From assembly GCF_000003815.2 (NCBI RefSeq), contig NC_049989.1, positions 19,603,165 through 19,667,164 of the forward strand: a stretch of 64,000 nt of DNA. The letters run 5' to 3'. Below are positions 1 through 64,000 of the stretch, in pieces; the stretch's first letter is position 1, and every line of letters starts with the position of its first letter. Both the position numbers and the translations under genes were made by a program. This DNA is from Branchiostoma floridae (Eukaryota > Chordata > Leptocardii > Amphioxiformes > Branchiostomatidae). The notes beneath the pieces were generated by a model. The model saw only the letters and a list, made by a program, of their open reading frames with translations. It searched no databases and was not told where the DNA came from.

Positions 1-374
1 TTCAGCTACAAATCCAAAATACAATGGTATACGTAAGGATTTCCTATATTGAAATATCCTGTGTCCGATAGATATATTGTGCATTTACATCACCTATACA
101 GAGCCGTGCCTACTAAAGCATAGAATATGTCATGAATGATCAATGTCATGTGGTGGTGGAGTAGAAATCATCAACGCTATATGTATATTTTTTATCAACA
201 TTGCAAGTAGTACATAACAAAACGCTCCGAATGGTAGAACAGTTCACTGATCACTACACATATGATGCCTCTTTAGAGTCTGAACCATGAGAAGAAATAT
301 TGATGCATGAATCCCCATTGCTATTGCGAGAATCAGCGTTCCTACTGTTAACGCTATTTGCTGAAAGTACTAAC
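1..374. other. Intron or downstream sequence of the large minus-strand gene
   Basis: No coding exon is recognised left of the exon ending at 375. That exon finishes with a GTTAGT donor on the minus strand, so the gene must continue beyond the left edge and its stop codon is not in this window. Confidence 0.6.
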
Positions 375-1378
375 CGACTTCCTCAGTGTCGACCCCGGCC
401 TCCTCCAAGACCGTGTCCAATTCCTCAACTTGCTCCACAATGTTTTCCGTCAGTTCCTCTACTTCCTCACTGTCACCGGTTTGGACAGCTTCCAATATAT
501 CATCAGCATTCTCTTCAACTTCGTCCTGAGTTCCCTCTGTGACGAGAAGAACATAACATTCAAGATTCATTTGAGAGTAAAATGATACGTGTGTTTACAT
601 GGTAGAATAAGAAGTAATCTTTTGAACACCTGAATAAAGCGTCACCTACTCACCAGCAACTTGAGCTGCGGCAGTCTCCTTCAGTTCGTCTACAGCCTCT
701 ATCAGTTCTGCTGCGGCTTGTTCCTGTTCCTCTGGTGTACCAGACTGCATAACGGATTCCACCTCTTCTATTTTCTCTATAACCTCGTCTTGCAGTTCAA
801 CTAATATGATGAAAACACGACATACGTTAGGATTTATGTGCACAGAGTGAGTACTATTGTCAGTGCCTGATATGAATATTTTGTCTATACATCCAGCGTT
901 CAATTAACATTAGGTTTTGTAATTAAGAACACAGTCAAAACTGAACATCAACAGATCGTTAAATATGTGACGAATTACACATTTATATACACTTATATAT
1001 ATTTTTTTCAACATTAGATACGCGCAATTGGATTTATTGGTAATTTGTAATTGCAAATGATTTGAGAATCGGAAACATTCTCATCATTCTGCACCTGAAC
1101 CAAAAGTGTAGTTTCCCTTATGGTCATTTATGGAAGCCTGGATCATAACAATAATTATTGATGAAAAATCATGATCAATAAAACGCTGTCGCAGTTATAG
1201 TACAGAGAGCACTCACCGACTTCTTGATTGTCAATGTCAGCCTCCTCGAAGACGGATTCCAATTCCTCCACCTGCTCAGTGAGATCTTCTGTTAGATCCT
1301 CCACTTCACCGATGTCGCCGGTCTGAACAGCTTCCAAAAGATCATCAGCGCCTTCTGCCACCACGTCTTGAGCTTCCT
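375..1378 (-). CDS. Distal acidic helical-hairpin exons (exons 37-39)
   Basis: Three phase-1 exons at 1217-1378, 654-800 and 375-536 (54, 49 and 54 residues). Exons 37 and 39 are close relatives: both read EEAQD or EGTQD, then ADD(I/L)LEAVQTGD, an ELTE segment, EQVEELE or EQVEELD, and end EVG. Exon 38 is more diverged (VELQDEVIEKIEEVESVM). Glu/Asp/Ala/Val composition with heptad-like spacing predicts helix-turn-helix units. These belong to the same repeat class as the 7.3-17.4 kb array and suggest the array resumes after the Pro-rich part and continues past the window edge. Confidence 0.75.
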
Positions 1379-4300
1379 CTGTGAAGAACGAAACAGTTAT
1401 GTTATGAGATAAATATTATGATTCCTCTGAGAGTGAAAGGACGATGCGTTTACAGTATGGACTATAGCTGCAGACAGCCAGGCTCGTATACGTGAACCAA
1501 TCGTGCTCGTAATATTCGTTTACTGAGAGGTACGGTTTAGGTCCAGAGGATTAGGTCCCGGTCGGGATGTAAATACAAATAGATTTTACAAAGAGGTATT
1601 CAAAACACCAAAAGCAAAGCTGTAAGATTCAAAACACCACAGCATACAGACGGTTACAGGGATGCTAATCTCGGATTATGTACGCCATTGTCCAGAACAG
1701 GGGTGGGTACCGATACAGAAAATTCAGGTGCAGGTGCGATCTAGGTCCAGAAAACTTGTGAATGGGCGATGCGCAAAACAATAGTCCATTTAGCTATTAA
1801 GGATTCTGTTTGGTGACCTCCACTAGCCTTAAAACCCTATCTACATGTAAACAACACTAACAGCACTGTGATGGTACCCACACCTAGTCCTAAAGTTAAA
1901 AATCACATGGAAATGTTGATGAAAAAAGAGACACTTAATTGACACAATAAAAAAAATGGAGGATTTGTTACGAATTGAGAATCAATATTGCAAGCTATGC
2001 TCACCAGCTTCTTCCTGTGCTTCTTCGATTTGTTCCTGTTCCTCCTCCGACTCAGCTGACTCTCCTGAAGTAAAGAAACACTCTCATCATTCTGAACCAA
2101 AAGCGTCGTTTCCACCTCAATGGGGAAACTTGGAATTGCATTTTCAGTAATGTTATGCGAAGAAGATCACGTGATATGTCGAGCAATGGCTCATAAATTG
2201 AAAAAAATGTATTCAAGAGATAGCTTTAAAAGGAGTCATGTCCTCCAGAAAGACTATAACCTCCCCTTATCTTGATCAGAGACTATGGACACCGTAAACG
2301 CTCTACAACACGTGATCCACACCTTTCTATCTACATAACGTGACGATACACAAGTTGGTTGCTCAATTTTCGGTAAAGACAGGAGCCGTTGAGTTTTTCC
2401 CATTGAGGAAGAGCAGTTTAGTCTTACTTCAGAATGATACACAGATAAAGTTTTAAACAAAGACATTTTCAGTAGTAGCCAATATGTTAAAAGTATCACA
2501 ACGTATATCTTAGCCCTGCATTCTAAGACTTGCTGACCTTAACTCGACAGTTGATTATTAGATTCCTTACCATCAAAAGCACTTTTTCTCATCAAAGACA
2601 AGAGAGAGTTTTCGATGATAATGTTTACCTGATGTGATTTCAGTTATAGATACTCCAGGTTTCCCCACAAGATCTTCAAGGAGTGCCTCTAACTCCTCTT
2701 CACCTTGGCTGCCGGGTACTGTTAACACACATGGGTTATCTTTATCTCACGTGATATGTATACGTAGGTCACATTACTGTTTGCATTGGTAGAGTATGCA
2801 GAAAGTCATATGATACTGTCGTTTTCTACGGTGCGAATTAAGGCAAAGCTTGCATTAAGTTTATATCGCTTTTTGAATATGCCAAGCAGGGCCCCTACCA
2901 ATTTCAACCGCTGGCTGCTGTGCTACCGGCACCGGCAATGGACCTAAAAGAAAACAAGAACAGCTACAAAAAGCATCTGCGACTAACATTATTAACTAGT
3001 CAGCCTACATGTTTGCTTAAAAACATTTTTATTGCTTTTATCATAATTAACTTAACTCACCTTTCATGCACCAAAAAGTATGTACCTTACATGACAACAT
3101 TGGCAGATATTTTATCATATTCCACAATACATTTTCTGCTATGAGCTAGTGTTATATCGCTATTTGAATATGCCAAGCAAAGCCCCTACCAATTCCAACC
3201 GAAGGTTGCTGAGGCACCGGCATTGGCTTAGGACCTAAATCAAAACAAGAACAGATACAAAAAGCAAAGCTCTACAATCAGCAATAACAACTACTAGTAC
3301 TCGGCACACATGTCCTCCTTTGTAATAGTTCCAAGCTCCTTTTCGTGCGTGCTAGCAAGCTAGCAAGCATAATCAATAAGCAACGTAACTTGTCTTTAAT
3401 CAAATATATGTATCACACATGTCAACTTTGGCATAATCTACAATACCAACAACGTGGCATTAAGTTAAAAAAACACGGTCGTTTTTCTACTTGTCGATAT
3501 GCTAAGCAGGGCACCTACCAATTCCAACGGCTGGCCGCTGTAACATTGGCTGCGGTCTACGACCTAAAAGAAAACAAAGCATCTAAAAAAGAAACTGCAA
3601 CAAGAAATATCGACTACATCTCTTCATATGTGAACAAAACATAGTTAAAGCTCTTAACTGTGCGTGCTTATAACTAGCAAGCTAATCAACTTTACCCACC
3701 TTTCTTTAACCAAGATCTCAGGGGTATTCACCTATTATCTCACCTTTGAATGCAATGATTTGGTTGTTGATGATCTGAGGCGCCCCCTCCCCCTCACATC
3801 CACCACAGGCACTGTCTGCAAACAGATTCAAGTCCAGGATCACGTCATAAGATGCACGTTACAATGTTCAAATCTTACTACTGCCAAACTTGCATGAGCG
3901 ATCACTGACAGAAATTTTACAGTATTCACAAATCATTTTCTTTATTGATTCAACATACATAGACATAATGGTAGCCTGAATGGCGTTTGAATTTACAACA
4001 GACACATAACCTACTCGGTCAGCATATGTACATCAAAACAATATATATATATAGAATAGTATACAACATCATGTGCAAATGTACATGTACATTTATTTAC
4101 ATGGCAATACAGGTAAATAGAATTAAAGACCATTAACTTTGGAATCATTGTGTTTGTCCTGTCTTGTCCTTTTTACATTTTTTAATTAAGAAGACCACTT
4201 GTCTAAGAAGATTAAACCATTTTATATAGGTCCCCAATATGGACGTCTTATACAGGTTTAACTGTACTGTGTATGCAAATTCAGCGTGATCCAGTTTGAG

Positions 4301-7214
4301 TTTATTGAGATGCCCTTTAGCTCAGATTGAGCTAATCTCCCGGTAGGGCTCATACAAATAAGAAGGCATACAAAATATACACATACATAAACAGATACAA
4401 TAACATCCACTCAAAACAGATCAGACTTACATACAAATACACATTAAGTCTGATATCACGACTGAGGTCAGAGTTTTATATACACTAAAACCATTATGAT
4501 CCGTAAAATTGATGTAACTAACAAACCGGCCTACCAAGAACGGTGATCTGGTTGTTGACGATCTGCTTGCCCTTCCTTCCCGGTGAGCCAGGGACGCCTG
4601 GCTGTCCTGAGTTTGGACCAATCACAAGATTGACACCATCGGGGAGGTTTCCAGATGTCAATTGCTGCCCAATAGCAGAGCCTGTAACAAAGAAGCAGAT
4701 CTCATATCTCGGGTATCAGAATAGTTTGGACCAATCACAACATTAAAACCATCGGGGAGGCTTCCATATGTCAATTGCTGCCCAATAGCAGAGCCTGTAA
4801 CAAAGAAGCAGATCTGTTATCTTGCGGTTCAGAATATTTGCAAAAGTCTTACTCTTCGGCTGACATTTTCCAACATTTTAATTTCATTAAGATTTGAATG
4901 CAAATAGCGTTTTTCGCTAGTGTATCTAATTGATGAAACATGACATTACGTTAATCCTGTATATTTCAGGAAACATGGTTCACTTGATAGGTGATTGAAT
5001 ATGTATTTGAATAGGGTACGGAGAAAGCGTAAAGTCAAAACTCACCAGGGTGATTGGCATCTCCGATAATTAAGTTGACACCTCCTGTTGGGAAAGACAA
5101 GTAGTTCATCATTTGTGGCACAGTTTCGTATATGCCTAACTTCAACATCTCAAAATGTGCTTGGGTGACGTAAACTATAACCTTCCTTGAACCTTGAACG
5201 TGGACTTCAGGATGCCTTCATGCGAGGGAATGACTTCGTTGCAAAATATATCTTACAAAGAAAATATATCCTACATACAAAATATATCCTACATACAAAA
5301 TATATTCTACATACAAAATTTATCCTACATACGAGCATTAGAAGAGGCTTGTTTGTAATTACCTGTCTGGGATGGCCTCTGGGGTCCTGTAGAAAAAAGA
5401 AAATAATCAATATTGATGAGAAGATTGGTACAAAATGTATCGTAGTCTGATATGGACTACAGGTTCTGAGGAAAACATAATTATATGATTATGTTTATGA
5501 TTCAGATATTTGCTACAGTCTAAGAAGCACTTGAAATAATAAAAAAACATTGTATTGTACGACATACTAACTTTTTACGTGTTTTTTTTCGATGGAACAT
5601 TGGTCATCTAAAGATACCTGTGTTTGATCTATTGAAAAAGTTAGCGGCTTTGTTTTCTTTAATGCTAATTACACAAAATCAAAAAGAACAACTTTGAAGT
5701 GTGGTAAATATCTTACGTTGAGGAATCCCCGGTATCTGTGGTCGAGGAACGACGGGTCTTTCCATCGCAACAGCTACAGAGTAAAAGAAATTAATACAAC
5801 GACATCTTATGATTTTAAATTCTTCATGCAACATGAAGTCCTGTTGTTTACATATTAAGTATGAAGGAAATGCCACCAGTGATTTTTTGACTCAGTGGTA
5901 TTTGTTTTACACTATTGCAGTTCATGCAATCGTTTTGTTGATGACTATGATTTTTTATTTGAAATGGATCTCTTTATCGATGAAATTAGTGGTTGTGTTT
6001 GCCCGCATGCTAATTATACAATATGAATGTAAAAATTCGGTAGTTTGGTATATCTCACGTTGAGGAGCGCCTGGCAGCTGTGGTTGAGGGGCAAGCGGTA
6101 GCGCTGGCTGTACAAGAGGTTCGCCCACCGCCTCAGCTACAAAGCAAAAAATTATAATTCTACACTATTCTAGTTTGCAAAAGCAAAAAGCTTTCACTAG
6201 AAGCCTATATGATACAGATAAATCTGCAAAATATTACTAAGTCTAAAAACAAATGAATGAAAGGCGAATGGTGACGTAAGGCTGTACAACTACGACAGCA
6301 TACAGATTAGCACAATTCAAGACAGTTCTTCGCTGGTCTGAAGGCATTGCATGGTCTCTTGGAAAGCAAAATGACCATGAATGAAGGAGTGTCAAGCAGG
6401 CTTCTCCTTTGATAGGCTCTGAACACTGCTGTGAGGTGATCGCGGCATCAAACTTCACTCATAACTGTCAGTCTAAAATGCAGTTTTCAGAACTGCCCCA
6501 CTTTATGGCTGGGGAACATGGACTCGATACAAAAAGGAACGAACAGCACCGGACCAATTTCGCCTCCACTGGCTGCGTAAAACGTGAATAGCACCTGGAC
6601 TGACACCTACATTTACGCAATACTGGGTAAAGCCCCTCGCAGGGCATCGCGCAAAGGGAGTGAGGTGCCGTATAATGACCGATGGTGGTGGTTTCAAACA
6701 AAACGGTGAAGTGACAACGAAATCACAACAAAAGAGGAAGTGCGGTCCTAAGCATCGTGGTTTGCTAGGGCATAGCGTTGGTCCTACATCTTGGCAGAGC
6801 TGGGGGTAGCCGTAATGCCTGGCTACACCAGGGATTTCCCATTTGATTTCATCATGAAAACGCAACTAAGACTGGTGATGCAGACAACATGGACAACACA
6901 CAGTGATCTACTGTGAGCTTGCTTCTGGCAAAAGAATCTGACACCAGCATTACTGTCGTCTGCTAATTGCGTGGATGCATCTATGCCTCAGGCTCAGCGT
7001 TTGGGCTGCGGTCACAATATGTTATTACAGCTTCGTCTGGTCTCCAACTAGGACCTGCTAAAAGCTAATGAAAAGGCCGTGGCTTGGCTGCAGCACTGGC
7101 ACGGAACGATATCATGATGTTTGGAAGATGACATTCCATTCTCTATACATAAAGTACAAAATTAGAAATGTTTCTGTCGCACATTGTGCAATTATACGAC
7201 TGCGTGTTTGCTCG

Positions 7215-7262
<48 letters not shown>

Positions 7263-10200
7263 CGCGTGTTTTATTGTCGCTGCTGTTGTTGTTGATCGGT
7301 TGGTTACGAGTCTTGCGACCATGGTTTTTCATGTCTTACATTCTGCTTCTTCCTGGACCACCACCAGCTCCTGTTCCAGTGTCTGCGCAGCTTCCTTGAT
7401 CTCTTCAGAGTCTCCGGATTCCGCGGCCTGCTCCACCTCAAGGATCGCCGCCTCGACTTCACTCACCAGACCCGCTGAAACCGAGAAAATATTTCGTTTT
7501 GTGATATCGCGTATTCACAATAGAGAAAACTGTAGTGGTTCGGCTACGTGTCTCGTTAATCAAAATACAACCCAACAAGACCAAAGCATATCTACGACAA
7601 AATATCCTTCGAGATCATGATCATCATTATATTTGTATATCATTATTATCATCTTATGGTATTTCGCAGGACATGCAAGCACAGTGTCACGATCACGCTC
7701 ATACTCATACACACTGTAAAAGCCACACCTCCATTTTCTAAATGTAGGTAAGGACAAAAGAAGATGCTGTGATAACCACGTGGGGAAAAAAAGGTGGACT
7801 TGTGTGCTTACGTTGTTGCTCATTGAGGATATCTCCTGCTTCGCCTGCAACTATCTGTTCAAACTCGGCCTTGATCTCCTCCACTGCCTGCTGCACCTCC
7901 TCCTCGTCACCCTCTCCCAGAGATGTGAGGTCTGGAATCAGCTCCTGCAACTCGGACGCTGTGTCTTCAGCTAAGGTAAAACACAAATATTGATACGATT
8001 GAATTACAGAGAGCTGCTCATGGATCCAAAACTTTCAAACCGCATTCTATACCCACGAAAATTGCTTGTATCATAGAAAGGAGTCTAGTAGCGCCTGCAG
8101 CTCGTCCGCTGTGTCTTCAGCTAGGATACAACACAAGGGTGGATACGATTGAATTACAGAGAGCTGTAACTGGCTCTAAAACTTTTGAAGCGCGTTTGAT
8201 ACCCGCGAAAATTGCTTGTATCATATACCAAAGGTGTCTAGAAGTAGTATTTTGAGGTCGTATGCTGTTTCTTCAGCTAGAATAGAACAAGGGTGGATAC
8301 GATTGAATTACAGAGAGCTGCACCTGGCTCCAAAACTTGAATTGAAGCACGTTCGAAATTCTATACCCAAGAGAATGAATAGAAGTAGAGGGGGGGGGGG
8401 TCGTATGCTGTGTCTTCAATTAGAATACAACACAATTTATATATAAGTTAGGAATTCTTCTGTAAGTACCTGTTTGTTGTTCCTCTGCTTCCTCCACGGC
8501 AGTCTCCACGACATGTTCAAAAGTTTCCATCTTCGTCTCCAACACCTCCGCCAGCTGCTCGGCCCTCTCCGTGTTCTCTTCTTGAATAGCTTCCTTCATC
8601 TCCCCGGCAACTTCCTCGATCTCTGCCTGCACAAAATCTGTTGTAAGACAAGGTGGAAGAAAAGAAGGTTAGTTGATGATTGATATTCAGGAGTAGGATA
8701 TATGGCAAGGTAGTCGTTTAGTAAAACTTAGCCCCCATTTCTGAAGTACGGGTGAGGAGGATGAGTCTTGCTGGGCATTCGTGGAGAAGCAAAGGACAGA
8801 CTAGAAACTGAACATACAAAAATGAAAAATCACCCACCAACTTGTGGTGTATCCGCGCCAGCATCCTCCGCAACGGACGCCACTTGCGCTATGTCCTCAA
8901 TGATTTGCTCAACCGTTTCTTCGGCTTGCCCAGTATCACCTTCGCTCAGATCCTCCAGCACATCTTCCAAGGCGTCCTCAGCTCCCTCTTGGGCAACAGC
9001 TGTTGGTCAAAACATCACAGTCACATGCTTTTGGGACTTCTGGTATAAGATGATGATGAACTAGTATCTTAACTATATATACATTAGTAGCCTTTGTCGC
9101 AATATTCACCGGCGCCGTCACATTCGTAGTAGATCGTCGTGAACATTCTAAAAATTGCCCAGCAGGCAATGAAAGAACCAAACACCTTCAAGAATCTTTG
9201 AATAGAGCCTTGTCGTAAAGAAATGCTGAACTTTGTGAGAACGTTATCAGTTTAACTCTTGTGGTGCTGGGAAATTTTCATTATGAATTTTCCTAATGTT
9301 TGGCGTTTTAGACCCTTTGGAAGGTACCGTTTTCACTATGCTACATTTTTGAAGGGTAGAGACTTTAAGCTTTGTAATGATATTATTTGGAGTAAAAGCA
9401 AAAAAAAATATATCATAGTTATAATACTATAATATGCTTCCCAACATATGTTGGGCGCAGTGTTAAATAAGGGTTTTAAGATCGTAAATCGGTCGTCACG
9501 AACCTTGCTCCTCTTCCTGCTCAGCCTGCTCAGTTTCCTCCTCAAATTGCTGATTGAAGTAGTCTACTCTCTCCTCCAGGGTTTCCAGCGCCTCTTCCTC
9601 CTCAGACGTGCTGCCGCCAGCTTCCACAACCTCCTCGAAAGCTTCGGCGGCGGTCTCAACAGCCGTCTCAGCCGCCTCTGTTGGGGTGATTGCAATCAAG
9701 TAAAGTTGTCACAGAGAAAGCGTACAGACGAACAGACTTTACAGAAATCCCTGAAGAGTTCCAACAGGTATGCTGTCCTGTTCTACTTCTTATAGATATC
9801 AGCAATTTGCACAACAACAACATCCTACCGTGCCCCTCCTACTCCAGGGATCCACAGCTCATAACCTCTCCACAAACAAACAAGTGTCCGATGCACTACA
9901 TTCTTACATTGTATCAACTAAAAGATTCCAGCTGTGCCACCCTTCTACGAACCACAAATAGATATTTCTCTGATTTTAATTGTATTGTATTTATTGTATG
10001 ATGATGATTATGATGTATTGTACAATGACTATGTATGTCCCTCAATGTGTATGCTGCACAACATCAGCATCTTGCTGCCTGGTGCAGAATATTGTATTGT
10101 ATTTGTCGCTATCCAAATAAAGTCAAAGTCAATTTGCACAGCATATATGCATTGACGTGTAGTTGTCCGTCCTTACATATAGATGTAAGAAAATGATTTT

Positions 10201-13200
10201 GAGCCCATTTAGCCGAATGCATACGCTATCGCTTTAACCTAATGTTACACATTTCAGAATAAAATTAATCCAAATAGTAGCATAACCAGGGAAAGTGCTA
10301 AAACAGGCCATAGATATTCCTGCTTGCTAATTCATTTGTCGAGTAATTATAAGGTTTCTACTGACCAAGTTCTTCTGTGTCTATCTCGGTCTGCTCTGCA
10401 ACTTCTCCCTGGGCCTGGACTTGTTCCAGTATGTCTGCAACTGCTGCTTCTGCTGCGTCGTCGTCGTCTCCCAAGTTCTCACTTATCTCAGTAAGGCTCT
10501 CCTGTATAGATTCTTCCGCCACCTCTGGAAGATGGAAGATGTAAAAGGTAGAATTTAAGCTATTACTATAATGATTATCGAACAAAATGCATCTTATGAA
10601 ACATAACCTGACTTTTTAAATGTACCCCAACAAAAGGCACGAAAGAGTTATTACCCTAAGCAGCTCTCACACCTAAGACAAACAGCAGACAAAACGGCAC
10701 TCATTCGATTTTTTTCTATATTCATCACCTTATCTGCTAAAGTAGTTGTTGCCTTTCAGTCGACTTGTCCATTTTCGTCACAACAAAGATATTTAGAATA
10801 CAATATTGATAGCTCATCATGGACTGCTGTTAAGGCTGTAATTTGTAAGTGGCCTGACAGAAAATACACTCCTCTGTTGTAATGGCAGCTAGCTAGGCTG
10901 TTCCACAGTCTCATGCGTCATGCTGCAGTGCAGTAAACTTTGACAGAGGAAGCTCTCGCGATCGATGGTTTGTGGCCATGACTAATGGAGCAGGCAGGTG
11001 AGAGTCAAAACGGAAATGCCAGCAATAATGAACTGACAGTGGCAAGCCTTTAATAGGGGCATGACACACTCGCAATACACGAGTCAGGGGTGGGAGAAAC
11101 CCCTTGCATCCTTGGTCCCTAGAAGACGGAAACTCCAAATAACAAATCTACATCTTCTGGGGCCGTCTTACACGTGGCACACAGTTCTGTCCCTGTATAC
11201 GTAGGACTTAGTACGCCAGTACACAAGAGGGTGGAGAAGGAAGTGTACAACCCTCCTTCACCTTAAAAAATCACGTGCAGGCCATGCAGAGTAACTGTCT
11301 GCCTACTATTGTCTTCCGAGGCAGATGGATGCTAACAAAATAATGAACTGACCTGCTGCCTGTTCAGCCTCTGCATCCTGTTGAGCTTCAGCTGCTGCCG
11401 TGTCGAGTTCTTCCACTTGGGAACCCAGCTCTGTGAGGGCTGCTGCTATTTCCTCCTCATCTTCGTTCTGAATAGCGGTCTGGACCTCCTCTTGGGCTTC
11501 CTGTACTCCCTCAATTGCGGCTTCTGTTGTACAAAGTAACGACAGGCTTGTATTAGTTTTGTTTAACGTCAAGACCCCTGTAGTGGCTAGAAGTTGTGGC
11601 ACCTAGGTCAGCACGTAGGACATAACTTTAGGCGATGTTGCTAGCCCATCCCCTTCAACTTGCTCGAAGCACCTCACTGAACACTGGACTTCAATTTTAC
11701 GTCTCTTACTAAAAGTTTCTGCGCCTTGTATGAAATAATGATATAAATGTGGGACTACAGTTCAGTTGATTTCATACCGATTGCTTTATCCAGATTATTT
11801 CCACTTTTAACGCTATAATATTGCTTAGGTTGCAACCCTAACCGAGATGTCCTGATCCCGAAATTGAACTGGGATCTCCCAATACCAAATAATTAGAATC
11901 TGGAGCTCAAATGCAAAACTGCTGCCATATAGACATCCTTGAGTCAGAAAGTTAACTGATAATAATGATTTTACTGATATGATAGGAGGTTTATTTACAT
12001 GCGAGTAACAAAGAGGACCTACCAACAGCTGGCGAGTCCAGCTCAGCGCTTTCCAGGGCAGCTTGTAATTCTTCAGCTTGTTCCTCAAACTCCTCGATTA
12101 CCGTTTCTTCAGCTGAAATGTCTCCCTCTGCGACCAAATCCTCCATTTCACTAATTGTCTCCGAAAGCTGTTCTTGGACAGCCTCTGAAAGATTACAGAT
12201 TAAAACAAATCATTCACCAGTCAGTTAGCTTCACAAGCTCTATGTCTAAGTGTTATTCAATCTCTATCCATGATGCTATTGTAATATCAATAGCATTATT
12301 AGACAATATGAATAGATGCATCCTTTAGTAGCCATTTCAAATGGTCAGCTGTATAGCAGGCCCTGGCAACCAGAGATTGTGTAAAACAGGCTACGTTTGA
12401 CTTGATCTGTAGGTTTTCATCAATAGTGGCATTCAGACATGTATGTCCGAGCGCTCGTAAAACCAGATGAATTGTTGACAGAACTTTTGAAAGTGATGAG
12501 AATGCTAGTCGAATGAATTAGCACACGTACCTGTCTCGTCAGCTTGCTCCTGTACTTCCTGTGCCTCATCCACGCCCTCTTGGAGATCCTTAAACTCCTC
12601 TTCTAGTCTCTCTACTGCTTCTTCAACGTCTTCCCTGTCGCCAGTCTCTAGAGCAGTCTGTACTGCTTCTTCGGCCTCCTGGATGGCGGTTTCTGCCTCG
12701 TCTGTTGGAAGGTTTAAAAATGTGAATCAGAGAATAATCTCTATTCGGAAATATTTCATGTATATCATCAACACAAGTAACGTTAGATTCTGAAATCAAA
12801 ATTTGCCCAGTAAGAGGTACATACTGTAGGACTGAGCATGATCATTTTATCCATTTACAGTTCTTATGTCACCGACCACAACAGTGTTAATGAATGAACA
12901 ACGTCAGTACAAAATACTGTATACACCCTTCTGGTGCCATTAAACATCGAAGACTACAAATGCTACCTCTAGTTATTTATACCTGTCGCCAGGTAATAAA
13001 GTTTATTCCGCTAGTGACTTCATAGTAAACCTGGCAGCTAGTTTGGAACCTGGCACTGCAACTGGCGAAAAAAAACTTTACTTTTTGAACAGAAAAGCAA
13101 ACATTGTGACATCCTGAAGTTATATATGCATGAAAATGATTATTCACGGGTTACTTTGAAAAATAAAGTTTCTGGTGAGACGCGGCATCAGGGTCCGAAT

Positions 13201-16200
13201 CGGCTGCTGTGTTTACTATGACGTCACATGTGTTTACTATAACGTCACGGGCACCTGAAGGCAGGGATAAAAAATTTGAGGTATGATTTGATCTTGAATA
13301 ACATCAAAACGGTTGTATTGTTCGTTGAGTAATACTAATGTTAGTTGCTCGTAATTAGGATCTGTGTACTTAGATCAGTGTTTTTTGTGACTTAAGCACT
13401 GTAAGGTGTATGTGTACATACCTAATACAGGTGAGTCAAGACCAGCGTCCCCTGCGGCTTCAAGAATATCTGCGACATTCTCCCCCACGTCGTCTAATCC
13501 TGCCGCTACTTCGGCTGGGTTCCCAGCGGCAAGGCCTGCTTGTATGTCTTCAAGGGTCTCTGAAGCCTGGTCTTCTGCCGCCTCTGTTGAAGAAACAAAA
13601 AATGATAACAAACGTATGATAATATTAACATGTTCAAGAACATCATGTTACTCACGTTCTTATAGAAAACGCAAATGGCAAAATAGGATAGTGCTACAAC
13701 AAATAAGTGTGCTGATATCTATCTTCATCTTGAATCACGCGGTCACTTTCGTCTTAGCTCTTCCTGCAATTTTTATGTCTTATCGTTTTCAAGCTTGTTG
13801 TTATAGCCGTGTGATGAAGTGGTAGCTTAGGCTGCTCCACAGTCACATGCACCAGGCCATTCTTTTTTTAAATCAGGTTCGTAGGGCCTGATGTTACCGT
13901 CATGAAGATGAAGGGCCGCCCATAGCGATAACTGTAGCAGCATTTCTTCTCCCTAAGTCAGAAACATCAGGCTTAGCCAAGCTTGACTTCACTGACTCAA
14001 TAGAGGAAGCAGGGGTTACGAGGCTGCTCGGGAAATTCCTTACCCTCTTTTTGGCCGGTGACTCGGCAGGATTCGAACTCGAGACCTCTCGGCCCTGAGT
14101 CAAACAGGCTACCGCTGCGCCACGCGATTTCACGCGAACGCGTTGTGTAGTGAGCTTCCGCGCGCGTTGACTGATGAGCAATGTAGCAGATGAGAGTCAA
14201 AGCTAGTCTCCAAGCTGGCAAAGGAGTATAGCCGGCCAAAGGTAGATAGCCGGCTAAGGGAGTTAAACGAGCCTGGTGCCGCTATACAAGTCCCTTGCCA
14301 GCTTTGATACTATTTCTAAGGCACCGTAGGGTCTGCTTGGAGACTAAGTCAAAGCAGAAATGCCAGTAATAAAGAACTGACCTGCTGCCTGTTCAGCCGC
14401 TACATCCTCCTGGGCTTCCCCTGCTGCCGTGTCGAGCTCGTCCATGGCCGAACCCAGCTCTGTCAGCGCTGCTGCTATTTCCTCTTGATTCTCATTCTGA
14501 ATAGCGGCCTCAACGTCCTCCTGAGCTCCGTGTGCTGCGTCCAATGCAGCTTCTGTTGTGCAAAAACAATGTACAAAGTAACGATAAGCTAATAGTCTTC
14601 GTTTTCGTTTCGTTAGTTCAGACCATGTAGTGCCCTGAGTGTCACATAGTGCAGCACGTTTCCTTTCTGTTTCAGTAGCATGGTATACGTATTTTTCACA
14701 AGGAGATCTTGTTAGGTCTTCCCCTTAAACTTGCTCAAGCGAGGCACCTCCTCGAACGCGAACCCCCATTTTACGTCCCTTCCGAAAGACATTGCAGCAC
14801 CAACCGATATGTTCAGGCCCCGATTACCTACTACTTAGAACCGGGAGCTCAACTGCGAGGCTGCGACCTGTTGAGGCTCAGGGACGTAAACGCAAGAAGG
14901 GTAATTAATAACAATGATTGTACAGATTGCAGGTTATATACATCGGCAGCTAACAAAGAGGACTTACCGACAGCTGGGGAATCCAGGTTAGAGTCTTGCA
15001 GGGCAGTCTCCAATTCGTCAGCTTGTTCCACCAACTCTTGGAATACCGTTTCTTCAGCTGCAATGTCTTCCCCTTCGACCAACTCCTCCAATTCATGTAT
15101 TGTCTCCGAAATCTCTCCTTGGGCAGCCTCTGAAAAATTAAAAAAAGCATGTAGCTTGCTTTATATGCACGTTATATATTTGCTGTATAATCATCATACA
15201 TGAAGCTGTAATGTTAGTATGACTAGCCTGAATAGATGAGATTTTTCGCCGCCCTTCCTCTCTACTGGTCAGTTGGGGAGAATTAAGGCCCCGGCGGCCA
15301 GAGTGTACCAGAGGCTAGAGTATATTAACTAACCATGTCTGACGTAATTTGTGGCTTTTTCATCAAAAGCTGCATTAAGACATGTACATTCGAGCACCCG
15401 AGATACTAGATTACTTCATGACAGAATGTTTGAAAGTAATGGAAATGTTATAATCAATGACTTGCTCTGAAAGTACTGTTGTTGATTATCATCCTACCCA
15501 TGTCGAATTCTATTTGTATTGTCCTTGTCAGCAGGGCTTGCCCCTCTTAATAGTTAAATAGATAGAATGAACTGTCACACCTGTCTCCTCAGCTTGCTCC
15601 TGCTGTTCTTGTGCCTGGTCGACGCCCTCTTGGAGATCCTGAAGTTCCTCTTCCAGTACCTCTGCTGCTGCTGCCACGGCCTCCCTGTCGCCGGTCTGTA
15701 AAGCAGTCTCTACTGCTGCCTCGGCCTCCTGGACGGCTTCCTCTGCGTCCTCTGTTGTACGGTTCAACACAATTATGTATTATATGTAGAATCAATCGTA
15801 GAGTAATTTCTATCTTTAAAGATTTCATATTACATAACATTGCTAAACCTCACGTTAGGTTGTATTACATTTTCACAGTGTATTCTGCACGACTGGGCAT
15901 TATATAAGAGTGAGGTGAGGTAGCTATCCCTAGTTAGTATGTTACCAAAATGGAACACTTCCTGATTACATTTAACCATAAAGGCATTATTCAATGAACA
16001 AAGACTGTGTAAATATTAATACTACATACAGGTGCTTGATTGCTTGAGAGTTGAGGTCAGGAACTGTTGCATTTTAGTGTAATTGGTGACTTCAGCACTT
16101 TAAGGTGTATGTGTGCATACCTAATGCAGGTGAGTCAAGACCCACGTCGGCTGCGGCTTCAAGGATGTCATCGACATTCTCTCCTATGCCTTCTGCTGCT

Positions 16201-19200
16201 GCCGCTACTTGTGCTGGGTTCCCAGCGGCAAGGCCTGCTTGTATGGCTTCAAGGTTCTCGGAGGCCTGTTCTTCCGCTACCTCTGTTGACAAAAAAAAGG
16301 ATAAAAAGAGTATGTTTCTAGAAAAATATCAGATGGATATGTTACACTGGTTCTTATAGAAAAGCCGCAAATAATAGAAAAGAATCGTTTACAACATATA
16401 TAAGACTCGGTCGGGAATCGAACTAAAGACCAACCGAATGCAAGGCGAGCATTTTGCCCACTTGAACACCATTGCAATACTACCATAGCCAATCCCGAAA
16501 ATAGATATCAGTTTAGCTGTACATATATACAAAGTTATCACAGAAAATGACATTATCTAACCTGCTGCCTCCGCGCCTATAGCATCTTCCTGGGCAGTCT
16601 CGATTTCGGTGTTCAGGTCCTCCATTTCTTCCTCCAACACTGCAGCTGCCTCCTCCACGTTCTCACCAGTCTCCACAGCAGTTTCAAACTCCGAATACGC
16701 TTCTTGAGCGGCCTCCTGTGCATCCTCTGTTGTGTAAAATAGTGTGTAAGTAATCTCCAAGCAGATCTTGCGGTGGCATAAGATAGTATCATAAGCTTGG
16801 GAAGGAGTTTAGCCAACAGAGGAGTTTCATTGGTTTCCGCGAAGAAAATCCTTTGCACAACTGACAATAGTTTGATCATGTTGGCTAGTCACTAAATAAA
16901 GAAACTTTTGGACCGCATCTGTGAGTAGCGACACCAATCAGCTGCAGGACAATGTAAACTTCTGGAGTGGAAGGTGACAGACAGGCACAGAAACGTTGCT
17001 GGAAATAAAGCCGCGGTTGTGAATACAAAAGAGTGTATTCAGTATATACGCATGTTACAAAAATTAAGTATGTTAACCAAGTGCTAGAAAAATCATAGGC
17101 AAATTAGACTTACATTTTAAAATCAAAGTTTATCTTTCCCCCTCACCAATGTGTATATACATGATGGAAGAATCGTGTCTCTTTTCGAACAGCACTTTTT
17201 AAAAAAGGGTGGAGAAAATTCGATTCTAAGAGTTAATCCAAGTGATGACAGACTAATTGATGCTATCTGTACCGAGTTCAGGTCCTTCAATTCCAGCGTC
17301 CTCAGCAAACCCCTCGATCGCGGCCAGTTCTTCTCCCACGTCTTCGGTTATTTCTGCCGCAGCCTCGGTGTCTCCCTCCGCGGCCGCCGCCGCAGCTTCC
17401 CCAACATCCGCTGCAACCTCTTCTCCGAATGCTGCTACATCCCCGCCTGGAAAAGGAAAGACATCGCTTGTTACTGCTTGGAAAGTAAGTTCTTCCATTA
17501 CATCGCTATACATTGAAAAAAGGTTGATGAATTGGGCACATTTCGACGAAGTGGGATTTTCAAACAGGTTGTTACCATCGAGAAGGAGCTAATTATAAGA
17601 AAGATATTCCCCCTTGGATTGTGTCTAAAGGTCGGTTCACACGTGTTTATATGTTCACTGGAAAATAGTAGCAATTGCAGATCTCGCACTATAAATCCGT
17701 TTTGTAATAGAAATATCTCCATTCAAAAACTGCATTCCTTATAACATTTTTGTCAAGTTCTCACACTAAATTTATAAATTCATCTCATATTAAAAGTACA
17801 CAACTTTCATGTACTTGTATCTACTGTAGGGTGAATGAAGACGAACTACCCACCACTGACGACATCGAGGTCCAGCCGGACGCCGATGCCACCTGCCCCC
17901 CAGGTCAGCGGGTTGACCCGGATGTAGCGGGCCATGATGACGGACTGCAGTGTCAGCACCTGGGTCCCGCTATCGTCACTGTTTCCTTCGCAAACCTTGG
18001 AATAACCAACAACCTGTAAGTCTTCTGAAATGCATGTTTATCTACAGAGTAGACGTCAGTTAATTGCACAACGGATAACCGCACAGTTCTGTTAATTGCA
18101 CAGAATCACCCAATCCCGTGGCGGTGTTGTGCAGCTGGACAGCTTTGATTTGTTGCAGCATCCGGATAATTGCATGAAATTGCAACCTAAGCCTTAATTC
18201 TAAGGAACTTACAATTATAAGGGTCTATAATGGCAGCCTTTTGACACTGTAGTGACCTAAGTACAACAGTGATAGCCCCAGCTGTGGTAACCAGTTTTAT
18301 TTGTAACCACGTACACTACAACCAACTCCTACACTATTGAACTTGCAATTCAATAGTGTGTGAGCCCGCCTCTGGAGCTGTGACTTTCCTAAAACCTAGG
18401 GTCTCAGCATGCGCATGTAATCATATGCCACACATGTTTACGGCACCCCCTGGCAAAGGCTATCTATTGTATTGTTGTGACGCTTACTATGTCTTGCCCC
18501 GCGTCGTCCTGGTAAGTCAGCCATGTGATGCCATCAGCGCTGTACCGCAGGTAGTACGTAATGACCCATCGGCCGGCCGCACCCTGGATGGTGAGGGAAG
18601 ACAGCTGATACACGCGCCCCATGTCGATCTGCAGGTACTGATCCGCGTCGTCTGTGGCAGGAGCCCAGTAGGCTGCCGAACCGTCATCGTATGTCTTGCC
18701 GATCACGGCGTACCCGGCACCGTGCTGCTCGTCAAGGACGGAAGACGACGAGAACCATTCGAAGTTGAAGGACTGCATCAGTGACACCGATGCTGTGGAT
18801 GAAGATATATTTCAGTACATGTATGTCTGTTTATCACTGACAGAATTCTGGAAGGACTTACGTCATCTTCTGATTACAAAATTGGGAACAAATGTTGAAA
18901 TCATCAGAGCTCTCATGACAAGATGTAGTTTGGAAAATTTCCCTTCCTATCTAAGGAGGACGACAGAGAGGGATAGATAGGAGTTGTGTCTTTCTTAAAG
19001 CCCCACGGCCACTTAATCATTCCACTGGCAACCTTGTGTGACCTTGGTTTGGTTTTTGTAACCCCAGCCTCCATAACTGGAAACTCCAGTAAAATATAAA
19101 TGTATGATTGAAAACACATGCAAAGCGTAGAATAATTCAGTTTTTGTCAATAAAACCCTTTAAGCATTCATTTTCAGCGAGGGTGTTACACGTAGAATCT

Positions 19201-22200
19201 CCCGAATTGATAAAACAGGAGACGGTATCTTACCTCCCTCTGCAACGCCTTCGATCAGGCCTCCGACACCGCCTGCTTCTCCTGTGACAGTCATACCTCC
19301 TCCTGCTGCTGCACCTCCTCCGAAACTAGCTCCACCTAAAACAAACAAACAAACAAACAAATAGGTTTGCTGTCAGGACACTCAATAAAATTACAGCACA
19401 CAGGTAAGAGACAAAAAGATCTAGATATTTGTTCACACTAAATAAAGAATTCTTTAACGTTATTCTACAGTCGATCACCATTTCATATGTCAATTATGAT
19501 TCAACTTGAGAAGTTACATGAATAAATTGAACACTTGTATGCGTGGTCCGATTGCAATTCACATAGCACAACATGTAAGGGTCAAGACAAAAAACTATAA
19601 AGTCCAAGTTAAGCAAAGTTACTATGTATTTTGTACATCTTACGGACCCTTGGCCTTATGTTACATAAGACTACAACCTGTTGACAACTATCCGCCGGAT
19701 AAGACTCCTGTACCTGGGCCACATTCTCCGCATGGACCCGTCCAGACTGGTCAGACGTACCCTGAAGGCCTATGCGAGCGGAGGAGGAAACCCGCCTGAA
19801 GGTTACTTGCTGATGGATTTCGAACATTCGACCTTCGAACAGTTAGCTGGACAAGCTAGAAATAGACTGGCTGTGGACTGCTAGAATTAATTACCAAAGT
19901 TACTGAATATGAGCACCCACCGCCGACGGCATTGATGTCCAGCCTGAGGGCGATCCCAGCTCCGCCCCAGGTCACAGGACGGAAACGGAAGTAGCGAGCC
20001 GAGATGATGGTTCGAAGCGTCGTGACCTGGATCCCACTGTCATCACTGTTTCCTTCGCAAACCTGTGGAACAAGAAAATGGCAAACACTTTGGGTTTCTC
20101 GGTCGCAGAGGGCTCACTGTCCATAAGGTTATATGTTCAGAGCAATTGTATTGATCATCCTAAAGGTGATATAAATATTCGACTGAAAACTCGGATAAGA
20201 AGCACCAAGCACCAAAAACAGACAAGATTTTGATCTCGGAAACTGGTAACGCTAGTTTACCTTTATCCATGGGGTAAGAAACATCCGTTGTTTTCTTTAA
20301 AACATTAAGCGATATCACGTCGACGGACAGTGGTTCCAAACTGCTATATTTTGAAACCATTGCAATTTGAAAGTACCATTCGTTGACTTGACATCCGAAA
20401 TACAACGAATATAGGTTACTCCTTGGATAAAGGTAAACTAGCGTTAGTACGTAGTAATATGGCACATTTGGTTGAGGCGCTTTATGCTAGAGAGATGATA
20501 CTCTTGCTTCTCTTACTATGTCTTGACCAGCATCGTCTTGGTATGTCGTCCACGTGGCGCCATCGTCGCTGTACTGCAGGTGGTAAGTCTGAACCCATCG
20601 CCCGGCTGCGCCCTGGATGGACACCGAATAGATCTGGAAGATGCCACCCAGGTCGATCTGCAGGTACTGGTCCGCGTCGTCAGTGGCAGGGGCCCAGTAG
20701 GCGGCCGAACCGTCGTCGTTTGTCTGGCCGATCACGGCGTACCCGGCACCGTGCTGCTCGTCAAGGGAGGAAGACGCCGAGAACCACCCGAACTGGAAGT
20801 ACTGCTTCAGCGATATCGATGCTGCAGATACAACAAGAATGTATTTTCGTCCATATTATACAGTAGAAGCCGCTTAATTGCACGGCCTATTTACCAGTGA
20901 ATTTAGTGCAATTATCCGGCTGGTGCAATACTGCGAAGTTATTTAGCTGGACCGCACCGGTTTGGGATTTTGGGATTCCGTGCAGTTCCGTGCAGAAGTG
21001 TGCGTTAATCCGTTGTGCAATTAACTGGCTTCTACTGTACATTAAGATATATCTCTATCAAGAAATTACAACTTAGTATAATTATTTGAACGCTTGAATA
21101 AATTGAACGCTTTAGCGACAAGTCTGGCGAAGAAAACATAAGCCAAATTTCCTAATCTCCCAGCAGATTGTACGGTACCATAAGATAATATCAATCGCTG
21201 GCAGAGAAATGACACCGGCCTATAAGTGTGTATATCTACCGGAATCATACACACTTCTAGGCCGGCTTCACTCCTCTGCCAGTTTTAGATACTATCTTAT
21301 GCTACTGCACGATGTGCTTGGAGATTAAACTTTCCATCTTAATTGGTCCTTTCTCATCAGCAGGTCTAGAAAAACGTTTGCCAACTATTTTCTTGTCTCT
21401 ACGTTTCTTACCTCCCTCGGCAAGACCTTCAAAGATGCTTCCTCCTGATGATGACCAGCTCCAACTGCCTCCTCCTGACATGCCGTGCCCTCCAGCTCCT
21501 CCACCGGCTCCTCCGGACATGCTCCATCCGTGTCCTCCTGCTCCTCCTCCTCCTCCTCCAGACATGCTCCACCCGTGTCCTCCAGCTGATCCTCCTGCTC
21601 CTCCAGCTCCTCCAGCTCCTCCTCCTCCTCCTCCAGACATGCTCCATCCGTGTCCTCCAGCTGATCCTCCCGCTCCTCCAGCTCCTCCTGCTCCTCCTCC
21701 TCCACCAGACATGCTCCACCCGTGTCCTCCAGCTGATCCTCCAGCTCCTCCAGCTCCTCCTCCTCCTCCTCCGGACATGCTCCAGCCGTGTCCTCCAGCT
21801 GATCCTCCACCGGCTCCTCCTGCTCCTCCTCCTGCTCCGGACATGCTCCATCCGTGACCTCCACCTTCTCCTCCTGCTCCCCATCCATGACCTGGAAGTA
21901 AATGAACAAAGTTTGCTTGAAAGTTCATCTGTATTTGGTAGAAATTAAGATTGGACTATGACCAAAAAAAGACTTATCGTCTTCCCAACTCCAGTTTTCA
22001 GTAAATAAGCTTTGAGGAATCCTCCACTTTTGTGACATCATTTTGTAAACACCTGACTCGATAGGCGTCGGATCCTGGGTTACAGAAAGTTCATGGTTCA
22101 CCCATCTCTGTTAATCTAGGAGATGGTTATGAGGTCCTAGCGTAAATGTCTTCTTTCACTCCCTTTAAAAAATTCGTGATTGGTTTGCTTATTCCTTGAC

Positions 22201-25200
22201 AAACATCTAGGATAAGTCCATTTTTATGTTTGAAATACAGTACCACTTTACGTGTGTGTGTTAATGAACTAGACGGAGCATTTTAAGAGTGCTGACCTCC
22301 CCCAAGATAGCTTCCTCTTGTGCAATTACCTGCATCCTATGATATACTATATGCCTTCTACCGGCAAGCATATTTCTAATAACATCGCAGCTTTTACATT
22401 CATTCGTTGGGTACCATTACCATGAACTAGCTTGCGGGCAGCCGTGACTACTACATACGCTAGCGATTGTAGCTTCTCTGGTATCCTACGGATGTATTAC
22501 ATTGCCACTACAAGACGTCTGGAAAACAAGTCCATAACATGCTTCCGTCTACATCTGATGGAAAAAATAGCCCAAAAGAAAGTTGTTAGCTCCAAGATGA
22601 TAATGAAGAGGCTGCACGTGCATTCCCTTACAAGCAGCAAACTCTACATGCATCTTGCAACGTTTCCAATTGAGCGATATCCTGTGCAATGTCGCTGTTG
22701 TGAAGAATGGCTCATATACCTTGTCCTTGGCCGCTGTGACTGCCGGGTCCATGTCCATGACTGCCGTGGCTGCCGGGTCCATGTCCATGACTGCCGTGGC
22801 TGCCGTGGCTACCGGGTCCATGTCCATGACTGCCGTGGCTCCCGGGTCCATGTCCATGACTGCCGTGACTGCCAGATCCATGCTCATGGCTTCCGTGTGA
22901 CTTGCTGCCGGGTCCATGTCCATGACTGCCGTGTGACTTGCTGCCATGTCCATGTCCATGACTGCCGTGGCTGCCGTGTGACTTGCTGTGGCTGCCGTGT
23001 TCCTTGCTGCCGTGTGACTTGCTGTGGCTGCCGTGTTCCTTGCTGCCGTGTGACTTGCTGTGGCTGCCGTGTTCCTTGCTGCCGTGTGACTTGCTGTGGC
23101 TTCCGTGTTCTTTGCTTTTTGACTTGCTTTCCTTACTTTCTTTGCTTTCCTTACTTTCCTTGCTTTTGCTTTTGCTTTTGCTTCTCTCTTCAAGTTCTAG
23201 AAAAATTGTCACAAACCACATTTCAGTAGGTTTTTAGGGATAAATCTATTTCTGGCTAGGGATAGAGGACTAAAAATCTCCACCGGTTTAACCTTTTGAC
23301 AGAGAAAAAAATACATTTGCTACTCAGCCCTGCCAATGATTCTATAAGTTCTCTGTATATATGTCATCTCAACAATTGTTGAATTCAAAGATTATAAGAA
23401 TACAATTTAGGTCGCAGCGATTTACGTCTTGTGGAATGGTAACCTTACAGAAATGAATGAATGACTGGTTTATTAGCACCAAACAAGTTCGCATATACAT
23501 GACAGCCATGTACATATCATTGCAGCCATACTGAATTGGTGTATAATACATTAAACATTTGTTAAAAACTTCATTAAGATCTACACCTAAACTGTGTGAA
23601 GTTGTCCTTTGTACGTAGTTCCCTGTCATGAAAACTTCCCCGTTTCGGGGGTAACCAGCCAGAGAATAGTGGAGACTAATAAGACACAGACAATGCAAAT
23701 CTCAACAGAAATGACATAAACATATTACCATTATCCCTTTTGCCATGTTCCAGTCCGTCCTTCAGGGCCTCGTCCAGCGCGGACAGCTCCCTGAGTAGCT
23801 CATCTTCAGTCAGAGAACGTCTCACACGGTCAGAGTTCTGTATACCTGCATGAAACAATCACCCACATGTTTTAGTCCAAAAAGCACTCCAACCGAATGG
23901 TATATAACTAGAGAACGGCTCATGCGGTCAGAGTTCTGTATACCTGCAAGGGGGGTGGAGTGGTGTGAAACAATCTTTAGTCCAAAAAGCACTGCACATG
24001 ATATATAACTAGAAAGGCAACATTTTTACAAAAATGCAGAATGTTTTCCCTCTAGCCTTGTGTCAAGCTAGTACTGTAGCATTAGGCTCGTCATGAGCTG
24101 AGTCGTGAGGACATTACAATAGGTACCGGCGGGGCTAAATCGCAAGGGTCTGGAACGACTGAGATTGGACGATAACTCGGGTGAACTCAATACGACAGTA
24201 ATTACCCCAGCTGCGGCCATATGACTGTAGGTTTTGAACCACTCACTCTTTTCGATAAGTGTGGTGGGTTCTCCATTGAAGCTTTCTTAAAACATGACTT
24301 AGTACTTGTAAAGTGCCTTTTCCAAGGGCGAAAGATCGGTGGATGGATCAATGTACTAATATTTGAAACTTGTGCCCGTGGGGTATGGCCAAACGTCATG
24401 CCAGTACGCCACACGACTCCAGTAAATCAACAAGCCTAACCACAAGGCCACTTTAACAAGCAGGGGACGTAAAACTTGGATTGTATGGGTCCCCGGGGAC
24501 GGCAGGGTTCTGTCAGTCTCAACAAAGCAAGCTGGTCTTTAGACTACTGCTGGGCTATGTTTGTTTTGTTAACAACGTGGAGTATTCTATTAATCTCCCC
24601 AGGCACCCTCTGAATAATATATGGCTAAATATAATGTGCTTTACAAGGCCTGGAAAATTTCAGGTACAGAAGTTATTTCAGAGCGATAAGAAGAAAAAAA
24701 CGCGTATTGTTCTGCGTTCTTTGATATATTAGCAACAATCCTCCTTGCAGTGCTTATCGCCCCGCAAAATATCCCCGACGAAGAAAGCGTCTATACGCAC
24801 AGGTGATGCATACTAAGTAGGATCTGCATGGAGGATCGTATTGTTTTACAAAACACAGGTCGCGCAGTTCGCCACGAGTGGAATTCTGCAAAAATTCTGC
24901 TGATTATTCATTGATACATACAGGCCCTCGATTGGAAAATAACACCATGTTCTGGAGTAAAATACACCTCTTTCTTTATGTTCAAATGTTTCTGGTTGGA
25001 ATTTTGTATCATAGTAATAATACGTTGGAAATACTATGTCTTGGTGTCTAGAATTCGTGGTAGAGAGATTGTTCGCGAAAACCGGGAGAATTTAACCAAC
25101 GCAGACATATTAACGATTACCGTATCAACACTGTCAACATGATGACCTATGAGGTGTCTAAGTAGGCGTTGCCTTAAGTACATTACTGACACCCTGTGCA

Positions 25201-28123
25201 CATGGGCAGATACGCTTAGTTGTCTGCAAAGTATCTAGACGTTGTGATGATCGTAAATTTAGACTATAAAATGGAGTCAGCGTCAGAAGTGCGCATATTA
25301 TGTCACTGTGACCTGTCGTCTTAGGTGTACTTGTAATTGATTCAGTTATTTTGATGTCTACATGTAACAGATAAAGAACACAGATGTTCTGCCGCACGAC
25401 GTACCTGATATTTAAAAGAAATCAGTGTTCAAATATTTTAATGGCATATATTTTCATATGGATTGGTGCCCTATATTGTTTTAATGTAGTACAGTGGAGT
25501 TGTGATGTTCAGAACAATTCAGGATGTTTCCAACTGGACATTCTGCAAGTCTGTACCATCTGAATAAAACTTGTCAAACTTGTGTAAGATGCCCAAGAGA
25601 TCTAACAACAAGTACAGTCAAATCTGCCCAAGACGACCACCCGGGGGACCGAAAAAAAAACGGTCGATTTGGACAGGTGGTCGCTGAGAAGAGTATCGAC
25701 TCAAAACATGCCCGATGCAAAGTATAAAGTGGTTTCCGTTGTGTTTACTGGCAAACAGCAAGCGCATTGCACGCACGCAAAGAAGCGAGGTCTCGACTAA
25801 TGTCAAATACAACACGCACACTGTAAATTGTAAATTTAACCCCAAGCTTTTATCGAGGTTTTATACGATACGGTGTTTTAAAGCTCAATATTTGTACACA
25901 AACAAGCATTTATGCGTCGTTGTGTTCTTGATCACCTTATCTGAAATAACTACGGTACACCTTTCGAATTCGATACCCGGTACGTCCCGATAGCGTACTT
26001 ACTCACGGGTGAATGTGCAGTGTAGTTGGACAAAATTTAAAGCACTCACACAGATCTTTCTTAATAAGCCTAGCGGCTTGCTCTGGTTGTACACGTTTTA
26101 GAAACTAAGGCTAGCGTTGTCAGCCATGATCTACGGCAAATTTCCCGGGCACAAGAAATGTGCAGTTTGTACAAAACATCCACGACAGACACAAGATTTC
26201 CATACATGTCCTGCCGTATGACGGACGTGGCACGGCCCTCAGCCAACGACAAAAAGGGCACCACCGTATTATCTTCCTCTGACTTGGTGTGCAGACAACT
26301 CACATGTATAGCCGGAGGGAAGGCGTATCCTTGTTAAATCAACACTTAGTCATTGAGTTTACGCCATGCACTGCAGACAACACAGATAGAGTCCCCCCAT
26401 ACTGCCCTTAGGGGGAGGGGCTTTTCCGTGCGGGTAAGATACCTTCAACAACGGTTAGGCCATTTTTACATGAGATAACATTACCATAATCTCTAACTGT
26501 TACATACAGTCCTTATGGTGTTTGTTTTTTAATTACTAAAGTGATGCACAAGACAAACCAACTCATTCAACCTAATAGTAATAGGCTTACAACGGTGAGA
26601 CATTTTAGATATAATCTGCTGTCTATCAAAATTGTCTGGCAAAAGGTAATAGATGCTATCTAAAATGTCTGATTGTCTATAAACACGTTGTCTAGTTGCT
26701 TGAGTAACCTTTATATTCCATGACCTGGATGCCTTACCTTCATCAACGTCCTTCAATTACATATATTGTGGGGTGGGGTCGGAGTCTTTCATAGAAAACT
26801 TACTCAAACTTTGACTCAAGATGACCGCTTAGTCCCTCACAATAACCTAAAAGTACAGTCATAAACATATCCGTACCTTTCTATTGTTGTGCTCAATGCA
26901 GAGTGCAAACACCACATTAAAACACAAGAAAGTTTAAGACTAAAGGCATTGTTTGCTAATCTAGAAACAAATTAACTAAGGGTTCCGTGTATTTCAAATC
27001 TTTCAAATGTTGTCAATTTTATGACGTATGACAAGAAAAAACATAAACTTCATTTACGTTTAAAAAAACTTTTCGATATTTTCTGAAATAAAGTTTATTT
27101 CTTTTTATCGAGGATGAAACTTTGTGACATTTCAAATCGTTGCCAGTTTCCGAAGCACTTGAAAATTTGACACCAAAAGAATTTCTCATTAAGTATTCAA
27201 AACATGCATATCCTGGGCTCGTCGTCGAGAGCACATAAACACGGCACAGAATGAGATAAAACTGAATTTAACAATAATTTTACAGTTACCTGCTTTAAAT
27301 ACGACATCGACAAGACTACGCATTTAGTCGGAAACTTGAGAGAGTATTGCAAATTATACTATATTTTTTGGGTATTTTGCGGTCATTTTCGTTAAAAAAA
27401 CGTAGTCGAAAGATTTTGATGCCGTAGGGTCTTCAAGCAGGCTGTGACAGAACCAACTTCTAACAAAGACCAAAAATAAATCTCCAGTGTCTCCTGGCTG
27501 TAATCTGTCCTTTNNNNNNNNNNNNNNNNNNNNNNNNNNNNNNNNNNNNNNNNNNNNNNNNNNNNNNNNNNNNNNNNNNNNNNNNNNNNNNNNNNNNNNN
27601 NNNNNNNNNNNNNAAGACAGTTAAATCTTATTGGACGTATGCCTGACTTTCCCAACAGTTCCCTCATTTTGCAATCGTGCGACTGTCGTTCGACGGAGGC
27701 AACTAAACCCTTGCACCCACTCGCACTACGGCTATATTTCCTCACGGACTCAGTAGCATCGCCTAATATGGTGCCGGCACATTCGTCGTAGGACGTCGTA
27801 TGTTGTCGTAGGACGTCGTATGTTGTCGTAGGTCGTCGTATGTATGGTGTAGAATTTTTTTAAGCAGGCTGTGACAGAGCCAACTACCGGCTAGGTTGTA
27901 AGTCAGACTTTCTTGTCAGAAGACGGCTAAGAATTTGCAGGACACATGAAAGACTATCCAAAGAATACCCCAGCCTGCAATCGCACGGCGTACATGAGTG
28001 AACGGACCCTTAGGCGAACTTGAGTGAACTTGAAAAATAGAAATGTTTCTCTCTCTTACCTGGGAGTGAGCTGACCGCCAGCACCCCCAGTAGTAGGATC
28101 AGACACCGCACGTAGAACCCCAT
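375..28123 (-). CDS. Giant secreted mosaic protein, 5' part (39 exons; 3' end outside the window)
   Basis: I do not recognise a named family. The start ATG at 28123 has a strong context (GCCACCATGG) and opens a signal peptide, MGFYVRCLILLLGVLAVSS. Exons in order (minus): 28060-28123, 23729-23845, 22720-23196, 21412-21891, 20517-20821, 19921-20062, 19234-19335, 18488-18792, 17854-17995, 17273-17446, then the acidic array to 7340, Pro-rich and Gly/Asn exons to 2899, and 2629-2718, 2005-2064, 1217-1378, 654-800, 375-536. Every junction is phase 1 except the phase-0 junction inside each F5/8C pair, and the summed length (5,935 nt) stays open for about 1,978 residues. There is no membrane segment after the signal peptide. 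I infer an extracellular structural, matrix, mucus or coat protein that is acidic overall, with a His-rich and a Gly-rich block near its N-terminus. It could be two genes if an internal promoter exists, but the uniform phase and the absence of an internal stop or second signal peptide argue for one. Confidence 0.8.
2005..2718 (-). CDS. Acidic linker exons 35 and 36
   Basis: Exon 35 (2629-2718, 30 residues) begins VPGSQGEEELEALLEDL and ends EITSG. Exon 36 (2005-2064, 20 residues) is almost pure Glu/Gln/Ala (ESAESEEEQEQIEEAQEEA). Both have clear acceptors (TTAACAG, TACTTCAG) and donors (GTAAAC, GTGAGC) in phase 1. They bridge the Pro-rich block and the distal hairpin exons. No function can be assigned beyond an acidic, probably flexible or helical linker. 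Confidence 0.65.
2860..3575. repeat. Three tandem exon-plus-intron repeat copies
   Basis: Direct repeats of about 290-330 bp carrying the 45-nt Pro-rich exon and its intron borders. All three exon copies keep open frame and both splice signals, so all may be used. Confidence 0.75.
2899..3563 (-). CDS. Triplicated 15-residue Pro-rich exon (exons 32-34)
   Basis: Three 45-nt exons at 3519-3563, 3190-3234 and 2899-2943. Each begins after a TTTTAG or TTTAG acceptor with a GT that completes a Gly codon and ends at a GGAATTG or GAAATTG donor (GTAGG). Products: GRRPQPMLQRPAVGI, GPKPMPVPQQPSVGI and GPLPVPVAQQPAVEI. Flanking intron sequence is also shared: a 'TTTGAATATGCCAAGCA' tract next to each donor and AAAACAAGAACAG next to each acceptor. 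The exon and its borders were therefore duplicated together, with spacings of 291 and 329 bp. Pro/Gln-rich spacers of this type are usually extended and non-globular. Confidence 0.75.
3744..5084 (-). CDS. Gly/Asn-rich exons 29-31 with repeated GVNLIIG and INNQI motifs
   Basis: Exon 29 (5046-5084) encodes GGVNLIIGDANHP. Exon 30 (4535-4681, 49 residues) encodes SAIGQQLTSGNLPDGVNLVIG, then PNSGQPGVPGSPGRKGKQIVNNQITVLG; its middle has a few Gly-X-Y triplets like a very short collagen stretch. Exon 31 (3744-3815) encodes DSACGGCEGEGAPQIINNQIIAFK. Two short motifs recur: GVNL(I/V)IG in exons 29 and 30, and QI(V/I)NNQI in exons 30 and 31, so this part also grew by duplication. Exon 31 has the only CxxC motif I saw in the large protein. 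Splice phases are all 1. Confidence 0.65.
4611..4830. repeat. 113-bp tandem duplication including a broken exon copy
   Basis: The segment containing the 5' half of exon 30 and its acceptor is repeated at +113 bp (acceptors at 4682-4683 and 4795-4796). The upstream copy, from 4794, reads GSAIGQQLTYGSLPDGFNVV but has no convincing donor. Reading straight on meets a stop in the second copy, so it looks like a non-functional exon relic. Confidence 0.75.
5246..5335. repeat. 18-bp minisatellite, about five units
   Basis: Repeats of the form TATCCTACATACAAAATA lie in the intron between exons 28 and 29. They are contiguous, without spacers. Both strands are open by chance; this is not coding. Confidence 0.85.
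5363..6136 (-). CDS. Pro-rich exons 26-28
   Basis: Exon 26 (6059-6136, 26 residues) encodes SEAVGEPLVQPALPLAPQPQ then LPGAPQ. Exon 27 (5717-5773) encodes VAMERPVVPRPQIPGIPQ. Exon 28 (5363-5386) is only 24 nt and encodes RPQRPSQT. Acceptors are TTTGTAG, TCTGTAG and TTCTACAG; donors are GTGAGA, GTAAGA and GTAATT. The shared PQxPGxPQ ending of exons 26 and 27, with similar flanks, points to duplication. The block separates the first hairpin array from the Gly/Asn exons and is probably an extended spacer. Confidence 0.7.
7208..7266. repeat. (TG)n microsatellite
   Basis: A run of TG dinucleotides with minor CG interruptions in the intron between exons 25 and 26. Confidence 0.95.
7340..17446 (-). 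CDS. Array of 16 acidic helical-hairpin exons (exons 10-25)
   Basis: Exons: 17273-17446, 16562-16726, 16121-16282, 15581-15751, 14968-15129, 14382-14552, 13422-13583, 12531-12701, 12023-12184, 11353-11523, 10366-10524, 9504-9677, 8838-8999, 8470-8637, 7812-7970, 7340-7474. Lengths are 159-174 nt except the last (135), and all are phase 1 at both ends. Each encodes about 55 residues dominated by Glu, Ala, Leu, Val and Gln: a helix, a turn such as QTGD, AAGN or EGED, a second helix, and a terminal Gly codon split by the intron. Many start with an ACAG acceptor followed by a Glu/Ala-rich EAA, EDA or EVA. Exons 12-15 and 16-19 are pairwise paralogues in the same order (QAGLAAGNP, ALQTGDRE/ALETGDRE, the SETI helix, AAIQNE), so four exons were duplicated as a block. 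I infer a rod-like or coiled repeat domain, strongly acidic and possibly able to bind calcium; no EF-hand or other known motif is visible. The exon 21 donor (GTTCGT) is weak. Confidence 0.82.
7955..8420. repeat. About 150-bp tandem repeats carrying fragments of exon 24
   Basis: The segment that contains the 5' edge of exon 24 and upstream intron (marker GATACGATTGAATTACAGAG) recurs at 7992, 8142 and 8295, with a partial fourth copy near 8402. Each copy keeps a piece that resembles the exon 24 acceptor and its first codons (CTGAAGACACAGC), but only the copy at 7970 leads into a full exon. Confidence 0.8.
9930..10128 (+). mobile_element. Possible LINE-type 3' tail remnant
   Basis: An AT-rich tract with TATTGTATTG tracts and an AATAAA near its end (CCAAATAAAGTCAAAGTC), preceded by a short frame ending in a stop. 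It resembles the 3' end of an old retroelement insertion in the intron between exons 20 and 21. No reverse transcriptase is seen. Confidence 0.3.
14013..14135 (-). mobile_element. tRNA-derived SINE remnant
   Basis: On the minus strand there is an A-box-like TGGCGCAGCGGTAGCC and a strong B box, GAGTTCGAATCC, at tRNA spacing, but the acceptor stem does not close and the similarity runs into flanking non-tRNA sequence. It lies in the intron between exons 15 and 16. Confidence 0.55.
14204..14346. mobile_element. MITE-like foldback, CTCCAAGC family
   Basis: The ends are exact inverted repeats TAGTCTCCAAGC and GCTTGGAGACTA, and the arms continue with imperfect pairing (GGCAAAGGAGTATAGC against GCTATACAAGTCCCTTGCC). 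No coding capacity. Related elements occur at 21157 and 29858. Confidence 0.75.
16410..16480 (-). mobile_element. tRNA-like remnant
   Basis: On the minus strand a tRNA-like layout ends with a B-box-like AGTTCGATTCCCG and a central CTTGCATTC loop. Stem pairing is imperfect, so I treat it as a tRNA-derived relic rather than a working gene. It sits in the intron between exons 11 and 12. Confidence 0.4.
17854..18792 (-). CDS. Second F5/8C-like (discoidin) domain, exons 8-9
   Basis: Exon 8 (18488-18792) and exon 9 (17854-17995) join in phase 0. Family hallmarks are visible: GYAVIGKTYDDGSAAYWAPA, DQYLQIDMG, LSSLTIQGAAGRWVITYYL, RYSADGITW, then CEGNSDDSGTQVL, ARYIRVNPLTWGAGGIGVRL. F5/8C domains are beta-sandwich modules that bind membranes, glycans or collagen. 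Only one Cys is present, so the classic terminal disulphide is missing. Exon lengths (305 and 142 nt) equal those of the first copy at 19.9-20.8 kb. Confidence 0.88.
18050..18190. mobile_element. Diverged fragment related to the 20859-21040 foldback
   Basis: Shares the GTTAATTGCACAACGGAT core with the reverse complement of the element at 20859-21040. Ends are not clear. Confidence 0.4.
19234..19335 (-). CDS. Gly/Ala linker exon 7 between the two F5/8C domains
   Basis: A 34-residue phase-1 exon encoding GASFGGGAAAGGGMTVTG and ending GGLIEGVAEG. The ending matches that of exon 4 (SIFEGLAEG), so exon 7 looks like a short relative of the Gly-rich exon and forms a duplicated unit with the domain that follows it. 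Acceptor TTTTAG, donor GTAAGA. Confidence 0.8.
19921..20821 (-). CDS. First F5/8C-like (discoidin) domain, exons 5-6
   Basis: Exon 5 (20517-20821) and exon 6 (19921-20062) join in phase 0 (donor CATA/GTAAGA, acceptor CCACAG/GTTTGC). Motifs: GYAVIGQTNDDGSAAYWAPA, DQYLQIDLGGIFQIYSV, QGAAGRWVQTYHLQYSDDG, then CEGNSDDSGIQVTTL, ARYFRFRPVTWGGAGIALRL. The two domains share most of their hallmark positions and both have a single Cys. Such domains commonly tether secreted proteins to cell surfaces or matrix; the ligand is unknown here. Confidence 0.88.
20859..21040. mobile_element. MITE-like foldback with CAGTAGAAGCC ends
   Basis: Terminal inverted repeats of about 25 bp: ACAGTAGAAGCCGCTTAATT at the left and AATTAACTGGCTTCTACTGT at the right. 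It lies in the intron just upstream of exon 5. No coding capacity. Confidence 0.75.
21157..21324. mobile_element. MITE-like foldback, CTCCAAGC family
   Basis: Near-complete foldback: the arm starting CTCCCAGCAGATTGTACGG pairs with the arm ending GATGTGCTTGGAG over about 75 bp, with AAGTGTGTA against TACACACTT at the centre. It sits in the intron between exons 4 and 5. Confidence 0.8.
21412..21891 (-). CDS. Gly-rich exon 4 with GGHGWSMSGG repeats
   Basis: A 160-residue phase-1 exon. It contains six GGHGWSMSG(G/A)G units spaced by GGGGAGGAGGSA-type spacers, flanked by a variant HGWG at the start and HGMSGGGSWSWSSSGG near the end, closing with SIFEGLAEG. Gly exceeds half of the residues and Trp, Ser, Met and His recur at fixed places. 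No known domain. Comparable Gly-rich, aromatic-spaced repeats occur in silks, cuticle and adhesive proteins, so I infer a structural or self-assembling segment. High GC and internal repetition make the other frames open as well; splice phase and signals fix this one. Confidence 0.85.
22720..23196 (-). CDS. Lys/Ser then His/Gly/Ser repeat exon 3
   Basis: A 159-residue phase-1 exon. It starts ELEERSKSKSKSKESKESKE, continues with about four copies of KEHGSHSKSHGS, and then HGSHGHGPGS-type repeats to the end (HSGQGQG). The acceptor is TTTTTCTAG and the donor CAAG/GTATAT. His recurs every two to four residues, a pattern known to bind Zn or Cu and to change charge near neutral pH in histidine-rich proteins. 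The function here is inferred only. The mostly SK/SH/GS low-complexity sequence is likely unfolded. Confidence 0.85.
23729..23845 (-). CDS. Exon 2: short segment bounded by RVRR and GKR processing-type sites
   Basis: This exon joins the signal peptide exon in phase 1 and encodes GIQNSDRVRR, then an acidic amphipathic stretch starting SLTEDELLRELSALDEAL and ending KDGLEH, then GKRDN. RVRR fits a furin-type site and GKR fits a dibasic site preceded by an amidation Gly, so a 24-residue amidated peptide could be released. This is prediction from motifs only; the same segment could be a propeptide or simple linker. Acceptor CATGCAG, donor AATG/GTAATA. Confidence 0.75.
23815..24015. repeat. 98-bp tandem duplication of the exon 2 border
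   Basis: The 5' part of exon 2 and its acceptor are repeated at +98 bp (marker CAGAGTTCTGTATACCTGCA at 23831 and 23929). The second copy keeps an acceptor (TTGCAG) but its reading drifts (RMSR in place of RVRR) and no donor follows. Confidence 0.75.
24200..24440. mobile_element. SINE-like remnant in intron 1
   Basis: Contains GTGCCTTTTCCAAGGGCGAAAGATCGGTG, a body similar to copies near 31400 and 53110, beside a diverged tRNA-like end. Boundaries are uncertain. Confidence 0.35.
27514..27613. other. Assembly gap (100 N)
   Basis: Exactly 100 N, probably of nominal size. It lies in intron 1 of the large gene. Both sides hold copies of AAGCAGGCTGTGACAGA (near 27434 and 27864), so a repeat probably caused the gap. 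Confidence 0.98.
27784..27846. repeat. About 21-bp tandem repeat (GTCGTAGGACGTCGTATGTT)
   Basis: Three imperfect contiguous units near the gap, in intron 1. Non-coding. Confidence 0.85.
28060..28123 (-). CDS. Exon 1: signal peptide of the large gene
   Basis: Start ATG at 28123 in the context GGCGCCACCATGG, followed by a hydrophobic core (LILLLGVLAV) and ending in phase 1 at a GTAAGA donor. Upstream, towards 28200, a TTTTTCAG could be the acceptor of a 5' UTR exon. No TATA box is obvious. Confidence 0.85.
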
Positions 28124-29857
28124 GGTGGCGCCCCAAGTGTAGTCTCGGCTGCGTCTGAATGTCAGCACGGAGCGCGCAGCCTTGTTAGGAACACCTGAAA
28201 AAGTTGCCGGGCTGGATGGGCAACATTGGAGGGCTCTGATACGCGGCCTGGAGGCAGGCCTGAGGTGGGGGCACTTGGGTTAGACGGGAACGCCTCTTCA
28301 TTACCAAACAATCCGGTGGAAAAAAATTAATCGTTAAGAATATCTATTTGTTTCTTACAATCTATTTATCTATTTCACACACGCAAACTTACACGAGCAG
28401 GAAGCGCTAGCTGCAGTCTTCCTGAATTGAGTTAGATTTGTTACATCGGGTATCATAAAAACACAGCATAAACATATAAATGCAGGTTATATTACAAACG
28501 ATCGACAAGTAAACAACCGGAAGGCCAGCAAGACACCTATTTACATACTTGGGCTATGTTGAGGCAAAATCATTAGATATAATTGTCGTAGTCAATGTGG
28601 GAACTTCAGTTTAAGTTGATGTTTAGCATTAATGCTACTCAGCTTAGGAACTTTCAGATAAAGGGTAAAAAAGCAACCGTCTGTAGTAAGATATCGATTA
28701 TTCCAAACGAGCCCCTGTCGAAAACATCTTGATACGAAATCATCGCTGGAAAAACATAGAAGTAATGGTAAAATCCGTCTTATTGTATGTCTTATGTCTG
28801 TTAATATTCACAAAGGATACAATCACTCGTTAACTCTCCTTGAAGTGACCAATGATTAGTATTTCACAAGTATCCAGAACAATGTTTTGTTCGGTGCAAG
28901 TCATGCGTGAACGTAAGTGCACATAACTAGTGGTTGTCTGACACACGTTTGCACACCTTGAGCCGAGGCCCACTTAACTTGCCATTATATGTAAAATCAG
29001 CCTAAACGTTTGCGATTTCAGAAGTGTGTATACATTTCTCGTATAGACCTAAGAGTATGATGTAAGAAAATGTGCGTAACATTCGCCATGCACGTGTGTA
29101 CATTTGTCTTAAGCTTATTTCACCAAGTAATTACCGTACAATGGGCATAAGGTCTTTAACCTGACTCGACAGGCGACTGCAAATGTTAGGCACGCGGTGC
29201 ACACCGCACGCCTCGACAATCATCAATAGGGGCGCTCATGTAGGGACTGATTTAACCTTGCCACTACTGTGGGGGCCCTTATCAACACAAGATGCACGGG
29301 TTGTGGCATAGTTTAGCGGGATGACGGTTAAGAAAACCAACAGATACATCTTCACGTAGTTTTCTTTGGGGCCATGGACCATATTTCTACCTTATATGGT
29401 ACTTGCAGAAAGTGGCTAATATTGTTTTGCATGTTATTTCGAGCTCGAATACATTTCAATCATATGATGATTATACACAATGATAGACTGTATATATTTA
29501 AGATGATGACTGTCTACATTTCTTGATTATATATATAAGTTCATCAACAAGCTTTCCCGTTGACCCGTGAAGGATACCCATTTGTTAGCTTCTCTAGCTT
29601 TACAAAAAAATCATCATATATTGTGACACCTAGTCCATGGCATCATCAGTGTTATACTGCATGGAATAGAATGCTAGAAAATCACAACTGATACCATTAG
29701 AAACAATGTAAAAGTATTCTTCCAAAATAGATGCCTCGAGATGCATACTTTAGAAATTTTGGCCAAACACCATGTCAAATGAGGGCCTTCACCATTGTTT
29801 TCACCCTTGAGCCGAGGTCGACTTTAAATATATCAAGTGTGTGATTTTAGAATGTTC
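28124..29857. other. 5' flank of the large gene; no gene seen
   Basis: No coding exon is recognised on either strand. The segment 29080-29340 has a diverged copy at 30100-30400 (shared CAAGTAATTA, GGTCTTTAA, GACAGGCG, TGTTAGGCACGCGG and GGGTTGTGGCAT), which indicates an old duplication or a dispersed repeat. Confidence 0.5.
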
Positions 29858-30044
29858 CTACTCTCCAAGCAGAGGTAAGGCTCCGGCTGTTTTTTTAGTC
29901 GTTTTTATCGGGCTTTCTATGTTGTATTTTATTTTGCTGTGTCAAAATCGTTTGGCTAGCGTACTTCAAGAAAAATGTCAAAATAGAAAGCCCGATAAAA
30001 ACGACTAAAAAACAGCCGGAGCCTAACATCTGCTTGGAGAGTAG
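29858..30044. mobile_element. MITE-like foldback, CTCCAAGC family
   Basis: A 187-bp element with perfect ends CTACTCTCCAAGCAGA and TCTGCTTGGAGAGTAG. Its arms pair for about 60 bp (GGCTCCGGCTGTTTTTTAGT against ACTAAAAAACAGCCGGAGCC). It is the clearest member of the family here. It lies between the two copies of the 29.1/30.1-kb duplication. Confidence 0.9.
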
Positions 30045-31755
30045 AATTTTCCCGTTTGGGTTTGCTTTATTTGTTTTGAGCGCGTGTAGTCAGAAAAGTT
30101 ATATAACCCATGCACGTGTATATCCATGGTTAAGAGTGTGTGCGGCTTGTGTGTCTTTTTCTTTCCCAAGTAATTATCAGACAATGGCCACACAAGGTCT
30201 TTAAGCGCAGGCTGACTGGCCCGACAGGCGGCTGCAGATGTTAGGCACGCGGCTCGATAACTCGCCTTCCTCAAGGCTTTACAACACAATAGGGTCACTG
30301 ACACGAGAGACTTGTATCACCCGTCCTTGCTGCGGGACTCTTAATTCAAACACGCTGCGCGGGTTGTGGCATACTAGAGGGTTTAAAATAAAGAAATCTT
30401 TGTTGACATTTACACATCATCTGTAGTTGTGATAGTCGATCAAAATCTTGCAATGGGTACAATATCAACCACTTATGATGGTAATAATGTGTATAATGTT
30501 ACATCTGGGTCGCGATATCGCTCGATGCGGGCGTTCCGGCCGGGGAGATAACATAGATTATCACATGGGGTTCTACTGTTATTACACAGGATTCCATTGA
30601 TTAATTTGAAGGCACTTTGATTGCGTCGAGTTCGAATTTGGACGCTGGAATGCAATCTTTTATATCTAGGATATCAACTTCCCTCAACTCCCGCCGCATT
30701 CACATTGAAATAAGTTTTTTTTCTTGGGTGGGTATGACATAGATGGTGTTTTCCGCATCACCTTTGGTCCAGGCCCTCCCGCGGGTCGGATCACCCATCG
30801 GCCGTCGGGCGATCCGACCCGCGGTCAGGCTGGTACCAAGGGTGATACGGAATACACTGTGTTGTATTCTATACATTTTTTTTGGGAAAACTCTAATAGG
30901 ACACAGTACTAGTTGTTAACGTTCAGCTTAAGAGGGCGTAGCAGGGTACAGACAACTTGGCAGGGTACAATCTGGAAAAGGCGTTTCCGTACAGACATGT
31001 CTGATTGAAGGTTATGAGTTACTTAATGTGCGCAATGAAGACAACTCATGGCCATAACACACCAGGTGTGGCGAGATACACCCTCATTTTTAAAGGGCAT
31101 GTTGGTCAGGTGTAACTTGACACAGCACGGTAGTCAGTAAGTCACCGCCTTATGACTGTGTCATTTTTTCCATTCAAGTTGTTTTCTTGTCTCCTGTTTC
31201 TGAGTCTACCAACTTCAACAATTTGAAGATTCGGCTTATATGGTGCGCTGGGGTCTTTAGCGTGCGTATGGTGTGGCTCTCCTCAAACACGGGACATTCA
31301 TTTAACGTCCTATCCGAGGGACGGGACTAACCGATGCTATAGATACGCATTCCCAGAGTTAAGTGAGGAAAGTTACCGCAGTGTCTTATATACTGTCCGA
31401 TCGTGAATGCCTATTCCAAGGGCACAAGGTCGGTGACATGACATGATTCCAACCTAGGACCTCTAGGTCCTGGCCTGGGCGAAACACTCTACCGTTACAT
31501 CAACACCCCACAAAGTGTTATGACATGGCAGAATTAGAAAACGTCATTCTGTAGTAAGTACTCCCAATGCATAACACATGCTTTAATTCTTAATTACAAA
31601 TACTCACTCATAGAATGTTAGGTAATTGCTTGGGGTTTGAGTTTGTTTATTGCCTGTGTGTGCAGGTGTACGTGCACGTGTGCGTGCATGTGTTTGTTCG
31701 TCCGTGTACAGCTTTTAAGTCTGTAGGAAATAAGTATTGTGCAAGATAGTATAAG
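30045..31755. other. Intergenic sequence with SINE-like remnant
   Basis: No supported gene. A SINE-like fragment on the minus strand occupies about 31395-31515 (a reversed tRNA-like box and AAGGGCACAAGGTCGGTGA). A short palindrome CGGGTCGGAT...ATCCGACCCG lies at about 30781-30822. Confidence 0.45.
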
Positions 31756-32305
31756 TAAGGCCACAGCAAGTAAATTTTATGGATGTCATCCTCTGCAGAC
31801 TGCAAAAATAGTGCGATAGGGCGAAAAAAAAACAAGATGGGTGAGAAAAAACAAGATGGCTACATTTTCAAAAATAGGCACCATAAAGTTGTGATGACTG
31901 TTGTAACAAGAATTAAAGGGACAGAACATGGTATCATAGCCAACAAGGCATTCATTCCTGTAGTTTCAAGACATGTACTGGTGTGGTAAACGTGGCACTA
32001 GTGTGGTGGACTGTCATCACCAACAAAGTTGGTAACCACACTCATGGCTTCCATATTGGTGTCACTTTTAAAACTATCCAATAAGTTTCATTTCTACAAC
32101 TACAGTCCTGGGTACTTCGCAAGTGTCCCTTCTACGAGTACAATTATTAGGCTACAACTAGATACAACATATTTGCTCATTTTGGTATTTTATCGTCATG
32201 TTGACCATCCCTGTAGAAGAAAAAAAATCTTGTTTTTTTTTTTAAATCAGGCGAAAATTAATGCGCGCGCTGATGTCATCCATAAAATTTACTTGCTGTG
32301 GCCTA
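31756..32305. mobile_element. Foldback element, TAAGGCCA family copy 1
   Basis: Ends TAAGGCCACAGCAAGTAAAT and ATTTACTTGCTGTGGCCTA are inverted repeats, followed inward by GGATGTCATCC and GGATGACATC-type sequence and a GCG-rich box. About 550 bp, no open coding frame. Confidence 0.8.
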
Positions 32306-33104
32306 AGTAGAAGTCTGCCATCTCTGATCGCATTGTTAACAACATTCCATTTCATTACATACATGCATTTTTCTTCGTTCCTTTACCCCGACGTAACAAT
32401 CATGATACAGACAATCCTGAATATTAATCAATCAATCAAGAAACGTCATGCAAGAGACAGACAAGCCTTAATATGAAGATTAACAATACATTGAGGTCAG
32501 TTTAAGGGTCAGCAGGGGTGTTCCCTCTGAAACAATCATACCCATTGTCACAGGGGAGGACATGACTAAGAAGCACATGTTGTAGGGCTGGGAAATGTTT
32601 AAGACAAAGTCTAAAATGTCGTTTGGGTGGGGATGACACACTGTCCCATGTTTTGGCAACACCCAGGTTGTTCAGACAACTCAGCTAAAGTTCGGTCTTC
32701 CCATAAAATCCTTGGAGGTGTATTCAGGCGAAACATGTCACTTTGATTATTCTAGCTAGCTGCCTGCACCTCACATGCATATGTCTGACTCGCCAAACCT
32801 GTAGTCATAAGCAAGGACAAGCCAGGAGATGTTTCAATTTCCTCTCCTAACATCTGCTTGGAGATAATTGCTGGTGTCATCCTACCTTGTAATCACCAAG
32901 CAGATCCTACGGTAGCAGAGGATCTATTAGTTACACACTTCTAAAACTTTTTTTGTTATGAAAGTACAGTGTCAAGACACTCTTTGAACGAAATCACTGA
33001 CAAAGTATGATAATATGTTTTCGAAATGCAAAAATCCTTTTGTTGTTACAAATGCGCACACGCAGACACAGGCACACACACACAGACACACAGACACACA
33101 CACA

Positions 33105-33144
<40 letters not shown>

Positions 33145-33780
33145 TTTGGATCAATTTTGTACCCCATTGACTAAAAAGATACATGCATCAACAGACTAAT
33201 AATCAATTTTCCCCATGGATGAGCATGCATGAATGAAGCCTCAGCCTAAAGCCTGGTACACCACGAGACCTTGGGTTTGTCCTGTCATGTGTAACAAAAA
33301 AGGTCAGAAACAAATCATCTCATTGTTCATATAATTACCTTCACTAAGAAGGTTACATTTTTGGTAGCGTTCGTGTGTGTGCCCGTGTGCCTGTCAACAG
33401 GACAAGTCCAGAAGGCCTATATGGGTTGTTTTGAAATTTTTGTGTGTGGGTAGCTCTTCATGAGACCCGAACATTTTTGCCCCCGCACCCTAGTGGCATG
33501 TAATTTTACTGCAACAGTACTTCTGGTTTCTGTATCTTTTTTTATCTGTTGTAACATGCTACAGTCAAAAAGTGGTAGATAGTTCAAGTAAGTGTGTATT
33601 TGTCTTCATAGTTGAAAAGTTACATATTGGATTTGGACTCAGATGATTTTTCAAATCCACTTATCAAAAAGAGTAATAAAAGAACACAGAACATCACTAC
33701 TGCCATTTTCATCTTGGTATTGCGTGAGTCTATATTTATATTTCAGCCATACCATAGGTATGGTGAAATATATTGTATTC
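32306..33780. other. Intergenic sequence with small repeats
   Basis: Contains a relic of the CTCCAAGC foldback family at about 32848-32912, a (CA)n microsatellite at 33060-33140 and no recognisable gene. Confidence 0.5.
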
Positions 33781-33788
33781 GTAATGTT

Positions 33789-33819
<31 letters not shown>
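33781..33819. repeat. (TTTC)n microsatellite
   Basis: Pure TTTC run at the left border of the 1.62-kb tandem repeat. A shorter run marks the junction of the two copies near 35425-35443. Confidence 0.95.
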
Positions 33820-33820
33820 C

Positions 33821-36800
33821 CTGTCAAATCTTCAGAACACGGTATCTCCCTTGTTCCTCAACCGAATGACTTGAAATTTAGCACAAGGATAGAGTGGGCC
33901 AATACCCTCGGACGTTTTTTTCATTTTTTCCATATCTGTCTCTTAAATGATTTTATTAAGTTTTTTTGGTCATCTTAAGACCAAAACTGTATATTTGGGC
34001 CCCCTGTACCCTGGTATTATAACCGAATGAGCTGAAATTTGGTACAGATGTGCCTTGATAAGTCCCCCATATAGATTCAATATCAGTTTTGGTGTACAGT
34101 ATAACGAAATACTTATTTTTGCGATTTTTTGGTCATTTTTTTACCAAAAATGACACTTTTGGCTCCTGTACCTTGGTTTTAGAACCGGATGACCTGAAAT
34201 TTAGGATAGGAGTGCCCTAGACATATGCGCACATGGATTCAATAACACTTGAGGCATACGGTACAATAAAATGCTCAATTTTGCGATTATTTGGCCATTT
34301 TATGACCAAAAAGTACACTTTTGGCTCTTGTGCTCTGGTTTTAAAACCAAATGACCTAAATTTTGGTAAAAGGGTGCACTAGATATTTATTCAAATGACA
34401 CATGTATAATTTTTGTCATAGACTACGTCAAAATGATATATTTGGGGATTTTTTGTCATTTTCCAATAGCCAGAGGGGTCAATGACCTTAAGGTCGTTGA
34501 CCCCCAGCTGCAGATTGCACCTACTGGCATATATGTCTATTTAATCTAATTAGATAGGTAACCAATCACTTAGCCTGAATCTATATCCTAAAGAGGGGGG
34601 GTGGCAGCCAATCAGCGAGCCCGGTGTTATCTGGAAGAGTCCATTCTTACACGGAGGGGTTCATTTTTTTTTTAAATTCATCATTGGACTGGTGAAGTCT
34701 TTCAGTGGATGCATTTTTGGACAGGTCTATTTTGCAATTTTACAGAATGTGTGCTGGAAGAGTCTATTCTCGCACGGAGGGGGGATTTTTCAAAATTCAT
34801 ATTTTGGACTTTGGTGACTTCTAGTTTGTCAAAGTCTTTCAGTAGGGTTATTTTTGGACTGGTCTAATTTGCAATTTTACGTGGGTGTTCTGGAAGAGTC
34901 AATTCTTGCATAGAGGGGGCTTTTTTTTAAAATCCATTTTTTGGACTTCAGTGATTATGTCAAAGTCCTATTTTAGCGGATGTATTTTTGGACTGCTCTA
35001 CTTTACATGGAAGAGTCCATTTTTTGCACACGGAAGGGGGATTTTTTCAAATTCAGTTTTGAACGGGTGATGATTCAAAATTCAATTTTAGTGGAAGTGT
35101 TTTTAGACTGGTCTATTATACCTTTTTATGCACTGGGACCTTTTTTGCTAAATTCAATTTTGGATTTGGTTTCTTATTCAAAAGGCCAAGGTTTCAGTGG
35201 GAGTATTTCTGGACTGGTCTATTGTGCAAATTCACATAGGGTGCACTGGAGTCCATTCTTGAACGGGGGAATTTTGTAAGACTCATTTTTGGGTTAAACC
35301 GTCATTAGTAAAAGTGATTTTTCAAATGGGTGATTTTGAAATAGCCTATTGTTGCATGGGGAGGGAGATGGCTGAAATATGCTGTATTTGCTCTCAAGCA
35401 AATGTCGGCCTTTCTAGTGTTTCTTCTTTCTTTCTTTCTTTCTCCTGTCAAATCTTCAGAACACGGTATCTCCGTTGTTCCTGAACCGAATGACTTGAAA
35501 TTTGGCACAAGGGTAGAGTAGGCCAATACCCTCGGACGTTTTTTTTCATTTTTTCCATATCTGTCTGTTAAATGATTTTACTAAGGTTTTTTGGTCATCT
35601 TAGGTCCAAAGCTGTATATTTCGGCCCCCTGTACCCTGGTATTATAACCAAATGAGCTGAAATTTGGCACAGATGTGCCTTGATAATTCCCCCATATACA
35701 TTCAATATCAGTTTTGGTGTACAGTATAACGAAATGCTTATTTTTGCGATTTTTTGGTCATTCTTTTACCAAAAAAGGACACTTATGGCTCCTGTACCTT
35801 GGTTTTAGAACCGGATGACCTGAAATTTAGTATAGGAGTGCCCTAGACATATGCGCACATGGATTCAATAACACTTCAGGCATACAGTACAACAAAATGC
35901 TTAATTTTTGCCATTTTATGACCAAAAAGTACACTTTTGGCTCTTGTCCTCTGGTTTTAAAACCAAATTACCTAAATTTTAGTAAATGGGTGTACTAGAT
36001 ATTTATCCAAATGACACATGTATACTTTTTGTCCTAGACTACGTCAAAATGATATATTTGGGGATTTTTTTGTCATTTTCCAATAGCCAGAGGGGTCAAT
36101 GACCTAAAGGTCGTTGACCCCCAGCTGCAGATTGCACCTACTGGCATATATGTCTATTTAATCTAATTAGATAGGTAACCAATTACTTAGCCTGAATCTA
36201 TATCCTAAAGAGGGGGGGGGGGCAGCCAATCAGCGAGCCCGGTGTTATCTGGAAGAGTCCATTCTTACACGGAGGGGTTCATTTTTTTTTAAATTCATCA
36301 TTGGACTGGTGAAGTCTTTCAGTGGATGTATTTTTGGACAGGTCTAGTTTGCAATATTACAGAAGGTGTGCTGGAAGAGTCTATTCTCGCACGGAGGGTT
36401 TTTTTTACAAAATTCATATTTTGGACTTTGGTGACTTCTAGTTTGTCAAAGTCTTTCAGTAGGGTTATTTTTGGATTGGTCTAATTTGAAATTTTATATG
36501 GGTGTTCTGGAAGAGTCCATTCTTTTCATGGAGGGGGCTTTTGTAAAAATCCATTTTTTGGACTTAAGTGATTATGTCAAAGTCTTATTTTAGCGGATGT
36601 ATTTTTGGACTGCTCTACTTTACATTGAAGAGTCCATTTTTTTGCACACGGAAGGGGGATTTTTTCAAATTCAGTTTTGAACGGGTGATGATTCAAAATT
36701 CAGTTTTTAGTGGAAGTGTTTTTAGACTGGTCTATTATACCTTTTCATGCACTGGGACCTTTTTTTACTAAATTCAATTTTGGATTTGGTTTCTTATTCA

Positions 36801-37038
36801 AAAGGCCAAGGTTTCAGTGGGAGTATTTCTGGACTGGTCTATTGTGCAAATTCACATAGGGTGCACTGGAGTCCATTCTTGAACGGGGGAATTTTGTAAG
36901 ATTCATTTTTGGGTTAAACCGTCATTACTAAAAGTGATTTTTCAAATGGGTGATTTTGAAATAGCCTATTGTTGCATGAGGAGGGAGATGGCTGAAATAT
37001 GCTGTATTTGCTCTCAAGCAAATGTCGGCCTTTCTAGT
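33821..37038. repeat. Two tandem copies of a 1.62-kb non-coding unit
   Basis: Copy 1 (33821-35418) and copy 2 (35445-37038) both start CTGTCAAATCTTCAGAACAC and end CAAATGTCGGCCTTTCTAGT, with a period of 1,624 bp and few differences. Each has an inner ladder of about 160-bp subrepeats (ACCGAATGACTTGAAATTT and variants) and then about 110-bp subrepeats (GGAAGAGTCCATTCTT...CACGGAGGGG). No long frame or splice pattern. TTTC tracts at the borders could have mediated unequal exchange. Confidence 0.9.
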
Positions 37039-37635
37039 CTTATTTCAACTCCTATTCTTATTTAAACTTCCTTGGTCTATTTCAATCTAAAGTGTTGAAC
37101 TACACTACAAAATTTCTGAAATGCTTCACCTACACATATTGTTAGTGTTGAAATGCCCCCTACCAACTTTGATGCTAACTGGATAATTACAAAACAGGAA
37201 TCTTACACCTACTAACGTGACGTCACAGAAGCAGTGGATTGTTAATTTAACCAAGGAGGTCAATGGCTGGAGTCGATCAGTCGAAAATTTTGGGTAAGTC
37301 CCATATTTGTTGGTAATTACAGTCCACCTTCCCCCAGTTAAGTTGCAGCTATTTCAAGATTACAATATTTTCGTTCTTTACTTCTATTCCAATGCAGTCA
37401 TGTTCTAAAATAATACAGCTAAAAGTGAAGTTACAATACATGCCCCCCTCCCCACTACGCGATCATCGGAACTTTCACTTACTTTTGTGCATTGTGTATG
37501 TATCAATGTATGTAAATATTTGATGTCTTGCATGCACATCATTGTCTTTGTCATAAAGTTCAGAAAGATTCAAAGTGGCGTGCCATAGGGCATGTCACTA
37601 ATGGATTTTCAAATAAAATCTCAAGTCTCACTTAC
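37039..37635. other. Probable RAD1 intron 1 start; no other gene supported
   Basis: Lies downstream of the RAD1 exon donor on the minus strand. A CRE-like TGACGTCA at 37218-37225 precedes a short plus-strand frame (MAGVDQSKILG, ending in GTAAGT), too short to call. Confidence 0.4.
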
Positions 37636-37746
37636 GTCTCGAAAATGAATGGCATTGAGAATGTTGGAGATGTTCCTGGCGTTGTCCACTTTAGCCACGA
37701 GGATGTTGTTGTCTTTGTCATCGCCCTGCTGAGTGGACAGCGACAT
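37636..37746 (-). CDS. RAD1: RAD1 checkpoint clamp subunit, first coding exon only
   Basis: Minus-strand ATG at 37746 opens 37 residues, MSLSTQQGDDKDNNILVAKV then DNARNISNILNAIHFRD, ending at a consensus GTAAGT donor in phase 0. The motif (I/L)VA(K/S)(V/L)DN(A/V)RN(I/L)S(N/T)IL(N/K)AIHFR is diagnostic of RAD1, the PCNA-like subunit of the 9-1-1 DNA damage clamp (RAD9-HUS1-RAD1). Family members are about 280 residues, so most of the protein is missing. I looked leftwards on the minus strand to 28.1 kb and found no further RAD1 exon; that stretch holds mainly repeats. Either the remaining exons are too diverged for me to see, or this is a stranded exon left by rearrangement or misassembly. Confidence 0.8.
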
Positions 37747-38545
37747 GTTTTTACAAGTTTTCTTTAGTCAGAAATTTTGTAAAGACCCGCCATAGTGATG
37801 ATGATGGTGATGTGATGTAGCTACAGCACCGCTAAGCGATTTAGAGTAGTACTGCAGTGAATGACGTTACATTTGATTTTTTACTTTATTTGCTTGAACG
37901 TTGTACGTGTATTACATTTGAGCCTTCTGTGAAGAACCAGGTACATAATAGGTAAACACAACGTTGCTATTGTTCTTTTAATGGTTATCATATTAGCCCT
38001 GAAAAAGTTTTATATCGTCTGCAAATAAACACAGAAAATAACAGCTGGCAGTGTTGCATATTTTACGTCTAATATTGACAACCTTATGGTTGGTTCACAA
38101 TCATAATCATCATCTCAATATGATATTCACCATGTGACAAATCTTCAACAATAACATTAAGTGCTGCAACGTATACATTACGGAACATACTCCACTTTTT
38201 ACCAAGGTTTTGACCAATGACGTTACCGGTAAATTTCTTTAATTAATCAATCAATCAATCAATCAGTCAATCAATGAATTGTAAAACATAGCAACCTACA
38301 ATGAATTGTGTAATGCATTACAAAGAACAGTGGTCATATAATTGTATTCCATTGTCTCTTGGATTTTGATTACTTCTTGTTGCTGATGACCAAGAATGTC
38401 GTGTGCCTATATAAACATACTTGCACTTTGTCCAAAGAGACTCAGTGTGAATACTAAAGCACATTGTGTACAACTTAATGTTAGATTTCTTATTCCTCTA
38501 GATCGTTGAGCATCTCTCTAACCCCGCAGTGACGTAAGCTTGACG
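37747..38545. other. Upstream of RAD1 exon; no gene seen
   Basis: No coding exon on either strand. A (TCAA)n run occurs at about 38240-38275. In vertebrates RAD1 has a divergent neighbour, BRIX1, but nothing like it is visible here. Confidence 0.5.
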
Positions 38546-39012
38546 TAAGGCCATGTTGATTTGATTGTATGGATGACATCCTCCAGGAACTCCAAAACTG
38601 ATGCGAGCGAGCGAATAAAAAAAAAGTTTGGCCAAAAAAAAAAGGTGCCTTCAGTATGAAATCAAAGTGGCCAGGAAGGTTGAACATAGGACTAAACACA
38701 CATAGTATGGTATACCATGATCCTCTGGACCTGAATTTTCTGTACTGGTACCTCCCCCAACCAACAATAGATTTTTTTTCTTTCCGTCCTTTCACATCTT
38801 ATTCTTTGACTTAAGATTCATTTTGGCATTCTATATATGGCATTAGTTATCTGTTTTCTGATACTTTTTTTTCAATCTACGGAATATTTGTGCTCATTTT
38901 ACAGCTGCTTTGCACAATTTATTGTGTGGTCGAAAACTCTTTTTTTTTTGGAAATGGCCAAAAATTGGTGCGAGCGCGGATGTCATCTATATAATCAAAT
39001 CAACGTGGCCTA
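38546..39012. mobile_element. Foldback element, TAAGGCCA family copy 2
   Basis: TAAGGCCATGTTGATTTGAT at the left pairs with ATCAAATCAACGTGGCCTA at the right, with GGATGACATCC and GGATGTCATC inside. About 467 bp, no coding frame. Confidence 0.85.
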
Positions 39013-39083
39013 AGTGCAGTGATGAGAGTGCAAATTAAGTAAACACAGATGAAATTTCACGTTCATATTTTGGGTGTCTTACG

Positions 39084-40852
39084 TCAGGCGCATGCAGCAT
39101 TGCAGCAGAACTCCCAGCGTTTGTTAGGGTCGGTTGTGTAGCACCACTGGCCGGGCTCCCCATCCGGGTTGCGGCAATAGTTCTCCACCAACTCAGGATA
39201 CTTCTCTGGCAGGTATATACGAGTATGGGGAGAGTCGACGTCCCAACGCTGACATGTCTCCCCACTAATGGTCACAGAGACGTTTCCGCGGTAGTCAGAT
39301 GCGGAAGTACTGCTCATGCAGACTGGAATAAGAAAGTGTGATAAATTTCATGTACCAGCTCAGTAAGGCCACCTTTCCACTAGACGGCGATCGCGCTGCG
39401 CTCTCACTGCAATATGATATGTGTGACCTTTGATTTCAAAATGGGTATATCATACAGCATTTAAAAGTGTGACTAAAATGACAGAACAACACACAAATTG
39501 TAAAACAGTTTCTTTCCACACAATTCGTTGAAGGATCTGTTAAATTATATGTCTTGTAGAGAGTGCGACGAGAGCGCCGTCCTAATGGACAGAGGGTATA
39601 AGGGGTTTTGTTCAAAGTTGATGTACATGTGTTACTCCAAAGGGCGGTTATATAGAATCAGACGCAGAATGAAAGCACTGCAATTCTCAAAATAACTGTG
39701 TATTGGCATTATATTCACGGATGGCATGCAGAAGAAGTTATTTGATAATTCAGGTCCTGAAATAACAGAAGCCGAGACGGACATTCTGGAAGTTCCAATA
39801 AAGGCAGAGGATAAAAGGGAATGAAGAAAAACGTAAGCTGGTCCCTTACCAAAAGAACACTGTCCAGGGAGGGTACAGTACTCCCAGCGGGTGTCAGGGT
39901 CCGTTGTGTAGCACCAAATGGTGCCCTCATCCCCGTCTGGGTTGCGGCAGTAGTTTTCCACCAGCTGAGGAAACTTCTCTGGCCAGTACAGCCGAGTATG
40001 TGGATATTCCACATCCCACCGCTGGCATGTTTTCCCACTTACGGTGACGGACACGTTTCCTCGGTAGTCAGATCCATCAGGCTCACCTTTTGAAGAAGTT
40101 ACATTATCAAGAAATTCAGTATTACATTGAGTTTTAAAGAGTTTGATATATGTGGAACAAGATATCAATTTTCTTAAAGAATGGTATTTTTCTAATATAA
40201 ACAAAATCAAACATCATGTGTTATATTTCACACGATGATGGCTATTGTACACACACGCAATACGGACGACATGTGAGTTTGCCAGGTGGGTTTTCTTCCT
40301 TGAGAATAAAAATAGAAGACACACGAAACTGTTTTATCCATAGCCGTATCATTGCGCTCGCCGTAGGAGAAACTGCTTAGTGGAGGAGGAATTGTTGAGG
40401 TGTGGCTGTAGGAAGAATTGCTAAGTGTACCCGTAGATGGAACAGGTGAAGTGTGGCCGTTGGATGAACTGCTGAAGTGCGGAATCGCAACAGATGTATA
40501 GACGTTGGCCATTGTTGCATTCTCACTTTCATATGATCCGTTTTTTACACTTGAACCTGAAAGATAGGCCAGGAGGCATTGAGTATGCTTGCCGATCAAG
40601 GGAAGTACAATTGCAGCAGACAAGTAGTTCAATTACAAGAAGCTGTACAATGCACCCTTACAGTTGTCTTGCTTATGTCTTGATGTCTTGTCCACATTCA
40701 AACACACATACATACACAGTCCGCTGCAGTTCTATAGGAACACACCAGGTGAGGAATTTTTGAACGTCATTTTCACAACCGCTAGCGCGCTAACATCATG
40801 AAGATCTATCCGCAGCTTTTTAAGTTATGCTCTATTGACATATACATGAACG

Positions 40853-40884
<32 letters not shown>

Positions 40885-41098
40885 CATATACATACATACA
40901 CACACACACACACACACGCGCGCACACAAACGCGCGGCAGACTATCCACCATATGACAAAACAGAAAGCATAAGGTTATTACGAGAGAAAAAAAACACAT
41001 CATCGCTCACCATGTGAAATGTGACCAACACGTAGACTGACGATGACGACGATGCACGCGATGGCAAAAAGAAAGCAGACGATGTGCCGGGGAGACAT
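39084..41098 (-). CDS. Two-kringle protein with N-terminal hydrophobic anchor (265 residues)
   Basis: Four exons: 41011-41098, 40323-40556, 39850-40086, 39084-39322; together 798 nt in one frame with a TGA stop at 39084. Exon 1 encodes [20 protein letters not shown] then SLRVGHISH, either a signal anchor (type II membrane protein) or an uncleaved-looking signal peptide. Exon 2 is a Ser/Thr/Asn-rich stalk with several N-glycosylation sites (NGS, NAT, NSS, NDT). Exon 3 holds kringle 1 ([43 protein letters not shown]) and exon 4 kringle 2 ([42 protein letters not shown]), ending NAACA. The kringles are clearly duplicates. Kringles are disulphide domains for protein or lysine binding; no protease domain follows, so it is not a plasminogen-like enzyme. 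The donor of exon 2 (GTGTCT) is the least certain boundary; it was chosen because it restores the first kringle Cys and the frame. Confidence 0.8.
40853..40935. repeat. (CA)n microsatellite
   Basis: CA-rich run with AT and CG interruptions in intron 1 of the kringle gene. Confidence 0.9.
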
Positions 41099-42565
41099 TT
41101 CTTGGTCACAAAATAACAGTCCGTTCAAGGTTCACAAAAATACGGAATGATCGTGTCAGAATGTGGACATGCTCAGCATTTTTTCTTCAAAGGGAATATT
41201 AGTCTGCTTTGCAAATACCTCACAAGACCGTTTTTGGATATAAAGGGATGAAGTTTCAAAGAGTACCAAAACCTTCAATGGTCAGTTGGAGGTATTGTTC
41301 TTCCTGTGAAGACACGGCGTGTGCGCGAGTGGTGCTTATCTTCTGAACATTAACCTTCAAATGTGCATTGTTTTGCGACATTTTATCTTTTTTTTTTACA
41401 AAATCTTTATCCATGTTAAAAGACATGTGGACATGGAAATTCAGTGTCGGCAAAATGGTCTGGAGATGAATCTATTTACAAACATGCATTGGAAAAAATC
41501 AAAGCTGCTTCGTGGGGATAATATAACGGTATCTTCATGCCTCTTTTTTGTTGTGCACTGTACAGTCTAGCGTAGGGCATTTCGCTTTGGTGAAAAAGAA
41601 CGAGCAGTTCAAAAGAATATGTTTCATCCTCGGACCAAGGTCCACTCTACAGTCTAGATATACTTTAAAAAATTACAAAGATTTGGCATATCATTGAATA
41701 GTTTCATCGGTTTGGTATGTCACTGAATAAAGAGACTCTTTTAAACAACCACAACTTTATTTTCATGGCGACCGTCTGTCACTTTCGTTAGGGCAATTCT
41801 GACTGTGAACCAGCCAGAACTGGTACAATGTGAAACAGTAAAAGGCTTTATCTTGAGAAATGCTGGGGTTTTGAAGGTGTATATCAAACTGGCGAACCAC
41901 TGAGTCCCAACTCTTTTCTTCAGCGTAATCTTGGTCTACTTGACAAATCAGCTACATTATCTTACAATTATAATATTCTTTTCGATTTTTCTATGATTAA
42001 TACTGTCAGTGTAAGCAAACAAAATCCAATGCTTCGTACAAAATGATACCTAGCCCGGGCATTTCCACTTAATTTACAGAATAATAATAGTCTTTGTTTA
42101 AGCTAATTGCTCAGATGACCACAAGCGGTCTAAAATAAAAATAAAAAACAGAAGAAAACTAAACTTATACATTAATTAATGTTAAACTAGATTAAGAATT
42201 TTACATGCATATGCTATGGAAAACAAAGCGGTGCATATGCTATGGAAAACAAAACAAAGTGATGTATATAGGTTTTAAACTATTGATGAATTGTACTGGC
42301 TATATAGAAGTACACGTAAAATAAAATGATTATTATCATACTTAGTTTACATAAAATTTGAATAAACCTAAAGGAAATAGTTGACTTCGTAATTCATATG
42401 AGAGGAAATTTAGTCGTGCCCTTATCAGAATGACCCTGTGCTGCTCTGATTCTACAGAATGTGATACATTGAGGTCCAAAGAGCTCGTGAATATCCGTCA
42501 ATGCACTCATTTCCCTTGAGCAAGTTTATTTCTTCATGACCATGGCCCGCAATAATTCGAGACAT
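41099..42565. other. Spacer between the kringle gene and the NLR; no gene seen
   Basis: AT-rich, without recognisable exons. It includes the 3' flank of the minus-strand NLR: possible polyadenylation signals on that strand at 42525-42530 and 41757-41762. The right-hand part near 41100 is the 5' flank of the kringle gene. Confidence 0.5.
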
Positions 42566-45500
42566 CTACTGTAGATCGGGAGGTAGTGGCCAATTGAGAA
42601 TTTCTCTAGCACTGCAAGTTAAAAAATAGCTACTGTGCATTTTGTCTTCCTCTTTGAACATGGTTATTTTAAGCTCTTCAAATTTCTCAGGCTTGTTCAT
42701 CATTAGCTGGTCGATTAACTCCTGATGTGCATCTGATTCCGAGAACACCCCCTCTACAGTCAATGACTTCAAGGTTTTGTTCCTCTCTATCGCTGAGCAG
42801 AGCTTGGAAACTGACTGACTGCTACAGATCGGCTTGTAGAACTTAGTATATATCTCGTACCTGATTTGTAGATCCATCAGTGTTCTATTTCTATTGATAC
42901 ATTCTGTGAGTTTCTGTACCATTATTTCTGCTGACGCATGCTCATCCGGAAGTTCTTGCGGTGGCTCACCAAGACTAGGATCACTGTCTGTTAGTAAGAC
43001 AACTAAAGCCACGACCTCCAGTGTGCTGCGTTCAGAGATTCTCAGCAGAGTAGCTTTTAGGTTATCAAACTTCCCGGTTCCTTTAGATTTTGTCACACAC
43101 CCACATACTCGTAGGGTTTTCAGGCAACTCTGCTTCCTAACCATCTCAGCCAACATGCTGTCGTACTTAGGGAAGTCTATTTCATTACAGGGCCACCCTT
43201 CTCGGACGTCGACATGTTCTAGCCTTGGTAGTTCTGACAGATGTTCCAAAATCTTTGCCGACAATTCTATGGAAACACTTTCTATCCCACAGCGAGGAAT
43301 GAGCATGGTAACTAGGGGGATTTCTTGTTCCTCATCTGTCGTGAACATATGACCTTCGTAAACAATACCGCTACTAAAACTTATTTGATTAAAGTCATCA
43401 CTGTACCATAGATCCAACGAACGCAATGTTACACAATCCGACAATGTACTCTCTAACTCAACGAGCTGATGTTGCTGTAAAACGTATCCGATAGCATAGC
43501 AGTCAATCGTAAGATGCTGCAATAACCTTGGGTTCGGACCCATAGCGAGTTTCTTCTGACAGCTGAGTATCTGTAAGAAGCCATCAAACCACCTAGCATT
43601 ATCATCAATCATCTTAAAACAATCATCACCGGATATAGGGTCTGTATCCCCATAATAACCCGTTCCGTTGGTCATGCGCGGAGAAAAACATGGTGCCACA
43701 ATCTCCGCCAGTTTCCCATCTTTACATGCCCTTCCAAGTGACATAACGCAGATAAATGACAAAAGAGCCCTGTCGCCCTCATCGACTTCAGTGTTGGTAA
43801 GCTCTTCTACAAACAACTCAAACAGTTGGCCTGAATTTTCACCCAGGACCTCAGGCAACATGTCTTGCACCTCTTTATACCTATGGCGGCTTTCGAATAC
43901 CAGGCTATACTCATTAGATGGCTCTGTCATGCCAAACACACAACGGAGGCATTCTATACCCTTCTCTCTCTTACGTTCATTCTTGATTAACTCACTGATA
44001 TAATACGCGGCCATGTATTCCTGAAAGGTTTTGTGTAAGAAGGCACCGTTCCAGGTGCGTTCGATTCTGGAGAATGAGCGATCTCTGGTAAGTAGGCCCA
44101 TGGACAACATGTCATCGGCATTGGCCACATACTCCTGTCTTATATCATCTATGTTAAACTGGAGTTGATCCTGTTGTAGTCCCTCCCAGGACAGTTTCCC
44201 CAGACCTCGCAAGGCTTCATGTATGTTAGAGGGTAATGTGCTGCCTTTGAGAGGAATGCCTTCCTTTCCACAGTACCTCTTGGCGACTGAATACACCATC
44301 ATTTTGTATAGGTCAGCTTTGCTCTTGGGTAGTTTCTCCCCACCGTCTTCCCAGACGACACATATAAGCACATTGTTGAGGGGATTAACGACTATTTCTG
44401 CAATGTTTCTGTCACTTGTCAGCTGTTCTACAAGCTTCGTGGCAGATTCGGGTGCTTCGCTGAAATACTTATGTATGCATTGCAAAGAATTTTCCTCACT
44501 GTATCCTAGGATTCTGTTAAACTCGTGACAGTTATGTAGATCTTTGACACAGTGGTACGGCCTGGAGGTCACAATGACATGACAGTTCCTGAGGATTTTA
44601 CCTTGAATCAAGTCCACTACATCTGTACTCTCCCTGGCTTTCTGGCTGAGCTCATCCAAACCATCAAGGATAAACAGAACCTCATTCTGATTCTTTTTGA
44701 TATAGGACCAGAGCTGCTCTGGGCTTATATCTGTGTCCTTTGGTAGGAGTTGCTCAAATATGGCATCTTTTACCTTACCAAACAAGTGCCTTAACTCCAG
44801 AAAGAACACAGCCTTGAAACTGCCCAATTTCCCAGACGACCAATCATGAGCCAGTTTCTGACAAGAGCACGACTTTCCAACACCAGGGGGCCCCTCTACC
44901 CTTATCTTTCTTACATATGACCTACAATCAGCTTTCTTAGGTTCACCTTCAGCTCTCTTAAAAATATCTGCTAAGCTTACAACAGTAGATGTGCCCTTAA
45001 AGCGCCCCCTTTCGTCTCTACGCTGAAGTTGCAGGTTGGTGTAGACTTCTCCCAGATCTAGGTTGAGATCTTCGCACCACGGGAGAGGCTGCACATGCGC
45101 ATACTCTGTAGCGTAAAGGTCCCTCGGGCAGATGATGACGTCACTGACATCCCCTGGCCCTCCTGAAATGAATGGTGATCTTAAGAGGCATAAAATCTGT
45201 ACTTAAGACCATGTTGATTCGTTTGTGTAGATGACAACCGCGCACTCATCATACTTTATGTTGTACAAAGCAACAACAAGATTAGAAAATATTTCCTGTA
45301 CATTATCTTTAATTGAAATGAAAATATCGGAAAACTGATACATGTACTTAAGCCGTGGAATACCAAGGTCACTTCCAAAGTCGAAAAAAATATGTGAAAA
45401 ATTACACTAGATAATCTGTTGCTAGGTATTCCGTGATCTGTGTGTTCAGTCATTTATTGAACCTTCAAGGCAACTTAGAGTTTATAATGATTAGGCAAAC

Positions 45501-46592
45501 CTTTTTTTATTCGAACTTTGACGTCAGTTAGAGGGTTCACAGAGGATGCCGTCCATATAATCGAATGACCATAGCTTGACTGAAATCTAGAACCTTAAAA
45601 ATTATTTCAATTATGTTAATTCATGGGAAAATATACCCATTTGCCTCCTTTTTGAATTTTCAAACATTCAAGACTGTCCTGCACAATCTACAGCTCAATT
45701 GTTACATCATCATAATGTTTTGTTGACCCATGCATGGGCAAAGTGCAATCAGCAGGAGGTGTTTACTTTAAGCAAGCAGAGGGCACGTGCTACAGATTAC
45801 TTTAGAAAAAAACATTTTCATAACTAAAATCACGGTTGATTGATAAATAAACTTACCTCCTAACTCGTCACCTTTTGTCGTGTTTTCTGCTTTTTGAGCT
45901 GACTTTGCTTCTCCATGGACAGCCCCAATACCAGCAGATACCGGTGCTTCTAAAGCTGTAAGACGTTTGGTGTAGAAGTCACGACAAACATTTCAAGTTA
46001 TGCTAAACAATTATGAATCTAGTATGATGTTTTCGGTGCATGTTTTCAAATACTACCATGCCTGTTTTCAAACCTATTACTCTAGAGCCAAACCTCAAAT
46101 ATGGCATTCATTGATCTGATTACTTGTATTGATTTACCACGGCCAGACTATTTGACGTATTACATGTATTATTATTAGCCTATACCCTGGTAAGTGTCCG
46201 GTTATGTTTGCAGAATAAAGTTTACCCAGACGGAGGGCATGCGTCATCGATTGCGCGTTACGTGTACAGCTACTCGTAGATGTAGGGTCATAAAAAATTC
46301 CTTCACTCCTACCTCCTGCCTCATCAGCTTCAGCCACGTCCTCAGCTTCTTGAGCTAACTTTGCTCTTCCAAGGACTTTCAGCAAGTCCACCAGTAGCGC
46401 TAGGTTTCCCTTTCCGATCTTGTTGTCGTCTTCTAACATGTTGAACATCTCCTGAGGCGTGGCGCTTTCTACTCTTGCCTTCCCGAGGTGCTCATCAGAA
46501 ACCAGCATGGCTCTCAGGCTTCTGACTTCTTCTTCCGAGAGGCTGTCGTTGATTCTCTGATACAGTCTCGCTCGGGGTGATAGTCCAGCCAT
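42566..46592 (-). CDS. DED-NACHT NLR-type receptor with LRR-like C-terminus (991 residues)
   Basis: Three exons: 46313-46592, 45857-45955, 42566-45162; 2,976 nt in one frame, ATG at 46592, TAG at 42566. Residues about 8-80 form a death effector domain (YQRINDSLSEEEVRSLRAML, NLALLVDLLKVLGR). A short Ala/Lys/Glu linker follows in exon 2. The NACHT NTPase lies at about 185-520: Walker A GPPGVGKS at 217-224, Walker B LFILDGLDEL at 289-298, sensor-like VIVTSRPY soon after. The C-terminal 350 residues carry LRR-like strands (LRSLDLWYSDD, LKTLRVCGC, LMDLQIRY, LKSLTVEG). NLRs are cytosolic sensors that oligomerise on NTP binding; a DED would recruit caspase-8/FADD-type partners. Lancelets and sea urchins have large expanded NLR families, and this would be one member. 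All catalytic motifs look intact and no frameshift is seen. Confidence 0.9.
45204..45571. mobile_element. Foldback element, TAAGGCCA family copy 3
   Basis: Within intron 2 of the NLR gene. TAAGACCATGTTGATTCGTTT and the right end ATATAATCGAATGACCATA are diverged forms of the family ends. About 368 bp, non-coding. Confidence 0.6.
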
Positions 46593-48851
46593 GGTGGGAC
46601 CGAGTAAGGCTAAAGTCTACCTGGATTCAAAATGGCGGACAATATTAGACTTTGAAGTGGAAACTTGATTGGAGTACTCAAAGCAGGAAATATTCGGTAG
46701 CAGATTTATGATCGCGATTTTCGCAGCGACTTCCTCACCGTAAACATAAAAGCACCGCGTAATGTGTTTTACTCTGCCCTTGTTTTGTTCAAAACCACAG
46801 CGAATACATAACTTTCGTACTAACTACTATAACTTACAATTTTTCTGTAATAAATCACTTGCTAACTATAGCTAGTTAAACAATTTGTAAGGTCTTTAGT
46901 GCTGTCCTTAAAATGTATTCAGAAACGTTCTAAAATCCGTGGAGAATACGTTGCGGACTTTGACACCCAGTGTTGTTACAATGGTGGCTGTTCGCTCTGA
47001 TGTACTAAATGTTTCCATAACGTACTGTTAGACTGTTTTGATACCATTTTTCCGTAATGGTGGGCTAACTTACCCCTTTCCAATAGACGGCCGTTGTGGC
47101 AGTAGAAGATCAGTGAACAGTATGTTTTGAAAAGTAACGTTAGGAAGGGTAATCAAAGAAACTGCACTTGCCAATATGGCGTCAAAATGGCGTGTGTTAC
47201 CCCTAAAGTCTCACGTGATGTCCATAGCTAACAATCGATACTTTTCAATCGCATAGAAATACATCACGTCTTTCCGAGCACAAGAGCTATCTACCGCCTA
47301 TACATCGCGATCATAGGTTCTTCAGAGTACGAGATATTAAAACATGAATTTCCTTGGCAGTACCAAGGAAAGTCGCAAGGGGGTCCAAACTCTAATCATT
47401 TTAATGTTTGCCACACCCCGCCAACACAGCAGTATGTAACAAATCCATCCGGCCGTTTTCGAGTTTTAGACAGACAGACACTGAAACACACAGATACACA
47501 GACACACACACAGACACACACACAGACACACACACAAACACACAGACACACACACACACACACACAAACGCTATTGAAAATATAGCCTAGATATTTAATG
47601 GAGGTAACTGGTTGCCTACATGTTTACGTTTCGTCAGCTTATATTGAACAATATGTCCAATGTTGTTAAAACAAGGTAATAAACTAGAAACTCGATACGG
47701 CACTCAGACAAATAGTAAACGCTGTGTACGTACGCAGCTGTGGACGGAAATTGATATCTGCAAATTTGTCACTGGAATGCATGCTAGATGCTTCAATTCG
47801 ATACACATTAAAAGAAATATCTTGCGTAAAACTTAATGAACGTTCGTCACTAATTAAAAATATGCACGCCACGGAGTTTATAATGATGGAATCATGTGCA
47901 GAAAATGTATCAGTTCATGCTAATCTGCTTGTTATGGCCTTGGGTACAGACCGGCGTTCTAAGTTACAACATGAGACTGAATATGAGTTATTCATTGTTG
48001 GCTTGAATTGAAGAAACGTAAACACGTAAATATATAATCTCAGTTGTTGAGATAAATAAAGTGCCAGTAAGACTAAAATACTACTTACAGTTGTTAACTA
48101 CAACCAAACATCATTGTTCAATGAATATATAAAGTTTGGACAAAATGTGCAGTCGATGTTTTTGAACGCGTTATTAACCCTATCTAATCTTACAAATCAT
48201 GCTTATAGTTCTTGATTCCTGCATTCGTTTCAGGCAATCGACGACGTTATATGTCCTTGAGGTAATCAAGTTAAGTTCCGCCCATGACGTCATAGTACAT
48301 ATTCCAGCCGAATCCGTACCCAGCACTTCGAGACTTTGGAGCAGAAAAAGATGCATAAATACCGTAGGTAAAATAGTAAGTTTTCATGTTTGCTCGTCTG
48401 ATTCTCAAAATAACATTTTGTTTTTGAGTTATGGTGGCAGGTTTCGAACTGGCATCCATGTTTTCTATGACGTCACGGGCTGAAACCAGTTGAATACCTG
48501 GCTACACAAGAACCGGCCGGACGTATGATTAACTGGAAGGATGTATATTTTGTAAAGATGTCTATGTTCGATGAATAATACCTTTATGTCTGAATGCAAT
48601 TAAGAAACGTTAAATTTTGGTGACATCATCCCTTTAAGACTTCATCACCCTGAGTATTCACTGCTGCCACTACCACATTTGGCAGCGATCCCAGCTACGT
48701 AACAAAAATGCATAAATTAGATTACGTGTTAACCGGAGAATCCCTCTGTACACGCCATGTATAGTTTGCACGGTAATGCTGTTCGGTTGTAGTTTACATC
48801 GGGGAATACAGTGTATATCGGCTTGATCAACCCTACAGCGCACTGGGAAAC
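46593..48851. other. Region between divergent NLR and receptor genes
   Basis: The two genes start about 2.3 kb apart, pointing away from each other. No exon is seen between them. It holds a (CA)n microsatellite at about 47462-47570 and short AT-rich stretches. Promoter elements cannot be named with confidence. Confidence 0.5.
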
Positions 48852-48927
48852 ATGTCACCATTCAGAACAACATTGTTATTGGTGTGGAGTCTTTACCACT
48901 GCTTGTCAGGTGCATCTGCGCTAACCG
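48852..48927 (+). CDS. Signal peptide exon of the mosaic receptor
   Basis: ATG at 48852 opens 25 residues with a hydrophobic core and an SGASA cleavage-type ending, then a phase-1 donor (ACCG/GTAACC). It matches the phase-1 acceptor at 50843. It is the only signal peptide exon I found upstream in the right phase. Confidence 0.7.
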
Positions 48928-51900
48928 GTAACCAATCTATTTTCCACGCTTATTTTTTGTACCATTAAAAAATTGTAACGTATACGATGTGGTTAGAACT
49001 TGCAAGAGCCAGAAGTGTTCAAATTTGTTAGAAACTTACATACGCTTAAGATATAGCCGACTTGACCTGAAATCCATGGCTAATCATAGAGTGAAAATGT
49101 GTCTGTCTTATTCACAGACGTCTTTTACACACTATCTGTGTGATTAGAGCACAGCTGCTTCATAAAATTACTTGACTTTTCCAACATCACAGCGTGCATT
49201 CTGAGCAAACTCCTTGCGTAACACGCCAGCAATTTGTTTTCAAAATGTTTATCGGATGCTGGCATTTTACAAGCGTTTCTAAAACCAAAGCAGAAATAAA
49301 TTTATACCCGCAGCTGTGCATGCTTTTCTAAACATTGACTGAGTTATGGAGTTTCACATTAAGGCCTGGCTTGTTTAACCCTATTCAAACCGGGCTTTTT
49401 TTGTCTTTTCAGGCCCATCCCTTCTAACTTCTGTAATTGTTTAACGACTTCTCATATGGTCACCAATTTTTTTAGGAAATGATGTAGACATAATGTTAAT
49501 CTTAATTTTAAAAGAAATTTAACGCTATCAAGTATCTCATCTAGTACGTGCCATCTTTCAATAATAAAAGTAGCCAACTAATAATCGGATAAAAAATTAT
49601 GTAGAAGTGATATTGCCGTGATAATATTCTTTTCAATAATAATCTACGACGTGTGCCCCTAGCATGAAATATCATAGCATAGCATATGGTAGCGTTTTTT
49701 TTACGGTGTTACGACTGTTGAAAGCTACCACTTCGTATCGTGTATTTTAATCCGATTCTCATTAGCTGTATCACGTCAGCAATGTTGTTTTCAAATATGT
49801 AAAAGCAAGCTTACGATGCTACAGCTGCTGCAAATTAAACTCATTTTTTACGACTACGTATCGAGATTCCTATTGCCAACACTTCATCAGCAACTTGTTT
49901 TTAATTATGTTTGAAGGATTCCGGCATTTTTGCGTGCATTCCAATAACCGAAGCAAAAATTAATTTCCATTCACAGCTGCGTCGTAAACAGCAATTTTTT
50001 TATTCGGTCGACTGTATTGTCGATATTCTTTGTTGTTTCCGGATATACCCAGAAAATGTTAGTAATGCCAGCCCGTTTCCCGTTCTTTGGAGTAACAACT
50101 TCTTCAACACCCTCATGTCTTGTTTTCTCTCGCATTCACCTTAAAACTATTAGATGATCTTATAACGACAACTTAAAAAACTTTATCATGTTTGTTTTAA
50201 ATTAATCTTACCTTATAATTAAGATTCTCCCACAAATAATGTTGCATTGGACAACGCTTTCAGGTTACCCGTACGTTAATTCTTTGTGTTTCTACTTTCC
50301 TTCATCGTATACATTAAGATTCGAAATATTATGAGGTTGTCTTAGGTCACTCCCTGGCCCTGCTGTCCTTTTTCGATCAGATGCACTTGAAACCAAAATT
50401 ACAGATGAATTTTTGTGTGTTGGATCTTGGTAGCTGCCATGTTTGTTATGAACTGTTTTACTCAGAACACTGTGGTAAGATCCAAGGTCAACCAACATTT
50501 GTCATCACAGTCCAGTTTTAGGGTAACCCAAAACATTCTCCGACTCAAAATGAGCATTTACTTAAATGTAAGTCCATGTGTGACGGTAGTTTGTTTGTTT
50601 GTATGTTTGTTTGTTAAGTTACAATTTTGAAACCTTATATCCGTACACAGAATAAAGCGCTTACCAACTAGCTTTTGATCTGTCCTCTGAACCTTCTCAA
50701 GTTGAAATGACCCAAAGGCTAAGTCACATATACGGACCGGGCGTGTGACTTCGATTCACCAGCATTGTTGCGAGGTGAATCGAAGTCAATATTTAGTGAA
50801 AAACACCTCCCGTCAATGTACCATAAATCTGTCACTGTCCAGGTGGCTGGTTGGAGACTGACCCTACATGGGTGACGTCAGACGAGTGGTATGACCACCA
50901 TGGAGTGCGCCATGTCTCTGGTTACGTCCTGGACTTGAACTTCAACACAGGCTGGAAGCGTGCACCTGAGGAGGGCACATGGCAGCTGACGTTCGACCTC
51001 CAGACACCGAAAACAGTTTCCCGGATTCGTTTGTTCCTGGGGCACGAGATCGGCCCAGACGTGACGGTTTTGCGTTCGACATCAGCAGGACAACGGTGGA
51101 ATGTTGTCAAAGAATTTACTGAGGTGATATCTGATGAAGCGAAGATGTTTGATCTGACTGGGTTTCTTTCCACTGGACAGCACTGGCGCCTGGAATTTAC
51201 CTCTCTGACTTCTCAAAGCAAAATCTACGAGGTCATGTTTTTCCAGGGTAAGTGGTCATTGCTTAACAGATGAAAGTTGTAATGCTACAAGCAGATTACT
51301 TTTTAATTTATTTATTTGATTTCATTGAAAGTGGAACAATATAATGCTGAGGACATCCCAGGTAGCTATGGTGAATTGGGGTGCCATTTAACATCAGAGA
51401 AACAGTGCAGATGTTCATTTGACTGCAATTCAAACACATGTTTCGTGAGCCGTGGCCGCTTAGATTATTAACATTGTGTATGTGTGGCCCTACATTCATC
51501 CAGCTTGCTCCGGATTGGACAGGACGGTCGTCTGCTCAGACGGAGACTGTGACGTGTATGACGTCATCTGTGACGGCAAAGTGGACTGTGACGATGGGAG
51601 TGATGAAGCCAATTGTGGTAAGGTAGCACACATCATTGAATTTAGCGGGGGATTGGAACTTGTCCGATAATTACAAGGGAAGTTTTGAAGTATTCATAAA
51701 GATGTCAACCCAAACTATTCACAAACTATTCACACAATATTTTACCTATGGTCTCTTGACTATACACAGATGAAGAGGTGTGCCCGAATGGAATCATCAT
51801 CACCAAGACACAAGTATGTGACGGCAGAGATGACTGTGGAGACAATACAGACGAGGAACACTGCTGTAAGTAAATTAATTTTAGAATTCCGATACTTGAT

Positions 51901-54900
51901 GAGCAACACGACAGAACCGACATAGCGTTATCTTAAGTAAACATAACATGTCAGACTATTATGTGATTTATAAACGATGAACAGGATGTTCAGGTCAAAA
52001 GTCTCAGAAGGTGTGAAATGTAATTTTCACAGTGAGCGTGTTTTGCCGAAATTTCTCAAGAAGGATAATTCAAAAAACAAATCACGGGTTTTTGTGATAG
52101 CTCTCATGTTAAGTAGAAATGCACATAATCAACTGCATATCGTGTAATGAAACAGAACAAAACTGTTGTTTTCAGTGTGACTGTATGTTTAGTTGTGCTT
52201 ACAGATGCAATGATATCTCATATATCTCATATAATTCATATACAATTCTTTTGTTATGCCTGACGAAGGTGAGAGACAAGACAAGAAAAGCTGCAGAAAT
52301 GGCGATTGCATCACTATGGGCTTTGAATGTGATGGGAAAGAGGATTGTGCGGATGGCAGCGACGAGATTTCTTGTTGTGAGTGGAGTGGTTACCTTTTAG
52401 TTATACGATGTAGTTGCATACAATTGAAACGTTGAAAACATGTACAAGGACAACTGCTCATTACAATCCAACGATGGACAAACTATCTACGCAACATTGT
52501 GATTAGTTGTGTCGCAAATAATAGCGGGTAACCACAAAGATCAGATTCAGGAAGGGGCAAGTCAGGGTTGGTTGGTAGAGCTACTCAAAAAATCAATTAT
52601 GACAGTGAACCCATGGAAAAGGGTAATAGTTCATGGGGGGTATTGCTTGGGGTCTATTTGTTTATGTCTTCAGTTATATATATTATAGTTTCATGTATTG
52701 CTGCATTGTGTTTTGATGCTTATTTTTGGATAAAGTACTTTTGATTACAGCCAAGAATGATTGAGATCATGAAATTCAAAATGTACAATTGATGGGGCTA
52801 TCATTAAATGATCAAAGTTGTAAAATTACAAGGAAAGTGTGTTATTTTGTACCTAAATTGATTAGCTGTCTCTACCTGCACCAACGGCGCTCTCTTCAAC
52901 CCGGCTACGAGATGTGATGGTCGGGATGACTGCGGGGACAACAGTGATGAGGAAAACTGCAGTGAGTTTTCCCAGGAATATTCAAAACATTAATAGCCAA
53001 ATGTAGTCTGCATTCACAAACACATATTGTGGGGTCGCGTGGCGTATTTGCCGGATATTTTTTCAAGACCCCAAAGGTCCTGGGCGCAAATCCTGCCATG
53101 CTACCCATCTTTTGCCCTTGAGAAAGGCACTCTACACATTCAGGTTGAAAAGAGAACCTACGTGTAGCGTCGGTTAGAGACGTCCCTTGGATTGAGCGTT
53201 AAATTGAAGTCTCGTGTGTAGTCACACTGCGAGCACCACAATTCATACACCATGCACCACACATATATGTAACTATTCATGGTGAGAAGTATTAAGAGCG
53301 AATGTCTGTAAGGGTCAGACAATGGTGGCACCGGTCAAAAAATAGATTTGGCTCCTTTTTTGCACAGTGATAGTACTTGGTACACAACCCCTCAAAATAG
53401 CTTTCTTTCTTCTCAGAACCCCTCGTTGCCATGGCAACAGGCCAAAGAAGTTTGGGGGCCATTTTGCCGGATTGGGCATGTCAAAAACATGAAAATTGGC
53501 CAACTTAAGGGCACTATCACTGAACAATGCTCTAACTAAACAACAAAGGCAGAATATGCTGATCAGAGCAATGCCTAAACTTGTATGAAATAGCAGTAAA
53601 GTTAATCGCCTGTAAATTCTAAGGCCCTGGGCAGCCTGAATACAATACACTGTTTTCAGGTTTTAAAGAATCTGAAATTTTGCCCAACTTCAAAGCACTG
53701 AAAGTCCATAAGTATAAAATATTTTCGCTTGCAATTTACTACAAATAATAACCTACTATAGGGCTATTAGATGAATGCTAGCAAAGTTTGGGTTCTTGTT
53801 TTGTTGCTATGCAATCGTCCGTCGAAGTGGGTCAAATTTCATGATTTTGATAATATGTCATTTTATGCTCTCTTTAAACAATCATAAGTCCCATACCAAA
53901 GTTGCTCTGCAATTAAAATTCACATGGATTATAAACCAATTTATTGTCTATCAAATGCATGTTTGTAAAGTTCGGGCTCTTGTTTCGTTGCTACGTAATT
54001 GTCCTTTAAAGTGGGTCATTTTTTATGATTTTGATAAAATACATTATTTTGCATCTTCTTCGAACAATCATAACTCACAAGCCAAAATTGTTCTGTAACT
54101 AGAATTTACCTGAAATGTAAACCAAGATATTGTTTCTCAAGGTCATGCTTGTAAAGTTTGGGTTCTTGTTTTGTTGCTAAGCAATTGTCCGTTAAATTGG
54201 GTCAATTTCATGATTTTGATGATATATCATTTTCTGCTCTCTTTGAACTGTCATAAGTTGCAAAGTAAATTTGTTCTGAAATTGAAATTAACAAGGAATA
54301 CAAACGAATATATTGTCTATCAAATGCTCGTTTGGACAGTTCGAGTTCGGGTATTCTAACAGTGAATGTACATGTCCCTGAAAGTAGGTCGAATTCCACT
54401 GACTTTTCCACAAATCATGTTCTTGACAACAGTGATACACATGTCACAGTCTTTGTTTTTATAGAACCGATGTAGCAATGTGCTATCACCATGGAAAAAA
54501 AAACATTTGTAGGGATTATATTCTACACAAAGTCATATTTATGTTTAATGTCAGATTAATCCACTCTGAACTTTCAAACATTCTGCTAGTTTTAAAGCTA
54601 AGCATGACGTATGACTACAGTCTTGAACATGTTTGCATCCCCACAATATGGCGACTTATTTCTACATTGGAACAAATATCTTAAATCTCTGTGCATCTTT
54701 CTTTCACAGTAATGTGAAAAACATGTGCATTTTCAACTTCTGCTAACACACTCATTTTCAGCAAGGACATGAACTTCGGTATTCTTGAATTTTTGCCACA
54801 TATATGGACTTCCAAAGGCAATCAATTATTGGTGATCGCAAATCAGATTTAGGAATGTTAGTTCGTACAACTTCAATTTCCTTGCCAAATCGCAAGCTTA

Positions 54901-57594
54901 TATGTGTCTCCCAAAAAGGAAGACGTAGAGAAACGTCATTCGTTGCTTCATTTTGATCTTTACTGTTGATAGATTCGAACAAAGTTAGGTCAAGATGCTG
55001 ACCTTCATCATCCTCTGCCGTATTTTGACGTTAGCCTGTCAAGCTAATTTCCACACAGACAGACTAGCAGACAATCATCAATCGCCGCCAGGAGTTGGCA
55101 TTTCAGGCAAACTTCAAGAGCAACCTACTAGGTTCGTTCTTGCCCTTGCTTAAAACGAGTATGGTCCATTGAATAGCAGAAACTGAAAAACGCATGTTTT
55201 CACATAAATGCTACCGTGAAAAGAAAGATGCACAGAGATTTATGATATTCGTTCCAAATATGTATATACATTGTATAAGCTAAGTCTTCAAGAGTCATAT
55301 TGTGGGGATGCAAACATGTTCAAGACTGTAGTCATACGTCATGCTTAGCAGTAAAACTAGCAGAATGTTTGAAAGTTCAGAGTGGATTAATCTGACATTA
55401 AACATAAATATGACTTTGTGTAGAATATAATCCCTACAAATGTTTTGTTATGGTGATAGCACATTGCTACATAGGTTCTATAAAAACAAAGACTGTGACA
55501 TGTGTATCACTGTTGTCAAGAACATGATTTGTGGAAAAGTCAGTGGAATACGACCTACTTTCAGGGACATGTACATTCACTGTTAGAATACCCGAACTCG
55601 AACTGTCCAAACAAGCATTTGATAGACAATATATTCGTTTGTATTCCTTGTTAATTTCAATTTCAGAACAAATTTACTTTGCAACTTATGACAGTTCAAA
55701 GAGAGCACAAAATGATATATGATCAAAATCATGAACATTGACCCACTTTAACGGACAATTGCTTAGCAACAAAACAAGAACCCACACTTTACAAGCATGA
55801 CCTTGAGAAACAATATCTTGGTTTACATTTCAGGTAAATTCTAGTTACAGAACAACTTTGGCTTGTGAGTTATGATTGTTCGAAGATGATGCAAAATAAT
55901 GTATTTTATCAAAATCATAAAAAATGACCCACTTTAAAGGACAATTACGTAGCAACGAAACAAGAACCCGAACTTTACAAACATGCATTTGATAGACAAT
56001 AAATTGGTTTATAATCCATGTGAATTTTAATTGCAGAGCAACTTTGGTATGGGACTTATGATTGTTTAAAGAGAGCATAAAATGACATATTATCAAAATC
56101 ATGAAATTTGACCCACTTCGACGGACGATTGCATAGCAACAAAACAAGAACCCAAACTTTGCTAGCATTCATCTAATAGCCCTATAGTAGGTTATTATTT
56201 GTAGTAAATTGCAAGCGAAAATATTTTATACTTATGGACTTTCAGTGCTTTGAAGTTGGGCAAAATTTCAGATTCTTTAAAACCTGAAAACAGTGTATTG
56301 TATTCAGGCTGCCCAGGGCCTTAGAATTTACAGGCGATTAACTTTACTGCTATTTCATACAAGTTTAGGCATTGCTCTGATCAGCATATTCTGCCTTTGT
56401 TGTTTAGTTAGAGCATTGTTCAGTGATAGTGCCCTTAAGTTGGCCAATTTTCATGTTTTTGAAATGCTCAAATCCTGCAAAATGGCCCCCAAACTTCTTT
56501 GGCCTGTTGCCATGGCAACGAGGGGTTCTGAGAAGAAAGAAAGCTATTTTGAGGGGTTGTGTACCAATTACTATCACTGTGCAAAAAAGGAGCCAAATCT
56601 ATTTTTTGACCGGTGCCACCATTGTTTGACCCTTACAGACATTCGCTCTTAACCATTTGAGGTTCTGACTTTTAATCAAAATCTGTATGACTGACCTTGT
56701 CATGTGATGATCATCATAAAGTTCTCCATTTCTACAGCTTGTTACTACCTACAGGACAAAGGGGCAAGCTACCGGGGAAGGCTAAATTACGTAAGTGTCG
56801 CACAAGAAAAAACATCGGCATGTCAATACTGGGCATCTCAGCAGCCCCACGCACATAACCACACCCCAGAGAACTTCCGATCGGCAGGGCTGGAGATGAA
56901 CTACTGCCGGAACCCAGACAGGAAGGACAGGCCGTGGTGCTACACTAACAACCCGCTCATCAGGTGGATGTACTGCGATGATGTCTTCGCCTGTGATGGT
57001 ATGAACATTAGTCTAGAAGTACTTACAATGATTCTATCGTGGTGCTTTAAAAACAAATTTGGCAAGCTGGATACCATAACCGGATGTCAGGTAATATTGC
57101 CATACCAAAAGAACATAACGATATACATTTGTAAAATAAAAGACATAACATCAAAACTACTAAACGGAGAAATACATTTTAAAAGACAGGCTTCTACAAA
57201 TGTCGTCGTGTAGGGAAATGGCGCACCTAATTCACCTTTATACTAATGCTTGTTTATTTGGTGTGGATGCCATGGTAGAGGAGCCAAAAAGGATGGGGGG
57301 GGGGGGGGTAGATGTTGGCAAAATGATTTTATAAACATCTACAGCAGAATATGCGAAAAGAAATGAGACAGACGTTCAAAATGTACATGTTTTCAATACT
57401 AGGATATACATTGATGACTATCCTTTATCGACACATTTTCTGTACATTTTCTAGCCTTGCCGACACGATGCTACTACGAACGTGACAAGGGAATGAGTTA
57501 CGCAGGGCACGTAAATAGGTAAGATTGAAAACATTATTTTTCACTCACTAATAGTTTGAAAATAAAACTAGTTGGCCTTATTATATGCTAGATT

Positions 57595-57693
<99 letters not shown>

Positions 57694-60600
57694 CTGTACA
57701 GGGCAGGAGACCGGGTGTGTCAGAGATGGGACTCCCAGTCCCCCCACAGCCATCCCCACACACCACAGGCTCTTTACACGTTTATATACCGTATATCTGT
57801 ACAGGGCAGGAGACCGGGTGTGTCAGAGATGGGACTCCCAGTCCCCCCACAGCCATCCCCACACACCACAGGCTCATCCTGATGCAGGCCTGGAGGAGAA
57901 CTTCTGCCGTAACCCTGACAACAAGGAGCGGCCCTGGTGCTACACCACGGACGCGGTGTGGAGATGGGACTACTGTGATGTGGTGGCATGTGCGGGTAAG
58001 CAGCGTATTCTACTAGTAACATTGTGTTATAACATTGATCTGACTGATGCATCCGAATAAGTTGACTGTATATTGGGTCCCGTTTTGTTTTTCTAGCGTT
58101 TTGTTTGTGATTACTTAGCATATGCTATTTTTTTGTTATTCTATGAAGGAAATCATTACACGGTTTTGTGTCAATAATTGATGCTCATCGCAATGATTTA
58201 TTTTCACTCTGCTCTTAGACTAGGAATATCTATTACGATTTTTTCACCAGGGAATTTTGATGTTGCGCATATGAATATACAACTGTGGTCCAAACGGACT
58301 CAATACGGAATCCAAAAAGAAGACCGAGGAAAATTTTTTTTTAGATTCAACTTGCATGAATATGTAACAACACACAATGTTTTCTACATTGCACATTGCA
58401 TATCGTTTGACCATGAGATGGCTTTGGTGAAGACGTTTTTCATTGGTCTTCATAGGTCGGAATGAGACTTTTCGGAGGTTGTACTAGCAACAATTAAGAA
58501 CCATTTCCGTGAAAATTAATTTTACAGCCTCTTTTTATCTCTACATACACCACCGATCCCTTATGACACGTTCCGTACATATCTAGATCCATCTGAATCT
58601 GTCTACGAAGACGACCAGTGCACAGTCGGTCGTTCTTGTAAGGGTAGATCCATATCTTGTTATTGTGACGAGGACTGCAGCTTTTTCGGTGACTGCTGTG
58701 AAGACTTCAAGTAAGAAAAACCCCATTTCTACAAAAAAAATAGGATGACCCTGGTTCCTGAGTATGTTGAATGATTTCAATGTCTGTCAGTACGAAAATA
58801 ATTGCTCCTTGGGGCTTCAGAAGTATTGTGCTAATAAATAATATGGTCTCTCACCATTCCAAGTACGCATGCGCAGCGACATGAATTGTGGGTAATGTGT
58901 CAAAGGTGAAGGGCCCTGACGTGTAAACTTTTCTTGCCCCAAATATTTTTCTCGAGTCGCATATAAATTTCTAGACGTGTTTTGTTTATGTCTCAGGGGC
59001 TCATGATTATTTCTTATGGCCTACTAGTGACACCATACAGTTAGGTAAAGTAAAACAGAAATGCATGAGGACACTTGTCTTTTCAATGTCGAAGTTTAAT
59101 ATTGTGCATAATGGAGGGGTGTCTGTGTGGCTCAACGGTTAGAGCGTTGGAGTCAGAATAAGAAGGTTCTGATTTCTAAACTCGCCATGCCCCTGTCCCC
59201 ATGACGGTGGAGTGACGCCCAACGAGCCTCACGGCTAATCTGTCTAAAGGTGCCAAAAAAACACCCACGGATTTGGTGTTGCCTGTGTGTCAACATCTGC
59301 ACACTTGCCACTGAGACCCGTGAATTTTTTTTTCAAATTACAATAGGGAAGAAGGTAGCAGCCTACTGACCATTCAGCGCCGCGAGAAGTGGAAGTGCCT
59401 ATCAGGTTACTACCCGAAGGCATCCTATTGGTTGGTGGCTGACTGCCCAGACGACTGGGCTGATGACGTCACCAGGGAGGCGTGTCTGAAAGAAGTGGAT
59501 ACCTACAACTATAGAGACCTGATTCACCGGATGCCCGTACAAGATGGTTCAACAAATATCCCTTACAGAAATATTTTCTGTGCTCGTTGCAATAACGCAT
59601 CTATGTCAGAAGTATTTGTTTGGCAGTATTCAGTAACGTGCTCTGGGTTGATGAACTCCTCCACGCAGTTTGATCTGAAAAGTACACATCTATACAGTGA
59701 TATCGTTGACGACATTTCTCTTCTAGACTGCACTGGATCTACTTTGATGCAATTTGTGACTGAACCGAATCCGCCAAAACTTGCAAGGTCATGCATCTCT
59801 CATGACGTTGAAATGTCGGAAGGACATTGTGATGCCATCCAATGCACTTCTTACACTTCACCGTTGAGGGACTTGCATGCCACCAAGACTTACAAAAACA
59901 TACACTGCGCTCTTTGCGAGGGTCTTTCCCTTGAAGCTACCAAAAATTTAGTATGTGACACTGCCTTACAATCTAATGTTTGCTTTCCAAGGTGTATGTC
60001 TTTGACTCACTTGTTTAACTTCAATGATGACCAGGATGATGAGACCAGAACTGACCAGTGCCCATCAGACACTCTATACGACCCTTTTGTTGACACTTGC
60101 CGGCTTTACTCATCCACTCACGTAGATGATGTCTCTTCAAACAAAAGTATCCCTTTTCAAAACTGCAGCAACCACACCGCTAACTTTACAGCGGAAGAGT
60201 TTAATATCCTTCCAAACGGTACTATAAACAGGATGAATTCCTCCGTGTCTTGCCCAGTTAAACAGACCATTAAAAACTGTAGCAAACCATCGTTGACTTT
60301 CACTGAGGAAGAGTTCAATACCCTTCCCAATGGTAGTGTACATCTGGTGAGTTCTAACGTGACTTGCTCAGCTGAACAGGTGACCATTCTGAACACATCA
60401 GCTTTGGTTTGTGGGGAGTGCATACTTGAGTATTTCCTCAATTTCACAAACGGCGACCGTACGACGAACAGTTGGGAAGATGACCAAGGTTGGTTGACCC
60501 TGGGTCTTGTGATTGTGTCTGTGGTCGCCGTGTTAGGTTTTGTGGGTTACACTGTCGGGTCTGGCAACTGGAAGAAGGCACCAGAAAAGCTGAAGGTTCA

Positions 60601-61342
60601 AATGTTGACATGCATGGCAGTTGCAGAGTCCCTTTTTGTGGCCCGTCTGCTCCCCCGTCCCGGAGTAGGGTGTGTAGTGTATGGGATTATTCTGCACTAC
60701 TTTCTGCTGACGGCCTTCACATCTATGAACGCCCTATCTTTGGATCTCTTCCTCACATTTCGCCAGGCTTCAGAACGAGCCAAACTGCGTACGTACATGC
60801 TGTACACCTGGCTTATACCATTGCTTGTGGTCGCGGTGACGGCGTTTGTGGAGTTCTGTCCCTGTAGCTCTGTCAGGGTGGGTTACGGAGACCACTGTTG
60901 GATTGGCAACCCGACCGGCCGGCTGGTTGCTTTTGGAGTTCCTGTCTTCTGTACCCTTCTGATCAATGCTGTTTTGATCACCCAGACCCTGTTGGCCATA
61001 CGGAAGGCATTTAATATCGCTGACGCCGCCTTGTCCCGCTCGTGGAGCAGTAAGGCCTGGGTCTATGTCCGTATCTCATTTCTGATGGGGTTCACCTGGA
61101 TTCTCGGCTTCATTGTGCCTTATGTCGACAGCAGGGTTCTTGAGTACATCTTCATTGTACTCAATGGTTCTCAGGGCTTTTTACAAGCGCTGTTGCTGAC
61201 AATGACTTCGAAAGTAATGCAGAAGTGCTGGTCTGCGATCAGGGCACGCTTTGGCTCGGGCGAACCTAATCAGAACAACGGACGAAGTGCTGCTACAGGT
61301 TCCCCTGTACAACTGACGTCACAGCAACCGGAAGTAGTGTAA
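48852..61342 (+). CDS. Mosaic class-B-like 7TM receptor: F5/8C, 4 LDLa, 2 kringles, SMB (1,176 residues)
   Basis: Eleven exons: 48852-48927, 50843-51247, 51504-51617, 51770-51865, 52269-52376, 52866-52961, 56738-56998, 57455-57518, 57805-57995, 58587-58710, 59347-61342. They sum to 3,531 nt in one frame and splice phases match at every junction. Exon 1 encodes the signal peptide [20 protein letters not shown]. Approximate residues: F5/8C-like 26-160, LDLa 161-298, kringles 299-470, SMB 471-511, Cys-rich region 512-890, seven helices 893-1140, short tail. The 7TM part resembles the secretin/adhesion/Methuselah-like class ([41 protein letters not shown]). No GPS autoproteolysis motif is visible before TM1. 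I infer a cell-surface receptor for extracellular protein or matrix ligands. Adhesion-type receptors with LDLa, kringle and SMB modules have been reported in lancelets, which supports both organism and model. An extra exon in the 1.9-kb first intron cannot be excluded. Confidence 0.85.
48928..50842. other. Intron 1 of the mosaic receptor; nothing else seen
   Basis: AT-rich, no exon recognised. A (TTTG)n-like stretch occurs near 50590-50615 and a palindrome GACTTCGATTCACC...GGTGAATCGAAGTC at about 50747-50787. Confidence 0.5.
50843..51247 (+). CDS. F5/8C-like galactose-binding domain of the receptor
   Basis: A 135-residue exon, phase 1 to phase 1: [48 protein letters not shown] and YEVMFFQ. 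The fold pattern is that of coagulation factor 5/8 C domains, but the sequence is not close to the two in the large minus-strand gene. It lacks Cys. Confidence 0.75.
51504..52961 (+). CDS. Four LDL-receptor class A modules, one per exon
   Basis: Exons 51504-51617, 51770-51865, 52269-52376 and 52866-52961 each encode one module ending in the calcium-cage signature: [48 protein letters not shown] and [16 protein letters not shown]. All exons are phase 1-1. LDLa modules bind ligands through a Ca2+-stabilised acidic surface; all four keep the DCxDxSDE or DCGDNxDE acids. Confidence 0.92.
53020..53215 (+). mobile_element. SINE-like element in a receptor intron
   Basis: A tRNA-like head (GGGTCGCGTGGCGTA ... 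CGCAAATCC) is followed by a body with GCCCTTGAGAAAGGCACTCTACA. Body fragments resemble those near 24330 and 31420. Confidence 0.5.
53296..56648. mobile_element. 3.35-kb palindromic element flanked by TTAA
   Basis: Two inverted arms of about 1.4 kb (53296-54708 and 55217-56648) begin GAGCGAATGTCTGTAAGGGT and its reverse complement. TTAA stands directly outside both ends (53292-53295 and 56649-56652), the target duplication typical of piggyBac-type elements. Each arm contains about 187-bp subrepeats (GGGTTCTTGTTTTGTTGCTA, at about 53785, 53970 and 54158 in the left arm). The arms are nearly identical, so the insertion is young or kept alike by conversion. No transposase is present, so it would be non-autonomous. 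It lies in the intron between LDLa 4 and kringle 1. Confidence 0.85.
54995..55153 (+). CDS. Small ORF with signal-peptide-like start in the centre of the palindrome
   Basis: A 52-codon frame in the roughly 508-bp single-copy centre of the TTAA element. It begins [17 protein letters not shown], like a signal peptide with a plausible cleavage site, then a polar stretch ([16 protein letters not shown]) and stop. It may be chance, a captured gene fragment, or a first exon (a GT lies at ACTAG/GTTCGT). No homologue is recognised. Confidence 0.25.
   Translation: MLTFIILCRILTLACQANFHTDRLADNHQSPPGVGISGKLQEQPTRFVLALA
56738..57995 (+). CDS. Two kringle domains of the receptor (three exons)
   Basis: Kringle 1 is one exon (56738-56998): [60 protein letters not shown]. 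Kringle 2 is split in phase 2 between 57455-57518 ([16 protein letters not shown]) and 57805-57995 ([40 protein letters not shown]). Each has the six kringle cysteines. The different exon structure implies they were not made by a simple recent exon duplication. Confidence 0.9.
57598..57690. repeat. (TA)n microsatellite
   Basis: Long TA run with a TGTATATG interruption, directly before the duplicated kringle half-exon. It gives false Ile-Tyr frames. Confidence 0.97.
57696..57874. repeat. 103-bp tandem duplication of the kringle 2 half-exon
   Basis: The acceptor and first 70 nt of the exon (GGCAGGAGACCGGGTGTGTC onward) occur at 57702 and again at 57805. Only the second copy continues to the NFCRNPD half and a donor; the first is followed by TTTACACG and lacks a donor. 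Confidence 0.9.
58587..58710 (+). CDS. Somatomedin B domain of the receptor
   Basis: A 41-residue exon (phase 1 in, phase 2 out): [23 protein letters not shown]. This is the eight-Cys somatomedin B knot known from vitronectin and ENPP proteins, usually a protein-binding module. Confidence 0.85.
59115..59335 (+). mobile_element. tRNA-derived SINE
   Basis: Head with an A box (TGGCTCAACGGTTAGAGC) and a B-box-like GGTTCTGATTTC, then a non-tRNA body. It is in the intron before the 7TM exon, same strand as the gene. The acceptor stem does not pair, so it is not a tRNA gene. Confidence 0.6.
59347..61342 (+). CDS. Cys-rich stalk and seven-transmembrane domain exon of the receptor
   Basis: A 665-residue terminal exon. 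The extracellular part has two CxxC-type repeats (YRNIFCARC and YKNIHCALC) and two related segments with F(T)xEEFNxLPNG, plus many N-glycosylation sites. TM1 is about [20 protein letters not shown], followed by six more hydrophobic stretches. ECL2 contains GYGDHCWIG. The tail ends SQQPEVV. AATAAA at 61384, 61736 and 63726 are possible polyadenylation signals; the first, 42 nt past the stop, gives a very short 3' UTR. Confidence 0.9.
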
Positions 61343-63757
61343 GTGCAGATTTACCCATGACAACTTTTGTCCGCGTTGAAGAAAATAAAGCTGAAGACAA
61401 ACATTTGGCAAATATTCCTGAGGGCGAAGAACACAATCCTAGCGATTGATGTTCTATTGTTTAAGAATATTAGAACCAAAACACACATCTCTCTAGCTGG
61501 TGCAGGAAGCGATATTTTCCATGTATTGCTCTCATGTTCAACTCATATATCCGTCTACGTAGGCCAGTTTCTTTATAATGTATTCCAAATGCGAGACCAG
61601 ATTAATCATACATAACCGTACTGTTATCGATAATATTTTGTTGTTGTTTTGTATGTAGCCTCTTAGTACTACTGTCTGTATAGCTATTGGTTGTTATTAA
61701 TTGCCATACATTGTACCATGTGCGATTGTTGAGCAATAAATTCATTCATTCATTCATTCATTCTGCCGTACTAAAGCTGTCGAATCTCAGACTGATGACA
61801 ACGGGTGGCATCTGTTATAAATTATACTAGTGATATGAATTAATTTACTAAAGAATTTTTTTCTTTGAAAAAAAATGTTTAGGCAGCCCATGGTAACGAC
61901 GTTTAAGACTCGAAACGTCCAGAAGTAATTTTGGAATCTTGTTGTTAAGACTAGTCTTTAAGGAAGCCTTATAACATTCATTTTTAGCTATAGACAGGAG
62001 GGTACGCATTAAAATAGACCTGGATTTTTGTTTTTATGATATAGTTTTAGATTTATAGCATCTACTCAGTAACATCCAAGTTGGATATCAATCTGCATTT
62101 GGTATATTTGCGTAAGATGTTCAAAATGATAACATATTGGAACAGGAAATACTTACATTTAATCGGACTTATTCATCTAAGTAAGGCATGCATTGTTGAT
62201 TGAATTATTTGTAGAATTTTGTTTATGCCATCACCGATTAAAAAAAAAATCAACATGTAATTTAAGGTCATTATAAGACGACTGTCATAGGTGATCTGCT
62301 CGATATCAAAACGTTATTTGAGATCCATAATTTGAACGTGGTATATTACTTACTAAAGGAAATATGGCCGGATGAATAAAAGTTATTAACTGGAACTATG
62401 CGGCTCCAGAACTCTTACTGAGGGATAACTGTGGTGAGATAGTTGTCTGTTAGTTTTGGAATGAGTCCACTATAATAAAAAGGAAATATGACACCGCATT
62501 TTTTTTTGTTTAGTTTTAGGTAGTTCTTAGACAATGAGACTTTGAGACTTTATTTGAAAATCCATTAGTGACGTCTTCAGAGACTCTGAAACACATGCCT
62601 ATTATCTTTACAAAGATCTGTTTGTATCAAATATTTTAGCATAAATTACACCTACTAACAGTAGGTGAAATGCAGTCAATTTCATTATGATTATTTAAAA
62701 AAGCACAGAAAGACAATATGCATCCATTCATTGGATTTATTGAGTACTCGATTAAAATACATTCCAGCCACAAAGTGATCAGCCTTACTTCAATTAACAT
62801 TTTTTTCTTGCAAAATTGAGAGCATCCTTTGATAAAGCATAACGTACTATATGATACTTATTGCAAAGTATAGCTGTAATGTATTATAATGTAAATATTA
62901 AGTATTAGAATATTCTTATTCTACAACCGAAAGTTAGAATATTTCTGACGACTCGATAGTCTGTCTTCCTCTGAGCTTAATGACGTCCAATATATGAGCT
63001 TGTTGTGTAATAGTGATTATTGATATGGAAATCTAAGGGTTGAGATAGTTTTACTTGCTCTGAGAGTCTTATGATAATGCTCTTAAGTTAACAAATCGTT
63101 GTGTTGAGTAGCTTTTGCTATCATTACGCCATAAGGGCAGAAATCAGGCTGTCAAAACATTGTTGTAAAATAAGAACATTCTAATTTTTTGTAAATGTAA
63201 TATTTGTAACCTTATGAAATCATTTTTGATAGAGATGAAAAATTACAAATCTCCCAATAAACGTCAAAAAGAATATGTTTGGTTAACATATACATCGCCA
63301 TTCTCTGATTCATGCAGCACTCCGTTAAATGTTACCGTTTCCACACCCTTTGGGTTTACAGTTTGTATAATGTTTGTATAATTCATCACAATAAAATAAA
63401 ATCTGAGGGTTAACCATTGAAATATACGTATACCTCGCTGCGCAGGGATTGTATTTTTCACTTCAAGTGTTCCTAAAATGGCACTAAAAAGCTTGGCTAT
63501 TACAAAATTTACATCAAACTATTCTTGATAATCCATACTCTGCAATGTTTTCTAAAATTATTACAATGTTTGTTTGTTTATTTGTTGTGAAAAAGGTCTT
63601 TCTACCACATTTGTTCATATGAATATGCCTAATGGCCACGAATATCCTGAGAGATTATTACTATCAATATTATCTGACTATATAATTGTTATCTACAGAA
63701 TTGAAATATGTAAATCTAAGATCTAAATAAAGTTTTCAACCGTTTATCTCGCCATCA
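61343..63757. other. 3' flank of the receptor; no gene seen
   Basis: AT-rich. An AATAAATTCATTCATTCATT run at 61735-61763 looks like the tail of a retroelement or a microsatellite. No exon is recognised on either strand. Confidence 0.5.
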
Positions 63758-63766
63758 TCAATCCAG

Positions 63767-63899
63767 ATTACCTACTAAGAGATCATCATCATCATCCGGG
63801 TGTGCTGGTTGCATGGATGGCCATGACTCTCTTCCTCCACCCCCCTCCATAGCCTTGGGCAGTTCTTCAGCCGAGCAGCCAGAATCATCAAAAAAGAGA
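63767..63899 (-). CDS. Possible coding exon of an unknown minus-strand gene
   Basis: A phase-1 to phase-1 stretch with a TTGTAG acceptor and GTAATC donor encodes DDSGCSAEELPKAMEGGG, then RESWPSMQPAHPDDDDDLLV. If not spliced it ends at TGA at 63758. No family is recognised. Composition and splice sites suggest coding, but a chance frame is possible. Confidence 0.25.
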
Positions 63900-64000
63900 T
63901 AAACTACAATATTTCCTATAAATTCTGACTTTGAGAAAGCAAATACTGCAGTGTAGAACAATGCACTGTCTACCAAGCATAGTTCAAGAAAACCTCAACG

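Follow-up and report, generated by a model that had tools for sequence, protein, structure and literature searches.

A giant mosaic gene of phase-1 exons in Branchiostoma floridae, with arrays of acidic hairpins and a possible role in a secreted gel or coat

Structure and extent of the gene

The window, meaning the whole stretch of 64,000 nucleotides of Branchiostoma floridae DNA that was analyzed, corresponds to C11:19603165-19667164 in a searched genome of 513,431,437 bases. On the minus strand of the window, 39 exons running from position 28123 to position 375 join into a single open frame of 1,978 codons with no stops (Table 1), which is exactly the number of phase-consistent exons in one open frame that an earlier note on this DNA had counted. 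The model was rebuilt exon by exon, with AG/GT borders chosen as such, and its phases agree. Phase 1-1 is found in 34 of the 39 exons. Exon 1, with the predicted signal peptide, is 0-1, and the four exons that encode F5/8C domains form 1-0/0-1 pairs, so each F5/8C domain is still a symmetric unit.

The gene is cut by the window. Position 375 is not its end, and the frame extends past the left edge, where a 40 kb flank was used for extension and 37 further exons (exons 40-76) lead leftward to G000:C11:19579549. The extended model has 76 exons, 3,791 residues (402 kDa) and no stops, and spans ~52 kb (C11:19631287 down to 19579549). It contains 30 acidic hairpins and eight F5/8C domains, compared with 19 and two inside the window, for which the earlier count of two F5/8C domains and about 19 hairpin units was right. 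Left of the window, the model gains a further 11 hairpins and six F5/8C domains with small linker exons between them, as well as two acidic Glu/Pro exons. The length is divisible by three in 59 of the 76 exons, with the donor of the last exon unseen, and of the 75 introns (median 448 bases) only the first is longer than 1.5 kb. The C-terminus of the model is not closed, as the final basic exon abuts a 196-base run of N. One candidate for a terminal exon, which follows a strong acceptor at 19578736 and has a reading of 44 residues with AATAAA lying 70 bases beyond its stop, was not convincing.

In a strand control, the minus strand of the region yielded 21 clusters of open 1-1 exon-like segments of at least 130 nt and the plus strand two, at thresholds passed by 21 of the 33 modeled exons of that length and phase; the splice matrices were trained on the gene's own minus-strand exons, and the comparison is biased toward that strand. 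For this reason, duplicate exons were also checked for protein-like evolution. The dN/dS ratio was 0.09-0.53 in 15 comparisons of duplicate exons, which are a subset of the possible pairs and include one pool of eight others, and dS was saturated (2.27) in the comparison of the Cys modules. On the evidence of the sequence, the locus holds a genuine gene of large size whose duplicates are conserved, and its general kind, the secreted phase-1 mosaic, is known.

Table 1. Exons of the gene model, in window coordinates except for the last row
Exon	Content	Position	Strand	Remark
1	start codon and predicted signal peptide (MGFYVRCLILLLGVLAVSSLP)	28060..28123	-	
2	short putative propeptide, furin-type RVRR, then 24 residues up to GKR	23729..23845	-	
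3	Lys/Ser, then His/Gly/Ser-rich repeats (45 Ser and 36 His in 158)	22720..23196	-	
4	Gly-rich repeats with GHGWSMSGG	21412..21891	-	
5	F5/8C domain 1, first part	20517..20821	-	
6	F5/8C domain 1, second part	19921..20062	-	
7	second Gly-rich exon	19234..19335	-	
8	F5/8C domain 2, first part	18488..18792	-	
9	F5/8C domain 2, second part	17854..17995	-	
10	acidic hairpin	17273..17446	-	
11	acidic hairpin	16562..16726	-	
12	acidic hairpin	16121..16282	-	
13	acidic hairpin	15581..15751	-	
14	acidic hairpin	14968..15129	-	
15	acidic hairpin	14382..14552	-	
16	acidic hairpin	13422..13583	-	copy of exon 12
17	acidic hairpin	12531..12701	-	copy of exon 13; unit folded with AlphaFold
18	acidic hairpin	12023..12184	-	copy of exon 14
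19	acidic hairpin	11353..11523	-	copy of exon 15
20	acidic hairpin	10366..10524	-	
21	acidic hairpin	9504..9677	-	
22	acidic hairpin	8838..8999	-	
23	acidic hairpin	8470..8637	-	
24	acidic hairpin	7812..7970	-	
25	short acidic hairpin (44 residues)	7340..7474	-	
26	Pro-rich linker	6059..6136	-	
27	Pro-rich linker	5717..5773	-	
28	Pro-containing microexon, 24 nt	5363..5386	-	
29	GVNLIIGDANHP	5046..5084	-	
30	GVNLVIG motif, short Gly-X-Y stretch, IVNNQI motif	4535..4681	-	
31	CGGC and IINNQI motifs	3744..3815	-	
32	Pro-rich linker	3519..3563	-	
33	Pro-rich linker	3190..3234	-	
34	Pro-rich linker	2899..2943	-	
35	short acidic exon, helical-looking	2629..2718	-	
36	short acidic exon, helical-looking	2005..2064	-	
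37	acidic hairpin, second array	1217..1378	-	
38	acidic hairpin, second array	654..800	-	
39	acidic hairpin, second array	375..536	-	
40-76	beyond the window	G000:C11:19603169 down to 19579549	-	exon 40 reaches into the first bases of the window

Head, F5/8C domains, linker and tail

The start codon of exon 1 lies in GCCACCATGG and is followed by a hydrophobic core (3.31 in a Kyte-Doolittle window) and a phase-1 donor, the sole ATG reading of this type between ~17 and 31 kb of the window. Across the whole gene, such readings number four on each strand; the core of exon 1 is the strongest on the minus strand, and one plus-strand reading is higher (3.73). Since the ATG scan performs no better than its plus-strand control, the case for a signal peptide rests on the start context and on the in-phase join to exon 2, from which the N-terminal signal peptide expected of a secreted protein is predicted. 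A furin-type site (R-X-K/R-R) occurs once in the 3,791 residues, at residues 28-31 and a few residues past the predicted signal peptide, and suggests that a propeptide is removed. The 24-residue stretch of exon 2 from RVRR to GKR looks helix-like by eye and has the layout of an amidated peptide. Exon 2 was also considered as an amidated peptide hormone precursor (parathyroid-type or other) and this was rejected, with no Pfam family above cut-off and a best PDB sequence match at E 2.5. About 100 bases upstream of exon 2, its start recurs as a diverged second copy (window 23845-23943). In the head that follows, the 158 residues of exon 3 include 45 Ser, 38 Gly, 36 His and 19 Lys (net charge +9), and exon 4 has Gly at 86 of 159 positions and repeated GHGW motifs.

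The eight F5/8C domains are arranged in groups of two and six that flank the hairpin arrays. Compared with Pfam PF00754 (gathering score 28.2), copy 1 scores 92.1 bits (E 3.9e-26), copies 3 and 4 together, in two stretches, score 152.1 bits (E 1.1e-44), and copy 7 scores 68.5 bits (E 7.7e-19). The remaining four of the eight copies share 72-96% residue identity with the four tested in Pfam, and as a sequence assignment F5/8C is certain. Among the six copies beyond the arrays, two match the first F5/8C exon (copy 1) at 63% and 62% identity. When this exon was used to search the genome, 124 matches were obtained with 150 of the 342 candidates scored, and six strong same-strand copies lie left of the window. 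Outside the locus, and among the same 150 of 342 candidates, the best F5/8C exons by E-value are six exons at C10:13689387-13697798 (ranks 1-5 and 7; 36-43% identity).

In automatic exon readings, the region around these six exons (G000:C10:13678000-13707999; L013-L015) contains long Thr-rich exons or repeats, WxxW modules, repeated F5/8C and VWD/TIL. Of eight readings scanned with Pfam, the four that come from this region match known families (Mucin2_WxxW, 6.7e-22; VWD, 4.5e-07; TIL, 1.7e-14; F5/8C, 5.7e-25), which points to a mucin-like gene of the gel-forming type. Although this gene holds the F5/8C exons nearest by E-value among the candidates scored, it has Thr-rich stretches, WxxW, VWD and TIL, whereas the gene described here places its charge in protein helices and has almost no N-sequons.

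Between the two hairpin arrays lies a Pro-rich linker with a short collagen-like stretch (exon 30). A 113-base tandem duplication (window 4610-4840) repeats the start of exon 30, with its NLVIG motif, without the collagen-like end. In the tail, a two-exon module whose Cys are conserved (LDCAKWSEWL...ACK and VWCTD...C) occurs twice, and a Gly-containing exon lies between the copies. Directly upstream of exon 76 are three partial copies of its own acceptor region (L005, ~6480-6830, minus strand).

The acidic hairpin arrays

The 30 hairpins are 44-59 residues long, with one exon per unit. Their 1,619 residues include 451 Glu and 112 Asp (563 acidic) compared with 19 Lys and seven Arg (26 basic); Pro amounts to 0.6%, and neither Cys nor Trp occurs. 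The whole model has one N-glycosylation sequon, so the charge lies mainly in the chain, and 18 Cys in 3,791 residues, one of them in the signal peptide. For the exon 17 unit, the only one folded, AlphaFold predicted two helices at residues 2-19 and 22-55 (pLDDT 93.4, pTM 0.67) using an alignment of the 19 window units, in which one row, owing to a start-codon convention in translation, begins with M where the exon has V. The hydrophobic periods of the two helices are 3.55 and 3.50, with an amplitude near 3.6 that was reached by 0 and 16 of 2,000 shuffles, respectively.

The arrays carry traces of growth by blocks. In the first array, mean residue identity is 0.41 at a lag of four units compared with 0.23 for neighbors, and in the second it is 0.70 at a lag of two compared with 0.28 for neighbors. 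The block of exons 12-15 recurs as exons 16-19 with 68% residue identity, and for some copies the DNA similarity continues into introns. The hairpins of both arrays can be aligned with each other.

Pfam and NCBIfam searches with 19 of the 30 hairpins gave nine families at E<=0.01 (five and four, respectively), each in one of the 19 units and with a best E of 0.0018. The two families with stated cut-offs fall below them, and assignment to a known repeat family was rejected. Spectrin-type repeats are similar in being tandem helical units with heptad-like spacing, but a spectrin repeat has three helices, whereas the hairpin has two, within 44-59 residues per exon and without Trp; the Spectrin repeat family (PF00435) was rejected, as its scores of 13.4 and 11.9 bits fall short of the 29.9 required. 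A profile search of PDB sequences found 21 at E<=1, mostly designed helical proteins, and the one match below 0.001 (2ncj_A, E 1.8e-4 over 45 residues) may reflect common helical composition. When the hairpin fold was compared with the PDB using Foldseek, 0 of 387 matches reached E<=0.001. Three hairpin queries against the genome gave 2, 8 and 5 matches, all within this locus, and queries with the linker (2 matches), the Gly-rich part (3), exon 2 (1, itself) and the Cys module (2) gave none outside it; the sensitivity of these queries is limited, as one hairpin query found eight places where 30 units exist and the Cys query missed the second Cys copy, so more distant copies may be present elsewhere.

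The earlier proposal, a secreted mosaic that grew as symmetric phase-1 exons were duplicated, is supported by the signal-type start, the single furin-type site, the exon-block repeats and the DNA similarity into introns. That the hairpin belongs to no recognized family agrees with the Pfam, NCBIfam, PDB-sequence and PDB-fold searches, weak helical matches aside. The protein as a whole matched no known one in the searches made, but it is not altogether unfamiliar, since secreted adhesives with several F5/8C domains, nectin and Sfp1, are known. The reading of the product as an extracellular material seems moderately strengthened by the composition and by the finding that the nearest F5/8C exons belong to a mucin-like gene.

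Possible nature of the secreted product

The preferred reading, tentative and with a probability of about 0.4, is that one giant gene encodes a secreted structural protein that acts as a polyelectrolyte gel or cohesive coat. The hairpin arrays would be stiff polyanionic spacers that hold water and cations. Ca2+ and low pH would condense the arrays in secretory granules, and release would lead to swelling with water and cations. Glycan polyanions in mucus condense and swell in such a manner. The F5/8C domains could anchor the ends to glycans, lipids or mucin-like partners, and the His/Gly head and Cys tail could join molecules via metal-His contacts and disulphides. The arrays appear to have been lengthened by tandem duplication, four exons at a time in the first and two in the second, without loss of frame because the exons are phase 1-1.

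Several observations weigh against a gel. The head encoded by exon 3, with a net charge of +9 and 36 His, falls far short of what would neutralize the arrays, which makes self-coacervation alone unlikely, and its 45 Ser could be modified, with a change in the charge of the head. No mucin polymerization domain was found in the segments scanned, and VWD, TIL and WxxW had no match there (segments that leave out four F5/8C copies, the right-array hairpins and the unclosed C-terminus). The Pro/Thr/Ser-rich region of gel-forming mucins was rejected for this protein, as Ser, Thr and Pro together reach at most 34 per 100 residues, with the peak at the start of exon 3, where there is no Thr. Arrays of acidic helices would also be compatible with a scaffold that forms no gel or with a store of Ca2+.

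A bolder form of the gel reading, which is unlikely when taken as a whole, sees a protein-only counterpart of mucin, in which a lancelet lineage swapped glycan charge for an expandable, Lys/Arg-depleted acidic hairpin array. Growth by exon-block duplication, swelling, and cross-linking via the terminal discoidin domains would together give a tunable secreted hydrogel. No description of this protein or of such a hydrogel turned up among the papers listed by the literature searches, which does not mean that none exists, and public records could well contain a prediction of the gene.

Discoidin domains recur in secreted cohesive and adhesive proteins (PMC7037938), and there is a small chance that the product is secreted, like nectin and Sfp1, as an adhesive or cohesive material, either temporary or permanent, in which F5/8C domains would bind cuticle and substrate glycans and the acidic arrays would be cohesive spacers. 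Its echinoderm precedents are sea urchin nectin, which has six discoidin domains and 108.3 kDa and is secreted in adhesive, and Sfp1, a protein of 426 kDa with discoidin domains, and also VWD, C8 and EGF among others, that is thought to be cohesive (PMC7037938). The eight F5/8C domains found here favor it as well. Nectin is similar in having several F5/8C domains in one secreted protein, but as described there it is made up of its six discoidin domains, whereas here eight are combined with hairpin arrays, a His/Gly head, a Pro linker and a Cys tail. With the eight grouped as two and six among large other modules, a nectin-type architecture was rejected. Sfp1 is similar in being a giant secreted mosaic with discoidin domains (426 kDa compared with 402 kDa for the unclosed model here), but it is described with VWD, C8 and EGF, whereas only discoidin was found in the segments scanned here. 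Against an adhesive, there is no strongly Tyr-rich stretch (67 Tyr in 3,791 residues and at most eight per 60, with the peak inside F5/8C), VWD or EGF was not matched in the parts scanned, and nothing here implies an adhesive organ.

As for charge, polyanion/polycation pairs have been suggested to condense in adhesive granules (PMC4275877). The sandcastle-worm cement described there (basic Pc-1/Pc-2 and acidic Pc-3) is similar in pairing a polyanion with a polycation. Its partners are separate proteins with phosphoserine, whereas here one chain has Glu/Asp helices and a far smaller cationic part.

It is also doubtful that the protein forms an internal or cuticular matrix, an egg coat or a sclerotized structure, with a His/Gly head that binds metal as in hard metal-bound biomaterials. 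The 36 His among the 158 residues of exon 3, the repeated GHGW of exon 4 and the short collagen-like stretch in exon 30 are consistent with it, but the body of the protein is a hydrophilic polyanion, from which known hard His/Gly materials differ.

Two or more genes in place of one are improbable. The split would be between a 5' part (head, two F5/8C domains and hairpins) and a 3' part (six F5/8C domains and Cys modules), with terminal exons within introns. Because almost every unit is 1-1, agreement of phases does not by itself tell one gene from two, and hydrophobic ATG readings run into exons 67 and 72, with one more inside an intron. However, such readings are equally many on the plus strand, the short introns leave little room for terminal exons, the arrays are built of alignable units, and the copy 1 F5/8C exon resembles two copies on the far side. 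A role in immunity is very improbable. The protein would then be a secreted opsonin or trap, with F5/8C domains for binding microbes and the polyanion array to entangle them. Although F5/8C domains can be lectin-like and a NACHT-like segment and Kringle exon readings lie nearby (and need not be related), the duplicates look conserved, not diversified, and nothing further speaks for this role.

The gene appears to offer a clean case of symmetric exons being put together into a large extracellular material, and its repeat module has no convincing Pfam, NCBIfam or PDB family match in the scans done. If the reading as a gel is true, it would be a genetically encoded polyanion gel made from a simple protein repeat, of interest for the origin of secreted gels and as a design template. 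If the gene is expressed in the pharynx or endostyle, it would bear on filter-feeding mucus near the base of chordates.

Elsewhere in the window, Kringle-type readings (PF00051) are found at 39850-40191 on the minus strand (2.1e-24) and at 56738-56998 on the plus strand (3.8e-23), and a third, judged by eye, at 57702-57995 on the plus strand. A reading at 44602-45162 (minus strand) has a P-loop and scores 24.5 bits for NACHT over its first 120 residues against a cut-off of 26.7, as in innate immune receptors. A weak F5/8C reading lies at 50843-51247 on the plus strand (19.9 bits against a cut-off of 28.2). Two arrays of 186-base units, at 53775-54324 and 55684-56168, are ~1.4 kb apart, and their consensuses look mutually reverse-complementary.
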